Of a stretch of 64,000 bases of DNA, positions 1 through 64,000 are shown piece by piece. This stretch comes from Parapristionchus giblindavisi (taxonomy: Eukaryota > Nematoda > Chromadorea > Rhabditida > Diplogasteridae), in assembly GCA_943737045.1 (NCBI GenBank), contig CALSFV010000223.1, positions 434,001-498,000 of the forward strand, written 5' to 3'. The notes below the pieces were generated by a model. It did not search any database. It was not told the DNA's origin and saw nothing but the letters and a program-made list of their open reading frames with translations. Position 1 is the stretch's first letter; the number at the start of each line of letters is the position of its first letter. Made by a program: the position numbers and the translations under genes.

Positions 1-359
1 AGTATTTATAAGCGAAATATGATTATCAAAAGGTAGGCAATTCTTGTTAAAACATATATGTATATATACGTGTTCAAAATTTTACATTTCGCACGCAAAC
101 CTAACTAGTACATCTATAAATATTATTAATTTAGTTGGAAAATTATTAGATGAGACAAGTGACTATAACAAGTATCGTTTAAGCGGGAAAAATATAAAGC
201 CACGCGTTCAAGCAGTGTACGATATGCACACGGGGGTCACTATGCTATCCCTCTGGCAGCAAACAACGAGATTAAAGAGAGCGTGACCTCTCTCAATGGT
301 CTCTTCGACGCTCTACGCTCTCTTGTTGTTAGAGAACAGAGAAATAGTGTGCGCAGTGA

Positions 360-555
360 CTCTGGTATTTTGAAACTTAAAGTCTACTTAAATTACGTCA
401 CAGACTTTAAGTAAACTTAAAGTGAAAGAACATTTGACGAAATGCATTACAGTACACCACACCACTTTAAGTAGACTTGCGTTTTACTTTAAGTTTACTT
501 AAAGTCTACTTAAAGTGCGGAGTTTAAGTAGACTTTAAGTTTCAAAATACCAGAG
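360..555. mobile_element. CTCTGG-family MITE, window start
   Basis: Ends CTCTGGTATTTTGAAAC and GTTTCAAAATACCAGAG; interior of AAGT(C/A)TACTT repeats in both orientations and ATTTGACGAAATGCATTACA. Confidence 0.8.
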
Positions 556-911
556 CAGGGGTCACTATGCTATCCCTGTGGCAGCGAATGACGACATTAA
601 AGGGACTGAAACCTTTGTCAACGACCTCTTCAACAGTGCTCTCTCGTTGTTAGAGAACAGAGAAATAGTGTGCGCCACTGCGCACACTATTTCTCTGTTC
701 TCTAACAGAGGCCATTGAGAGAGGTCACTCTCCCTTTAAGTGATCATCTCTTGACCTTCCGTTTTATAAATTTTGAGAGAATTTTTCTCATTTAAAAAAA
801 AGTTAATTGAAATAATGGATGAAACACACGAAACGTTCCGTAATTATCCATTACGGATCGCCAAACTCATTATAATGTAGCCTAGCTAAGATAAAAACCT
901 GCAAAAGAGAA

Positions 912-982
912 GGTCCCGGGGAGATTTGAACTCCCGTCGCAGGATTCAGAGTCCTGAGTGCTAACCGCTACACCACGGGACC
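912..982 (-). tRNA. tRNA-Gln (CTG)
   Basis: The reverse complement starts GGTCCCGTGG and ends CGGGACC, a fully paired 7-bp acceptor stem. The anticodon loop CTCTGAA reads anticodon CTG. A T-arm with TTCAAAT is present. It is 71 nt long without the post-transcriptional CCA. Copies of the same gene lie at 27,198 and 31,376. Confidence 0.93.
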
Positions 983-2015
983 ACGGTAATGGGAGTGCTC
1001 TAATAGATTAAGATCGGCAAAGGGTTGATAGATAGATAGACAACTGACTTCGTAACTATAATCATTACTTGGATGTTGATTAAATTGTTCGATTATTTGC
1101 TGAATAAATTGGTCTGCAACATTCATGTGTTGTTCATCGTAGCAATTTATTCATCGTCCAAGCAATGATTTTAGTTAAATGGACATATTTTGCTTGATTT
1201 TTTTCAAAGTAGTTGATTTGAATGATAGAAAAAAAACATTGAAAAGAAAGAAAAATATCGAAAATGGTCGGATCGCTCGCAATCGCTTTCTCAAAATCTT
1301 GATCGGCCTGGTCCATTCAGATCCATTCACACCCTTCATGATACAATGATCTTTACGTGTACGATAAATGAATGTTTATTCGTTTTCTTTAAAACTCTTT
1401 CGAAAAAATAATTTTAAAAATTTTTTTTGGATCAGAGGTGGGTACAGTAGGGTTTACACGGAATCGTACATTACTGTGAACTGATTTCTATCACAGTAGA
1501 CATTGTTTTTTTTCTTTGACTAAATTTTTTTTATTATTAATGTTTCATTAAAAAAATCACATTTCTCGATTTTACATGTGTTATAACATTGCTACTCCTT
1601 TAATGTCGTCGTAAACCTTTATAAGCAAAGGACTATTACAATCTAAATATCGTAGAAAGCGATTTTGAATCGCGCCTGTTTCATCCTCATTCCGGTCAGG
1701 TCTCGTCGCTCGAAAGAAGTCGCGATCGGCTATAGCCTTGCCGAAAACACGCCCTCATCATTGCTTTATCGTCCTGAAATGACACGAGTTGAAACGTATC
1801 ACACACGTATATATGATTGATGACCTGTCTGATCCTCGTAATTGCAGCTACGCAAGTCCATTGGAGTTCTTATGGTACATTCTATTATCAGCCATGATTG
1901 CCTGTATATGAAAGAGACGTTTTATTATATTCTACATATTATTATATTCTACAATATTATGCTGAGGTGAACTTATGGTTTGCAAATACGGTAGTGGCAT
2001 ACGATTTGAATTCAC
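983..2015. other. AT-rich stretch without recognised gene
   Basis: Contains a short TAGA microsatellite near 1,030 and AT-rich intergenic-like sequence. A 60-codon minus-strand frame at 1,134-1,316 has no motif or splice support. Confidence 0.5.
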
Positions 2016-2135
2016 GTTTCCGCACGAGACCATGTTGACCATATGATTTTTTCTCGGAAAAAACCTAGGATGAATAAACGAGAGAGAGAGGCGGAGGAGG
2101 AGAAAAGATGTGCTGGTATGGTCTCGTGCGGAAAC
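2016..2135. repeat. 120-bp inverted-repeat unit
   Basis: GTTTCCGCACGAGACCAT (2,016-2,033) and its exact complement (2,118-2,135) flank about 84 bp of purine-rich sequence. Likely a small MITE or hairpin. Confidence 0.6.
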
Positions 2136-2271
2136 GCGAAAAAAAAAATCGTGTGCCGCTATAACAGTATGAAATCGTTGACGAAAGAAGGCATGTGGTT
2201 TGGGGGGAAACGGGAGGTGAACACTTCACACAGAGAAAAGAGGTATAACACACGAAGGAGGGGGAACGCAC

Positions 2272-2695
2272 CAGAGAAGAGCTCCAGATGACCAGAGAAG
2301 AGCTCCAGATGACCAGCCTCGGGGTCCGCGAAGGCGTCGATGTAAGTAGCACCTCTGGATGGGAGCCTGGAAATGAATCTTTGACATTTTATCGCTTGAT
2401 AAGTAGTAAAGACGAATGAAATGATATTGACTCCAACCAGTCTGCATGAACAATGGAAACAGTTTTCGTCATTAGTGTAGGCGGTGGATTTTTGGAAAAC
2501 GCATTTTCCCGTAAAACGGTTCTCCGTTGTTCATGCATACGGCCACAGATAAAATATCGATTGTTAACAATAGATTGTCATCAACAACAGCAGAAAATTA
2601 CCGTGATTATCCATTGGTCGAAATAATTCTTGCAGGAGTTTTCTTGATCATTGTCATATGTGTAGGCATGGTTCAGTACGAGGTGATATAGGCGC
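2272..2695 (-). pseudogene. Fragment of the same hypothetical gene family
   Basis: The exon 2602-2695 (acceptor CTTACAG, donor GTAATT) reads LVLNHAYTYDNDQENSCKNY and matches the first recognised exon of the palindrome-centre gene, here without its frameshift. A possible following exon, 2272-2366, is preceded by TTTCCAG and contains a 21-bp direct duplication. No exons matching the rest of the centre gene were found further left. Probably an incomplete duplicate. Confidence 0.4.
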
Positions 2696-3134
2696 CTGTA
2701 AGAGCAACAAAGTGACTATTTATAATGAAGGATCACAATAAAAAGACAGCATTTATAAGAAAAATTATTATCAAAAGTAGGTATTTTGTTATGAGACAAG
2801 TAGTGACTATAACACGTATCGCTTGCGCGGGAAAATGTATAGCCAAGCGCGCTAAAGGGAGAGTCTCTCTCAATGGTCTCTTCATTGCGCACACCATTTC
2901 ACTGTTCTCTAACAACGCATTGCATTGAGAGAGCATTGCGTGTCGAAAGGACCATTGAGAGAGATACGGTATAGGTCACTATGCTATCCCTCTGGCAGCG
3001 AATGACGAGATGAAGTGAGCTGATCGTCTCTTGTCCCCCCCCCTCGATCCTTCTTTGTCATTTTTAATTACACACTAAATATATGTAGGATAAAAATCTG
3101 CTAGCACAACAGGAAACGTAAACAAGCGACCTAT

Positions 3135-3326
3135 ATGGGTGGTCGAAAAATGACGCCTAGTCCCGCAAAGTCAACTTCTACAACCTCAAAACCTACTCCT
3201 GAAAAGCCAATTACTTAACCTTCGCGTGCAAAAACTACTACGGCAAATCCTGAAACTCGTGCAATCCCAGAAAAACCAGAGCACAAACATGTACCCACAG
3301 CTGATGATAATGACTTCACTGTCTAG
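3135..3326 (+). pseudogene. Pro/Thr/Lys-rich frame with internal stop
   Basis: From ATG 3,135 the frame reads MGGRKMTPSPAKSTSTTS and onward, with repeated Thr-Pro-Glu-Lys-Pro units, and reaches TAG at 3,324-3,326. A single in-frame TAA at 3,216-3,218 interrupts it, and the composition is the same on both sides. It looks like a low-complexity secreted or linker protein exon hit by one nonsense mutation. No family recognised. Confidence 0.35.
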
Positions 3327-3447
3327 AAGAAGAAATAAGAAATAAGAAAAATAGTTTTGAAATAACAGAGTTGATCACAGCGAAAAGGCACTACTTCAGA
3401 ATAGGGTACCAGTCCAAAATAATAGTATAATTTAAAAAAAAACTTAC

Positions 3448-3492
3448 TCTTCGCGGTTGCTTGTCAGGCTTGTTCGGGGTCTTGGCGTCCAT
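3448..3492 (-). pseudogene. Orphan first exon of a fourth kinase copy
   Basis: Reads MDAKTPNKPDKQPRR followed by GTAAGTT, identical in protein to exon 1 of the third kinase copy (46,472-46,516) and preceded by the same conserved upstream block. A MITE fragment (about 3,387-3,434) interrupts the intron, and homology to the right arm stops near 3,360. No further kinase exons are visible out to position 1. Either the rest lies beyond the window or the copy was cut off at the palindrome boundary. Confidence 0.7.
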
Positions 3493-3725
3493 TTCTATAA
3501 GATATTTCTATATCGTAAATGTAAGGCAGGGCGAAGACTGACCACTTGGAGAGCGAAACGACCGACTTCGAGGTTGAATACAACTTGAAATGCAATGAAA
3601 GGAATGATTCGTAACTAATTATTGCGCAGCCAAATTTGAATAAATAATGCAAATCCATGTTCACATGTTTATCACGATTTGTCTTGTTTAGTGCATAAAA
3701 GCCCAATGCATTTCAAATATTTATT
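3493..3725 (-). promoter_or_regulatory. Conserved kinase upstream block (copy 1)
   Basis: About 230 bp directly upstream of kinase exon 1 are conserved at four places (here, 26,529-26,760, 31,885-32,115, 46,240-46,471). It holds an ATTTGCAT-like octamer, the phrase AACCTCGAAGTC and a pyrimidine-rich stretch just before the ATG. Conservation between the inner and outer pairs suggests promoter plus 5' UTR function; no experimental evidence. Confidence 0.5.
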
Positions 3726-4126
3726 TAATAAGACAAATGTAAAGTGAGGAGCTCATGTTTTAGGTTAGGGTGGAGGTCTTTTTTAGCTGGGGTGCGCGCT
3801 ACTCCCACACGATGGTGCAGAATATACGGCGCACTCCACGAGGTGGGCTCTGTAAGCTATTAGTTATTACCTATAGTATTACTCCATAATTTGTTGTGCT
3901 GTCCATACACAGAGAAAAGCGCAAAAACCAGTGAAGTGTTGTAATAATAATAATGCTAATAGCTTACAAACCTAATAGCTAAGAGCTTACAAACCTAATT
4001 AATTAATTTAATTAATTTATCTACGCCCGAGGCGCAACGAGACATGAGAAAAATAGAAGAGATAAAGAACATGATATAATATATTATATTGTTGACTCTC
4101 CAGACTGGCGGGCGGGGGGGGGGAAT

Positions 4127-4995
4127 TTACAAAGGACGTAATTCGTGAATGATGGGGTGATGGGTAAGCCGGTTTTTGAATATACTGGGATTGGGTGATG
4201 AAGTGATGAGTGGAGGTAATCGGGAGTACCATCTGGCCGTTCGAACAGGAAAGGAGTGGAATCGGGCAGTGCTTGTGGTCGCTTCGATATGGATGCCGAA
4301 TGAGGACGTTCGATCTCGTAAAGGTTTGTATAAATAAAAAGATGAGCGATCGATAATGGTGGAACCGGACATAATCGAATAACACATACAAAGGTCACTA
4401 ATGACTCTCCTCTCAACTAACGCGCGCAGGCCTAGGGTTTTCATCCGATCATTGTAGGAGGGCATAGATTCAGGATATGTAGGGGAGGGGAAACAACGGT
4501 AGAAAACTTGACGAGTGAAAGTGTGTTGAACATTCTCAAGGGAACGAATATCGGAAAGGTAATGTGGATTCCAAAAGGGTGAAGCGAAGTCAAGGAGGGG
4601 TAATACATAGGTTTTATAACATTTGACAAGGATTTCAGGGCAATTAACGGGGACGGCTTTAAAAAGGAGAAACATCTTGTTACGAGCTTGTTGAGCACGG
4701 GTTTTGACAGAGGAGGTATGCTTTAAATCAGAACGAACTTGGACACCTAGATCACGAACATTATTAGACAGGGGGAGGGGTATTGAGTCAATATGGTAAC
4801 GATTGGTTTGTGACTGTGAGCCTATTCGAATGTGTGAACATTTGGAAGCAGAGATAGACAACTGGTTGGCATTAGACCAGTTATACAAACAATCGAGAGC
4901 AAGTTGAAATTCGGAAGTAAGAGCATCACGATCCTTACGGTTATAGGAAACATACAACTTAACGTCATCAGCATAACATTGCACTTTTACATTAT
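4127..4995 (-). pseudogene. Retrotransposon ORF2, C-terminal part
   Basis: Continues the same protein on the other side of the inserted element: VKVQCYADDVKLY contains the catalytic YADD, followed by the thumb and a C-terminal region with a Cys/His-poor end. The reading frame is continuous with the 9,206-7,315 part if the insert and one 4-bp target copy are ignored, so the retrotransposon was probably coding-intact when hit. Confidence 0.85.
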
Positions 4996-7314
4996 CACGG
5001 GTCTCCTGTAAAAGTGTAGCAAAATCGGCCTGTTCTGCCACTAGGAAAATTTTTTTGTCTCCGATTTCGACGAAAGTCCCTTGGTAGATGTGGTTGGGGG
5101 TTATGAGAAGGCCTAGATACTTGATTGGGCCAAAATCGCTGATTATCGATTTTTTGTGACCTACCACATAAATGATCATAACTCGGTCAATTTTGATAGT
5201 ACAGTGAGCTGAATGGTGTCATTCGAACCATATTCTACAGCTCTTCAAAAAAGTTGTTTATGACCTGTTCGCTGCTTGGTCGTCTTTAGGACGAAAAACG
5301 CGAAAAACTCTTTTTCCTATCAAAAAAGTGAAGTTTTCTCGAAAATGTTTTCTTGGGGATATCCGTTTTATTGCAAAAATTATGTCTACAAACCACGCTC
5401 AATATCGCTATCTAGTTCATTGCCCATATCTCCTGGCCCCTAATGTCGATTACTAGTATAGCTCACGGACTTAGTCGATTTTTGATCATTTTCGGTTTTT
5501 TGATCGTATCTCACTTCAAAGTTATCCAATTATTTTTTCAAAAAAATAGAAATGATTCTCTCGAAAAGGAGATTGAAAAGTTTAATATTGTCCAAATTGC
5601 TATATCAAGCCGTTTTCGAGTTATTAAAGGAAAACTGCTCCTATTTCGATTTTTCACCGCTTTCATGTGTTGAACAGGGAAGGCAATCAATTCTACAAAT
5701 ATGTTTACTTTACAATAAAAACTGTAATATAATTGAGCAAATATTGTGCAGATATCAACGTCACTGGTCAAATACGAGGGTAGTTGATAAGTCCTGGGCG
5801 TCGTCCGAGAACAAAGTGTTCATCTCTGAATGCATCCAATCATAGATCGCATCCGAGGAGACTGTCAGATCATTCTCGTGCACCTGTACTTCATCCTCAA
5901 CCCCTCCTCCCTCTTCATCGCATTCCTCCTCCCAGTCCTTGATGAAATCAATTGCCAGTGCCGCATCTCTTCGAGCTCTCGACTTGCCCTTCTTCTCCGC
6001 CTCCTCCTTCTTCTTCGCGAGAAGGGTCCGAATGCAGTTCTTTATCTGATCGTGGGACATCCTGTTTGCTGGAATGATATCCGTCCTGGCCTTCATTCTC
6101 TTCTCGACTTCTTCTGCTCTCAGCTTGTTTCTTGCAGCGTAGAACTCCTCGAAGAGATCCACCACCATCTGCTTGGCAACGGGGTCGTAGGGTGCACTCT
6201 TCTTCCGAATGCGAAGTGCCCATCCTATGGGTCGCGGATGCTTTGGTGCATGTTCGTATTCCTTGAACGATTCCGATAGGGGACCGATTCCGACTCCTTG
6301 CTGAACCTCCTCGAGCATTCTCTTGTACAGCCCAAGGGCGAAATCCATCATGGACACTCTCTCGGGTCTAATCTTGTGTTCTCCTTTGTCCCAGTGACGC
6401 TCAAGGTTCCAGTGACGGAGGAAAGTGGCCGAGCATTCACTGCATATGAAAAGTGGATTCGGGGCAGAGTCGGAGACGGGCGCGGGAGCCTTTCCAGTCA
6501 CAACTTCATCATCTACGTTATCGGGCATCATTTACGTTATTGGCAGATAGAGAAGAGGATAGGGGAGTTCACGAACAAATACAATACATGAAAAAACAGA
6601 ATAAATCAAACTATTATTATCTTGAGAAAGCAATATGGCCTCTGTTCAACACATGAAAGCGGTGAAAAATCGAAATAAGAGCAGTTTTCCTTTAATAACT
6701 CGAAAACGGCTTGATATAGCAATTTGGACAATATTAAACTTTTCAATCTCCTTTTCGAGAGAATCATTTCTATTTTTTTGAAAAAATAATTGGATAACTT
6801 TGAAGTGAGATACGATCAAAAAACCGAAAATGATCAAAAATCGACTAAGTCCGTGAGCTATACTAGTAATCGACATTAGGGGCCAGGAGATATGGGCAAT
6901 GAACTAGATAGCGATATTGAGCGTGGTTTGTAGACATAATTTTTGCAATAAAACGGATATCCCCAAGAAAACATTTTCGAGAAAACTTCACTTTTTTGAT
7001 AGGAAAAAGAGTTTTTCGCGTTTTTCGTCCTAAAGACGACCAAGCAGCGAACAGGTCATAAACAACTTTTTTGAAGAGCTGTAGAATATGGTTCGAATGA
7101 CACCATTCAGCTCACTGTACTATCAAAATTGACCGAGTTATGATCATTTATGTGGTAGGTCACAAAAAATCGATAATCAGCGATTTTGGCCCAATCAAGT
7201 ATCTAGGCCTTCTCATAACCCCCAACCACATCTACCAAGGGACTTTCATCGAAATCGGAGACAAAAATTTTTTCCTAGTGGCAGGCGTTGCTACACTTTT
7301 ACAAGAGACCCGTG
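4996..7314. mobile_element. Foldback DNA transposon inserted in ORF2
   Basis: Ends are CACGGGTCTC and GAGACCCGTG with target copy TTAT at 4,992-4,995 and 7,315-7,318. The arms, about 4,996-5,676 and 6,643-7,314, are close inverted copies; a 76-codon frame is identical in both. The ~0.97-kb core holds only a zinc-finger ORF. No transposase was seen. CAC ends with a 4-bp duplication would fit the CACTA/Chapaev group, but this is a guess. Confidence 0.85.
5761..6531 (-). CDS. C2H2 zinc-finger protein carried by foldback element
   Basis: 256 residues filling the unique core between the inverted arms. One C2H2 finger near the N-terminus (CSECSATFLRHWNLERHW, with a second His after KGE). The middle has GWALRIRKKSAPYDPVAKQ and later MSHDQIKNCIRTLLAKKK, which resembles a region with a 'K-dP-va..M...LT..QI' layout that I recall from invertebrate proteins of unknown function. 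The C-terminus is strongly acidic. Not a transposase by any motif seen. It may be a captured gene or an accessory DNA-binding protein of the element. The frame is intact, although the host retrotransposon is dead. Confidence 0.7.
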   Translation of the reverse strand: MMPDNVDDEVVTGKAPAPVSDSAPNPLFICSECSATFLRHWNLERHWDKGEHKIRPERVSMMDFALGLYKRMLEEVQQGVGIGPLSESFKEYEHAPKHPRPIGWALRIRKKSAPYDPVAKQMVVDLFEEFYAARNKLRAEEVEKRMKARTDIIPANRMSHDQIKNCIRTLLAKKKEEAEKKGKSRARRDAALAIDFIKDWEEECDEEGGGVEDEVQVHENDLTVSSDAIYDWMHSEMNTLFSDDAQDLSTTLVFDQ

Positions 7315-9206
7315 TTATGATATCTAGACAGAGTAGCTGATAAATCAGAGAGATAAAGCGAGAAAAGTATGGGGCCGAGGACGCTACCTTGGGGAACACC
7401 AGAGACAATCGGAAAAGAGTTACTGAGAGTGGAAGATAGTCTAACACAAAAAGATCTATCAGATAGAAAAGATACTAGCCAGTTATACAAACAACCGTGG
7501 ATACCGTAGTGAAGCAATCGTGAGAGTAATTTAGGATAAGGAACAACATCAAAAGCACGTGTATAATCTATGTACACAACATCTGTGACAAGTTTATTGG
7601 AATGGGCAGTGGTCCAATCATTTTGGCATTGTAACAAGTTGGTAACAACACTAGCACCGGAACGAAAACCGTGCTGAGTGGGGGGAATAATGTTGAAACG
7701 GGAGAGATGGTGTACGAGATGGTCTTTAACTATACGTTCCATGGTCTTTGCTGCAGGGGATATAATGGATATTGGTCGGTAAGAGGAGGGGAGGTGCTTA
7801 TCCTTGCCTACTTTGGGAATGGGGGTGATATAGGAATGCCTCCAAGAGGAGGGTACCGTACCTGATATGAGGCTGAGATTGTATATATCAGCGAGGGGGG
7901 TTGATAGGGAACTAGCACATTTGGAGAAAATTATCTGGGGAATGGCATCATGTCCAGTGGAACATGAAGGTTTCAATCTACGGAGGGCTTTATATACGGA
8001 TTGTGGAAATATTGTGAATAATGAGAGAGATGGGGGGATGGGGGAGGTGGAGAGGGAAGGGATACTACCATCATCAATAGTGAAATGTGAGGCAAACTCG
8101 GAAGCAAGTAAATTGGCCTTAGATGATGAGTCTAATACAGTGTCATTGAGGGAATTGCGTAGATCAGGGATGGTGAGTTTGGGCTTAGTGAGATTAGATA
8201 CATGTCTATATAAATCACGGGAATTAAGGAGTTTCTTACGATTACAGAAACGGGTCCATTTGTTGATTTCAAATAATAGGTTCTTGCTACATTGGTCAAA
8301 GAGGAACTTAACAGAAGGTATATGTATCTTAGAGAATAATGCATTACGATGTTTCATAAGGCGAATGATATGAGGGGGGTAGGACATGAAAGGTGGTCTG
8401 GGGGTACGATAGGGAACAAAAGAGTCTATGGCAGAATGAACTACAGACACGAAAATGGAATAGACGGTATCAATGTGGGTGCAGTCACGGAACAGAGACA
8501 ACCAATCAATATTGGCGAAGTGGTTGTTCAGGGCAGGGTAATCAACACGACTGTAGTCACGGATCTTAGGAGGAGAAGAGGGAGGGAGAGGGAAGGAGAG
8601 GGAGAAAGATATACCAGAGTGATCAGATGTTGGGAAAGGGGGAATGACGAATACGGCCGAAATTAATGTGGTGTCACTAGCTAGAACCCAGTCGATCATT
8701 CTATCGCCGCGCGTTGGAGACAAAAGTACATGAGAAAGACAAGATGAATCAACAAAATCATGGAAAAGACGATCAATGAGAGGGGGTGGAGGAGTATGGT
8801 GACGAATCAAACAATCAACATTAAAGTCGCCAATGATCAGAGTTGGGTAAGGAGACGAGGCATGTAAATCAGAGAGAGTGGCAATGAGGGATTCGGACTT
8901 AGCAGTCGAATAACTGGGAGGTCGGTAGGTCAGAATGAGCCGAAAATAAGAGGAATCATGGTAAAGATCAATACATAGAATCTCATGGTCGGAAGAGATG
9001 GGTACGGTGGTGTAAGGAATGAAATCTCTAATGGCTACGGCTATTCCGCCACCACGAGAAGGTCGATCACGTCTGACTATTGAATATGGTAATGAACCGG
9101 TAATAAGTGAAGATGGTGTTTTACTGGTTAACCATGTCTCACAGAGAAGAACAAGATCAGGCTGGGATGAGGACAGATAGGCTCGGAAACAATCGGTCTT
9201 ATTCAC
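7299..9206 (-). pseudogene. Retrotransposon ORF2, N-terminal part (endonuclease + RT)
   Basis: Codes 635 residues, the last few from the inserted transposon. The apurinic-type endonuclease motifs are LLCETWL, IGDFNVD and SDHSGI. RT motifs follow: SSYRPISI, TQHGFRSGAS, VVYIDYTRAFD (first catalytic Asp) and GVPQGSVLGPILFSLYLSDL. The frame breaks at 7,314, just before the YADD box, where the foldback element inserted. Confidence 0.88.
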
Positions 9207-9265
9207 TAGAGAGCGAACATTAAAGTAATGACAGTCAAGGTTATGCGGTACGGACTCGGGCGAGC

Positions 9266-10030
9266 TTAGTTTAAAGTGAGGACAGTCGGGCCGGTAGAAG
9301 TACCAGCGGGAGTCTGAGCAACTGAGGCATTCTTGACCGTACGACGACGAGCAGTAGATCGGGATCGCGATCGATTACGGTTCTTGATGGATCCGATCAG
9401 GGTTCTCTCGATGATCTGGTTAGCATAGACAACGACATCTCTTCCTTGGCTTCTTTGCTCACGGCATTTCAATCGGAGTTGATAGGCTGCTTCACGCTCT
9501 TCACGGGTTTGGGAGGGACGGATGAACAGAGTGGAGTAAGTGGGATGGGCACGAATCTTACGGGCATTGGCAAGGAAATGAGATTGGGCACTACGGGTAT
9601 GGAAAGTGACTTTGAGAAGACGAGGGCGATTCTCACTTCGCACTCCCATACGGAAAACAACTGAGGGAGTCTGCTCAAGCTCAGTGATATCGCATAGCTC
9701 GATTATACGTGTCAAATCATCATTGACACGATCACTAGCCTTGTCATGTACAGACTCAGGAAGGCCTTGGACAACAACACTCCGCTCCCTCTTGTCCCTC
9801 TCTATGCATTCATCGATCAAGTTCATTGATCTCGCATTCAAGAGGGATCGGAGGTTCTCGACACAAGTACCAATGATCATAGCCATAGGGCTATTTCTAT
9901 CACCATCAGGCAACTTGGCCAAGAACTCCTCCATCTTTGAAACGAGTTGGGAGGGGGCGGAAATGTCGTCATCCACCTCTTTACGGAAAGTGGAAGGAGA
10001 ATCGATAGGGGGACGTTTAGGATCAGACAT
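9266..10030 (-). CDS. Retrotransposon ORF1 protein
   Basis: Encodes 254 residues. The middle has the RRM-like phrase of ORF1 proteins (SVVVQGLPES, then RPRLLKVTF), followed by a basic Arg/Ser-rich tail (NRNRSRSRSTARRR) suited to RNA binding. It lies directly upstream of ORF2 with a gap of about 60 bp. Expected to coat element RNA in the ribonucleoprotein. Intact frame. Confidence 0.8.
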   Translation of the reverse strand: MSDPKRPPIDSPSTFRKEVDDDISAPSQLVSKMEEFLAKLPDGDRNSPMAMIIGTCVENLRSLLNARSMNLIDECIERDKRERSVVVQGLPESVHDKASDRVNDDLTRIIELCDITELEQTPSVVFRMGVRSENRPRLLKVTFHTRSAQSHFLANARKIRAHPTYSTLFIRPSQTREEREAAYQLRLKCREQRSQGRDVVVYANQIIERTLIGSIKNRNRSRSRSTARRRTVKNASVAQTPAGTSTGPTVLTLN

Positions 10031-10157
10031 ATAGATAGGAAGACAAAAGGAAATTCAAATTAAGTAACGTTAAGTTAACAAGTAATTAACTAGATCGACT
10101 GGGAGTTAAGAAATAAACAACAAAAATAGAGAGAGAAACGGGAACCGACCACTTCCC

Positions 10158-10249
10158 AAGTGATCAGAGAGAGGAGAGTGATCAGAGAGAGGAGAGTGAT
10201 CAGAGAGAGGAGAGTGATCAGAGAGAGGAGAGTGATCAGAGAGAGGAGA
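10158..10249. repeat. 18-bp tandem repeat in retrotransposon 5' end
   Basis: About five units of GAGAGAGGAGAGTGATCA run from 10,158 to 10,249. Tandem monomers at the 5' end are usual for non-LTR element promoters, so this is probably the element's promoter/5' UTR. Confidence 0.85.
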
Positions 10250-10466
10250 GAAAAAACCTAATAACCAATAGCTTACAGAGCTAATAGTTAATAGTTAATA
10301 GTGAACTATGTTCACAGAGTGCAAACGACTGTGTAAATGTACAATATGTTTGCCATGCCAAACAGAAGGAGCAAAAAAACTGAAAGAACTTTGCTCGAGG
10401 GTGTATAAAAGACACGGTGAAGGTGAATGAAGACATCAGTTTTCAGCTGAATCAACTACTTCTACA

Positions 10467-10891
10467 ATGAACTCTAAGATGTAAGTTCAGTACTTCTTTA
10501 TTCATACAGTAATCCATTACTGTATCCCCTAATGCAGATCCCCAATACAGTATCCCCTAGTACAGTACCCCTAGTAAAGTATTCCTTTCAGTGTCCTTAT
10601 CTTCACTTTCCTTGCTGTCCTTGCAAACCTATCATCTTCCCAATACATTGCGGTAAGCATCACAAATCAATGCCATTGCCAATATCTCAATAATCAATCA
10701 ATATCACAATTCAGGCCTACCCATCAACTTACGTTTCTCCCTATGGAGCTTACTATGGTTACCCCAGACTCGGATACTCAGCCTGGGGATATCCCGGATA
10801 TACCGCGTGGTGGGGATCCAACAGAAATGGAGCTTCAGAAGCTGCCCCTAGTGAGGGAAGTCCCGCCCCTTCTGGATTGACTCGTCAATAA
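10467..10891 (+). CDS. Small secreted Tyr/Gly/Trp-rich peptide, copy 1
   Basis: Three exons, 10467-10480, 10592-10652 and 10715-10891, encode 83 residues. Residues 1-23 form a classic signal peptide (hydrophobic IVLIFTFLAVLA core, then LSSSQ). The mature part repeats Tyr-Gly-Tyr-Pro and Ala-Trp-Gly units (YYGYPRLGYSAWGYPGY, then TAWWGS) and has a polar Ser/Pro/Ala tail. The composition resembles nematode fungus-induced (FIP), caenacin and NLP-type antimicrobial peptides, but no orthologue is claimed. A TATAAAA box at 10,404-10,410 stands 57 bp before the ATG. It converges on the kinase gene ending at 13,490. The retrotransposon inserted about 210 bp upstream of the ATG (junction 10,253), so its promoter may be shortened. 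Confidence 0.88.
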
Positions 10892-11127
10892 GAAGAATTA
10901 CGATCTACGACTACAATCTGACTGTATCATATTATGGCGAACGAATATTGATTACGATTTTTGATTGTTTAGAATTAAAGGAATTTCTATGCTTTGATAC
11001 AAATATTTGCAAAAATATATAAGATAAATTCAAAAATACATAATCGATGCCTACAATCGACTCAACTAGTGAATGTCACCTAACTAGGGAACAGTATTCT
11101 TCCCGGATGAATCTACGGGAAGTGACC

Positions 11128-11860
11128 TACGCAGTAGGGCGGCGAGAATTGCTCTCGAATGAGCCTGTTTTGTAGTCTCTATCGAGTCGAGGTCAAATGG
11201 AGAGGATATTCGTTCCCCTTGGCAGTCTCTATCTCTCTCCCTCGGATAATCGTTTTTAGGTCGAATCGAAGTCGAGTCGAGCGTTTTTCAAGGCCGTGTT
11301 TGAACAAAACTAGACAAATTATGCATATTTGAAATCAGCATAACGAGATCTTTAAAATGATAGACAATTCGCATCAAATAATTCAAATTCAAATTTCTCT
11401 TTTTCTTTGATGAGTACCGTATCCCAATACAGTAAATGGGATATGAGTGAGATTGAAGAGTTTGAATCTGATGACGAATTGGAACTTTAATAATAGTTTT
11501 GCCATAATGATTGTTATCAAATTAATATTATTATTGTATCATAAACCAACAAATTATTAACAAAACATTTTTTGAAAAAAATTGTTAAATTTGGCTTCGT
11601 TTTATAGCACTTAATGAGCTCATGTCAGAAGTTTAAAAAGTTTTGAATTTGGTCAATGCAGCGCTGAGAAAAACCTTTCCATTCGATTTCGACTCGACTG
11701 TTTTTTGACTATTCGAGACCATGACCCCCTCTCCCGGCTCATTCGATGAGAGAGAGATCGTAAATGCCTCTCTCCCCGATAACTCGGCCAAGACTGCCAG
11801 TGGGAACGAATACTCTTGCGCCATTCTTGCCACCCTACTACGCAGTGATAATCAGCATAG
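11128..11860. mobile_element. Diverged foldback element
   Basis: Imperfect inverted ends (CTACGCAGTAGGGCGGCGAG and GCCACCCTACTACGCAG) and shared inner phrases such as ATTCGTTCCC. No gene seen. Lies between the left peptide gene and the tRNA-like element; not in the right arm. Confidence 0.6.
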
Positions 11861-11985
11861 TCGACTTAGACAAATTCAATTTTCAAAGTCTGCTATTTAT
11901 CGATTTTGTAAATGTTAACCCTGTCTCATATCCGCCGCACGATAAATAACTTTTCACAGGCGGAGATGTTGTCTCTATTGTCAAC

Positions 11986-12057
11986 CTGACCGTGGCGTAG
12001 TGGTAAGCGCGCGGACTCATCACTTTTTGCACACGGGTTCGATTCCCCCGATAACAT
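11986..12057 (+). pseudogene. tRNA-like sequence with A and B boxes
   Basis: A perfect A box (TGGCGTAGTGG, 11,993-12,003) and B box (GGTTCGATTCC, 12,036-12,046) stand at normal tRNA spacing. A 4-bp D-stem can form, but the acceptor and anticodon stems do not pair. The anticodon region contains CTCATCA, as in a Met-type tRNA. A second copy of its 3' part lies inverted at the other end of the foldback element (B box 13,054-13,064). It may be the pol III head of a short retroelement or a tRNA gene captured by the element. Confidence 0.5.
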
Positions 12058-13053
12058 TTTTTGTCTCTATGTAATTCAAGCAAAGAAATTGCTGTTTCAA
12101 TGAAAATCAAGTTCAAAAATCAATTTCTTTCTGTTTTTGCAACTTTTTCAACTGTATCTCATTTTTATTTGATGTGTCTATAATATTTTCAGGAGCAGGA
12201 ACTTTCATAATCCACTTGAACATATTTATATGTGTTGTACAGTCCCGCACGTTCGCGCTCCCTAAACGCGGCCCCACGCGGCCCGCGGGGGCCGCATCAT
12301 GCCGCATCGGTGAATAATTTTTTTCAAACATCTCATTGGTTGTGATCGTTGTATCATCAGATAATATTAATATCACTGCAGAAACGAAAATTTTTGGTTG
12401 AGTGTGGACAGCGTCGCACGTTCGCCCTCCCTAAACGCGGCAGGTTGCGCCCCCCCCCCCCCCCGCGGCCCGCTGCGTGCCGCATCATGCCGCATCGATG
12501 AATATTTTTTAAAACAATTCGTTGTTTTTGATGGTTGCATCATCAAATAAAGGTGCGGACATGATGATGCAACGATCGCAAACAAATGAAATGTTTCAAT
12601 TAAAAAAAATTATTCATCGATGCGGCATGATGCGGCACCCCGCGGTCCGCGTGCCGCGGGGGGGGGGGGGGCGTTTAGGGAGCGCGAACGTGCGGGACAG
12701 ACATGCTTATCGTGGTGGGAGTCAGTCATGCCAACTCATGGGTCCCCTTCTTTAATGGGTGTCACTGCAAAGGTAGTTTCTGCCTTTTTGAAATTGGAAT
12801 TGAAATTGAAAATGTTGAAATTCGCATATTTATAATTAATTGGTTGAATATTTATGTTAATGTTTTCAATAATTTCGATAAAGTTTTTATTAATTTTTTT
12901 TCTTCATTATTTGCAGATTTGCAACAAGGTAAAGATAACAAAAGACAGTTGAAAAAGTTGCAAAAACAGAAATAAATTGATTTTTGGACTTGATTTTCAT
13001 TGAAACAGCAATTTCTTTGCTTGAATTACATAGAGACAAAAAATGTTATCGGG
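12053..13053. mobile_element. Foldback element with GC-rich triplicate
   Basis: Inverted ends of about 100 bp (TTTTTTGTCTCTATGTAATT and complement) join tRNA-like sequence at both outer ends. Inside, a GC-rich block (GCACGTTCGCGCTCCCTAAA, then GCCGCATCATGCCGCATCG) occurs three times: 12,240-12,310, 12,413-12,500 and inverted at 12,617-12,698. Left-arm specific. Confidence 0.7.
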
Positions 13054-14383
13054 GGAATCGAACCCGTGTGCAAAAAGTGATGAGTCCGCGCGCTTATAAC
13101 AATGAAATCGTAGTACACTCCCCGTGTCCGGTACTCTCTCCCACCGTTTTCCTTTCGTTTTTTTTGTTTTCATGAACACTACATAAAATCGAATCGAATC
13201 AAATCGGCACTCCAAATTTCTGAGACAAGTCAGGAGACCAACATGCATGCTCTTGATAATAGTGTTCAAACTGTAATACAGATAAAACCAATATTGTCAT
13301 GCTCCTTTAAACAAATTTATACTATTCTTTGAGATAAAACTCAACATCACGCTGCACAGGGGACAATCATTACAAAAAGGATGAAGGATAGACACGATAT
13401 ATCGAGGTATACGGTAGTAGATTAATATTGATCGATAATATGTATACGGTAGTAGATCAATCGATAATCGTCTATTTATTCTCTTTGTCCTAGCCACGAA
13501 GACTCTTCCATGCGAAGGTAAAGTCGGGACGATCTTCCGGTGCCTTAATTAATTACTGCGTAAGTTTATAATCTTTTCAAAATTTATTTATTCCAATAAG
13601 TTTTGCTCACAATCAAAGCAAAATCCAGAAAATTGATCCCTGACGGAAAAATTCAATTAGAGTTAAAGTAATGAAAGAATGGTTTTAAAGTAGGTTGTGT
13701 TAGAAAAGAAACTATGTAAAGACTTAATATCTAGAGATAAAAACGATCCAGTGTTTCGGCCCTGGTCCTAGACACTAGACCGGCCCGTGTGGGATGGGCC
13801 TCATCAGTAGATATATGAAGGACTGATTCCGGCACTTGATGAAAAGGAATTATTCATAATTTTAAAAGGAATTTCTCTGTGAATGTACCTAGTAGTTAGT
13901 ATGCAATAGGTTGTGCTCAAATCTTGCCGAAAAGAAAAGAAAAGCAGATAAAATTCTACATTTTTCATATACCCTGTAGGCTCTTTTCCTTTTCGTTTCG
14001 AATCTTTTGAACAGGGCCCACGAAGCTTGCGTCATGCATGACATACAAGGAGAATTTCGGGCCAAAGACTGACGAAGCTTCATGGGCACAATCCCAATTC
14101 TTACAATTTAATGATCTCTATCAAGCGCGGAACCAATTGGGAAGGAATGAGTGCAACTAAACGACTGATCAGTCTGGGCGTGCTGAGGTTCCATACAACC
14201 CGGTCTTCATGGATAGTGTTGTTTTAAGGAAAGAAACTAACGATAGCAACACAGTCCTTGTACAATGTAGCGAGAGATTTAGGCATCTTCTTTTCCGGTG
14301 GGAAGGGAAACATCTTCGATTCAATCTAAACATTTATTAATTAATTAATTTAAAAAAAATTTTTATGCCTTATTCGTCCTTAA

Positions 14384-14496
14384 AGGCGCTGAAACCTTTG
14401 TCAACGGTCTCTTCAACGGTCTATGCTCTCTCGTCGTTAAAGAATAGAGAAATAATGTGCGCAATGAAGAGACCATTGAGTGAGGTCACTCTCCCT
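14384..14496. mobile_element. TTAA-target MITE (AGGG ends), left arm
   Basis: 113 bp between TTAA copies (14,380-14,383 and 14,497-14,500). The right arm retains the empty site GTCC-TTAA-AGTC (near 43,187). Core: GAGAACAGAGAAATA-type hairpin. Relatives: about 597-740, 22,290-22,410, 35,632-35,754, 50,619-50,738, 51,405-51,516, 57,250-57,360, 63,060-63,170. Confidence 0.85.
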
Positions 14497-15196
14497 TTAA
14501 AGTCACGCGATAGGCATATTTGATATTGATTCATGATCTGTTTCAAGCTTGCTAGTCGTATTGAAAGTACAACTTCTAAGGCATGTAGAGAGAGAGAATG
14601 TCCGCTTTTCATACTTGACTCTCTCAATTTCCCATTGTCCCTCACGCCAATTACCATATAATATAAACAATATTCGACACCATATTCATCGATTTCTGGC
14701 GCCACTTTTCCCATTTTTGCTACTTTTGAATAGACACAAAACTAACCGCTTCAACGAGATCCAGCTCCTTGATGGGTTCCTCTTTATATCGATAGAACAG
14801 CTCCCAAAGGAACATTCCAAATCCCCACACGTCACTTTTCACCGTGTACACTCCCTGAATCAGGATATTTAGATCGGAAAAATCGATAAATCAATGCAAC
14901 CTTCTTTCTGGCTTCGGGTGCGATGTAGTTGACGTTGATGCCAGTCGTGTCGTTCGTCTGCAAACATTGAGCAATTTATGATCCTTTTCATACAGACAGA
15001 AACAAAAAAATAATGTATAAATTATTATTAATATTAAAATTAATATTATTAATATTATTATAACCTGCAGTGTATGGCCAATGAAAGCATTTCCGAACGA
15101 ATGGAGCTTGACCTTCATTGTATGAGTGAGAGCGATACTATCCGAACAAACATTACGATGGACAATCTATAAACAAACCATCTTTAGCTGGATGGC

Positions 15197-15510
15197 TACC
15201 GTACCCTCGCCATCACCCCCTGACTACCGTACCCAGACGCCGTATCCGGACTACAGTATCCTGATAACCGTGCCCGGTCTACAGTACCCTGGTAACCGCG
15301 CCCGGTCTACAGTACCCTTGTGATCGTACTCGGACTACAGTACCCTGGTGACCGTACCCGGTCTACAGTACCCTTGTGATCGTACCCGAAATACAGTACC
15401 CTGGTGACCGTACTCGGACTATAGTACCCTGGTGACCGTACCCGGTCTACAGTACCCTTGTGATCGTACCCGAAATACAGTACCCTGGCTACCGTACCCA
15501 TACGACAATA
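15197..15510. repeat. Intronic minisatellite, left kinase
   Basis: About eleven units of a ~27-bp repeat built on ACAGTACCCTGGTGACCGTA. It sits in the intron between the alpha-E exon and the catalytic-loop exon. Confidence 0.85.
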
Positions 15511-16365
15511 CCTTGTTTTGCTGTAGGAAGTTCATTGCTGAGAGCACTTCCATGGAGATCCTATCGAGCTCTTCTACAGTAATGTTCGGTTTTACAATGA
15601 CGAATCTCTTAAACAAAAAGATCTATGAAGACACAATCATTAATCTCTGTGATTTTGATTTTTCATTTCGATTGATTTCTGTTTTTATAAGATTAAAATG
15701 TACCTTGAGGGGACGACGCAGAAATTCATAGACACTGAGAAAGGGTCTCTCCTTGCAGCAATATCCGAGCATCGTAATAATGTGTTCGTGAGGATAGTGC
15801 AACAGGATATATCGTTCCTATAATTGCATCATTGAACTTGTGTTATTTAGCAGATTATTGACCAAGATGACACAAACTTGTGTTGTTTAGCAGGTTTTCA
15901 AAAAAAGTGTTAGCCGATTCACTCACATCTAAGAACTGTTTGACATTCTCATCTGACAGATGTACGAATGTGCATTGTCTGATCATACATCGAGTCCAGT
16001 CGGAAACAGCCTAAATTCAAATATTTTTTTTAAATTAAAAGACTCTGCCATGATCGCCGTTGAATAAATACAATGATTCAGAATGGTTTACGAATCGTGA
16101 TCCAATCATTTTTCGATATACGATATATTTATTTATTTAAAAGTAAAAATGAATTTACGACGAACCGAAGTCTTGTACTTTCCTCTGAACAAGTGACCAC
16201 AGAGTCTGGAAAGTCATATAGTTTAATAATTAATAATTAAATAATTAATACAGTAGTGACATGCTCGTCACTTCACGTTGGTTTAGAGCGTGCAGTAAGG
16301 GTGAAAGAGAGCTGCTCTAATGAACTTGAGAGCACTCTGGATTAGGGTTGGCAATAACGCTCAAG

Positions 16366-16413
16366 CATTGCGGGCCCGCAATGCTATATAAATCATTGCG
16401 GGCCCGCAATGAC
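16366..16413. repeat. 18-bp perfect palindromes, left arm group a
   Basis: Two copies of the self-complementary CATTGCGGGCCCGCAATG, about 30 bp apart. The group at 17,452-17,531 originally adjoined it and was separated by the element at 16,499-17,432. Confidence 0.85.
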
Positions 16414-16498
16414 TACTTTATTCCTATCTGGCCACTTTTTGTGATCGGTCGTTCTTCTGTTCTCTTCATTTTCCTTCGCTCTCTTGTTTCCTTGAGAG

Positions 16499-17432
16499 GG
16501 TGGGCATACACTTTGTCACTTCAATTTTGAATCCACAAATTTGGTACTTTTTATATATAACTGTAGAATTGTCACCAGCACATTTGCAAACATAGTTATG
16601 TAAATGTACACATTGGAACTGATTATAAGGAACTCTAATTTTGAATACGCAAATTTATAACTAGAAATTTGTAACCAGAAATTTGTAACCAGAAATTTGT
16701 AACCAAACATTTGTAACCAATACTTTGTAACCAGGAATTTGGAACCAAGGATTTGGAACCAAAAATTTGTAACCAAGCATTTGTAACCATCATATTTGAA
16801 CCGAGGAAGTAAATCCATCATTGTTTTGGTTAACGAAATTGCACTCAACGAATCTGATAAACTTAGAAACCTTATTTATTTAGGCTCATTAATAACAACA
16901 AGGAATGAAATCAATAGAAAGATCAATAGTCAATAGAATAGAATCAATAATAATCAATAATCAATAGAATAATCAATATAAACAATAGAATATTAAGGTC
17001 TATAAATAACAATAAATTACTTCTTGAATCTACCAATGGTTGATGATGCCCAATCAAGAAACGGGAGACCTGTAAGCTGACTACGATTGAGCTCAACGAT
17101 GGCAATCTCTTCGTAATGTTTTCTCAGTTTAGTTCTCCAGTTCTCCAAATATGATGGTTCCAAATCCTTGGTTCCAAATTCCTGGTTACAAAGTTTTGGT
17201 TACAAATGTTTGGTTACAAATTTCTGGTTACAAATTTCTGGTTACAAATTCATAGTTACAAATTTGCGTATTCAAAATTAGAGTTCCTTATAATCAGTTC
17301 CAATGTGTACATTTACATAACTATGTTTGCAAATGTGCTGGTGACAATTCTATAGTTCTATTTTTTCGTTTTCAATTTGCCAGTTTCAAAGTGTTGAGTT
17401 CCAATTTTTAAGTGACAAAGTGTATGCCCACC
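16499..17432. mobile_element. hAT-like foldback element, left arm only
   Basis: Terminal repeats GGTGGGCATACACTTTGTCA and its complement, with 8-bp target copies CTTGAGAG at 16,491-16,498 and 17,433-17,440. The right arm keeps the empty site (one CTTGAGAG, near 40,655). Arms contain a ~14-bp tandem motif (AAATTTGTAACCAG). No ORF. An 8-bp duplication points to hAT, though the ends are not canonical. Confidence 0.88.
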
Positions 17433-17451
17433 CTTGAGAGAACAGAAATCA

Positions 17452-17531
17452 TTGCGGGCCCGCAATGATTTTACGCCGCATTGCGGGCCCGCAATCACTA
17501 GCAATGAAAAGTCAATTCATTGCGGGCCCGC
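17452..17531. repeat. 18-bp perfect palindromes, left arm group b
   Basis: Three copies of ATTGCGGGCCCGCAAT-type palindromes with 10-25 bp spacers. Together with group a this arm has five copies; the right arm has six. Confidence 0.85.
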
Positions 17532-17666
17532 AACCCCCGAATAGCCAACTCTACTCTGGATGGACAGCCATTCTTTAAATTCGAGAGTTACATTCGAGTA
17601 TTAGACTATTAGACACCCCACAAGAAGAGCGACCTCTTTCGGAAGACTGTTGGATGCAGCTTACTA

Positions 17667-18137
17667 ATGCAGTGTTCAGAACTTGGAAAATGCAAGAAAA
17701 TGCAGAAAATGCTGTTCAGAAGTTCAAATGGAAAATGCCCGAAAATGCTCGATTTTGGCTCGAAAAAGACACTTTAAAAGCACTTTAAAAGCGTTGAAAC
17801 TCGTTTTTTTCTTGGAAAACAACTAAATTAGGTCATTTATAAAGTATGCTACTGAAATAAATAACGTATGGTCCTTTTTTGAGCAATTTAAGCCGAAAAT
17901 CAAAGAAAATGCAGCGAAAAATCAACTTAACGAGTCCATATTTAAAATTATCACTTATCATCAATAAAATGCGTCTACAACACTGTTTGCGACCCATAAA
18001 CGTCTATATTAAACAAAAATACCATTAAAATTTGCTTAAAATCCTCGAAAATGAGCATTTTCAGAGCATTTTCCGGCTGAACTTCTGAACAGCATTTTCC
18101 GCGTTTTTGTGCATTTTCCAAGTTCTGAACACTGCAT
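17667..18137. mobile_element. Foldback MITE (ATGCAGTGTTCAG ends), left arm
   Basis: Inverted ends ATGCAGTGTTCAGAACTTGG and complement surround about 470 bp of AT-rich sequence with repeated GAAAATGC units. The partner in the right arm is 39,956-40,426. Intronic in the kinase gene. Confidence 0.75.
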
Positions 18138-19714
18138 AAGCGAAGCCAAGTGCAAGAATTGGAATTCCATGCACACCAGAGTCCTCATCTTTGCGAACTC
18201 TTGATAAATGTGTTATAAATGAAATGAAATTAGGCTATCAGAACATCTTCCTTTTCAACAGCGCTCGAGTGAAAGGAGTGCGTTACGATACAAAAGGAGT
18301 GAGGCGAATGCCAGACGGGTTTGAGCGAGAGGTAGCAGAAATAGGAAAGAGTGGAATTGAAGAGTGAAACGTGTATTTCGCTATTTATTGCGCGTTGTAC
18401 ACAACATTTCATATCGTGCGTATACTTCGGAATGACCGGTCGCTTAACAGTTACGCCGTTTCTTAGTAGCGTAGTGGTCTATTTCCCGGCTTATCATACA
18501 TTCTCTGCTATGATTGAACCAACGAGACTTGTAAAATGGCCAATCATGACACGACCCTTTTAAACTAAAAACATCCTCAGGCTGCATGAACGGAGACTGT
18601 TTGCCAACAAACGTGACGTCACATGCGTAGTGGACGGAGAGTTTGCCAAAGATCAAAGATCAACGATTGTGACGTCACATTCATGCATACGCTGGATGGG
18701 AAACTTTAAAAAAAACTTACTCTTTATCAAAGTAATCATCGGAGATTTCAATTCGTTGGCGGTTAATCGAAGTTCCAATATTCTTGATCATATTCTTGAG
18801 CAGAGGACTGAAAAATAAGATTTACATAACTTTTTCAATGAAAAATCCGCAAAAATATGCCCGGAGAAGACTCTGAACTTGTCTCTCCACTTTAATCTCA
18901 AAAAGATGTTTAGCAATTTCAATTTTGTCACACCAACATGTATTTTCAATATTTTATTGCTTTGTTTTCATCATTTTGATAACGCATTTTCAGTATTTTG
19001 AATGAAAAAAAAGAATTAATGCACTGACCCAGGTTCGACGCTGAATTCCGAGTGATTTTTCTGATAGTACTTGATCAAATCAAACATCGATACCTTCAAA
19101 CAAACGAAGAATTATCGATACATAAATACAAAGCAAAAGTACATCCCGTAGAAATATCTCTTTTATTCTCTGCTCTCTACTCTCTCGCTCTTCGCTCTCG
19201 AGCTTCCAAATAGTTCGAGAAACTTGCAGAACATTGAGCTCTGCGTTAGCGGAGCTCACGGAGCTCAACTTGGGCCGGAGCGAAGCTCAACTTGCAGAAC
19301 TCACTTCTGGTTATTAATATTGCGTTTGATTTTTAAACACATTTGAAGTGGCAAAGACAAATATTTACTCGAGGAACTAATGACATTGGTGGAAAATAAA
19401 AAAATTATTATTATTATTATTAATATTTAGGTAATATTTTCCGTCTGAATACATACCTGCCTCTCTTTGAAATCGATATACCACTTATCCGGGACTGATT
19501 CTTCATATCCCACACGAATATGGCTGAAAGAAAGAGGGTGGTCATTCAAAAATTAATCGATCGATAATCAATCAATAATCAGAACCATACATGACATCGG
19601 GAGCAGCGCCCTTTCTCTTGCGAGCGACAACAGAAATGATGAATTCGGGCTTGAGACAGGCCTGAAAACAAGAACCAATCAATCTAACTTCATATAATCA
19701 GATTGCACACCCCG

Positions 19715-19815
19715 AGCTAATTTGAAACTCCCCGCTCTGGCAATATTCTCACCCTTTCTTTGTCAACGAGAGAGTATTGCCAGAGCGTAGAGTTTCAAGG
19801 AAGCTCGTGGTGCTC
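19715..19815. repeat. Hairpin repeat (TGGCAATACTCTC type), left arm
   Basis: A hairpin of about 100 bp: GAAACTCCCCGCTCTGGCAA and its near complement. The same repeat occupies the same kinase intron in the right arm (38,273-38,388) and third copy (51,283-51,404), so it predates all three; another copy is at 62,214-62,318. Confidence 0.75.
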
Positions 19816-20621
19816 CTATAAGCATGCACTACTTACAGCAGTCATACGGACGAGATAGTCACCAAGTCTCTTGAGCATCGCTGTGGCCTCGTCACGCGTG
19901 GAGAAGTGATGATACCATTTGAGATCATGAAGCTCCATTGCTTCGGTCTGGAATAATATACGCCGTTTAATCACATTTGCAATATATTTTTTATTAATTT
20001 TAATTATTTTACAATTTCGTATTTCATGGAAAAGGTTTAAAATAGTATAAAAATCTACGTGACGTAAATTCAACACTGTGCACAAGACTAATATAGTCCG
20101 CATAAAATTTACTTGTATAATTGCCTTTGCAACTATCGATCAACTCCTCACTTTTTCCTCCGTTCCTTCCTCACTCTCTCTCATCTACGTACTATCTCGT
20201 TTGGATTCCCTCTCAAAACATAAAAACACATTGTGGCTGTGACTGGCTACTCTCCTACCAAATAAACAAGTTTTTTTGCGGTCAATAACAGCAGCTCGTC
20301 GACTAATAATGGATTAATATGCATGTACTAGAATGGAAATTGTAAGCGGTAAAAGATTCGGTAACGGTAATTTACGGTGCGAAGAATCGGTAAAAATGGG
20401 TAATGGAAAAAATTTCCTCCCAACCCGGAGCCAGATCAATACCTCGTGATCGGCAATCCGTCGCATGACTGAATCATTCGCGTTCTGCTTGATAACTTCT
20501 TCTTCGTCCCAGATTATCGATTCTGTAAAGTGAAATTCATTATCATTTTGTATTGGACATGCCTATTGAACAAATGTAAATTTTTAATATTGTTATTATA
20601 ATTATTTTGAGCTAGAGGTTC

Positions 20622-21240
20622 GCATTCGTGCATTTGCACGACCGGATCTACAATGTTCGCAATGTTAAAATGATGATGGAAAGTCATTCGCAATGTTCGC
20701 AATGTTAAAATGATGATGAAAAGTCATTCGCAATGTTAAAATGATGATGAAAAGTCGATTTTGATAGATATTTTCGCGCAAAGTCGTACAATTGGGCAAC
20801 ATTTTCAGGCCATTTTGAAACTTTATGTCGTACATTTGGGCAACATTTTCAAGCCATTTTGAAACTTTATATCGGTTGTTTTAACCGGTAATTCAATGGG
20901 AATAAATGAGAATAAGTCGTGTGTGCGACTATGCACGATTAGTTTCTCAATTGATCTTTGATCTTAGTCTACATATGAAGACCTGCACTCCCCTCCCTCT
21001 TCTCTAACCCCTATTCCTACCACCCACTTTCCCGATTCTCTTATTCACTTATTTATTCTTTGTTTCAAATGTTGTCACATCTTTATTGGATGCATGATAA
21101 ATAAAAATAAATAAATAAATAAATTATCATGTTAAAATCGTTCGATTGACTTCTCATACCTTAATGAAAAAATAAGTTTGCGCGACCGCACGCTTGCGGA
21201 TATCTACTTTTCACTGTAATTGCTAATTGAACCAAATGTA
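20622..21240. repeat. Tandem and inverted repeat patch, left arm
   Basis: Three near-direct copies of CGCAATGTTAAAATGATGATG at 20,650-20,755 precede two copies of a unit with GTACA(A/T)TTGGGCAACATTTTC, then AT-rich sequence. The whole patch recurs inverted at about 36,810-37,430. No gene visible in it. Confidence 0.6.
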
Positions 21241-21314
21241 AAATTTTAATACTGCATTTATTTTTAAAAAGGTAAATATAAATCGAGTTATTCAAGGTAT
21301 ACGATGTCATGCTA

Positions 21315-21511
21315 CTCTGGTATTCCCAAACTAGTAGTCTATTTAAATTACGTGATTGATAGGAAGTTTAGTGCGCATTTACTGCACGTGAAAGAACATT
21401 TGACGAAATGCATTACAGTACACCCCTTGCAGTAAATTTACATTGAACTATTATAGAAGTAGACTTATAAGTGTGAATGATAAGTAAACTACTAGATTTG
21501 AAATACCAGAG
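21315..21511. mobile_element. CTCTGG-family MITE, left arm a
   Basis: 197 bp with CTCTGGTATT and AATACCAGAG ends and the shared GAACATTTGACGAAATGC core. Right-arm partner 36,534-36,730. Confidence 0.8.
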
Positions 21512-22289
21512 CAGTGACATTTCAAGACCAATTTGATTTATTTAAACATGAAAAACTAAACTTTTGAAATGCTTTTGAACTGTTCTCTCATCGATAAGCA
21601 AATGTGGCATTCCCATGTACAAAACGTCCCTGTTTGAATCGTCTATGATGGTTTTTTGAGGAGGATAGGTGGATTTTAGGAGTACTTTTTGGAGACCCTG
21701 TAGGCTAGCGATACGGTCAAAGTGCCATACATATAGGGAATAATTTCCGAACACTAGAATGGTCTCAGTTCGCGGCAACTAATACGGAATACTTTTTTTT
21801 GGCAACAGAACCTTGGAGGGGTGGCACGATTTCGTTTGCACTCGAACATTTTGTAGTTGGCGAAGCACCGATAAATAATAAAAATAAATAAATAATAAAA
21901 ATGACTTACTACAGGACGGAACTTTCGAATGCCTGCCGGTGGTATCATCTTGTTCAGGACTTCTAGAATTCATTAAATCATCTTCACTCATTGTCAGAAA
22001 AAATGTGTAACAAATCTATATACATACGCTCACACTTGCTCTTACAAGGGAAGCGCAACTGAAAACGTGATAGATCCCGAAAGTGACTCACATGGCTGGT
22101 CAGGGCTGAGGGGGAGATGGCCATACGTGATTTCAGAAGAAGGAGTGATTTCACGTATGGCCATCTCCCCCTCAGCCCTGATCAACCATCAGAGTCACTT
22201 TCGGGATCTAACACGTTTTCAGTTGTGCTTTGTTAGAATCAACATAAACTACATCTTATTGTTAGACATTACGCAGATTCTATTTCATT

Positions 22290-22410
22290 TTAAAGACACC
22301 GAAACCTTTGTCAACGGTCTCTTCAACGCTCTACGCTCTTTCGTTGCTAGAGAACAGAGAAATGTGTGCGCAATGAAGAGACCGTTGAGTGACGTAACAC
22401 TCCCTTTAAG
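22290..22410. mobile_element. TTAA-target MITE (AGGG ends), left arm 2
   Basis: Same family as 14,384-14,496: starts after TTTTAAAG, contains CTTTGTCAACGGTCTCTTCA and AGAGAACAGAGAAATG, ends ACACTCCCTTTAA. Partner at 35,632-35,754. Confidence 0.75.
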
Positions 22411-22555
22411 CATGTCGTCAGTGGTAAAAATATTTAAATATTCAAATATTAATATTCAATATTCCAAATATGTCCGAAACTAGCCTCTTTTTTACGTGGT
22501 TAACATGCACTACCACGTTCTAACGCGTACGAACACGCAGCAACTCGGGATCTTA

Positions 22556-22757
22556 CTCTGGTATTTCAACACTTAAGTCTACTTAAAATGCGTCACTGAC
22601 TTGAAGTTCACTTAAAGTCTACTTCAAGTGAGTGACGTCACTTTTCCACTTAAGTAAACTTGCGCCTCACTTTAAGTAGACTTACATTGTGACGTCACAC
22701 TTTAAGTAGACTTACGTTTCAAAGTGTAAGTACACTTCAAGTTTTGAAATACCAGAG
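22556..22757. mobile_element. CTCTGG-family MITE, left arm b
   Basis: 202 bp; ends CTCTGGTATTTCAA and TTGAAATACCAGAG, interior of TGACGTCAC and AAGTAGACTT units. Right-arm partner 35,287-35,488. Confidence 0.8.
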
Positions 22758-23309
22758 TACGCGCAATGCACTCAACACATACTACCAAGTACTAACACGT
22801 TCTACCACGTAGCAACTCGGCATCTTGCGCTCAATGTACTGATTATGAGAGAGAAAAAACCCTAGGGGGGGGGGTTACGGCGTAGGCACGTAACGCAAAT
22901 GTAACAGTGCAATACGAACTAGGGTTTTATCTCTCAGTGTGCACTCACCTGCAACCGGCACGTACAGATTCCTCAGACGCAAATTCATTGACCGGAGATG
23001 AACTCTGCAAGCGGCAATTAAAGATGGAGAACCACGAGTTTTTTTCGTAATAAGACTGTTCGGATAGAATGATAGAGATTCATTACACGAATCGAAAGAC
23101 ATATCTGATATTGATTCCCGATATGTTTAAAGCTATGAGCATTGAAAGTACAACTTTCAAGGCATGTACAGAGTGCTCATCGAATTTGCATACTTTCTCT
23201 CTCATTTTCTCATTATCCCTTACGCCAATTACCATATAATATAAACAATAGCCAGCATGCTTATCGTGGCGGGAGTCAGTCATGCCAACTCACGGGTCCC
23301 CTTCTTTAA

Positions 23310-25573
23310 GACACCGGCTCAGTGAGATTCCAGGTAGTGCCGGACATCTACCTCACCGATTTGGCTCCAAATCTTTTTGTGGATACCCCTCTGGGTTGAC
23401 CCCTATGCTGAAAAACATGGCCTCTAAAGTGGTCATGAAAAAAAAGTTGTCGAAACCTTGCCATGTTTATACTACACGCTATCTGAGAAAGTCGACATAT
23501 GTGTGGTATCGACGAAAATTGATTTTTTTTGGTTTATGTATGATAATTACAGGCTCCATGAGTGTAGTTCACTGGTACTTGGAAATTGCAATTGAAAATT
23601 CGATTCAGGGGGTGACCACACAACGATTTGGCGACTTTTCCTAAAAAGTTTATTTCGATGCCAATCGATTCGGGAGTTGGCGCAAGGGACTCCTTGGAGA
23701 ATTCTAAGAAACTATTGCTGAGGAAAGTTTTTTGATCAAAGATCACATTAAATTAATTCTCACTATTTTCCAATGGCGAATGAAAATTTTTTATTTGCTC
23801 AATCGCTTCTACATATCATAACACATCTTCAGTTTAAAAATCGTAATAGCACGTATACGAATAAGTGAATAGAATAAAAATTACATCACAATGATGATTA
23901 GAATAGAGAGCAACACTGCCCAACTACAGCTGCACTCCGAACCATCGGAAGAACAGTCAAATACTCGTTCCATTGCGTTGAAATACGCACGAAACTAGCA
24001 GAAAGGCAACAAAAATTGATTAGGAAATCTCGCCTTCTTACCCATACCACAATTCCTCACCATAATTCATACAACAACGACAAAATTGATTCGAACACAA
24101 ATTTATATTTTTTTATAAATTAAACTTTTTTTAACTGAAGATGTGTTATGATATGCAGCAGCGATTGAGAAAATAAAAAGTTTACATTCGCCATGGGAAA
24201 ATAGTGAGAATTAATTTAATGTAAACATTTTTTTTTCGAAAATTCCCAATTCCAGCGTTCGTTGACCGTTAATCGAAAAACTCTCCTCAGCAATAGTTTC
24301 TTAGAATTAGACAAGGATTCGAATGCGCCCACTCCCGAATCGATAGGATTCGAAATAAACTTTTTAGGGAACGTCGCCAATGCTCACCACAATTAAGTCC
24401 AACGAACAAAATTGATTCGTACACGAACTTCTAATTTTCTATAAATTACGATTTTTAAACTGAAGATGTGTTAAGATGTGTTTGTGTTAATGTGTTAAGA
24501 TGTGTTTTGATATGTAGAAGCGATTGAGCAAATAAAAAAATTTCAATCGCCATGGGAAAATAGTGAGAATTAATTTAATGTGAAAATTATTTCGAAAGTT
24601 CCCGATTCCAGCGTTCGTTGGTCTTTGATAAAAAAACCCTGGACAATATTTTTTTAGAATCAGCCAAAGAGTCCATTGCGCCAACTCCCGAATTGATTGG
24701 CATCGAAATAAACTTTTTAGGAAAAGTCGCCAAATCGTTGTATGGTCACCCCCTAAAGCGAATTTTCAATTGGAAGCAATTTCCAAGTACCAGTGAACTA
24801 CACTCATGGACCCTGTAATTATCATACATAAAACAAAAAAATCCATTTTTCGTCGATAAGAAAAAAAATTCAGTTGTTGAATTCTCGCAGATAGTGTGAT
24901 ATACTCATTTTAAAGAACTCGTCGAGCACATCATTTTTCATGTTGGTCGTATTCTATGAAAGTAGTTTGTTCTCAAGATACAAGCGATACAATATATTCC
25001 GATCCAATAAATCTTAATTCATGTATTTCTCTTGTACATGAGTTTCAGACAAAACGTTCAACATGAAAGTTGTTCAACTCGACGAGGTCTTCAATATGAG
25101 TACATGAGTACAAACATGAGGGGGTTTGAAAACAAAAATATTTTCGGGTCATCTTCAGGTTCATTTATCTCAAAACACGGGTCGATTGATTTTTGATTTT
25201 TTTGCCTTATTCGATGCGTAATTTTTTGCTCTATAACATGAGTCTAAAATTGTGCTGCCGTTTTTTTTTTGTTTTAAAATTTTAATTAAATTTAGAATGT
25301 TTTGAGGAGGTAAAAAAATCAGTTTGCGATTGTATAGACATATATGTAATTATTCCACACTAATATTGGACATCGCTCCCCTTTTTCTAGGCGAAAATCG
25401 AGTTTTCAAATTTCGAGAACCCGTCACATCTGTGTTTCGAGGATACAGCCCACATGAATACCCATTTCGTGATAGGGAGCCATGGGGGTATCCACAAAAA
25501 ATTTTGAGCCAAATCGGTGAGGTCGATGTCCGGGGTCAGTGGCTCAACCCTCGAATCTTACTGAGCCGGTGTC
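23310..25573. mobile_element. TTAA-flanked palindromic element, left arm
   Basis: Ends GACACCGGCTCAGT and ACTGAGCCGGTGTC sit exactly between TTAA copies (23,306-23,309 and 25,574-25,577). The interior is largely self-complementary, and short open frames in it are mirror copies. It has a triplicated internal module (AACTGAAGATGTGTTATGAT and flanks). The layout resembles the C. elegans PALTTAA-type non-autonomous elements. It lies in intron 1 of the kinase gene. Confidence 0.85.
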
Positions 25574-26528
25574 TTAAATTAATATTATCAATAGATGTAC
25601 AAGAATAAGAATGCATGCATATATAAATTTATTTTTATTATATAAGTTAACTAGCAATGTGCCCTATGGTGTTTCGGACGCTACGTCTAGACACCAAAGC
25701 GTTATCTGGTGTCAACTCCATCAGTTTTCCCAATATTGAGCGTATAAAAATCACTTTTTTTCGCACGACTATTTCTTGTTTTGCATTGCTCACAATATAA
25801 AAGACCGATCTGTTTTAAATATCAAATCAGCGCGGCGAAGGTCAGACGGGTTAGGCGAGAGGAAGTGGAGAGGTAATCGAGAGTTAGACGTGAGAGTGCA
25901 GGCGCCTGTTGTCTCGGTATTTGCATACAGTTTGTTTTCTTATGCAAGTAAATTTTACATAAACGGACATCACCGCATGCACATCACGTCCATAAGCATA
26001 AACAATGACAAACTGTTGGTAGACAAATGACAATGACAATGACAATGACAATCACAATGACAATGACAAATTGGAATGACAATGAAAATGACAGTGTATG
26101 TAGACAATGTAGACAAATGTGATATCCAAGCGCAGGGGATCTTTGGCGAACGGTCTAAAGGCCTGCGCATGTCACGTTTGCCAACGGGCACTACTGCACA
26201 AGCCCAGGTCGCCCAAAACTAATCATTTATTGATTATATATTCATTAGTTATCGATTATATGATCCTACTCAAATAAACAATTATGAATAGCGTGAATAG
26301 CATGAAAAGCGTTGCGCATGCGGTACTTATTCTACCCTAATTTTAGGCTCCACCCCCAATCCGTGCCTCTGCAATAGTGCCTGTCAATGTTTGTGCATAC
26401 GGATTCATAGTAATGAGAATCTAGCGACAACGAGAGAGTTTGATGTTTCACACAGTAGATCATAGTGTAAAACTTACTTTACGCGGCTGCTTGTCAGGCT
26501 TGTTCGTGTTCGGAGTCTTGCCTTCCAT

Positions 26529-26760
26529 TGCTATAAGAAATTTCTATATTATAAATGCAAGACAGGGCTAAAACTGACCAGTTGGGGGAGCGAAACGACA
26601 GACTTCGAGGTTGAATACAACTTGTGATGCAATGAAATGAATGATTCGTGACTAATTATCTCTTAGTCAAATTTGAATAAATTATGCAAATCCTTTCACA
26701 TGTTTATCATGATTTGTCTTGCTTCGTGCATAAGTGCTTGCTACTTTGCATACCTAATCG
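26529..26760 (-). promoter_or_regulatory. Conserved kinase upstream block (copy 2)
   Basis: Same conserved block as at 3,493-3,725, directly before the left-arm kinase ATG at 26,528. It differs by small indels and substitutions from the outer pair. Confidence 0.5.
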
Positions 26761-27197
26761 CTCTCCTAGATTGACCATATTTTTGAATCGATTTTTGAAA
26801 AGTCTCGCAAAAAGTCTAACAATAACATATTAAAGAAAGAGACCCTTGTGTTGGCATGACTGATTCCTGCATCGATTAGCATGGAATAGAATGTAAATAT
26901 TGTATGGAAATTAGCGTAAGTAACAATGGGAACATGAGAGAGTCAAGTATGCAAATCGAATAGGCACTCTATAGTTGCCTGAAAAGTTGTACTTTCAATG
27001 CGCATAACAAGCTTCAAACATATCATCACGTAATATGAAATATGTCGTTCGGTTCATGTGATAAATCTCTATCATTCTACCTGAACAGTCTTGTTACGAA
27101 ATAAACTCAAGGGTCTCCATCTTTAACTTGTATATCCATTCGTAAACACGTCATATCTCTTGTGAAACTTCATCACTTAGTGCTCAACATTTCTTGT

Positions 27198-27268
27198 GGT
27201 CCCGTGGTGTAGCGGTTAGCACTTAGGACTCTGAATCCTGCGACGGGAGTTCAAATCTCCCCGGGACC
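27198..27268 (+). tRNA. tRNA-Gln (CTG), left arm
   Basis: Same tRNA as at 912-982, differing by one base in the anticodon stem (CTTAGGA for CTCAGGA). The acceptor stem GGTCCCG/CGGGACC is intact. It lies upstream of the kinase gene start in the left arm. Confidence 0.93.
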
Positions 27269-27706
27269 TTCTGTTTTGCATCTTTTTATTATACATAGTA
27301 TTTAGTGGGTAAATGACAAAGAGGAATGGAGGGTGAGCAAGAGATCAGCTCACTTCATCTCGTTATTCGCTGCCATAGGGATAGCATAGTGACCCTTTTG
27401 TGCCTACCGTATACTCCTTTAGCGCGCTTGGCTTTACCTTTTCCCGCGCAAACGATACGTGTTATAGTCACTACTTGTCTCATAACAGAATACTTACTTT
27501 TTGATAATAATTTTTCTTATAAATACTGTCTATTTATTGTGATTCTCCATTGTGATTAATCACTTTGTGTCTAGAACCGAGGGCCGAAACATCGGACCGC
27601 GTTTGTTTTGCTTATAGTCTCTTTATCATTTCTTTTTTTTAACCTTTATTCACAGTCATGAACATTTTCGTCTTCTGTCTCTCTCATTAATTTGTTGCTC
27701 TTACAG

Positions 27707-29105
27707 GCGCCTATATCGCCTCGTACTGAACCATGCGTACACCTATGACCATCATCAAGCAAACTCTTGCCAAGAAATATTTTTTTCCAATGGATAATCA
27801 CGGTAATTTTGTAATAACATATAATTTTACCGAGATGGTTCACTCTGTATTATCACTTCTTTCGAGTAAATCACTCAAAAGTGCTAACTGCAGTTTGAGT
27901 GTCGCGGGTCGGTAAATAGAGAAGGGGCAGTAAAAGTGTAACAACAGAGAATGTCCAATGCCAGGGGAGTAGTATAGTACACCTTGACCGCCATCAAAAA
28001 ATGACTGTGTATAAGTTGTTTTTTAGGTGTTGCTTTTTAGTTGTTTTTTAGGTGTTGTTTTTTAGTTGTTTATTTTTTATACATTTTTTGTAGATCAATC
28101 AAAATGATAAAATCGATCGACAATTCAAATCAGCCAATCAATAAAATCGTCCTAATCAATTACTACAGTAATCAATAGTACAGTAATCAGCTAATCTGAA
28201 AAAATCGATATTTATCATATTATCGATAAAATCTTTTAAAAAAATTATTGATTATTCTTTGTTTATTGATTAATATTTATTAATCTTTGATCATTTTAGC
28301 TGTCTTCAGAGGCAGAACAGTTTGCTGAGGCATTCAGTAAACTGTCTTCTCTCAATGGTGGTAGTGCGTATCATCCCTGTCTCACAATTTGCTGTGTAAT
28401 ACCAGAATACGAATATGAGATCCATCCTTGGGTATGGTATATTAAATGAATACATATTAATAGTCACCTATTGATAATCAATCTATGTTATAATCTGAAG
28501 GCCCCCCTCGACGACAACAACGTCCCCCCCCCCCCCTGCATGCGTCGCTATTCCGGTGGTAATCTGCAATCTCTCAAGGAGTTCCTTTTCATCGCAAAGA
28601 GGGCCGTCTTGGTGAGTAGTGGAATGGTCACTGTAGCAATTACAGTATTATATAATTAAAACTGTCCGAACAATACAAATTCCGCTCTTTGGCGCGCAAT
28701 ACTCTGCATTTGCGTGTTGTGTGCAAAACTTTTGTAATTCTATAATAAGGCGACTGTATTAATTGCTATGCATTTGTAGGGCATCGACCTTCCAACTCGA
28801 TATACGGTGGTGCACGATTCTCAAGGATCGGTGGGACAACTTCTTCAATTTGATTAGTTGAAGGTTTGTTATATAGTATACCCCTTTTCGAGAGTTTCTC
28901 CATCGTTTTGCCTGTATATCTTTATATATCTTTTCAGAACTCCTTCAACCGATTCGATATCAAGGGATCGGCTATGTTATTAGCTGCTGCTGACAGCATA
29001 CTAGAAGCAGAGATAGCGCTCCATCGTGCGCATGCCTACGAGCAAGCGGTTAGGACATTCGTCAATGCACTGTATGACAATGGTTTAACAAATCGTCCTG
29101 CATAA
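27707..29105 (+). pseudogene. Hypothetical gene remnant, left-arm copy
   Basis: Exons 27707-27802, 28300-28431, 28501-28611, 28780-28863 and 28938-29105 have GT-AG borders and agree in phase. The first exon carries a +2 shift in a T run relative to the paralogous exon at 2,602-2,695, and exon 4 has an in-frame TAG (28,855-28,857) followed by an open, phase-compatible last exon ending at TAA 29,105. Exon 3 contains a run of 13 C encoding four prolines. The last exon encodes an amphipathic Ala/Glu-rich helix (LLAAADSILEAEIAL). No known family was recognised. The 5' end was not found. Confidence 0.55.
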
Positions 29106-29127
29106 ATATATTTATATCAAACACATC

Positions 29128-29520
29128 CGTTGAGGTATTTCCTTGTTGTGAATTTCTGGATTAGGTGTTTCCTCATCGGTATTTTCACAAATGATTTTTC
29201 TTGAAAATTGTTTTCTAATTAGAGTTTTCTGAAGTGATATTTCATAAAAAAATTTTCCTATCACACTTTTCCCAAATGTCGCTTTCCACTATTTCATTTT
29301 AATTGTGGTATCTCACGTCTCCCACTTTCAATTAGACATTTCTCATGTCATTCTTCTTATTCGCACTCTCACGATCGGTCGATTCCATTCTCCCGTGAAT
29401 ACTAACTCTAGACCGCTAAAGTGGACGAATAATCATGAATCATTTTCGCCACCCTTCTTTGGATACACTATAATCACAGCCCACCCTCGATAAGATCAAT
29501 CCCATTTTAGATTGTGTACT
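29128..29520. other. Unique spacer at palindrome centre
   Basis: These 393 bp separate the two arms and are not self-complementary. The AT-rich spacer has one 62-codon open frame with no recognisable motif. Both flanking copies of the hypothetical gene end just outside it (stop codons at 29,105 and 29,543), so their 3' ends point at each other across the spacer. Confidence 0.9.
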
Positions 29521-29542
29521 GATGTGTTTGATATAAATATAT

Positions 29543-30937
29543 TTATGCAGGACGATTTGTTAAACCATTGTCATACAGTGCATTGACGAATGTCCTAACC
29601 GCTTGCTCGTAGGCATGCGCACGATGGAGCGCTATCTCTGCTTCTAGTATGCTGTCAGCAGCAGCTAATAACATAGCCGATCCCTTGATATCGAATCGGT
29701 TGAAGGAGTTCTGAAAAGATATATAAAGATATACAGGCAAAACGATGGAGAAACTCTCGAAAAGGGGTATACTATATAACAAACCTTCAACTAATCAAAT
29801 TGAAGAAGTTGTCCCACCGATCCTTGAGAATCGTGCACCACCGTATATCGAGTTGGAAGGTCGATGCCCTACAAATGCATAGCAATTAATACAGTCGCCT
29901 TATTATAGAATTACAAAAGTTTTGCACACAACACGCAAATGCAGAGTATTGCGCGCCAAAGAGCGGAATTTGTATTGTTCGGACAGTTTTAATTATATAA
30001 TACTGTAATTGCTACAGTGGCCATTCCACTACTCACCAAGACGGCCCTCTTTGCGATGAAAAGGAACTCCTTGAGAGATTGCAGATTACCACCGGAATAG
30101 CGACGCATGCAGGGGGGGGGACGATGTTGTCGTCGAGGGGGACCTTCAGATTATAACATAGATTGATTATCAATAGGTGACTATTAATATGTATTCATTT
30201 AATATACCATGCCCAAGGATGGATCTCATATTCGTATTCTGGTATTACACAGAAAATTGTGAGACAGGGATGATACGCACTACCACCATTGAGAGAAGAC
30301 AGTTTACTGAATGCCGCAGCAAACTGTTCTGCCTCTGAAGACAGCTAAAATGATCAAAGATTAATAAATATTAATCAATAAACAAAGAATAATCAATAAT
30401 TTTTTTATAAGATTTTATCGATAATATGATAAATATCGATTTTTTCAGATTAGCTGATTACTGTACTATTGATTACTGTAGTAATTGATTAGGACGATTT
30501 TATTGATTGGCTGATTTGAATTGTCGATCGATTTTATCATTTTGATTGATCTACAAAAAATGTATAAAAAATAAACAACTAAAAAACAACACCTAAAAAA
30601 CAACTATAAAGCAACACCTAAAAAACAACTTATACACAGTCATTTTTTGATGGCGGTCAAGGTGTACTATACTACTCCCCTGGCATTGGACATTCTCTGT
30701 TGTTACACTTTTACTGCCCCTTCTCTATTTACCGACCCGCGACACTCAAACTGCAGTTAGCACTTTTGAGTGATTTACTCGAAAGAAGTGATAATACAGA
30801 GTGAACCATCTCGGTAAAATTATATGTTATTACAAAATTACCGTGATTATCCATTGGAAAAAAATATTTCTTGGCAAGAGTTTGCTTGATGATGGTCATA
30901 GGTGTACGCATGGTTCAGTACGAGGCGATATAGGCGC
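29543..30937 (-). pseudogene. Hypothetical gene remnant, right-arm copy
   Basis: Palindrome partner of the remnant at 27,707-29,105; exons 30842-30937, 30213-30344, 30037-30143, 29785-29868 and 29543-29710. It shares the T-run shift and the in-frame TAG. In addition its C run has 9 instead of 13 bases, shifting the frame, and the donor after exon 2 is GC instead of GT. Decay has therefore gone further in this arm. Confidence 0.55.
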
Positions 30938-31375
30938 CTGTAAGAGCAACAAATTAATGAGAGAGACAGAAGACGAAAATGTTCATGACTGTGAATAAAG
31001 GTTAAAAAAAAGAAATGATAAAGAGACTATAAGCAAAACAAACGCGGTCCGATGTTTCGGCCCTCGGTTCTAGACACAAAGTGATTAATCACAATGGAGA
31101 ATCACAATAAATAGACAGTATTTATAAGAAAAATTATTATCAAAAAGTAAGTATTCTGTTATGAGACAAGTAGTGACTATAACACGTATCGTTTGCGCGG
31201 GAAAAGGTAAAGCCAAGCGCGCTAAAGGAGTATACGGTAGGCACAAAAGGGTCACTATGCTATCCCTATGGCAGCGAATAACGAGATGAAGTGAGCTGAT
31301 CTCTTGCTCACCCTCCATTCCTCTTTGTCATTTACCCACTAAATACTATGTATAATAAAAAGATGCAAAACAGAA

Positions 31376-31446
31376 GGTCCCGGGGAGATTTGAACTCCCG
31401 TCGCAGGATTCAGAGTCCTAAGTGCTAACCGCTACACCACGGAACC
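31376..31446 (-). tRNA. tRNA-Gln (CTG), right arm
   Basis: Palindrome partner of the tRNA at 27,198. Its 5' acceptor strand reads GGTTCCG instead of GGTCCCG, so position 4 forms a T-G (U-G) wobble with the 3' strand. The anticodon loop is unchanged. Probably still foldable, but the only one of the three copies with an acceptor change. Confidence 0.88.
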
Positions 31447-31884
31447 ACAAGAAATGTTGAGCACTAAGTGATGAAGTTTCACAAGAGATATGACGTGTTT
31501 ACGAATGGATATACAAGTTAAAGATGGAGACCCTTGAGTTTATTTCGTAACAAGACTGTTCAGGTAGAATGATAGAGATTTATCACATGAACCGAACGAC
31601 ATATTTCATATTACGTGATGATATGTTTGAAGCTTGTTATGCGCATTGAAAGTACAACTTTTCAGGCAACTATAGAGTGCCTATTCGATTTGCATACTTG
31701 ACTCTCTCATGTTCCCATTGTTACTTACCCTAATTTCCATACAATATTTACATTCTATTCCATGCTAATCGATGCAGGAATCAGTCATGCCAACACAAGG
31801 GTCTCTTTCTTTAATATGTTATTGTTAGACTTTTTGCGAGACTTTTCAAAAATCGATTCAAAAATATGGTCAATCTAGGAGAGC

Positions 31885-32115
31885 GATTAGGTATGCAAAG
31901 TAGCAAGCACTTATGCACGAAGCAAGACAAATCATGATAAACATGTGAAAGGATTTGCATAATTTATTCAAATTTGACTAAGAGATAATTAGTCACGAAT
32001 CATTCATTTCATTGCATCACAAGTTGTATTCAACCTCGAAGTCTGTCGTTTCGCTCCCCCAACTGGTCAGTTTTAGCCCTGTCTTGCATTTATAATATAG
32101 AAATTTCTTATAGCA
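31885..32115 (+). promoter_or_regulatory. Conserved kinase upstream block (copy 3)
   Basis: Palindrome partner of the block at 26,529-26,760, directly before the right-arm kinase ATG at 32,116. Confidence 0.5.
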
Positions 32116-33069
32116 ATGGAAGGCAAGACTCCGAACACGAACAAGCCTGACAAGCAGCCGCGTAAAGTAAGTTTTACACTATGATCTACTGTGTGAAACA
32201 TCAAACTCTCTCGTTGTCGCTAGATTCTCATTACTATGAATCCGTATGCACAAACATTGACAGGCACTATTGCAGAGGCACGGATTGGGGGTGGAGCCTA
32301 AAATTAGGGTAGAATAAGTACCGCATGCGCAACGCTTTTCATGCTATTCACGCTATTCATAATTGTTTATTTGAGTAGGATCATATAATCGATAACTAAT
32401 GAATATATAATCAATAAATGATTAGTTTTGGGCGACCTGGGCTTGTGCAGTAGTGCCCGTTGGCAAACGTGACATGCGCAGGCCTTTAGACCGTTCGCCA
32501 AAGATCCCCTGCGCTTGGATATCACATTTGTCTACATTGTCTACATACACTGTCATTTTCATTGTCATTCCAATTTGTCATTGTCATTGTGATTGTCATT
32601 GTCATTGTCATTGTCATTTGTCTACCAACAGTTTGTCATTGTTTATGCTTATGGACGTGATGTGCATGCGGTGATGTCCGTTTATGTAAAATTTACTTGC
32701 ATAAGAAAACAAACTGTATGCAAATACCGAGACAACAGGCGCCTGCACTCTCACGTCTAACTCTCGATTACCTCTCCACTTCCTCTCGCCTAACCCGTCT
32801 GACCTTCGCCGCGCTGATTTGATATTTAAAACAGATCGGTCTTTTATATTGTGAGTAATGCAAAACAAAAAATAGTCGTGCGAAAAAAGTGATTTTTATA
32901 CGCTCAATATTGGGAGAACTGATGGAATTGACACCAGATAACGCTTTGGTGTCTAGACGTAGCGGCCGAAACACCATAGGGCACATTGCTAGTTAACTTA
33001 TATAATGAAAAAAAATTTATATATGCATGCATTCTTATTCTTGTACATCTATTGATAATATTAATTTAA

Positions 33070-34735
33070 GACACCGGCTCAGTAAGATTCGAGGGTTGAG
33101 CCACTGACCCAGGACATCGACCTCACCGATTTGGCTCAAAATTTTTTTGTGGATACCCCCATGGCCCCCTATCACAAAATGGGTATTCATGTGGGCTGTA
33201 TCCTCGAAACACAGATGTGGCGGGTTCTCGAAATTTGAAAACTCGATTTTCGCCTAGAAAAAGGGGAGCGATGTCCAATATTAGTGTGGAATAATTACAT
33301 ATATGTCTATACAATCGCAAACTGATTTTTTTACCTCCTCAAAACATTCTAAATTTAATTAAAATTATAAAACAAAAAAACGGCAGCCCAATTTTAGCCT
33401 CATGTTATAGAGCAAAAAATTACGCATCGAATAAGGCAAAAAAATCAAAAATCAATCGACCCGTGTTTTGAGATAAATGAACCTGAAGATGACCTGAAAA
33501 TATTTTTGTTTTCAAACCCCCTCATGTTTGTACTCATGTACTCATATTGAAGACCTCGTCGAGTTGAACAACTTTCATGTTGAACGTTTTGTCTGAAACT
33601 CATGTACAAGAGAAATACATGAATTAAGATTTATTGGATCGGAATATATTGTATCGCTTGTATCTTGAGAACAAACTACTTTCATAGAACACGACCAACA
33701 TGAAAAATGATATACTCATTTTAAAGAACGCTCGACGAGTTCTTTAAAATGAGTATATCACACTATCTGAGAGAATTCAACAACTGAATTTTTTTCTTAT
33801 CGACGAAAAATGGATTTTTTGTTTTATGTATGATAATTACAGGGTCCATGAGTGTAGTTCACTGGTACTTGGAAATTGCTTCCAATTGAAAATTCGCTTT
33901 AGGGGGTGACCACACAACGATTTGGCGACTTTTCCTAAAAAGTTTATTTCGATGCCAATCAATTCGGGAGTTGGCGCAATGGACTCTTTGGCTAATTCTA
34001 AGAAACTATTGTCCAGGGGAGTTTTTTGATCAAAGACCAACGAACGCTGTAATCGGGAACTTTCGAAATAATTTTCACATTAAATTAATTCTCACTATTT
34101 TCCCATGGCGAATGAAAATTTTTTATTTGCTCAATCGCTTCTACATATCATAACACATCTTCAGTTTAAAAATCGTAATTTATAGAAAATTAGAAGTTCG
34201 TGTACGAATCAATTTTGTTCGTTGGACTTAATTGTGGTGAGCTTTGGCGACGTCCCCTAAAAATTTTATTTCGAATCCTATCGATTCGTGAGTGGGCGCA
34301 TTAGAATCCTTGTCTAATTCTAAGAAACTATTGCTGAGAAAAGGTTTTCGATTAACGGTCAACGAACGCTGGAATTGGGAATTTTCGGAAAAAAAATGTT
34401 TACATTAAATTAATTCTCACTATTTTTCCATGGCGAATGTAAACTTTTTATTTTCTCAATCGCTGCTGCATATCATAACACATCTTCAGTTAAAAAAAGT
34501 CTAATTTATAAAAAAAATATAAATTTGTGTTCGAATCAATTTTGTCGTTGTTGTATGAATTATGGTGAGGAATTGTGGTATGGGTAAGAAGGCGAGATTT
34601 CCTAATCGATTTTTTGTCGCTTTTCTGCTAGTTTCAGCATAGGGGTCAACCCAGAGGGGTATCCACAAAAAGATTTGGAGCCAAATCGGTGAGGTAGATG
34701 TCCGGCACTACCTGGAATCTCACTGAGCCGGTGTC
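33070..34735. mobile_element. TTAA-flanked palindromic element, right arm
   Basis: Palindrome partner of 23,310-25,573, with TTAA at 33,066-33,069 and 34,736-34,739. It is about 600 bp shorter, so an internal stretch was lost here or gained in the left arm after duplication. Confidence 0.85.
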
Positions 34736-35286
34736 TTAAAGAAGGGGACCCGTGAGTTGGCATGACTGACTCCCGCCACGATAAGCATGCTGGCTATTGT
34801 TTATATTATATGGTAATTGGCGTAAGGGATAATGAGAAAATGAGAGAGAAAGTATGCAAATTCGATGAGCACTCTCTACATGCCTTGAAAGTTGTACTTT
34901 CAATGCTCATAGCTTTAAACATATCGGGAATCAATATCAGATATGTCTTTCGATTCGTGTGATGAATCTCTATCATTCTATCCGAACAGTCTTATTACGA
35001 AAAAAACTCGTGGTTCTCCATCTTTAATTGCCGCTTGCAGAGTTCATCTCCGGTCAATGAATTTGCGTCTGAGGAATCTGTACGTGCCGGTTGCAGGTGA
35101 GTGCACACTGAGAGATAAAACCCTAGTTCGTATTGCACTGTTACATTTGCGTTACGTGCCTACGCCGTAACCCCCCCCCTAGGGTTTTTTCTCTCTCATA
35201 ATCAGTACATTGAGCGCAAGATGCCGAGTTGCTACGTGGTAGAACGTGTTAGTACTTGGTAGTATGTGTTGAGTGCATTGCGCGTA

Positions 35287-35488
35287 CTCTGGTATTTCAA
35301 AACTTGAAGTGTACTTACACTTTGAAACGTAAGTCTACTTAAAGTGTGACGTCACAATGTAAGTCTACTTAAAGTGAGGCGCAAGTTTACTTAAGTGGAA
35401 AAGTGACGTCACTCACTTGAAGTAGACTTTAAGTGAACTTCAAGTCAGTGACGCATTTTAAGTAGACTTAAGTGTTGAAATACCAGAG
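35287..35488. mobile_element. CTCTGG-family MITE, right arm b
   Basis: Palindrome partner of 22,556-22,757, in the intron between exons 2 and 3 of the right kinase gene. Confidence 0.8.
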
Positions 35489-36533
35489 TAAGATCCCGAG
35501 TTGCTGCGTGTTCGTACGCGTTAGAACGTGGTAGTGCATGTTAACCACGTAAAAAAGAGGCTAGTTTCGGACATATTTGGAATATTGAATATTAATATTT
35601 GAATATTTAAATATTTTTACCACTGACGACATGCTTAAAGGGAGTGTTACGTCACTCAACGGTCTCTTCATTGCGCACACATTTCTCTGTTCTCTAGCAA
35701 CGAAAGAGCGTAGAGCGTTGAAGAGACCGTTGACAAAGGTTTCGGTGTCTTTAAAATGAAATAGAATCTGCGTAATGTCTAACAATAAGATGTAGTTTAT
35801 GTTGATTCTAACAAAGCACAACTGAAAACGTGTTAGATCCCGAAAGTGACTCTGATGGTTGATCAGGGCTGAGGGGGAGATGGCCATACGTGAAATCACT
35901 CCTTCTTCTGAAATCACGTATGGCCATCTCCCCCTCAGCCCTGACCAGCCATGTGAGTCACTTTCGGGATCTATCACGTTTTCAGTTGCGCTTCCCTTGT
36001 AAGAGCAAGTGTGAGCGTATGTATATAGATTTGTTACACATTTTTTCTGACAATGAGTGAAGATGATTTAATGAATTCTAGAAGTCCTGAACAAGATGAT
36101 ACCACCGGCAGGCATTCGAAAGTTCCGTCCTGTAGTAAGTCATTTTTATTATTTATTTATTTTTATTATTTATCGGTGCTTCGCCAACTACAAAATGTTC
36201 GAGTGCAAACGAAATCGTGCCACCCCTCCAAGGTTCTGTTGCCAAAAAAAAGTATTCCGTATTAGTTGCCGCGAACTGAGACCATTCTAGTGTTCGGAAA
36301 TTATTCCCTATATGTATGGCACTTTGACCGTATCGCTAGCCTACAGGGTCTCCAAAAAGTACTCCTAAAATCCACCTATCCTCCTCAAAAAAACCATCAT
36401 AGACGATTCAAACAGGGACGTTTTGTACATGGGAATGCCACATTTGCTTATCGATGAGAGAACAGTTCAAAAGCATTTCAAAAGTTTAGTTTTTCATGTT
36501 TAAATAAATCAAATTGGTCTTGAAATGTCACTG

Positions 36534-36730
36534 CTCTGGTATTTCAAATCTAGTAGTTTACTTATCATTCACACTTATAAGTCTACTTCTATAATAGTTC
36601 AATGTAAATTTACTGCAAGGGGTGTACTGTAATGCATTTCGTCAAATGTTCTTTCACGTGCAGTAAATGCGCACTAAACTTCCTATCAATCACGTAATTT
36701 AAATAGACTACTAGTTTGGGAATACCAGAG
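36534..36730. mobile_element. CTCTGG-family MITE, right arm a
   Basis: Palindrome partner of 21,315-21,511, between kinase exons 3 and 4. Confidence 0.8.
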
Positions 36731-39700
36731 TAGCATGACATCGTATACCTTGAATAACTCGATTTATATTTACCTTTTTAAAAATAAATGCAGTATTAAA
36801 ATTTTACATTTGGTTCAATTAGCAATTACAGTGAAAAGTAGATATCCGCAAGCGTGCGGTCGCGCAAACTTATTTTTTCATTAAGGTATGAGAAGTCAAT
36901 CGAACGATTTTAACATGATAATTTATTTATTTATTTATTTTTATTTATCATGCATCCAATAAAGATGTGACAACATTTGAAACAAAGAATAAATAAGTGA
37001 ATAAGAGAATCGGGAAAGTGGGTGGTAGGAATAGGGGTTAGAGAAGAGGGAGGGGAGTGCAGGTCTTCATATGTAGACTAAGATCAAAGATCAATTGAGA
37101 AACTAATCGTGCATAGTCGCACACACGACTTATTCTCATTTATTCCCATTGAATTACCGGTTAAAACAACCGATATAAAGTTTCAAAATGGCTTGAAAAT
37201 GTTGCCCAAATGTACGACATAAAGTTTCAAAATGGCCTGAAAATGTTGCCCAATTGTACGACTTTGCGCGAAAATATCTATCAAAATCGACTTTTCATCA
37301 TCATTTTAACATTGCGAATGACTTTTCATCATCATTTTAACATTGCGAACATTGCGAATGACTTTCCATCATCATTTTAACATTGCGAACATTGTAGATC
37401 CGGTCGTGCAAATGCACGAATGCGAACCTCTAGCTCAAAATAATTATAATAACAATATTAAAAATTTACATTTGTTCAATAGGCATGTCCAATACAAAAT
37501 GATAATGAATTTCACTTTACAGAATCGATAATCTGGGACGAAGAAGAAGTTATCAAGCAGAGCGAGAATGATTCAGTCATGCGTCGAATTGTCGATCACG
37601 AGGTACTGTTCTGGTCCGGGTTGGGAAGAAATTTTTTCCGTTACCTATTTTTACCGGTTCTTCGCATCGTAAATTACCGTTACCGAATCTTTTACCGCTT
37701 ACAATTTCCATTCTAGTACATGCATATTAATCCATTATTAGTCGACGAGCTGCTGTTATTGACCGCATAAAATACACTTGTTTGTTTGCTAGGAGAGTAG
37801 CCAGTCACAGCCACAATGTGTTTCTATGTTTAGAGAGGGAATTCAAACGAGATAGTACGTAGATGAGAGAGAGTGAGGAAGGAACGGAGGAAAGAGTGAG
37901 GAGTTAATCGATAGTTCTTGTGTTTAGCAGTCAGTAGCAAGGCAATTACACAAGTAAATTTTATGCGGACTATATTAGACTTGTGCACAGTGTTGCATTT
38001 GTAAATGTAATGTAACGTCACAGGAGTGTTCGCTTCGGACGCGTTTTTATACTATTTTAAACCTTTTCCATGAAATACGAAATTGTAAAATAATTAAAAT
38101 TAATAAAAAATATATTGCAAATGTGAATAAACGGCGTATATTATTCCAGACCGAAGCAATGGAACTGCATGATCTGAAATGGTATCATCACTTCTCCACA
38201 CGGGACGAGGCCACAGCGATGCTCAAGAGACTTGGTGACTATCTCGTCCGTATGACTGCTGTAAGTAGTGCTTAAAGGAGCACCGCGAGCCTCTTCGAAA
38301 CTCTACGCTCTGGCAATGCTCTCTCGTTGACAAAGAAAGGGTGAGAATATTGCCAGAGCGGGGAGTTTCAAATTAGCTCGGGGTGTGCAATCGGATTACG
38401 TGAAGATCGATTTATTGATTCTTGTTTTCAGGCCTGTCTCAAGCCCGAATTCATCATTTCTGTTGTCGCTCGCAAGAGAAAGGGCGCTGCTCCCGATGTC
38501 ATGTATGGTTCTGATTATTGATTGATTATCGATCGATTAATTTTTGAATGACCACCCTCTTTCTTTCAGCCATATTCGTGTGGGATATGAAGAATCAGTC
38601 CCGGATAAGTGGTAAATCGATTTCAAAGAGAGGCAGGTATGTATTCAGACGGAAAATATTACCTAAATATTAATAATAATAATAATAATTTTTTTATTTT
38701 CCACCAATGTCATTAGTTCCTCGAGTAAATATTTGTCTTTGCCACTTCAAATGTGTTTAAAAATCAAACGCAATATTAATAACCAGAAGTGAGTTCTGCA
38801 AGTTGAGCTTCGCTCCGGCCCAAGTTGAGCTCCGTGAGCTCCGCTAACGCAGAGCTCAATGTTCTGCAAGTTTCTCGAACTATTTGGAAGCTCGAGAGCG
38901 AAGAGCGAGAGAGTAGAGAGCAGAGAATAAAAGAGATATTTCTACGGGATGTACTTTTGCTTTGTATTTATGTATCGATAATTCTTCGTTTGTTTGAAGG
39001 TATCGATGTTTGATTTGATCAAGTACTATCAGAAAAATCACTCGGAATTCAGCGTCGAACCTGGGTCAGTGCATTAATTCTTTTTTTTCATTCAAAATAC
39101 TGAAAATGCGTTATCAAAATGATGAAAACAAAGCAATAAAATATTGAAAATACATGTTGGTGTGACAAAATTGAAATTGCTAAGCATCTTTTTGAGATTA
39201 AAGTGGAGAGACAAGTTCAGAGTCTTCTCCGGGCATATTTTTGCGGATTTTTCATTGAAAAAGTTATGTAAATCTTATTTTTCAGTCCTCTGCTCAAGAA
39301 TATGATCAAGAATATTGGAACTTCGATTAACCGCCAACGAATTGAAATCTCCGATGATTACTTTGATAAAGAGTAAGTTTTTTTTAAAGTTTCCCATCCA
39401 GCGTATGCATGAATGTGACGTCACAATCGTTGATCTTTGATCTTTGGCAAACTCTCCGTCCACTACGCATGTGACGTCACGTTTGTTGGCAAACAGTCTC
39501 CGTTCATGCAGCCTGAGGATGTTTTTAGTTTAAAAGGGTCGTGTCATGATTGGCCATTTTACAAGTCTCGTTGGTTCAATCATAGCAGAGAATGTATGAT
39601 AAGCCGGGAAATAGACCACTACGCTACTAAGAAACGGCGTAACTGTTAAGCGACCGGTCATTCCGAAGTATACGCACGATATGAAATGTTGTGTACAACG

Positions 39701-39955
39701 CGCAATAAATAGCGAAATACACGTTTCACTCTTCAATTCCACTCTTTCCTATTTCTGCTACCTCTCGCTCAAACCCGTCTGGCATTCGCCTCACTCCTTT
39801 TGTATCGTAACGCACTCCTTTCACTCGAGCGCTGTTGAAAAGGAAGATGTTCTGATAGCCTAATTTCATTTCATTTATAACACATTTATCAAGAGTTCGC
39901 AAAGATGAGGACTCTGGTGTGCATGGAATTCCAATTCTTGCACTTGGCTTCGCTT

Positions 39956-40426
39956 ATGCAGTGTTCAGAACTTGGAAAATGCACAAAAACGCGGAAAATG
40001 CTGTTCAGAAGTTCAGCCGGAAAATGCTCTGAAAATGCTCATTTTCGAGGATTTTAAGCAAATTTTAATGGTATTTTTGTTTAATATAGACGTTTATGGG
40101 TCGCAAACAGTGTTGTAGACGCATTTTATTGATGATAAGTGATAATTTTAAATATGGACTCGTTAAGTTGATTTTTCGCTGCATTTTCTTTGATTTTCGG
40201 CTTAAATTGCTCAAAAAAGGACCATACGTTATTTATTTCAGTAGCATACTTTATAAATGACCTAATTTAGTTGTTTTCCAAGAAAAAAACGAGTTTCAAC
40301 GCTTTTAAAGTGCTTTTAAAGTGTCTTTTTCGAGCCAAAATCGAGCATTTTCGGGCATTTTCCATTTGAACTTCTGAACAGCATTTTCTGCATTTTCTTG
40401 CATTTTCCAAGTTCTGAACACTGCAT
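39956..40426. mobile_element. Foldback MITE (ATGCAGTGTTCAG ends), right arm
   Basis: Palindrome partner of 17,667-18,137 with the same inverted ends. It was present before the arms duplicated. Confidence 0.75.
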
Positions 40427-40557
40427 TAGTAAGCTGCATCCAACAGTCTTCCGAAAGAGGTCGCTCTTCTTGTGGGGTGTCTAATAGTCTAATACTCGAA
40501 TGTAACTCTCGAATTTAAAGAATGGCTGTCCATCCAGAGTAGAGTTGGCTATTCGGG

Positions 40558-40805
40558 GGTTGCGGGCCCGCAATGAATTGACTTTTCATTGCTAGTGATT
40601 GCGGGCCCGCAATGCGGCGTAAAATCATTGCGGGCCCGCAATGATTTCTGTTCTCTCAAGGAAACAAGAGAGCGAAGGAAAATGAAGAGAACAGAAGAAC
40701 GACCGATCACAAAAAGTGGCCAGATAGGAATAAAGTAGTCATTGCGGGCCCGCAATGCTATTGCGGGCCCGCAATGATTTATATAGCATTGCGGGCCCGC
40801 AATGC
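40558..40805. repeat. 18-bp perfect palindromes, right arm
   Basis: Six copies of the ATTGCGGGCCCGCAAT palindrome within 250 bp, irregularly spaced. One copy (about 40,755) is extra compared with the left arm. Confidence 0.85.
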
Positions 40806-41528
40806 TTGAGCGTTATTGCCAACCCTAATCCAGAGTGCTCTCAAGTTCATTAGAGCAGCTCTCTTTCACCCTTACTGCACGCTCTAAACCAACGTGAAGT
40901 GACGAGCATGTCACTACTGTATTAATTATTAAATTATTAATTATTAAACTATATGACTTTCCAGACTCTGTGGTCACTTGTTCAGAGGAAAGTACAAGAC
41001 TTCGGTTCGTCGTAAATTCATTTTTACTTTTAAATAAATAAATATATCGTATATCGAAAAATGATTGGATCACGATTCGTAAACCATTCTGAATCATTGT
41101 ATTTATTCAACGGCGATCATGGTCTTTTAATTTAAAAAAAAAATATTTGAATTAAGGCTGTTTCCGACTGGACTCGATGTATGATCAGACAATGCACATT
41201 CGTACATCTGTCAGATGAGAATGTCAAACAGTTCTTAGATGTGAGTGAATCGGCTAACATATTTTTGAAAATCTGCTAATCAACACAAGTTTGTGTCATC
41301 TTGGTCAATAATCTGCTAAACAACACAAGTTAAATAATGTAATTGTAGGAGCGATATATCCTGTTGCACTATCCGCACGAACACATTATTACGATGCTCG
41401 GATATTGCTACAAGGAGAGACCCTTTCTCAGTGTCTATGAATTTCTGCGTCGTCCCCTCAAGGTACATTTTAAATCTCGTAAAAAACAGAATTCAATCGA
41501 AATGAAAAATCAAAATCACAGAGATTAA

Positions 41529-41741
41529 TATTATCCGTATAAATGCATAATTGCATTGCTACTGCTGCTAAACAGAGGAAGAACTATCGATTAACTCCCC
41601 ACTCTTTCCTCCTTTCCTTCCTCGCTCTCACTGATCTACCTACTCTCTCACCGGTGTTCTCTCTCTAAACATAGAAATTCATTGTGGCAGTGGTTGGCTA
41701 CTCTCGTACCAAATAAACAAGTGTATTTTATACGGTCAATA
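41529..41741. mobile_element. MITE (TATTGACCGTATAAA ends), right arm
   Basis: 213 bp, ends TATTATCCGTATAAA and TTTATACGGTCAATA. The left arm has the uninterrupted sequence (near 15,632), so this copy inserted after the arms formed. Relatives lie at about 20,100-20,285, 37,760-37,985, 44,660-44,860 and 59,663-59,892. Confidence 0.8.
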
Positions 41742-41872
41742 ATGATTGTGCTTTTATTGATCTTTTTGTTTAAGAGATTCGTCATTGTAAAACCGAACAT
41801 TACTGTAGAAGAGCTCGATAGGATCTCCATGGAAGTGCTCTCAGCAATGAACTTCCTACAGGAAAACAAGGT

Positions 41873-42490
41873 ATTGTCGTCTGGGTGCGGTAACCAGGGT
41901 ACTGTATTTCGGGTACGATCACAGGGGTACTGTAGACCGGGTACGGTCACCAGGGTACTGTATTTCGGGTACGATCACCAGGGTACTGTATTTCGGGTAC
42001 GATCACAAGGGTACTGTAGACTGGGTACGGTCACCAGGGTACTGTAGTCCGAGTACGGTCACCAGGGTACTGTATTTCGGGTACGATTACAAGGGTACTG
42101 TAGACCGGGCACGGTTGCCAGGGTACTGTATTTCGGGTACGATCACCAGGGTACTGTATTTCGGGTACGATCACAAGGGTACTGTAGACTGGGTACGGTC
42201 ACCAGGGTACTGTAGTCCGAGTACGGTCACCAGGGTACTGTATTTCGGGTACGATTACAAGGGTACTGTAGACCGGGCACGGTTGCCAGGGTATTGTAGA
42301 CCGGGTACGGTCACCAGGGTACTGTATTTCGGGTACGATTACAAGGGTACTGTAGACCGGGCACGGTTGCCAGGGTATTGTAGACCGGGTACGGTCACCA
42401 GGGTACTGTATTTCGGGTACGATCACAAGTGTACTGTAGACAGTATCTGGTACGGTAGTCAGGGGGGGTGATGGCGAGGGTACGGTAGCC
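41873..42490. repeat. Intronic minisatellite, right kinase
   Basis: About twenty-one units of the same repeat (GGGTACTGTATTTCGGGTAC and variants) at the same intron position. The array is roughly twice the length of the left one and has higher-order duplication of 2-4 unit blocks. Confidence 0.88.
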
Positions 42491-44367
42491 ATCCAGATTA
42501 AGATGGTTTTTTTAGATTGTCCATCGCAATGTTTGTTCGGATAGTATCGCTCTCACTCATACAATGAAGGTCAAGCTCCATTCGTTCGGAAATGCTTTCA
42601 TCGGACATACACTGCAGGTTATAATAATATTAATAATATTATTATTAATATTAATAATAAGTTATATATTATTTTTTTTTGTTTCTGTCTGTATGAAAAG
42701 GATCATAAATTGCTGAATGTTTGCAGACGAACGACAAGACTGGCATCAACGTCAACTACATCGCACCCGAAGCCAGAAAGAAGGTTACATCGGTTTATCG
42801 ATTCCTAGATCGATATATTATGATTCAGGGAGTGTACACGGTGAAAAGTGACGTGTGGGGATTTGGAATGTTCCTTTGGGAGCTGTTCTATCGATATAAG
42901 GAGGACCCTATCAAGGAGCTGGATCTCGTTGAAGCGGTTAGTTTTGTGTCTATTCAAAAGTAGCAAAAATGGGAAAAGTGGGGCCAGAAATCGATGAATA
43001 TGGTGTCGAATATTGCTTATATTATATGGTAATTGGCGTGAGGGACAATGGGAAATTGAGAGAGTCAAATATGAAAAGGGGACGTTCTCTCTCTCTCTAC
43101 ATGCCTTAGAAGTTGTACTTTCAATACGACTGGCAAGCTTGAAACAGATCATGAATCAATATCAAATATGCCTATCGTGTGACTTTAAGGACGAATAAGG
43201 CAAAAAGTTTTTTTTTTAAATTAATTAATTAATAAATGTTTAGATTGAATCGAAGATGTTTCCCTTCCCACCGGAAAAGAAGATGCCTAAATCTCTCGCT
43301 ACATTGTACAAGGACTGCGTTGCTATCGTTAGTTTCTTTCCTTAAAACAAAACTATCCATGAAGACCGGGTTGTATGGAACCTCAGCACGCCCAGACTGA
43401 TCAGTCTTTTAGTTGCACTCATTCCTTCCCAATTGGTTCCGTGCTTGATAGAGGTCATTAAATTGTAAGAATTGGGACTGTGCCCATGAACATTCGTCAA
43501 CCTTTTGCCCGACATTCTCCTTGTATGTCATGCATGACGCAAGCTTCATGGGTGCTGCTGTGTTCAAAAATTTCGAATCGAAAAGAAAAGAGCCTACAGG
43601 GTATATGAAAAGTGTAGAGTTTTCTCTGCTTTTCTTTTCTTTTCGGCAACATTTGAGCACAACTTATTGTGTACTACTATTCACAGAAAATTACTTTTAA
43701 AATTAGGGAATAATTCCTTTTCATCAAGTGACGGAATTCCTTCATATATCAGGGAATTTTTCCGTCAGGGATCAATTTTCTGGATTTTGTTCTGAGCAAA
43801 ACTTATTGAAATAAATAAATTTTATATAATAAAGTGATTAATTAAGGCTCCGGCAGACCGTCCCGACTTCACCTTCGTATGGAAGACTCTTCACTGACGA
43901 GAACAAGACCAAAGAGAGTAAATAGACGATTATCGATTGATCTTCTACCGTATACCTCGATATATCGATCGATATTGGTCTACTATCATATACCAATTAT
44001 CGATCAATATTAATCTACTACCGTATACCTCGATATATCGTGTCTATCCTTCATACTTTTTTGTAATGATTGTCCCCTGTTCAGCGTGATGTTGAGTTTT
44101 ATCTCGAAGAATAGTATAAATTTGTTTAAAAGAGCATGAAAATACTGGTTTTATCTGTTTTACAGTTTGAACACTTTTATCAAGAGCAGGCTCTGATATG
44201 CATGTTGGTCTCCTGACTTGTCTCAGAAAAGTTAGAGCGCCGATTCGATTCGATTCGATTTTATGTGGTGTTCATGAAAATAAAAGAAACGAAAGGAAAA
44301 TGGTGAGAGAGATCATAATCAATATTCGTTCTTCATAAAATGCGACACTAGGGGGTCTTATAGTCAG

Positions 44368-44649
44368 TAGGGATCCGCAAATGTGCATTCGTGCGAAATG
44401 ATTTTCAAAATGAAAATGAAAGAAAAGTCGTGCGCACGACTTCATTATTATAATTAAGTATTCATTCGTTCAAATTAATGCATTCGATTCATTCTGATCA
44501 TTTTTATTCATCAAATTGGTGGTTGGTCTGTCATTTGCATGCATTACATCGCACGAAAAAATGCGTCTTAATTGTGCAGAATGACTTTTCATTATTTTTG
44601 TTTCGTTCATGCTCGTACCGGCTGTGCATTTGCACGAATGCGATCCCTA
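44368..44649. mobile_element. hAT-like MITE, right arm
   Basis: 282 bp with ends TAGGGATCCGC and GCGATCCCTA between 8-bp copies ATAGTCAG (44,360-44,367 and 44,650-44,657). The subterminal TGCATTCGTGC is also inverted. Located 3' of the right-arm kinase; absent from the left arm. Confidence 0.85.
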
Positions 44650-45172
44650 ATAGTCAGTATAAAATGTTCTTGTAGAATTGCCTTGCTATTGACTACTAAA
44701 CAGAGAAAGAACTACCCTCCCTTCCTTCCTCACTCTCTCTGATCTACCTACTATCTCACTTGTGCTCTCTCTCTCTCTCTAAGCATAGAAATACATTGTG
44801 GCTGTGGCTGGCTAATCTCGTACCAAATAAACAAGTGTATTTTATACGGTCAATACCATTGCATTGTCATCTCACACGCATCTCACCTCAGGATTCACCA
44901 AAATCTACAGTGATCTACTACATACTTTTTGAGAGGGCCATCAAAATCTGCGAAGAAGAAAAAAGTATGTACTAGAATCACTCAACACTTAGGCGACATT
45001 CACTAGTTGAGTCGACTTTACACATCGATTATGTATTTATCTTATATATTTTTGTAAATATTTGTATCAAAGCACAGAAATTCCTTTAATTCTAATCAAT
45101 CAAAAATCGTAATCAATATTCGTTCGTCATAATATTATACAGCCAGCTTGTAGTTATAGATCGCAATTCTTC

Positions 45173-45583
45173 TTATTGACGAGTCAATCCAGAAGGGGCG
45201 GGACTTCCCTCACTAGGGGCAGCTCCTGAAGCTCCATTTCTGTTGGATCCCCACCACGCAGCGTATCCGGGATATCCCCAGGCCGAGTATCCAAGTCTTG
45301 GGTAACCATAGTAAGCTCCATAGGGAGAAACGTAAGCTGATGGGTAGGCCTGAATTGTGATATTGATTGATTATTGAGATATTGGCAATGGCATAGATTT
45401 GTGATACTTACCGCAATGTATTGGGAAGATGAAAGGTTGGCAAGGACAGCAAGGAAAGCGAAGATAAGGACACTGAAAGGAATACTGTACTAGGGGATAC
45501 TGTATTGGGGATCTGCATTAGGGGATACAGTAATGGATTACTGTATGAATAAAGAAGTACTGAACTTACATCTTAGAGTTCAT
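45173..45583 (-). CDS. Small secreted Tyr/Gly/Trp-rich peptide, copy 2
   Basis: Palindrome partner of the gene at 10,467. Exons 45570-45583, 45412-45472 and 45173-45349 have the same 14/61/177-nt pattern and encode 83 residues with a signal peptide. Residue 55 is Ala here (GYPGYAAWWG) where copy 1 has Thr and copy 3 has Arg. A TATATAAG box lies near 45,636-45,650. Convergent with the right-arm kinase gene; divergent from the third kinase copy. Confidence 0.88.
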
Positions 45584-46239
45584 TGTAGAAGTAGTTGATT
45601 CAGCTGAAAACTGATGTCTTCATTCACCTTCACCGTGTCTTATATACTACCCTCGAGCAAAGTTCTTTCAGTTTTTTTTTTGCTCCTTCTGTTTGGCATG
45701 GCAAACATATTGTATATTTACACAGTCGTTTGCGCTCTGTGAACACAGTTCACTATTAGCTATTAACTATTAGCTCTGTAAGCTATTAGCCATTAGCTTT
45801 GATAAGCTATTAGCTCTGTAAGCTGTTGATTATTAGCTCAATAAGCTCTTAGCTATTAGGTTTGTAAGCTATTAGCTCTGTAAGCTATTAGTTATTAGCT
45901 ATAGTATTACTCCATAATTTGATGTCCTGTCCATACACAGAGAAAAGCGCAAAAACCAGTGAAGTGTTGTAATATTTAACCCTTTTTGAACTAACACAGA
46001 AAAAGTGTTAGATATAACACTTCACAGGCCCTATCTGCTGTGGGTTACACTGTTTTCTCTGTGTGTGTGTGGGGGGGGGGTGAGCCGGAGAGACCAAATC
46101 CTGTGTCGCCTCAACTTCCACCTCGTGGAGTGCGCCGTATATTCTGCACCATCGTGTGGGAGTAGGGCGCACCCCAGCTGAAAAAGACTTCCACCCTAAC
46201 CTAAAACATGAGCTCTTCACTTTACATTTGTCTTATTAA

Positions 46240-46471
46240 ATAAATATTTGAAATGCATTGGGCTTTTATGCACTAAACAAGACAAATCGTGATAAACATG
46301 TGAAAATGGATTTGCATTATTTATTCAAATTTGACTAAGAGATGATTAGTTACGAATCATTCCTTTCATTGCATTTCAAGTTGTATTCAACCTCGAAGTC
46401 GGTCGTTTCGCTCTCTAAGTGGTCAGTTTTCGCCCTGCCTTACATTTACGGTATAGAAATATCTTATAGAA
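46240..46471 (+). promoter_or_regulatory. Conserved kinase upstream block (copy 4)
   Basis: Block before the third kinase copy. It lies between the divergent peptide gene (TATA near 45,640) and the kinase ATG at 46,472. Confidence 0.5.
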
Positions 46472-49400
46472 ATGGACGCCAAGACTCCGAACAAGCCTGA
46501 CAAGCAACCACGAAGAGTAAGTTCTTTCGCTGTGATCTACTCTGTTATTTCAAAACTAGCGGTCTACTTAAGACACCGGCTCAGTAAGATTCGAGGGTTG
46601 AGCCACTGACCCCGGACATCGACCTCACCGATTTGGTTCAAAATTTTTTTGTGGATACCCCTATGAGCCCCCATCACCAAATGGGTATTCATTAGGGCTG
46701 GATCCTTGAAACACAGAAGTGGCGGGTTCTCGAAATTTGAAAACTCGATTTTCGCCAAAAAAAAGTGGAGCGACCTAGGTCCCATATTAGTGTGGAATAA
46801 TTACTTATATGTCTATGCAACAAAAACTCGCTATTGGACGGTCCGGATATCCGATCGCAAACTGATTTTTTAACCTTCTCAAAACATTCTAAATTTAATT
46901 TAAATTTTAAAACAAAAAAAACGGCAGCCCAATTTTAGACTCATTTTATAGAGCAAAAAATTCCACATCGAATAAGGCAAAAAAATCAAAAATCGATCGA
47001 CCCGTGTTTTGAGATAAATGAACCTGAAGATGACCCGAAAATATTTTTGTTTTCAAACCCCCTCATGTTTGTACTCAAATTGAAGAGCTCGTCGAGTACA
47101 ACAACTTTCACGTTGAACGTTTTGTCTGAAACTCATGTACAAGAGAAATACATCTGTTTTATTTATTCTCACAGTTTTTCAGTCAATTTAGAGTAAATCG
47201 AAAGTAAAATATTTTTTGTGCACAAAGTGATTACGCCTATATTGTAGAACTCAAAAATCCATACTTAATTAGTTGTTTCACGAAAAAAAATTGTTGACCC
47301 CTATGCTGAAAAACATGGCCTCTAAAGTGGTCATGAAAAAAAAGTTGTCGAAACCTTGCCATATTTATACTCATTCTAAAGAACTCGTCGAGCACATCAT
47401 TTTTCACGTTGGTCGTATTCTATGAAAGTCCTTTGTTCTCAAGATACAAGCGATACAAAATATTTGGATCCAATAAATTTTAATTCATGTATTTCTCTTG
47501 TACATGAGTTTCAGACAAAACGTTCAACATGAAAGTTGTTCTACTCGACGAGCTCTTCAATATGAGTACAAACATGAGGGGGTTTGAAAACAAAAATATT
47601 TTCGGGTCATCTTCAGGTTCATTTATCTCAAAACACGGGTCGATCGATTTTTGATTTTTTTGCCTTATTCGATGTGGAATTTTTTGCTCTAAAAAATGAG
47701 TATAAAATTGGGCTGCCGTTTTTTGTTTTAAAATTTAAATTAAATTTAGAATGTTTTGAGAAGGTTAAAAAATCAGTTTGCGATCGGATATCTGGACCGT
47801 CCAATAGCGAGTTTTTGTTGCATAGGCATATATGTAATTATTCCACACTAATATTGGACCTAAGTCGCTCCACTTTTCTTTGGCGAAAATCGAGTTTTCA
47901 AATTTCGAGAACCCGCCACATCTGTGTTTCAAGGATCCAGCCCAAATGAATACCCATTTTGTGATAGGGGCCCATGGGGGTATCCACAAAAAATGTTTGA
48001 GCCAAATCGATGAGGTCGATGTCCGGCACTACCTGGAATCTCACTGAGCCGGTGTCTTAAATTACTTCGTTGACTTGAAGTTTACTGCAATTTTACTGCT
48101 AGTGAAGGAACTTTTTTGATGAAATGCATTACAATATTATACACCAGTTGAAGTAATCTCACGTATATCACAAGTAGCCTTGAAGTTCTACTTCAAGTAG
48201 GAATGATAAGCAGACTACTAGTTTTGAAATAGCAGAGTACTGTTTGAAAAACTCCGCAATGACCTAACTCTCGTTGTTCGCTAGAGATTCATCACTTTGA
48301 GTTCGATAAACGTTGACAAACGGTTTGTCGTAAAACGTGACGTCACAAGATTATTCTAAAGATCCCCCCCCCCCTACTCTTGTGGCGTCACTTCTGCCCT
48401 CCGCCTTTACTTGTCACGTCACAGTTATCTACACATACTTGTCACGTCACAGTTATCTACAAATCGTTCGTCAACGTTTATGCGTACCGCCATGATGAGC
48501 ATTGAGAGTACTCATGGATTTGCGCTTTCAGAATCCTTCTCGTGAGGGTGGAGCTTTGAAGAAGATGGGAGCTCGACGAGACTATAGTCCTGCCCAGAGC
48601 GAGTGAGTACATTGCGCGTAAGATCTCGAGTTGCTACGTGGTAGTACGTGTTAGTACGGCTTGGTACGTGTTAGAACGTGTTATCCATGTAATATCATGC
48701 TATCTTACACGTTTAAATATGCTTTTCACTATCTCATTGGAGGTCTTTAGTAAGAACTAATAATGGCTGGTGTTCAGCCGCACCTTATCTGTATTCTTTC
48801 AAAAATGAAACGGAATTTGAATATTGACCATAAAACAACTTTTCTTGCATATGTTTAGATGAAAATGAATTTGAATAATGAATTGCAAGTGCTCGTGTGT
48901 AGTTCATGTTGTAGTGTAATATAGATGTTTTGATGAATTTTAGCAAAGGAACCCCTCAATCGGACGAAGGTTCCACCAGAGATAACATGAATCTATCGAA
49001 ACGACTCTCAGCTGGTGAGACATTTAAAAATCTATGTGAATGACTTTTTGCTAAAATAATAATAATAATAATAGAAATATTAAAAATGTTCAATATGTTC
49101 AATAGGCTTGTCCAATACAAAATGTAAATTAAATTAACATTAAAGAGAAGGACAAGAGCATGAAGCGTGACCAAGAAACAGCTATGGAGAATAATGAGCC
49201 TGTTATAGACCCGAATCGGATTGTCGATCACGAGGTAATGTTCTAGCGCTTATCGCCATTATTAAGTATTAAATATTATAATTATAGCTTTATGTGGGTT
49301 TACGAAAAGTATGAGAAATACAGAGAGAATACATTAGAGGCACGTGAAAATAAAATACATTATTAGTCGACAAGCTGCTGTTATAAGAGAGACTATCTCT

Positions 49401-52400
49401 GGCTCAAGTGACATTCTCTTGGCACTTGGCCAAAAAGTGATATGAACCGATCGGGCCCAAATCGTGCACAGTTGTAGTATGAGCTGACATAAGCTTGCAG
49501 ACGGAGTTTGGGTTCGTCATATCTGCACCTTCGCTAAATAACGTAAGTTCGATGAAGTGGCATCGAAATTTCAAAGTTTACAGATTCGTTCGATATATGT
49601 ATACGATGAGGGGCAATAGTAAGCAGGTAAATTCCACCAAGTATCATCCCGATCCAAAACCGTGAGACCCAGAAAAAATTTAAAAAGACCCATAAAATTT
49701 TATTATTATTTTTCCTTCAATTGCCTATCGGTGAGGGTCTTTTTTTATTTCTTCAATTTGACGAGTATTCATTAGTGTAACTACTATATGAAAATGAACT
49801 AAAACACAATCGTGGAAGTCTGCCTTATTCTCGAAAAACCACGTCTAATTCGCCTTTTTATCGTGAACTGACCGAATAAGCATATGCCGGTTACGGTAAT
49901 GCATATTCGGAAATTCAAAATTCATAGTTTTTTTCGAAAAATACTGTCATATTACACCTCAGATATTCATACAACAAACAAATAATAAAAGAAAACAATA
50001 ATATAATAACGAAATCGAATGAAAACAAACAGTGATTGCCGAATTTTGAATTTCCGCCTTTGCATTACGGTAGGTGGCACACCATTTATCGTCTCAGTTT
50101 GCGATAAAAAGGCGAATTAGTTGTGGTTTTTCGGGAATAAGGCAAACTTCCACGATTGTGTTTTAGTTCAGTTTCATATAGTAGTTAAACTATTGAATAC
50201 TCGTCAAATTGCAGAAATAAAAAAAAGACACTCACCGATAGGTAATTGCAGGAAATTTTTTTTTTAAATTTTATGGGTCTTTTTAATTTTTTTCTGGGTC
50301 TCACGGTTTTGGATCGGGATGATACTTGGTGGAATGTACCTGCTTACTATTGCCCTTCATCGTATACATATATCGAACGAATCCGAAAACTTTGAAATTT
50401 CGATGCCACTTCATCGAACTTACGTTATTTAGCGAGGGTACACATATGACGAACCCAAACTCCGCCCGCGAGCTTATGTCAGCCCATACTACAACTGTGC
50501 ACGATTTGGGCCCGATCGGTTCATATCACTTTTTGGCCAAGTGCCAAGCCATAGGCAGAATATGTTCACTGAGTCAGAGAGTCTCTCATAAGCACTGTGC
50601 ACACAGTGCTGCATTTATTGGGACTGAAACCCTTGTCAACGGTCTCTTCTAAGATCTGCGCTCTCTCATTGTTAGAGAACGGAGAAATAGTGCACGCAAT
50701 GAAGCGACCATTGAGTGAGGTCACTGTCGTCCCCTTTATGTGAGAGGAGGACGTCATGATCCCGTCACGGACTCCGCCGTGGCGGCCATGGCGCGCCACG
50801 ATCGATACATTTTTCATAATATCACAACCCACATGCTCTGGTATTTTCAAACTAGTAGTTTACTTATATTTCCCACTAGCTAGCCGTAGACTTGCAAGTG
50901 TACGGCTAGTTAAACGCAAGTTTACTAAAAGTGGTGTACATATAATACGGTAATGCATTTCGTCAAATATTCTTTCACTTGTAGTAAACTAGCAGTAAAC
51001 TACTAGTTTGTGACGTCACGTAAGTAAACTACTAGTTTGGAAATACCAGAGTGGAACTAATCTAAACCTTTTCCATAAAATGGGTAATTGTAAAATTATT
51101 AAAATTGATTAATGAAATTGCAAATGCGAATAAACGGTGTAGTATATTTTTTCAGAAGGAAGCATTGGAGCTTCACGATGTGAAATGGTATCATCACTAT
51201 GTATCAATTGGGGAGGCCAAATCGATGCTCAAGAGAATTGGCGATTACCTCGTCCGTCTGACTGATGTGAGTAGCGCTTAAAGCAGCAGCCCCAAGCTAA
51301 TTTTGCTCTCCGTATTGGCAATACTCTCTCTCTCTCTCGTAGACAAAGAAAGCGAGAGAGTGTGGCCAGAGCGGAGAGTTTTAAATTAGCTTGGGGTTTC
51401 TCTTTAAAGGGAGCGTAACCTCTCTCAATCTTCGACGCGCAATGCTCTCTCGTTGTTGGAGAACAGAGAAATAGTGTGCACAAAGTAGAGACCATTGGAA
51501 GAGGTTATGCTCCCTCTATTATTTCGTTTGTGGCTTCTTTTGTGAGAGAACTCATCTCGATTCAAGATAATGTCTGCATATGAAACTTGATTAGCACAGT
51601 AAAATAACCCACGACAACTTGGCATTGCTCGCCTGAGAGAATGACACATGACAAGATTGATCGATTGCCTTATTGATTATTATTATTTTCAGGTCTGTAA
51701 CAAGCCCGAATTCATCATTTCTGTTGTCGCTCGCAAGAGAAAAGGTGCTCGCCCCAATGTCATGTACGGTTATGAGTATTGATTGATTATCGATCGATTG
51801 ATTATCGATTGATTACTCTCTTTCAGCCATATTCGTGTACAGTATGAATCAGGCCCATGGAAATGGTTCATCGATGATAGTCAAAGACAGGTAAAACCAG
51901 TACTCACTTGGAATTTTCCTAAAGGGGAATTGTCTCGCGGTAAAGTAGCTTCATAGAAGAGATTAGGCTTGAATTGGCCTTGCCTTCTCGGCACTACTTC
52001 CGAATAGGGTACCAGCCCAAAATAATAGTATAATTGTCCAATATAAACGTCCTTTCCTTTGCGTTTATTTCATTTTTCACATCTTTTTGGACTTGCCCGG
52101 TGTCTGGTACTCTATTCTGAAGTAGTGCCGAATTCTGACCTAGAAGTGATCTAACGCAGGACTTTCTGTACCTTGAATAACGGAATTTAGCTGTACCTTT
52201 TATGTACTTGTAAATGGACATTGTTGCCTAGACTCTGTGAAATCTGATATTTCCCATTCATACTGGCGGCCAGAGTTAAAATAAAATAATTGATAGTACT
52301 ATGTAATAGCCACATAAGAAAACGCGAAAAGAACTGTAACAATTAAGTCGCAGTATTACATTACGAACATATAGTAGACTTACAAGTGTACTTAAAGTGA

Positions 52401-55400
52401 AAGTGCAAGTACACTTCAAGTTTTGAAATACCAGAGTATGTGCGTAGTAAGTTCTTCGTTTGCTTGCAGATATCGATCTTCGAATTGGTCAAGTACTATC
52501 AGAAAAATTCCTTGGAATTCAGCGTCGAGGACGGGTCAGTGCTCCAAATAGTGTTTTGTGTCAAAATGTCAATATCAACAGTGTCAAAATGTTGAAACAT
52601 GCAATAAAATATTGAAAATGCATGTTCGTGATCGAAAAAATGCACAAAAATGGCACATTTTTGCGAATTTTTCATTGAAAAAATTGAGAACCCTTATTTT
52701 TCAGTCCTCTACTCAAAAATGTAATTGAAAACACTGGAACTTCAATTGACCGCCAACAAGTTGAACTATCCAAGGAATTCTTTGATAAAGAGTAAGTTGT
52801 TTTTTTTTTTTGAAGTTTCCCTCATCCAGCTTATGCATGAGTGTGACGTCATAATCTTTGATCTTTGATCTTTGGAAAATTCCCGCCCCTAGACATGTGA
52901 TGCCACGTTTGGTGGGGCAAACAGTTTGCCGCCGTTCATGCGTACGTCTTCTGGTCTCTTCTCTGACCACTTTTTAGTTTAAAGGTGGACTCCCGCGAAT
53001 ATTTTCGTGAACAAACTGTGAAGAAATAAAGTTAGCAAAAGTTATTCTATGCACTGCACGCTATATATTTTATGCTAATTCTGCTTATTGATTGCTAGAG
53101 TCATGAATGAATCATGCTTGCAATCGCAGGCAAAGGAGCGCTTTTTGAAAATAGGTAAGTTCAGCAATAGGATTCGAACCAGCGACCATGCGTTATATAG
53201 TCAGAAATGATACCACTGCGCTAAAGGACTGATGAGAGGATATTCTATGTTCTTGCATATCACTTAACACTTGCATAAGCGATTTGCATGAACATTCGCG
53301 GATCTCCACCTTTAAAAGGGTCATTTTACAAGTCTCAAATATCTCATTACCATTTGATCTTCCAGTCTCGGTGGTTACCTCTACAAGGGACGGTACAAGA
53401 CTTCGGTGAGTTTTAAATTCATTTATAATTTTCAATAAATATATAAATAAAATAAATATATCGTACATCGAAAAATGATTGGATCACGATTCGTAAACCA
53501 TTCTGAATCATTTCATTTATTCAACGGCGATTATGGCAGGGGCTTTTAAATTTAAAAAAAAATATATTTGAATTTAGGCTGTTTCCGACTGGTCTCCATG
53601 TGTGATCAAACAATGTACTCTCAAGCATCTATCAAATGACAAAGTCAAACAGTTCTTCACTGTGAGTGAACAGTTTTTGTTGTTGAAATCTGCTAAACAA
53701 CACAAGTTTGTGTCATCTTGGACAATAATCTGCTAAACAACACAAGTTCAATAATGTAATTATAGGAACGTTATATCCTATTACGCCACCCGCACGATTA
53801 CCTTATTACGATGCTCGGATATTGCTACAAGGAGACGCCCTTTTTCATTATCTATGAAGATCTCCTTCGTCCCCTCAAGGTGCATTTTCAACAATCTCAT
53901 CAAAAACCGAAATCAATCGAAACCAAAAATCAAAATCACGGAAAATAATGATTTTCATTGATCGTTTTGTTTAAGAGATTCGTCATTGTAAGAACGGACA
54001 TAACTATAAAAGAGCTCGAATTTATCTCGATGGATGTACTCACCGCAATGAACTTCCTACAGGAAAAAAAGGTACTGTCACCAGGATACTGTAGTCCGGG
54101 TACGGTCACCAGGGTACTGTATTCCGGGTACGGTCACCAGTATACTGTAGTCGAGCACTGTCGGGTACGGTAGTCTGGGGATGATAGCGAGGGTGCGGTA
54201 GCCATATTGATAAGGATGGGTTTTTGTAGATCGTCCATCGAAATGTGTGCTCGGATTGCATCGCTCTAACGCATTCAATGAAGGCCAAGCTCCATTCGTT
54301 CGGAAATGCTTTTATTGGCCATACTTTACAGGTACAAAAAAAAATAAATGTTGAAGTCTTCCTTTGGTGTGCCCGAATTGTGTGACCATAACTTGCTCAA
54401 TATTTCAGACGAGCGACACGACTGGCATCAACGTCAACTTCCTCGCACCCGAAGCCAGAAAGAAGGTTACATCGGTTTATCGATTCCTAGAGCGATATAT
54501 CCTGATTCAGGGAGTGTACACGGTGAAAAGTGACGTGTGGGGATTCGGAATGTTCCTTTGGGAGCTGTTCTATCGATATCAAGAGGAACTGATCAAGGAG
54601 GAAGATCTCGATGAAGCGGTTAGTTTTGTGTATGTTCAAAGTTTCAAAAAATGGGAAAAGTGGTGTGATAAATCGATCAATATGGCAAAATCCCCCAAAA
54701 TATTGAAATTGAAGACGAATACGAAATAAAAGACAAATTAAATGAATATTGTTTAGATTGCAAACAACATGTTTCCACTCGCTCCCCAGAAGAAGATGCC
54801 CCAGAAACTGGTTAAGTTGTACAAGGAATGCGTCTCTATCGTTAGTTTCTTTCCTTATAACGAAACTACACCCCTTGTAGGGGAGCTCACAAGGGAAGCA
54901 CCGAAAAGGTTAACAAAAATAATCGCGACCGTAAAATGACTTACGACGGCTCCGTCGCCTCTCGTGATTTTGACAAAAGACAAAACTGAAAAAAAACTGA
55001 ACTGCACAATCCGCTCTCAACCATCACGGAAGAGATTCTGAAATCGATGTAAACGCGAATCTACTGTCAGGCGAGAGAAAAAGTAGTTTCGAAAGTTGTT
55101 CGTATGGACTTCCAGAGTCGATAACTCGTTGGACCATGACTCCCTTCTATGCTTGATTATATGTACAGTTCCTAAATTGTTGGTAAAACATGACATTAAA
55201 TGAAAAGAAAGTGCGGGAACCATACATACTAGGGAATTATCGATTTTCCGGCTCTGGAAGTCCTCACTATTTATAGGGCTTGATAGATCTCACTAAATTG
55301 TAAATATTGTAATTATATAAGCCTCGGCGTCTCCGGCGGAGGGGGTTACGGCGTGGGCACGTAAAGCAACTCTGGTAATTTCTCCCCGCGGGGCACCCTG

Positions 55401-58400
55401 TCTAAGCACGCCACCCCGCGGGGCACCCTGCGTGTAGTTTCCCCGCAGGGCACCCTGTTGCTCACCCCGCGGGGCACCCTGTCTAAACAATCCGCCCCGC
55501 AGGGCACCCTGTCTTTAGCCACCCCGCGGGGTACCCTGCCCAATCTCGTCATGAGTGCGATCAATGGTGCGCTCCGATGCTAATTGAACACATCTTACGG
55601 TGATTTCAAAATTTCGTTTCGTTTTACATGTTTTTGTTTATTTGTTTGTTTCTTTTGCATTTTGATATTAGTTTCGAAGTAGTTTTGTGTTAATTTGATG
55701 TAACCCTAGTAGCTTGAGTGAATAGAAGCTAGAATGAATGTGTTGATTCGATAGGTTCTTCTAGTTTGTGCAAATTATGTGAATTTTGCTTATTGATGTT
55801 TAATTTCATAATTTATTGGCTGTATACGGTAATAATTTGTTATATAATTGATTGACTTGTTTTTCAGATCAAGAAGAACCAATCTTGACTCGGTGACTGA
55901 TGTATTCTACGACGTGCCCGGATCTCGCATCACAGGTTTGCCGTTTTCATATTTATTATCGTTACAGTTGACATGAAAGCATTACGAGTAGCACATCTCC
56001 CCCTTCACTATACGTGATGAATATTGTTGTAATTGTTTCTTTGTAGTTTTCCCCAATAGGGGTCTACCGAAATTTGTTTATTTTAATATTTTTGTGGCTG
56101 TTAAAACTTAATGTGTTTGGTAAATTTATGATCGCCGACACTATGTAAACCAAACAATAGCCCCAGATCATGAATACCACGTTTAAATCTGACTTATTTC
56201 AGCGCCCTTCATCATTCAGCGCTGTGATCTTCACAATGCCGGGATTAAAGCTCAGAGGTATTTCATTGATTCATCGCTTTATTTATATACGTAGTTTATA
56301 TTCTATCATCAAATTACCGATACATAAAGTAATCAATGTATACTTTTTTTATATTTAAAATTCTAACTGAAATCTTTGCAGTGGTGAATCACGACTCGAT
56401 GACTCGACTACAATCGATGCTACCCATGAGTGAGTATTAGATATTATGCCTTCTAGTCATCGTTCACTGTAGGGATCGGATAAATCAAGTGTTGATTATT
56501 TATATTTTAGGCTGATTCATAAGTCTTGTCGCATTTTGGCCCTTTAAACAAATTAAAATAGCTTTTTCTCGGCAAAGGTAAATCAATAAATTTAACGATG
56601 TACCAGGCAAAGTCCAACCGGACCTTTTTGGTTCTCCTTGAGATACGGGGTAGTACTGGAAGTGAATAAAGTCGCGCAGCCAGAGAACGGAGAGAACCTT
56701 GGGCTTTAGGGTCTGTAGTTGGCGACACTAAGCACGGCAGACTACGTATTCCACGTCTCAACCCCAATGACGATCCCGTCGATCCAAGCTGTTGTACGAG
56801 CGCACGAAAGTAGATTCAGACCTTTATTGTCTTACTGCTTGCCTGTCACCCATCGATGCAACTTCTGGACCTTGTCAAGATCCTGACATGTGACGGTGCG
56901 TAGCATCCGGAAAACGAATTTTTTGCGCACAGCCTTGCTTTCCCATCGGGGCCTTGCGTATTGCCTTGCATCGCAAAAATTGGAAAATTTCCAGTCAAAA
57001 TTGCCAAAAAATAGCCGTGCGCACGGCCTTGCCACCCCATTCCCCCGGTTTGCGCACAGCCTTTCCCCCAGCGTGCCCACCTATGCGTCCGGGCCTGCCC
57101 TTCGAGGCGTTTGATCTAAAGTTGTTTCACAGTGCGTGTACTAGGGGCCTTGTTGTTGTATATTACCGTCATACTGGTGTAGACATCGGGTGGTTTGAGC
57201 TCATTGTCAGATAGAAAGAATATCAGCATGACGTGACGACATAAATGATAAAGGGAGCGCAACCTCTCTCAATGGACGCGCAATGCTCTCTCGTTGTTAG
57301 AGAACAGAGAAATAGTGTGTACAATCTAGAGACCTTTGAGAGAGGTAACGCTCCCTTTAACGTACGACTGAGCAGTGATAGCACAAACATTCCCCTCCGA
57401 AATGCGACACTACTTATGAATCAATCTAGTAAGACACTTTAGTGCTATTGCATGAATGGGGTAACGCAGGTGATGTAATACATTATTACACTTGATTGTT
57501 GCAGTTCGCCTGGCTCACGCTGTAAGGAGAAGATACCAGGCGGCATCACATCATCTCATAGCTTACCGTATGCTTCGATTTCTTTAATTATTTATTTTGA
57601 CATGCATGGAATTCTGTAAGTGTTCGTTACTATAAATTAATGTACGTGTCGAGTGCTGTAGTCATGCGTATCGTTTAAAATTTTGTTCGCTGCAAACATC
57701 TGTTACTATAGGGATTGATTACGAATTCTGTCGTTCCCCATAAATTTTGGTTACTGTAGGGATTGCAACTAGCGCCTGCAAAGAGTTTTGCGAATATGTA
57801 TCTTCATCATTGGTATGGAGCTTCGCTCCATCACAACTTGGTACTGTATGGGTACGGTAGGTGGGTTACGGTAGCTGAAAATATTTCAGAAAAAAATTGT
57901 ATTATCGAGTTACCCTAGCCGGGACCAAGTACGAAATTTTTATCGCAAGGTGTAACAATAAGTACTATAGGGGTACGGTAGGCGGGTTACGGTAGCTGAA
58001 AATACTTTTGAAAAATTTGTCTTCCGAGTTACCCAGGGCGGGACCAAGAACGATATTTTTATCGCTAGGTTCAACAATAGGTACTGTAGGGGTACGGTAC
58101 GTGGGTTACGGTAGCTTACAGTATTTTAGAAAAAAATATCTTGTCGAGTTAACCAATGAGAGACCAAGCAGGGAATATTTATCGGAATTTTTTATTATTT
58201 AATAATTTATTACAGGTCTTCAACGGCTATGTCGGGAAGTAATAATGAGAAGACCAGATCTAATCGTGCGTCTGCGAGAGGACGATGCCTAGCTAAGATT
58301 AGATATTTCTAATCAACAATAAGAAGTTCATTTTTACATTGTTAATTTTGCAGAGGCTTAATTAAGAAAAAAACCTAATTGTGACTTTTTGTGAATGTAT

Positions 58401-59244
58401 ATATTTATCAACATGATCATCATCAACTGTTACACATTTATCCATTGTTATAATGTATTGGCTAGTTTTAATCCTCATTACCGTTCATGTACATGTTCAA
58501 TGTTATTGATTTGTTATTTTTTGTATTCGAAGTCATGATTTTTACTTTTACTTTGAATCATGTACATTTTTACTCCGATGAAATCCATTTTCTTGTCATT
58601 CTATCGTTTTTTTATCCTTGTATGAATAAAATAATCGTCGTTCGCAAGTTTATGAGCAACACTATCCCCAGAGCATGGCAATGGCCTGAGGGTATACAGT
58701 AATAATGAAATCAGCCCCGCAGGGCACCCTGTCCAAAAATGAAGCCACCCCGCGGGGCACCCTGTCGAACTATGAAGTCACCCCGCAGGGCACCCTGTCA
58801 AAATCAAAGAGACCTCAAGCCACCCCGCAGGGTACCCTGTCGAGTCAAATAGAAAGTAAGCCACCCCGCGGGGCACCCTGTCGAAGAGAAACTTCCCCGC
58901 GGGGCACCCTGTCATTTTCAGAGACTCAACAAGCTGCCCCGCAGGGTGCCCTGCAGCTGGCCCTGCAGGGTGCCCTGCAACTGGCCCCGCAGGGTGCCCG
59001 GCAGAGTGCCCCGCGGGGCGAGTGACAGGGTGCCCCGCGGGGAGAAATTTCCAGAGAAATGTAACGATGCATTAGGTCTGCTTGACAGTTGGAAGTGCGC
59101 CTCAAGGCATTCCAAAGCCTTCTAGTAAAGGATTCGACAAAAAATTTTTAAAAAGATTATAAACTTTCTAAGTAATTAATTAAGGCACCGGCAGAACGTG
59201 CTGACCTCACCTTCGCATGGAAGAATCTTAAGGAAAATAAATAG
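46472..59244 (+). CDS. SH2/Fer-type pseudokinase, third copy (intact)
   Basis: Exons: 46472-46516, 48532-48602, 48944-49014, 49146-49234, 51156-51266, 51693-51763, 51827-51890, 52470-52534, 52705-52791, 53366-53405, 53578-53661, 53766-53879, 53976-54071, 54230-54331, 54409-54618, 54757-54840, 59185-59244; every junction is in phase, giving about 487 residues. Polar tail 1-100; SH2 about 101-225 with the pTyr-binding Arg at about 126 (GDYLVR); kinase fold about 226-487. The beta-3 lysine is present here (CVIKQC, about 249), unlike the arm copies, but there is no GxGxxG loop, HRD is HRN (about 339-341) and DFG is SFG (about 359-361). APE and SDVWGFGMFLWELF are kept, and the final DRPDF motif is ERADL. 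Expected to act as a phosphotyrosine-binding scaffold, not an enzyme. In C. elegans, many SH2-Fer kinases are germline or sperm genes; that role is only an inference here. Introns host several MITEs. The last intron (4.3 kb versus 0.5-0.7 kb in the paralogues) contains another gene. Confidence 0.85.
46540..48237. mobile_element. CTCTGG-family MITE split by TTAA element
   Basis: Left part 46,540-46,571 and right part 48,061-48,237 together form one MITE, including the outer palindrome boundary. Confidence 0.8.
46572..48056. mobile_element. TTAA-flanked palindromic element, in a MITE
   Basis: Same family (GACACCGG...CCGGTGTC, 1,485 bp), with TTAA at 46,568-46,571 and 48,057-48,060. It sits inside a CTCTGG-family MITE whose two halves are at 46,540-46,571 and 48,061-48,237. 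Located in intron 1 of the third kinase copy. Confidence 0.88.
49387..50587. mobile_element. Foldback element in kinase intron 4
   Basis: Ends GAGAGAC and GTCTCTC lie between ATAA copies (49,383-49,386 and 50,588-50,591). Arms of roughly 590 bp are inverted copies with point differences. No gene seen in the 1.2 kb. Confidence 0.8.
50836..51051. mobile_element. CTCTGG-family MITE, third kinase intron 4
   Basis: Ends CTCTGGTATTTTCAAACTAG and AATACCAGAG; carries the TCAAATATTCTTTCACTTG core. A right-half remnant of the family also ends at 52,436. Confidence 0.8.
51989..52130. mobile_element. MITE (CGGCACTACTTC ends)
   Basis: 142 bp, ends CGGCACTACTTCCGAATAGG and complement, in kinase intron 7. 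A truncated relative is at about 3,387-3,434 beside the orphan exon 1. Confidence 0.75.
53164..53234 (-). pseudogene. tRNA-like remnant in kinase intron
   Basis: On the minus strand an A box (TAGCGCAGTGG, 53,213-53,223) and B box (GGTTCGAATCC, 53,170-53,180) are correctly spaced. The anticodon arm does not fold convincingly and the acceptor stem is not paired. It lies in the intron before the kinase N-lobe of the third kinase copy. Most likely a decayed tRNA or SINE head. Confidence 0.4.
54082..54190. repeat. Intronic minisatellite, third kinase
   Basis: Only about three to four units of the same repeat at the equivalent intron, probably close to the ancestral state. Confidence 0.75.
55380..55545. 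repeat. CCCCGCGGGG-CACCCTG repeat cluster, upstream
   Basis: Six copies of CCCCGC(G/A)GGGCACCCTG with unequal spacers of about 9-15 bp. The 10-bp core is self-complementary and the CACCCTG tail gives direction. Lies 5' of the nested gene at 55,868. Confidence 0.85.
55868..58312 (+). CDS. Spliced gene nested in the last kinase intron (partial 5')
   Basis: Five exons with GT-AG borders and consistent phase: 55868-55935, 56203-56257, 56382-56429, 57505-57567, 58216-58312. The protein runs through TNLDSVTDVFYDVPGSRIT, then APFIIQRCDLHNAGIKAQ, and ends ASARGRCLAKIRYF with TAA at 58,310-58,312. No family was recognised. The last two exons also have a second open frame (HHLIAY joined to RLQRLCREVIMRRPDLIV) ending at TAG near 58,292, but that frame does not agree in phase with the upstream exons. 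No start exon was found; it may lie between 54,841 and 55,868. Intron 3 holds transposon remnants and intron 4 a three-unit tandem repeat. Same strand as the host kinase gene. Confidence 0.5.
56507..56767 (-). pseudogene. Possible Tc3-like transposase fragment
   Basis: An 86-codon frame contains RISRRTKKVRLDFAWYIV, reminiscent of the helix before the catalytic core in Tc1/Tc3-type transposases. No DDE residues or terminal repeats were seen. Lies in intron 3 of the nested gene. Confidence 0.3.
57250..57360. mobile_element. TTAA-target MITE in nested gene intron 3
   Basis: AAAGGGAGCGCAACCTCTCT and its complement enclose the family core with TTGTTAGAGAACAGAG. Lies in the intron before exon 57,505. 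Confidence 0.75.
57840..58190. repeat. Three ~120-bp tandem repeats
   Basis: Three units starting TACTGTA(T/G)GGGTACGGTA, each containing GGGTTACGGTAGCT, GAGTTACCC and ATTTTTATCG. Lies in the last intron of the nested gene. Confidence 0.8.
58713..59042. repeat. CCCCGCGGGG-CACCCTG repeat cluster, downstream
   Basis: About eleven copies of the same repeat, variants CCCCGCAGGG(C/T)(A/G)CCCTG, same orientation at first, then a complement copy near 59,030. Lies 3' of the nested gene. A 106-codon frame across it (APQGTLS repeats) is probably just the repeat read through. Confidence 0.85.
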
Positions 59245-59662
59245 ACGATTATCGATTGATACACTACCGTATACCTCGATATATCGATCGATGTTGGTCT
59301 ACTACAATATTACCAATTATCGATCAATATTAATCTACTACAGTATACCTCGATATATCGTGTCTATCTTTCATCCTTTTTGTAGTGATAGTCTCCTGCT
59401 CTGTGTGATTTATCTCTAAGAAGAGTGCAAATTGAGTATAAAGGAGCATGACAATACTGTTGCAATTGCCTATAAACATTTACAATTTAAATAATTTATG
59501 TGGTGTTAGCGCACGAAAACAGAATAAAAGAGGGGAAAAGAGGTGAGAAACGAGGAGAGTCTTCCCTGCTTTTCCTATCTTTTCCAAAGGTTTAATAGAG
59601 CAGGAGCAACATGAGACAGAGATTTAATTGATACGACTCAAGGACACGTTAGTTTCTAAGAC
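59245..59662. other. Conserved 3' flank of kinase genes
   Basis: After the stop codon, about 200 bp with repeated CGATATATCGAT and TAATCTACTAC phrases match the 3' flanks of both arm copies (43,920-44,110; 13,310-13,489). Probably 3' UTR and terminator region; no further gene seen. Confidence 0.5.
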
Positions 59663-59892
59663 TAGTCGACTATTGACCGTATAAAATACACTTGTTTATT
59701 TGGTACGAGAGTAGCCAACCACTGCCACAATGAATTTCTATGCTTAGATAGAGATCACCGGTGAGAGAGTAGGTAGATCAGAGAGAGAGCGAGGAAGGAA
59801 AGGAGGAAAGAGTGGGGAGTTAATCGATAGTTCTTCCTCTGTTTAGCAGCAGTAGCAATGCAATTATGCTAGTACATTTTATACGGACAATA
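59663..59892. mobile_element. MITE (TATTGACCGTATAAA ends), 3' of third kinase
   Basis: Full-length relative of 41,529-41,741, opposite orientation, with GAGAGAGC and AGGAAGGAAAGG internal tracts. Lies between the third kinase and peptide genes. Confidence 0.75.
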
Positions 59893-60069
59893 GTATAAAA
59901 CTAGTCGGCTCGACTGCAAGCCTCTATCGTACATATTTATTATATATTTTTGTAAAAAACGTATCAAGGCATGGAAATTCCTTTATTTCTAATCGATCAA
60001 TAATCATGATCAACATTCGTTCGTCATAATATGATACAGTCAGATTGTAGTCATAGATCGTAATTCGTC

Positions 60070-60505
60070 TTATTGACGAGTCAATCCAGAAGGGGCGGGA
60101 CTTCCCTCACTAGTGGCAGCTCCTGAAGCTCCATTTCTGTTGGATCCCCACCACGCACGGTATCCGGGATATCCCCAGGCCGAGTATCCCAGTCTTGGGT
60201 AACCATAGTAAGCTCCATAGGGAGAAACGTAAGCAGATGGGTAGGCCTAAATTATGATATTGATTGATTATTGAGATATTGATAAGGTTATTGATTTACT
60301 TACCGCAAGGTATTGGGATGATGAAAGGTTGGCAAGGACAGCAAGGAAAGCGAAGATGAAGACACTGAAAGGAATACTGTATTAGGGGATATTGTACTAG
60401 GGGATACTGTACTAGGGGATACTGTATTGGGGATCTGCATTAGGGGATACAGTAATGGATTACTGTATGAATAAAGAAGTACTGAACTTACATTTTAGAG
60501 TTCAT
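60070..60505 (-). CDS. Small secreted Tyr/Gly/Trp-rich peptide, copy 3
   Basis: Exons 60492-60505, 60304-60364 and 60070-60246, again 14/61/177 nt and 83 residues. The signal peptide core differs slightly (IVFIFAFLAVLA). Residue 55 is Arg (GYPGYRAWWG), and the tail has Gly-Ala-Ala-Thr in place of Glu-Ala-Ala-Pro. It is convergent with the third kinase copy, which shows that kinase and peptide genes duplicated together as one unit. Confidence 0.88.
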
Positions 60506-60934
60506 TGTAGAAGTAGTTGATTCAGCTGAAAACTGATGTCTTCATTCACCTTCACCGTGTCTTATATACTACCCTCGAGCAAAGTTCTTTCAGTTTCTTT
60601 GCTCCTTCTGTTTGGCATGGCAAACATATTGTATATTTACACAGTCGTTTGCACTCTGGGACTATTTTAACTATTAGCTATTTGCTCTACTCATTATCTG
60701 TTCATTATTATCGCAGTACATATTACCTCTAAACATATTTGCGATAATATTGTTGCAATACCCATCGCACGACATTCAATGTATATATATATATATTGCT
60801 TAAATTATATTGCTTAAATTTTCCATTTCCGTCGTCTATTATTTGAAAAAATAATTATTATAGGTGTTCAAGCTCGTGCAAGTTCGCACGAGAGTCCCTC
60901 CCTCATCATCCTTTTCTTTCGCCCCTTACTTCAA

Positions 60935-61005
60935 GCATCGGTGGTTCAGTGGTAGAATGCTCGCCTGCCACGCGGGCGGCCCAGGTTCGATTCCCGGCCG
61001 ATGCA
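60935..61005 (+). tRNA. tRNA-Gly (GCC)
   Basis: Begins GCATCGG and ends CCGATGC plus A, giving a complete acceptor stem. The D-arm has TGGTTCAGTGG and the T-arm GGTTCGATTCC, the A and B box promoters. The anticodon loop CTGCCAC gives GCC. It stands alone between the peptide gene at 60.5 kb and the Tc1-like element at 61,035. Confidence 0.96.
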
Positions 61006-61034
61006 ATCCTTTGTATACTTTGAAATATACAGTA

Positions 61035-61966
61035 TCGGCGTAAAGTCATGGGACGCTTTTTTTTATTTTTTTATAACTTTTGATCCAGGAAAGCAATCAA
61101 GCTGATCTTTTGAGTCAATATAGAGAATTTATCAAGGAATATTACCATGATGTTGTGATGTTGGTGAAATTAACTTCTCTCGCGCCTTCTCTCTTACTGC
61201 TATCGCCCCTGGGCCTCTATTAATGAATTATCTTATTTGCAAAGTTCCAATGCATGTTACAGATGTTCACAAACGTTTTTACACTATTGCTGAACTTTGA
61301 TCTTTGATCTTTGTATTTTGATCTTTACTCGCTGAAACCGAGTAGACCTCAGCATAATTTTTGCTACGGGTCTGAAAGGAATCGGAACCAAACCAAAATA
61401 AGGGAAATAAATATATGATACATTGCAAAGCTGTATGCGCTGAAACCATAATTTTAGAAAACCTGCTCTCTGAACCAAAATCTCAAAATCAGTCCATCCA
61501 AAAAAAACATTTTTTAAGCCCTGAGGGCTAATGACGAGCTATGACTACCATATTCCGGGGATAAACATCACTCGCCACTAGCATCATTTTGGCGCTTAGA
61601 ACGGGTCGTTATCACATCTAGAAGCCGAGTTATAAATTTTGGAGGTCAAAGTTGCAACCCTGCCACAGCTTGAAATCGGAGTCGGAGCCATTCCGGACTG
61701 TTTGACTGTACAGCCCTAGTGGGGGTCTCCACTCTCACAGTGTTCCCGAAGAACAGGGCTTTTCACTAAAGAAATGGGAATTTTCAAAAAATTGTACTTC
61801 GGTAGCGTCATCACTACGCAAAAAATAACTAAGTTAATTACACCAACACATCATGGTAATATTCCTTGATAAATTCTCTATATTGACTCAAAAGATCAGC
61901 TTGATTGCTTTCCTGGATCAGAAGTTATAAAAAAAAATGAAAAAGCGTCCCATGACATTACGCCGA
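61035..61966. mobile_element. Tc1/mariner-like foldback element
   Basis: Inverted ends TCGGCGTAAAGTCATGGGAC and complement, flanked by TA (61,033-61,034 and 61,967-61,968). Inverted similarity reaches about 130 bp inward (to TATTACCATGATGT). The 930-bp body has no transposase frame, so it is non-autonomous. Confidence 0.85.
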
Positions 61967-62616
61967 TAAAAAAAAAATTGTGCGGAATGCATAAAACTTC
62001 TCCTTTGAACTTTTTTCTCTCAAAATCATCCTAAGTCTTAAAGGTGCCTTCACTGACAAACAAAACAGAAATAGGTTATTGAACGACGGAGAAATATTTT
62101 TTATATCATGTTCCTTCCTCTAAAATGGCCAAACGTCTGGTTGTGCTTCGGGCGAAGAAAAATAGATAAATAAATTAATATTTAATTAAAAAGACCAATC
62201 AATATTTCTTTAAAGGCACACCATCAATAATTTGATACTCTCCGCTCTGGCAATGCTCTCTCGCAGACATAGATAGCGACATAGCGAGGCCATAGCGGAG
62301 AGAGTTTCAAATTCGCTTCAAGTCCAAAATCAGGTTTCCTGTCTCTCTTGTCCATTCCATAATCGTCCTTTAAGATGTGCATTAGACATCTCTCATTGTC
62401 CCATATCTCATTTTAGTCGCTCTATCCAGTTTTCACATCCTGCATCAGCACTTTTCATCCCCTCGCCCATTGGGCAGTTCCACTTGTCTCACAACAGCGT
62501 TGAGCTGTTCTTATCCGTTCATATTCGATAAGCGAGGGTTACGGTAGCGTTCGGTTACGGTACTGTTCGGATTACGGTAGTTTCCGGGTTACGGTAGTCT
62601 TCAGAACGTCGCCGCG
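61967..62616. promoter_or_regulatory. Upstream region of collagen gene
   Basis: Holds the TGGCAAT hairpin repeat (62,214-62,318) and, at 62,525-62,602, four copies of TTACGGTA spaced about 17-20 bp directly before the collagen ATG. The same octamer recurs in the nested-gene intron repeats. Confidence 0.35.
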
Positions 62617-63702
62617 ATGAAGGAGACTCGATTGGTGGAGCTGATCATACTAGGTAAGGATAAAACAGTTCGAAACTAAAATTATTTTGTTCTTGCCTGA
62701 TTCATATTTATATTTATTCGACTGTTGGATCAAAGTTATTTTTATTTATTTATTTCCATCAAATATGAAGAGCCGGAGTGAGATGTATCAGGGCAGAAAA
62801 GGAATAGATAGATTTCCACCGCATAAGGAGATTTCTTTTTTTGGCACGATGGGAGTTTTAATTTTGTTATAAATAACATTGCAGGAACGGGCCTTTCTCT
62901 GGCGGTGATAACGCTCGTCACGTGCGCCATTGCCCATGATTTCGCTACGTTCAATCAATCGATAATCGATGATCTCCACGAGACAAAGGTATACTGTATT
63001 TACAATTTACAATTTACCGATCTTTATCATGCACAGCCACTGTACTGCATTATATACTGTTAAAGGGAGCTCTCTCAAAGTTCTCGTCATTGTACACACT
63101 ATTTCTCTGTTCTCTAACAGCGAGATAGCATTGCGAGTCGAAGAGACCATAGAGTGAGGTTACCCACACTGTAAGATACTGTATAATGCTTGGATATTTA
63201 AGTAAATGTAGGCATATTTGTGTTAATTGATCGATAATCTACTTCAGGAATTCGCCACCGACGCTTGGCGAAACATCAGGGAAATCAATAATGAGCATAA
63301 CCGAGAGCGAAGGCAATAATAATTATTATTATTTAGTCAACATAAAAAGGCAAACATGTATTTTAAACCATACGCAATAAATGATAGATGAATGAAGAAC
63401 ACAATCTATGTTGTACTCTATACGCAGTAATGTATATTGATTTCCAAAATATTATTGTTCATCGATTTATTAATTTAAAGAAAATTTACGTTTTCTCTTG
63501 CAGATTCGTTTATGGCGAGTCGCCTACTCCCGAGCCCTCCGGATACGATGCTACGGCGCCTCCTGGTTACGACAATAATAATAATAATCACAATAACAAT
63601 AACAATAATCATAATCCTAACAACAACAACAACAACAACAAGTGTAACTGTGAGCAAGCCGCCAGAAACTGCCCCAGAGGACCTCCTGGACCACCCGGAG
63701 AG
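62617..63702 (+). CDS. Cuticle collagen, 5' part (runs off window)
   Basis: Exons 62617-62653, 62885-62988, 63248-63312 and 63504-63702 are in phase. The protein starts MKETRLVELIILGTGLSLAV, the N-terminal signal-anchor of nematode cuticle collagens. A basic RERR furin-type site follows at the exon 3/4 junction, then Pro/Gly-rich sequence, an Asn/His-only tract of about 23 residues (63,573-63,640), Cys-x-Cys, and the first Gly-X-Y repeats (RGPPGPPGE). The intron after 63,312 would need a GC-AG donor (AG/GCAATA); with a GT donor no frame works. Cuticle collagens are secreted, trimerised and crosslinked in the extracellular cuticle. The Gly-X-Y domain must continue beyond the window. Confidence 0.82.
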
Positions 63703-63768
63703 GTATTATCAAATCATATTGCCATCAATAACATACGATAATATTATTGAGACACTTTCCCGGAGCCG

Positions 63769-63838
63769 AATGGTTCTCGTCCAGTCGATTATTATTCATG
63801 AGAGCCGATGAATAATTATCGACTGGACGAGAACCATT
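63769..63838. repeat. 31-bp perfect hairpin in collagen intron
   Basis: Arms 63,769-63,799 and 63,808-63,838 are exact complements around an 8-bp loop GAGAGCCG. Could be a minimal foldback remnant or a microRNA-like hairpin. Confidence 0.65.
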
Positions 63839-64000
63839 TGCATGCTTTGTCAATTCATTAGCTCTTGTATCTCATATGCAATAGGTTATCCAGTCGGGTA
63901 TTGAGCGTATAAAAATCACTTGTTTTATTTGTAGAAGAGAACTTTCTTGTTTTGCATGGTTCAGAAACTATGCCGATCTCTTTTATATACCATATAGCGC

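What the first reader, a model, noticed from the sequence alone, without database searches (positions are those of the whole stretch)
3360..46556. A ~43-kb palindrome carrying two outward-pointing kinase/peptide gene sets
Both arms carry the same genes in mirror order around a 393-bp spacer. Large gene-bearing palindromes can recombine, form hairpins, and keep their arms alike by gene conversion. The sharp inner junctions (29,127/29,521) and many arm-specific insertions argue for a real, aged structure. A head-to-head misassembly of two haplotypes is the main rival.
Basis: partly seen in the sequence, partly recalled or inferred. Interest (0 to 1): 0.85.

Follow-up and report, generated by a model that had tools for sequence, protein, structure and literature searches.

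The report
Worm palindrome with patchily matched arms
A roundworm chromosome carries a stretch and its mirror image side by side, and parts of the two halves look recently copied onto each other while other parts drifted apart; this is a clear example of a process already known from worms and sex chromosomes.

Summary
The inverted repeat is real in the sequence: left arm 3360-29130, right arm 29518-46556, spacer 387 bp. It lies inside a 1.22-Mb contig of a 251-Mb assembly that looks like a diplogastrid nematode. The flanks are not homologous and the arms differ by 7-9% in places, so neither allelic head-to-head joining nor a fold-back read explains it; no reads could be checked. The best evidence is a mosaic: noncoding divergence between the arms is 8.6%, 0.08%, 7.2%, 0.07%, 2.3% and 0.3% in successive tracts, and the longest identical run is 2,599 bp against about 520 expected. 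That is the mark of an old inverted duplication partly overwritten by arm-to-arm gene conversion. Each arm carries an outward SH2-tyrosine-kinase-like gene (HRD is HRN, DFG is SFG: probably a pseudokinase), an inward Tyr/Gly-rich peptide gene, a tRNA-Gln and, at the axis, a scrap of a Maverick-like element. The right-arm kinase has a premature stop. The spacer is a patchwork of two repeat pieces and part of a packaging-ATPase gene. C. elegans has inverted repeats kept alike in a similar way, so this is a new member of a known kind.

The parts
3360..29130 (+). left arm of the inverted repeat (includes a left-only LINE of about 6 kb)
29518..46556 (-). right arm of the inverted repeat
29128..29392 (.). 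spacer piece 1: 265-bp internal fragment of an element with inverted ends, 100% identical to 4 other genomic copies
29458..29535 (+). fragment of a Maverick-like packaging ATPase gene (residues 201-226 of a 233-aa ORF at C583, 88% identical), running from the spacer into the right arm's inner end
28920..29105 (+). left-arm tail of an ORF that neighbours that ATPase elsewhere (53% identical over 60 aa), pointing at the axis
29543..29728 (-). right-arm copy of the same ORF tail
14242..19947 (-). left-arm SH2 + tyrosine-kinase-like gene, 13 exons placed (5' end not settled), pointing outward; HRN and SFG in place of HRD and DFG
38150..43327 (+). right-arm copy of the kinase-like gene; premature stop in exon 3
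10578..10891 (+). left-arm Tyr/Gly-rich small peptide gene (two exons read by eye, signal-like start), pointing toward the axis
   Evidence: no Pfam match
44989..45800 (-). right-arm copy of the peptide-gene segment
27198..27269 (+). left-arm tRNA-Gln(CTG)
31375..31446 (-). right-arm tRNA-Gln(CTG)
19675..20483 (.). diverged island between two near-identical tracts (55 substitutions in 804 aligned bp against the right arm)
20484..23410 (.). homogenised tract (2 substitutions in 2,925 aligned bp)
16014..19674 (.). homogenised tract (2 substitutions in 2,384 noncoding aligned bp); contains a left-only insertion of about 0.94 kb
25789..29127 (.). mostly homogenised tract next to the axis (10 substitutions in 3,335 aligned bp)
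49061..60690 (+). third, older copy of the kinase/peptide unit, same orientation as the right arm

Best explanation
This is a genuine, old inverted duplication of a kinase/peptide gene unit. SHOWN: the arms, the make-up of the spacer, the further copies and the tract mosaic. INFERRED: (1) the unit, already present in more than one copy, was duplicated in inverted orientation next to the right-arm copy. The junction fell inside a decayed Maverick-like element and now holds transposon fragments: the right arm's inner end continues into sequence that follows the same ORF elsewhere in the genome, while the left arm stops 22 bp after the ORF's stop codon. (2) Free divergence reached about 7-9% in noncoding DNA. 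(3) Arm-to-arm gene conversion, favoured by the short spacer and adjacent inverted arms, then overwrote several kilobases in events of different age and left unconverted islands. The arms were homogenised by recombination rather than by selection on sequence: the identical tracts are mostly noncoding, and one of them contains a kinase exon with a premature stop on one side only.
For: Inverted collinear arms. Noncoding divergence by tract: 8.6%, 0.08%, 7.2%, 0.07%, 2.3%, 0.3%. Longest identical run 2,599 bp against a mean of 523 bp; reached in 0 of 5,000 random placements. Fisher p = 5e-35 and 2e-32 for the island against its two neighbours. Flanks not homologous. Among the 40 candidates scored, only two full-length copies of the 17.4-23.4 kb core in the assembly, both here, so no uncollapsed haplotig was seen. 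The ATPase piece that crosses the spacer/right-arm junction is present beside relatives of the ORF at 5 of 5 other contigs whose DNA was fetched (C66, C583, C312, C234, C211; 5 of 7 loci, since the two short C211 loci L045 and L046 gave no hit; C291, C525, C23 and C267, also listed, were not fetched). L-R kinase exons: 17 differences in 363 codons, dN/dS 0.078, plus one stop in R.
Against: No reads, no second individual and no related genome were available, so spanning molecules, depth and conversion in a population are untested. Assembler or polishing homogenisation of near-identical repeats could exaggerate the 100% tracts, though it would hardly spare a 7% island between them. The 2.3% tract (24.0-25.8 kb) overlaps a repeat family with many genomic copies (query 215-1490, window 23.6-24.9 kb), so its divergence may not date the arms. 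Random placement as a null ignores real variation in mutation rate.
Confidence: 0.85

Rival explanations
1. Two haplotypes of a single locus were joined head to head by the assembler.
For: Arms differ by substitutions, indels and arm-specific insertions, as divergent haplotypes do; heterozygosity can also be patchy.
Against: Allelic joining predicts mirrored homologous flanks; none found (also the 144-kb self-comparison, inverted hits of 400 bp or more). Tracts of 7-9% beside tracts under 0.1% would be an unusual haplotype mosaic. No further full copy of the core among the candidates scored.
Confidence: 0.08
2. Two true paralogous copies from separate places were wrongly joined at the repeat-rich spacer.
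For: The spacer is made mostly of dispersed repeat pieces.
Against: The repeat pieces are about 265 and 56 bp, short beside long reads; the window has no N. The sequencing and assembly method is unknown, so this is not excluded.
Confidence: 0.04
3. Recent duplication only: the identical tracts are simply young and the diverged islands were brought in by conversion from other paralogues.
For: Other paralogues exist (third, fourth and C508 copies).
Against: Arm-to-arm divergence in the outer part and in the island is similar (8.6% and 7.2%), as expected of one event age. Where the island overlaps blocks shared with other copies, both arms are about equally distant from them: fourth copy 86.5% (L) and 86.0% (R), and 76.9% and 77.8%; third copy 75.6% and 76.7%. 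No known donor is closer to one arm.
Confidence: 0.08

Closest known systems
Long inverted repeats of paralogous gene pairs in Caenorhabditis (Zhao et al. 2007, PMC1803023; parts 1 and 2 of 4 of the text read)
   Same: Nematode, adjacent paralogues in mirror order, arms more alike than expected, gene conversion proposed.
   Different: The two examples read in detail there are gene pairs whose intergenic arms are 160 and 124 bp; here the core arms are about 11-16 kb with a visible tract mosaic. Conservation of the structure across species was not testable here.
hsp-16 inverted repeat and other adjacent inverted paralogues of C. elegans (review PMC3966223; passages read)
   Same: Short unique spacer (416 bp there, 387 bp here), gene conversion between inverted modules.
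   Different: The hsp-16 repeat is 3.8 kb in all (title of a cited paper); here the arms are far longer and carry arm-specific insertions.
Sex-chromosome palindromes with arm-to-arm gene conversion (e.g. PMC8981503, PMC3403216; search listing and start of abstracts only)
   Same: Large gene-bearing palindromes homogenised by gene conversion.
   Different: PMC8981503 states arm identity above 99%; here homogenisation is partial. Which chromosome this is, is unknown.
Fes/Fer-like and other SH2-containing tyrosine kinases
   Same: SH2 followed by a kinase fold (PF00017, PF07714); BTK, Fes and ABL1 are among the best solved relatives.
   Different: Catalytic HRD is HRN and DFG is SFG in 5 of 5 copies with complete motifs.
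Maverick/Polinton virus-like transposons (family knowledge recalled)
   Same: Fragment of a Pox_A32-type packaging ATPase gene with a convergent neighbour ORF.
   Different: Only a scrap remains in the window; a capsid-like reading of another ORF at C583 is by eye and got no Pfam or PDB match; other Maverick genes were not sought.

Membership tests
Palindrome with arm-to-arm gene conversion | Two long inverted arms about a short spacer | tested here: met
   core arms 17.4-29.1 / 29.5-40.7 kb, spacer about 387 bp
Palindrome with arm-to-arm gene conversion | Homogenised tracts with sharp edges beside diverged tracts, in noncoding DNA | tested here: met
Palindrome with arm-to-arm gene conversion | Arms more alike within a genome than orthologous arms between species | not testable with these tools
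   the genome tool reports that no relatives of this assembly are held
Palindrome with arm-to-arm gene conversion | Conversion alleles seen in individuals or pedigrees | not testable with these tools
   no reads or population data
Head-to-head haplotype misassembly | Outer flanks are mirror-homologous | tested here: not met
   62 inverted hits, longest 356 bp at 69%, none of 300 bp or more at 90% or more
Head-to-head haplotype misassembly | Arms at half the flanking depth | not testable with these tools
   no reads
Fold-back chimeric read artefact | Arms essentially identical throughout | tested here: not met
   303 substitutions in 14,137 aligned columns
SH2 tyrosine kinase | SH2 and tyrosine-kinase domains in one gene | tested here: met
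   PF00017 E=1.9e-6, PF07714 E=7.3e-35, on the left-arm exons joined by me
SH2 tyrosine kinase (active enzyme) | HRD catalytic Asp and DFG Asp | tested here: not met
   HRN and SFG in 5 of 5 copies with complete motifs; in the sixth the HRD region is altered and SFG kept (alignment)
Maverick/Polinton | A32-type packaging ATPase | tested here: met
   a 26-residue fragment only in the window; the ORF it matches at C583 hits PF04665, E=9.5e-9
Maverick/Polinton | Protein-primed DNA polymerase, integrase, capsid genes, long terminal inverted repeats | not tested
   not sought; the window remnant is a scrap

The most novel reading that the evidence does not exclude
In this nematode lineage palindromes may be seeded by virus-like or fold-back elements and then homogenised genome-wide. 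The axis of this palindrome lies inside a Maverick-like remnant. A second, near-perfect palindrome (C211, arms at least 4.9 kb, one substitution and a few small indels outside its centre of about 100 bp) carries the same ATPase end on both arms around a palindromic element. In 12 listed inverted pairs of that element's other copies the two arms score identically, while they are only 80-88% identical to the query. Snap-back replication of such elements could create inverted duplications that pick up host DNA.
Probability: 0.07. Interest if true: 0.75.

Novelty: new member of a known kind. Interest (0 to 1): 0.42.

Why it matters
It is a readable fossil record of arm-to-arm gene conversion: tract lengths, edges and unconverted islands can be read from one genome, in a nematode lineage for which two searches of an open-access library showed me no such report (listings only). 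It also suggests homogenisation without regard to gene function, since one kinase copy carries a stop. Gene counts and ages inferred from identity alone would be wrong here.

Tried and rejected
Rejected: allelic head-to-head misassembly (flank test) and fold-back read artefact (divergent arms).

Rejected: an Argonaute/PIWI reading of the ORF next to the axis, which I suspected by eye; Pfam gave nothing, and its tail proved to be related to an ORF beside a Maverick-like ATPase. Whether the upstream piece (28300-28434) belongs to the same ORF is not shown.

Led nowhere: the protein search with the kinase returned 6 weak hits at 24-27% identity (4 Vitis, 1 Ricinus, 1 unnamed), so species and orthology could not be set from it. 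'inverted duplication' + 'Pristionchus' + 'gene conversion': 0 papers. 'Pristionchus' + 'inverted repeat' + 'gene duplication' + 'assembly': 5 papers, listing only, none read. Wider searches were seen as listings; only PMC1803023 (half) and PMC3966223 (passages) were opened. PDB searches with two ORFs of L048 gave nothing. Search of the C211 piece did not list the query's own place, so its counts are lower bounds.

Rows dropped: the arm alignment covers 13.1-29.13 kb only; outer blocks were judged by BLAST. In one search exons and the minisatellite 15196-15515 were left out of the noncoding rates; exons of unequal length and codons with stops were left out of dN/dS. In-18 matches shorter than 150, 300 or 400 bp were not printed.

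Corrected on re-reading: an earlier count gave an 81-bp centre and start 1354127 for the C211 palindrome; the calls bear out about 100 bp and 1354126. Entry 2 says that 29393-29517 has no match elsewhere; later found matches.
Full report
WHAT WAS CHECKED. The window is bases 434,001-498,000 of a 1.22-Mb contig (C223) in a 251.4-Mb, 703-contig assembly. For the RT-side ORF of the left-arm LINE, the best match is an unnamed metagenome protein (53%); the best hits that bear species names are Pristionchus mayeri (69%), P. entomophagus (65%), P. pacificus (62-65%) and P. fissidentatus (52%) (120 of 577 hits listed). A diplogastrid nematode, probably none of these species, is likely (inference). BLAST of the window on itself confirms collinear inverted arms on both sides of 29.3 kb. 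The inner limits are 29127-29130 and 29518.

MOSAIC. Alignment of 13.1-29.13 kb with its mirror gives 14,137 aligned columns and 303 substitutions. In the inner 11,068 columns the 110 substitutions are strongly clumped: the longest identical run is 2,599 bp; random placement of the same number gives a mean maximum of 523 bp, and 0 of 5,000 trials reach it. Leaving out exons and the minisatellite, divergence is 8.6% (135/1,576) at 13.1-15.9 kb, 0.08% (2/2,384) at 16.0-19.7, 7.2% (50/693) at 19.7-20.5, 0.07% (2/2,925) at 20.5-23.4, 2.3% (40/1,758) at 24.0-25.8 and 0.3% (10/3,335) at 25.8-29.1. The island against its neighbours gives Fisher p = 5e-35 and 2e-32. Purifying selection is a poor explanation for kilobases of identical intron and intergenic DNA beside equally noncoding DNA at 7%. 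Gene conversion explains it.

IS IT AN ARTEFACT? Two haplotypes joined head to head would have mirrored flanks. The 40 kb left of the window plus 1-3359, compared with 46,569-64,000 plus the next 40 kb, share only short repeat matches: 56 direct and 62 inverted hits, the longest 356 bp, none of 300 bp or more at 90% or more. Among the candidates scored, the core has no third full-length copy in the assembly. Fold-back chimeras would give arms alike throughout. Reads were not available.

GENES. The left-arm kinase-like gene runs outward on the minus strand. Thirteen exons in consistent phase, with GT-AG borders in the left copy, give 367 residues with SH2 (PF00017, E = 1.9e-6) and tyrosine-kinase (PF07714, E = 7.3e-35) domains. 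Its first exon is not settled. In the other copies some borders depart from this model: exon 9 lacks AG at the first drawn position in all five, so it probably starts 15 bases later (inference), and a few donors in the far and C508 copies are not GT. In the alignments to EGFR and BTK the catalytic HRD reads HRN and DFG reads SFG; this holds in all 5 copies with complete motifs (left, right, third, far, C508-A), and in the sixth (C508-B, exons 7-13 only) the HRD region is altered and SFG kept. The protein search of the assembly found the family only on C223 (4 copies) and C508 (2), apart from one weak single-exon match on C350. dN/dS between copies is 0.22-0.42, and 0.078 between left and right. 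The right copy has a stop codon in exon 3 inside an otherwise near-identical tract. So the copies were long constrained, and the right one is now probably damaged (inference). Downstream and convergent lies a small Tyr/Gly-rich peptide gene (read by eye, no Pfam match); its segment has copies beside all four C223 kinase units and on seven other contigs, plus a 40-bp match on an eighth. A tRNA-Gln(CTG) lies in each arm.

AXIS. The spacer is a patchwork. Bases 29128-29392 are an internal piece of an element with inverted ends, identical to four other genomic copies and stopping about 25 bp short of the element's end on one side and deep inside it on the other (by eye). Bases 29400-29455 are a piece of a high-copy repeat (36 of 40 listed matches). 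Bases 29458-29535 match residues 201-226 of a 233-residue ORF at C583 at 88%, and that ORF matches the packaging ATPase family Pox_A32 (PF04665, E = 9.5e-9). That this is a Maverick/Polinton gene is recalled family knowledge. The ORF tail next to it, 28920-29099 and its mirror, is 53% identical to the convergent neighbour ORF at C583. At the five other contigs whose DNA I fetched, the ATPase end sits beside relatives of this ORF, so the right arm carries the native continuation and the left arm is the truncated side. The breakpoint thus fell inside a Maverick-like remnant with transposon pieces at the joint. The order of those events is inference.

A SECOND PALINDROME. C211:1,354,126-1,363,999 is palindromic up to the end of the fetched piece, with arms of at least 4.9 kb. 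Of 12 substitutions, 11 lie at 5005-5030 beside the centre and one in the arm proper, with a few small indels. It carries the ATPase end (residues 107-233) on both arms. Its inner 2.1 kb per arm is a palindromic element with other copies on 25 contigs. In 12 of the inverted pairs listed, both arms have exactly the same score against the query, at 80-88% identity; three of these (C110, C114, C397) also score like each other, and at least one pair (C150) differs slightly between arms. Because C211 was found with a query taken from beside the window's own axis, the shared ATPase piece is not independent evidence of a link.

VERDICT. It is a large, well-resolved case of a known nematode phenomenon (PMC1803023; PMC3966223). 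What is less usual is the length, the fossil tracts of different age and the pseudokinase-like cargo.

Noticed in passing
C211:1354126-1363999 (L052 127-10000): A second near-perfect palindrome; its inner part is a palindromic element with other copies on 25 contigs, and in 12 listed pairs the two arms score identically at 80-88% identity to the query.
   Followed up: partly
4017-10100: Left-arm-only LINE (CR1/jockey-like by eye) on the minus strand, its second ORF interrupted by an element with 98% alike inverted ends (4993-5677 / 7317-6642) that holds a zinc-finger-like ORF (5761-6531, by eye).
   Followed up: partly
15196-15515 and 41867-42464: 28/84-bp minisatellite in a kinase intron: about 10 copies of 28 bp left, 20 right, 3 in the third copy, about 1.3 kb of it in the far copy.
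   Followed up: partly
C508:35268-39422 and 55958-59312: Another outward-pointing pair of the same kinase family, some 17-20 kb apart on a 62.5-kb contig, 89-94% alike where paired; the second copy is partial.
   Followed up: partly
3847-3946 and 45875-45974: A 100-bp piece near the outer edge lies in direct, not inverted, orientation in the two arms (97%): perhaps a small local inversion.
   Followed up: no
150-3096: Scattered older similarity to 27.2-27.8 kb, including another tRNA-Gln(CTG) at 911-982.
   Followed up: no
L048 (C583) 616-3159: Maverick-like gene cluster with an A32-type ATPase; 90-100% identical ORFs at C66 (L049) and C312 (L050).
   Followed up: partly
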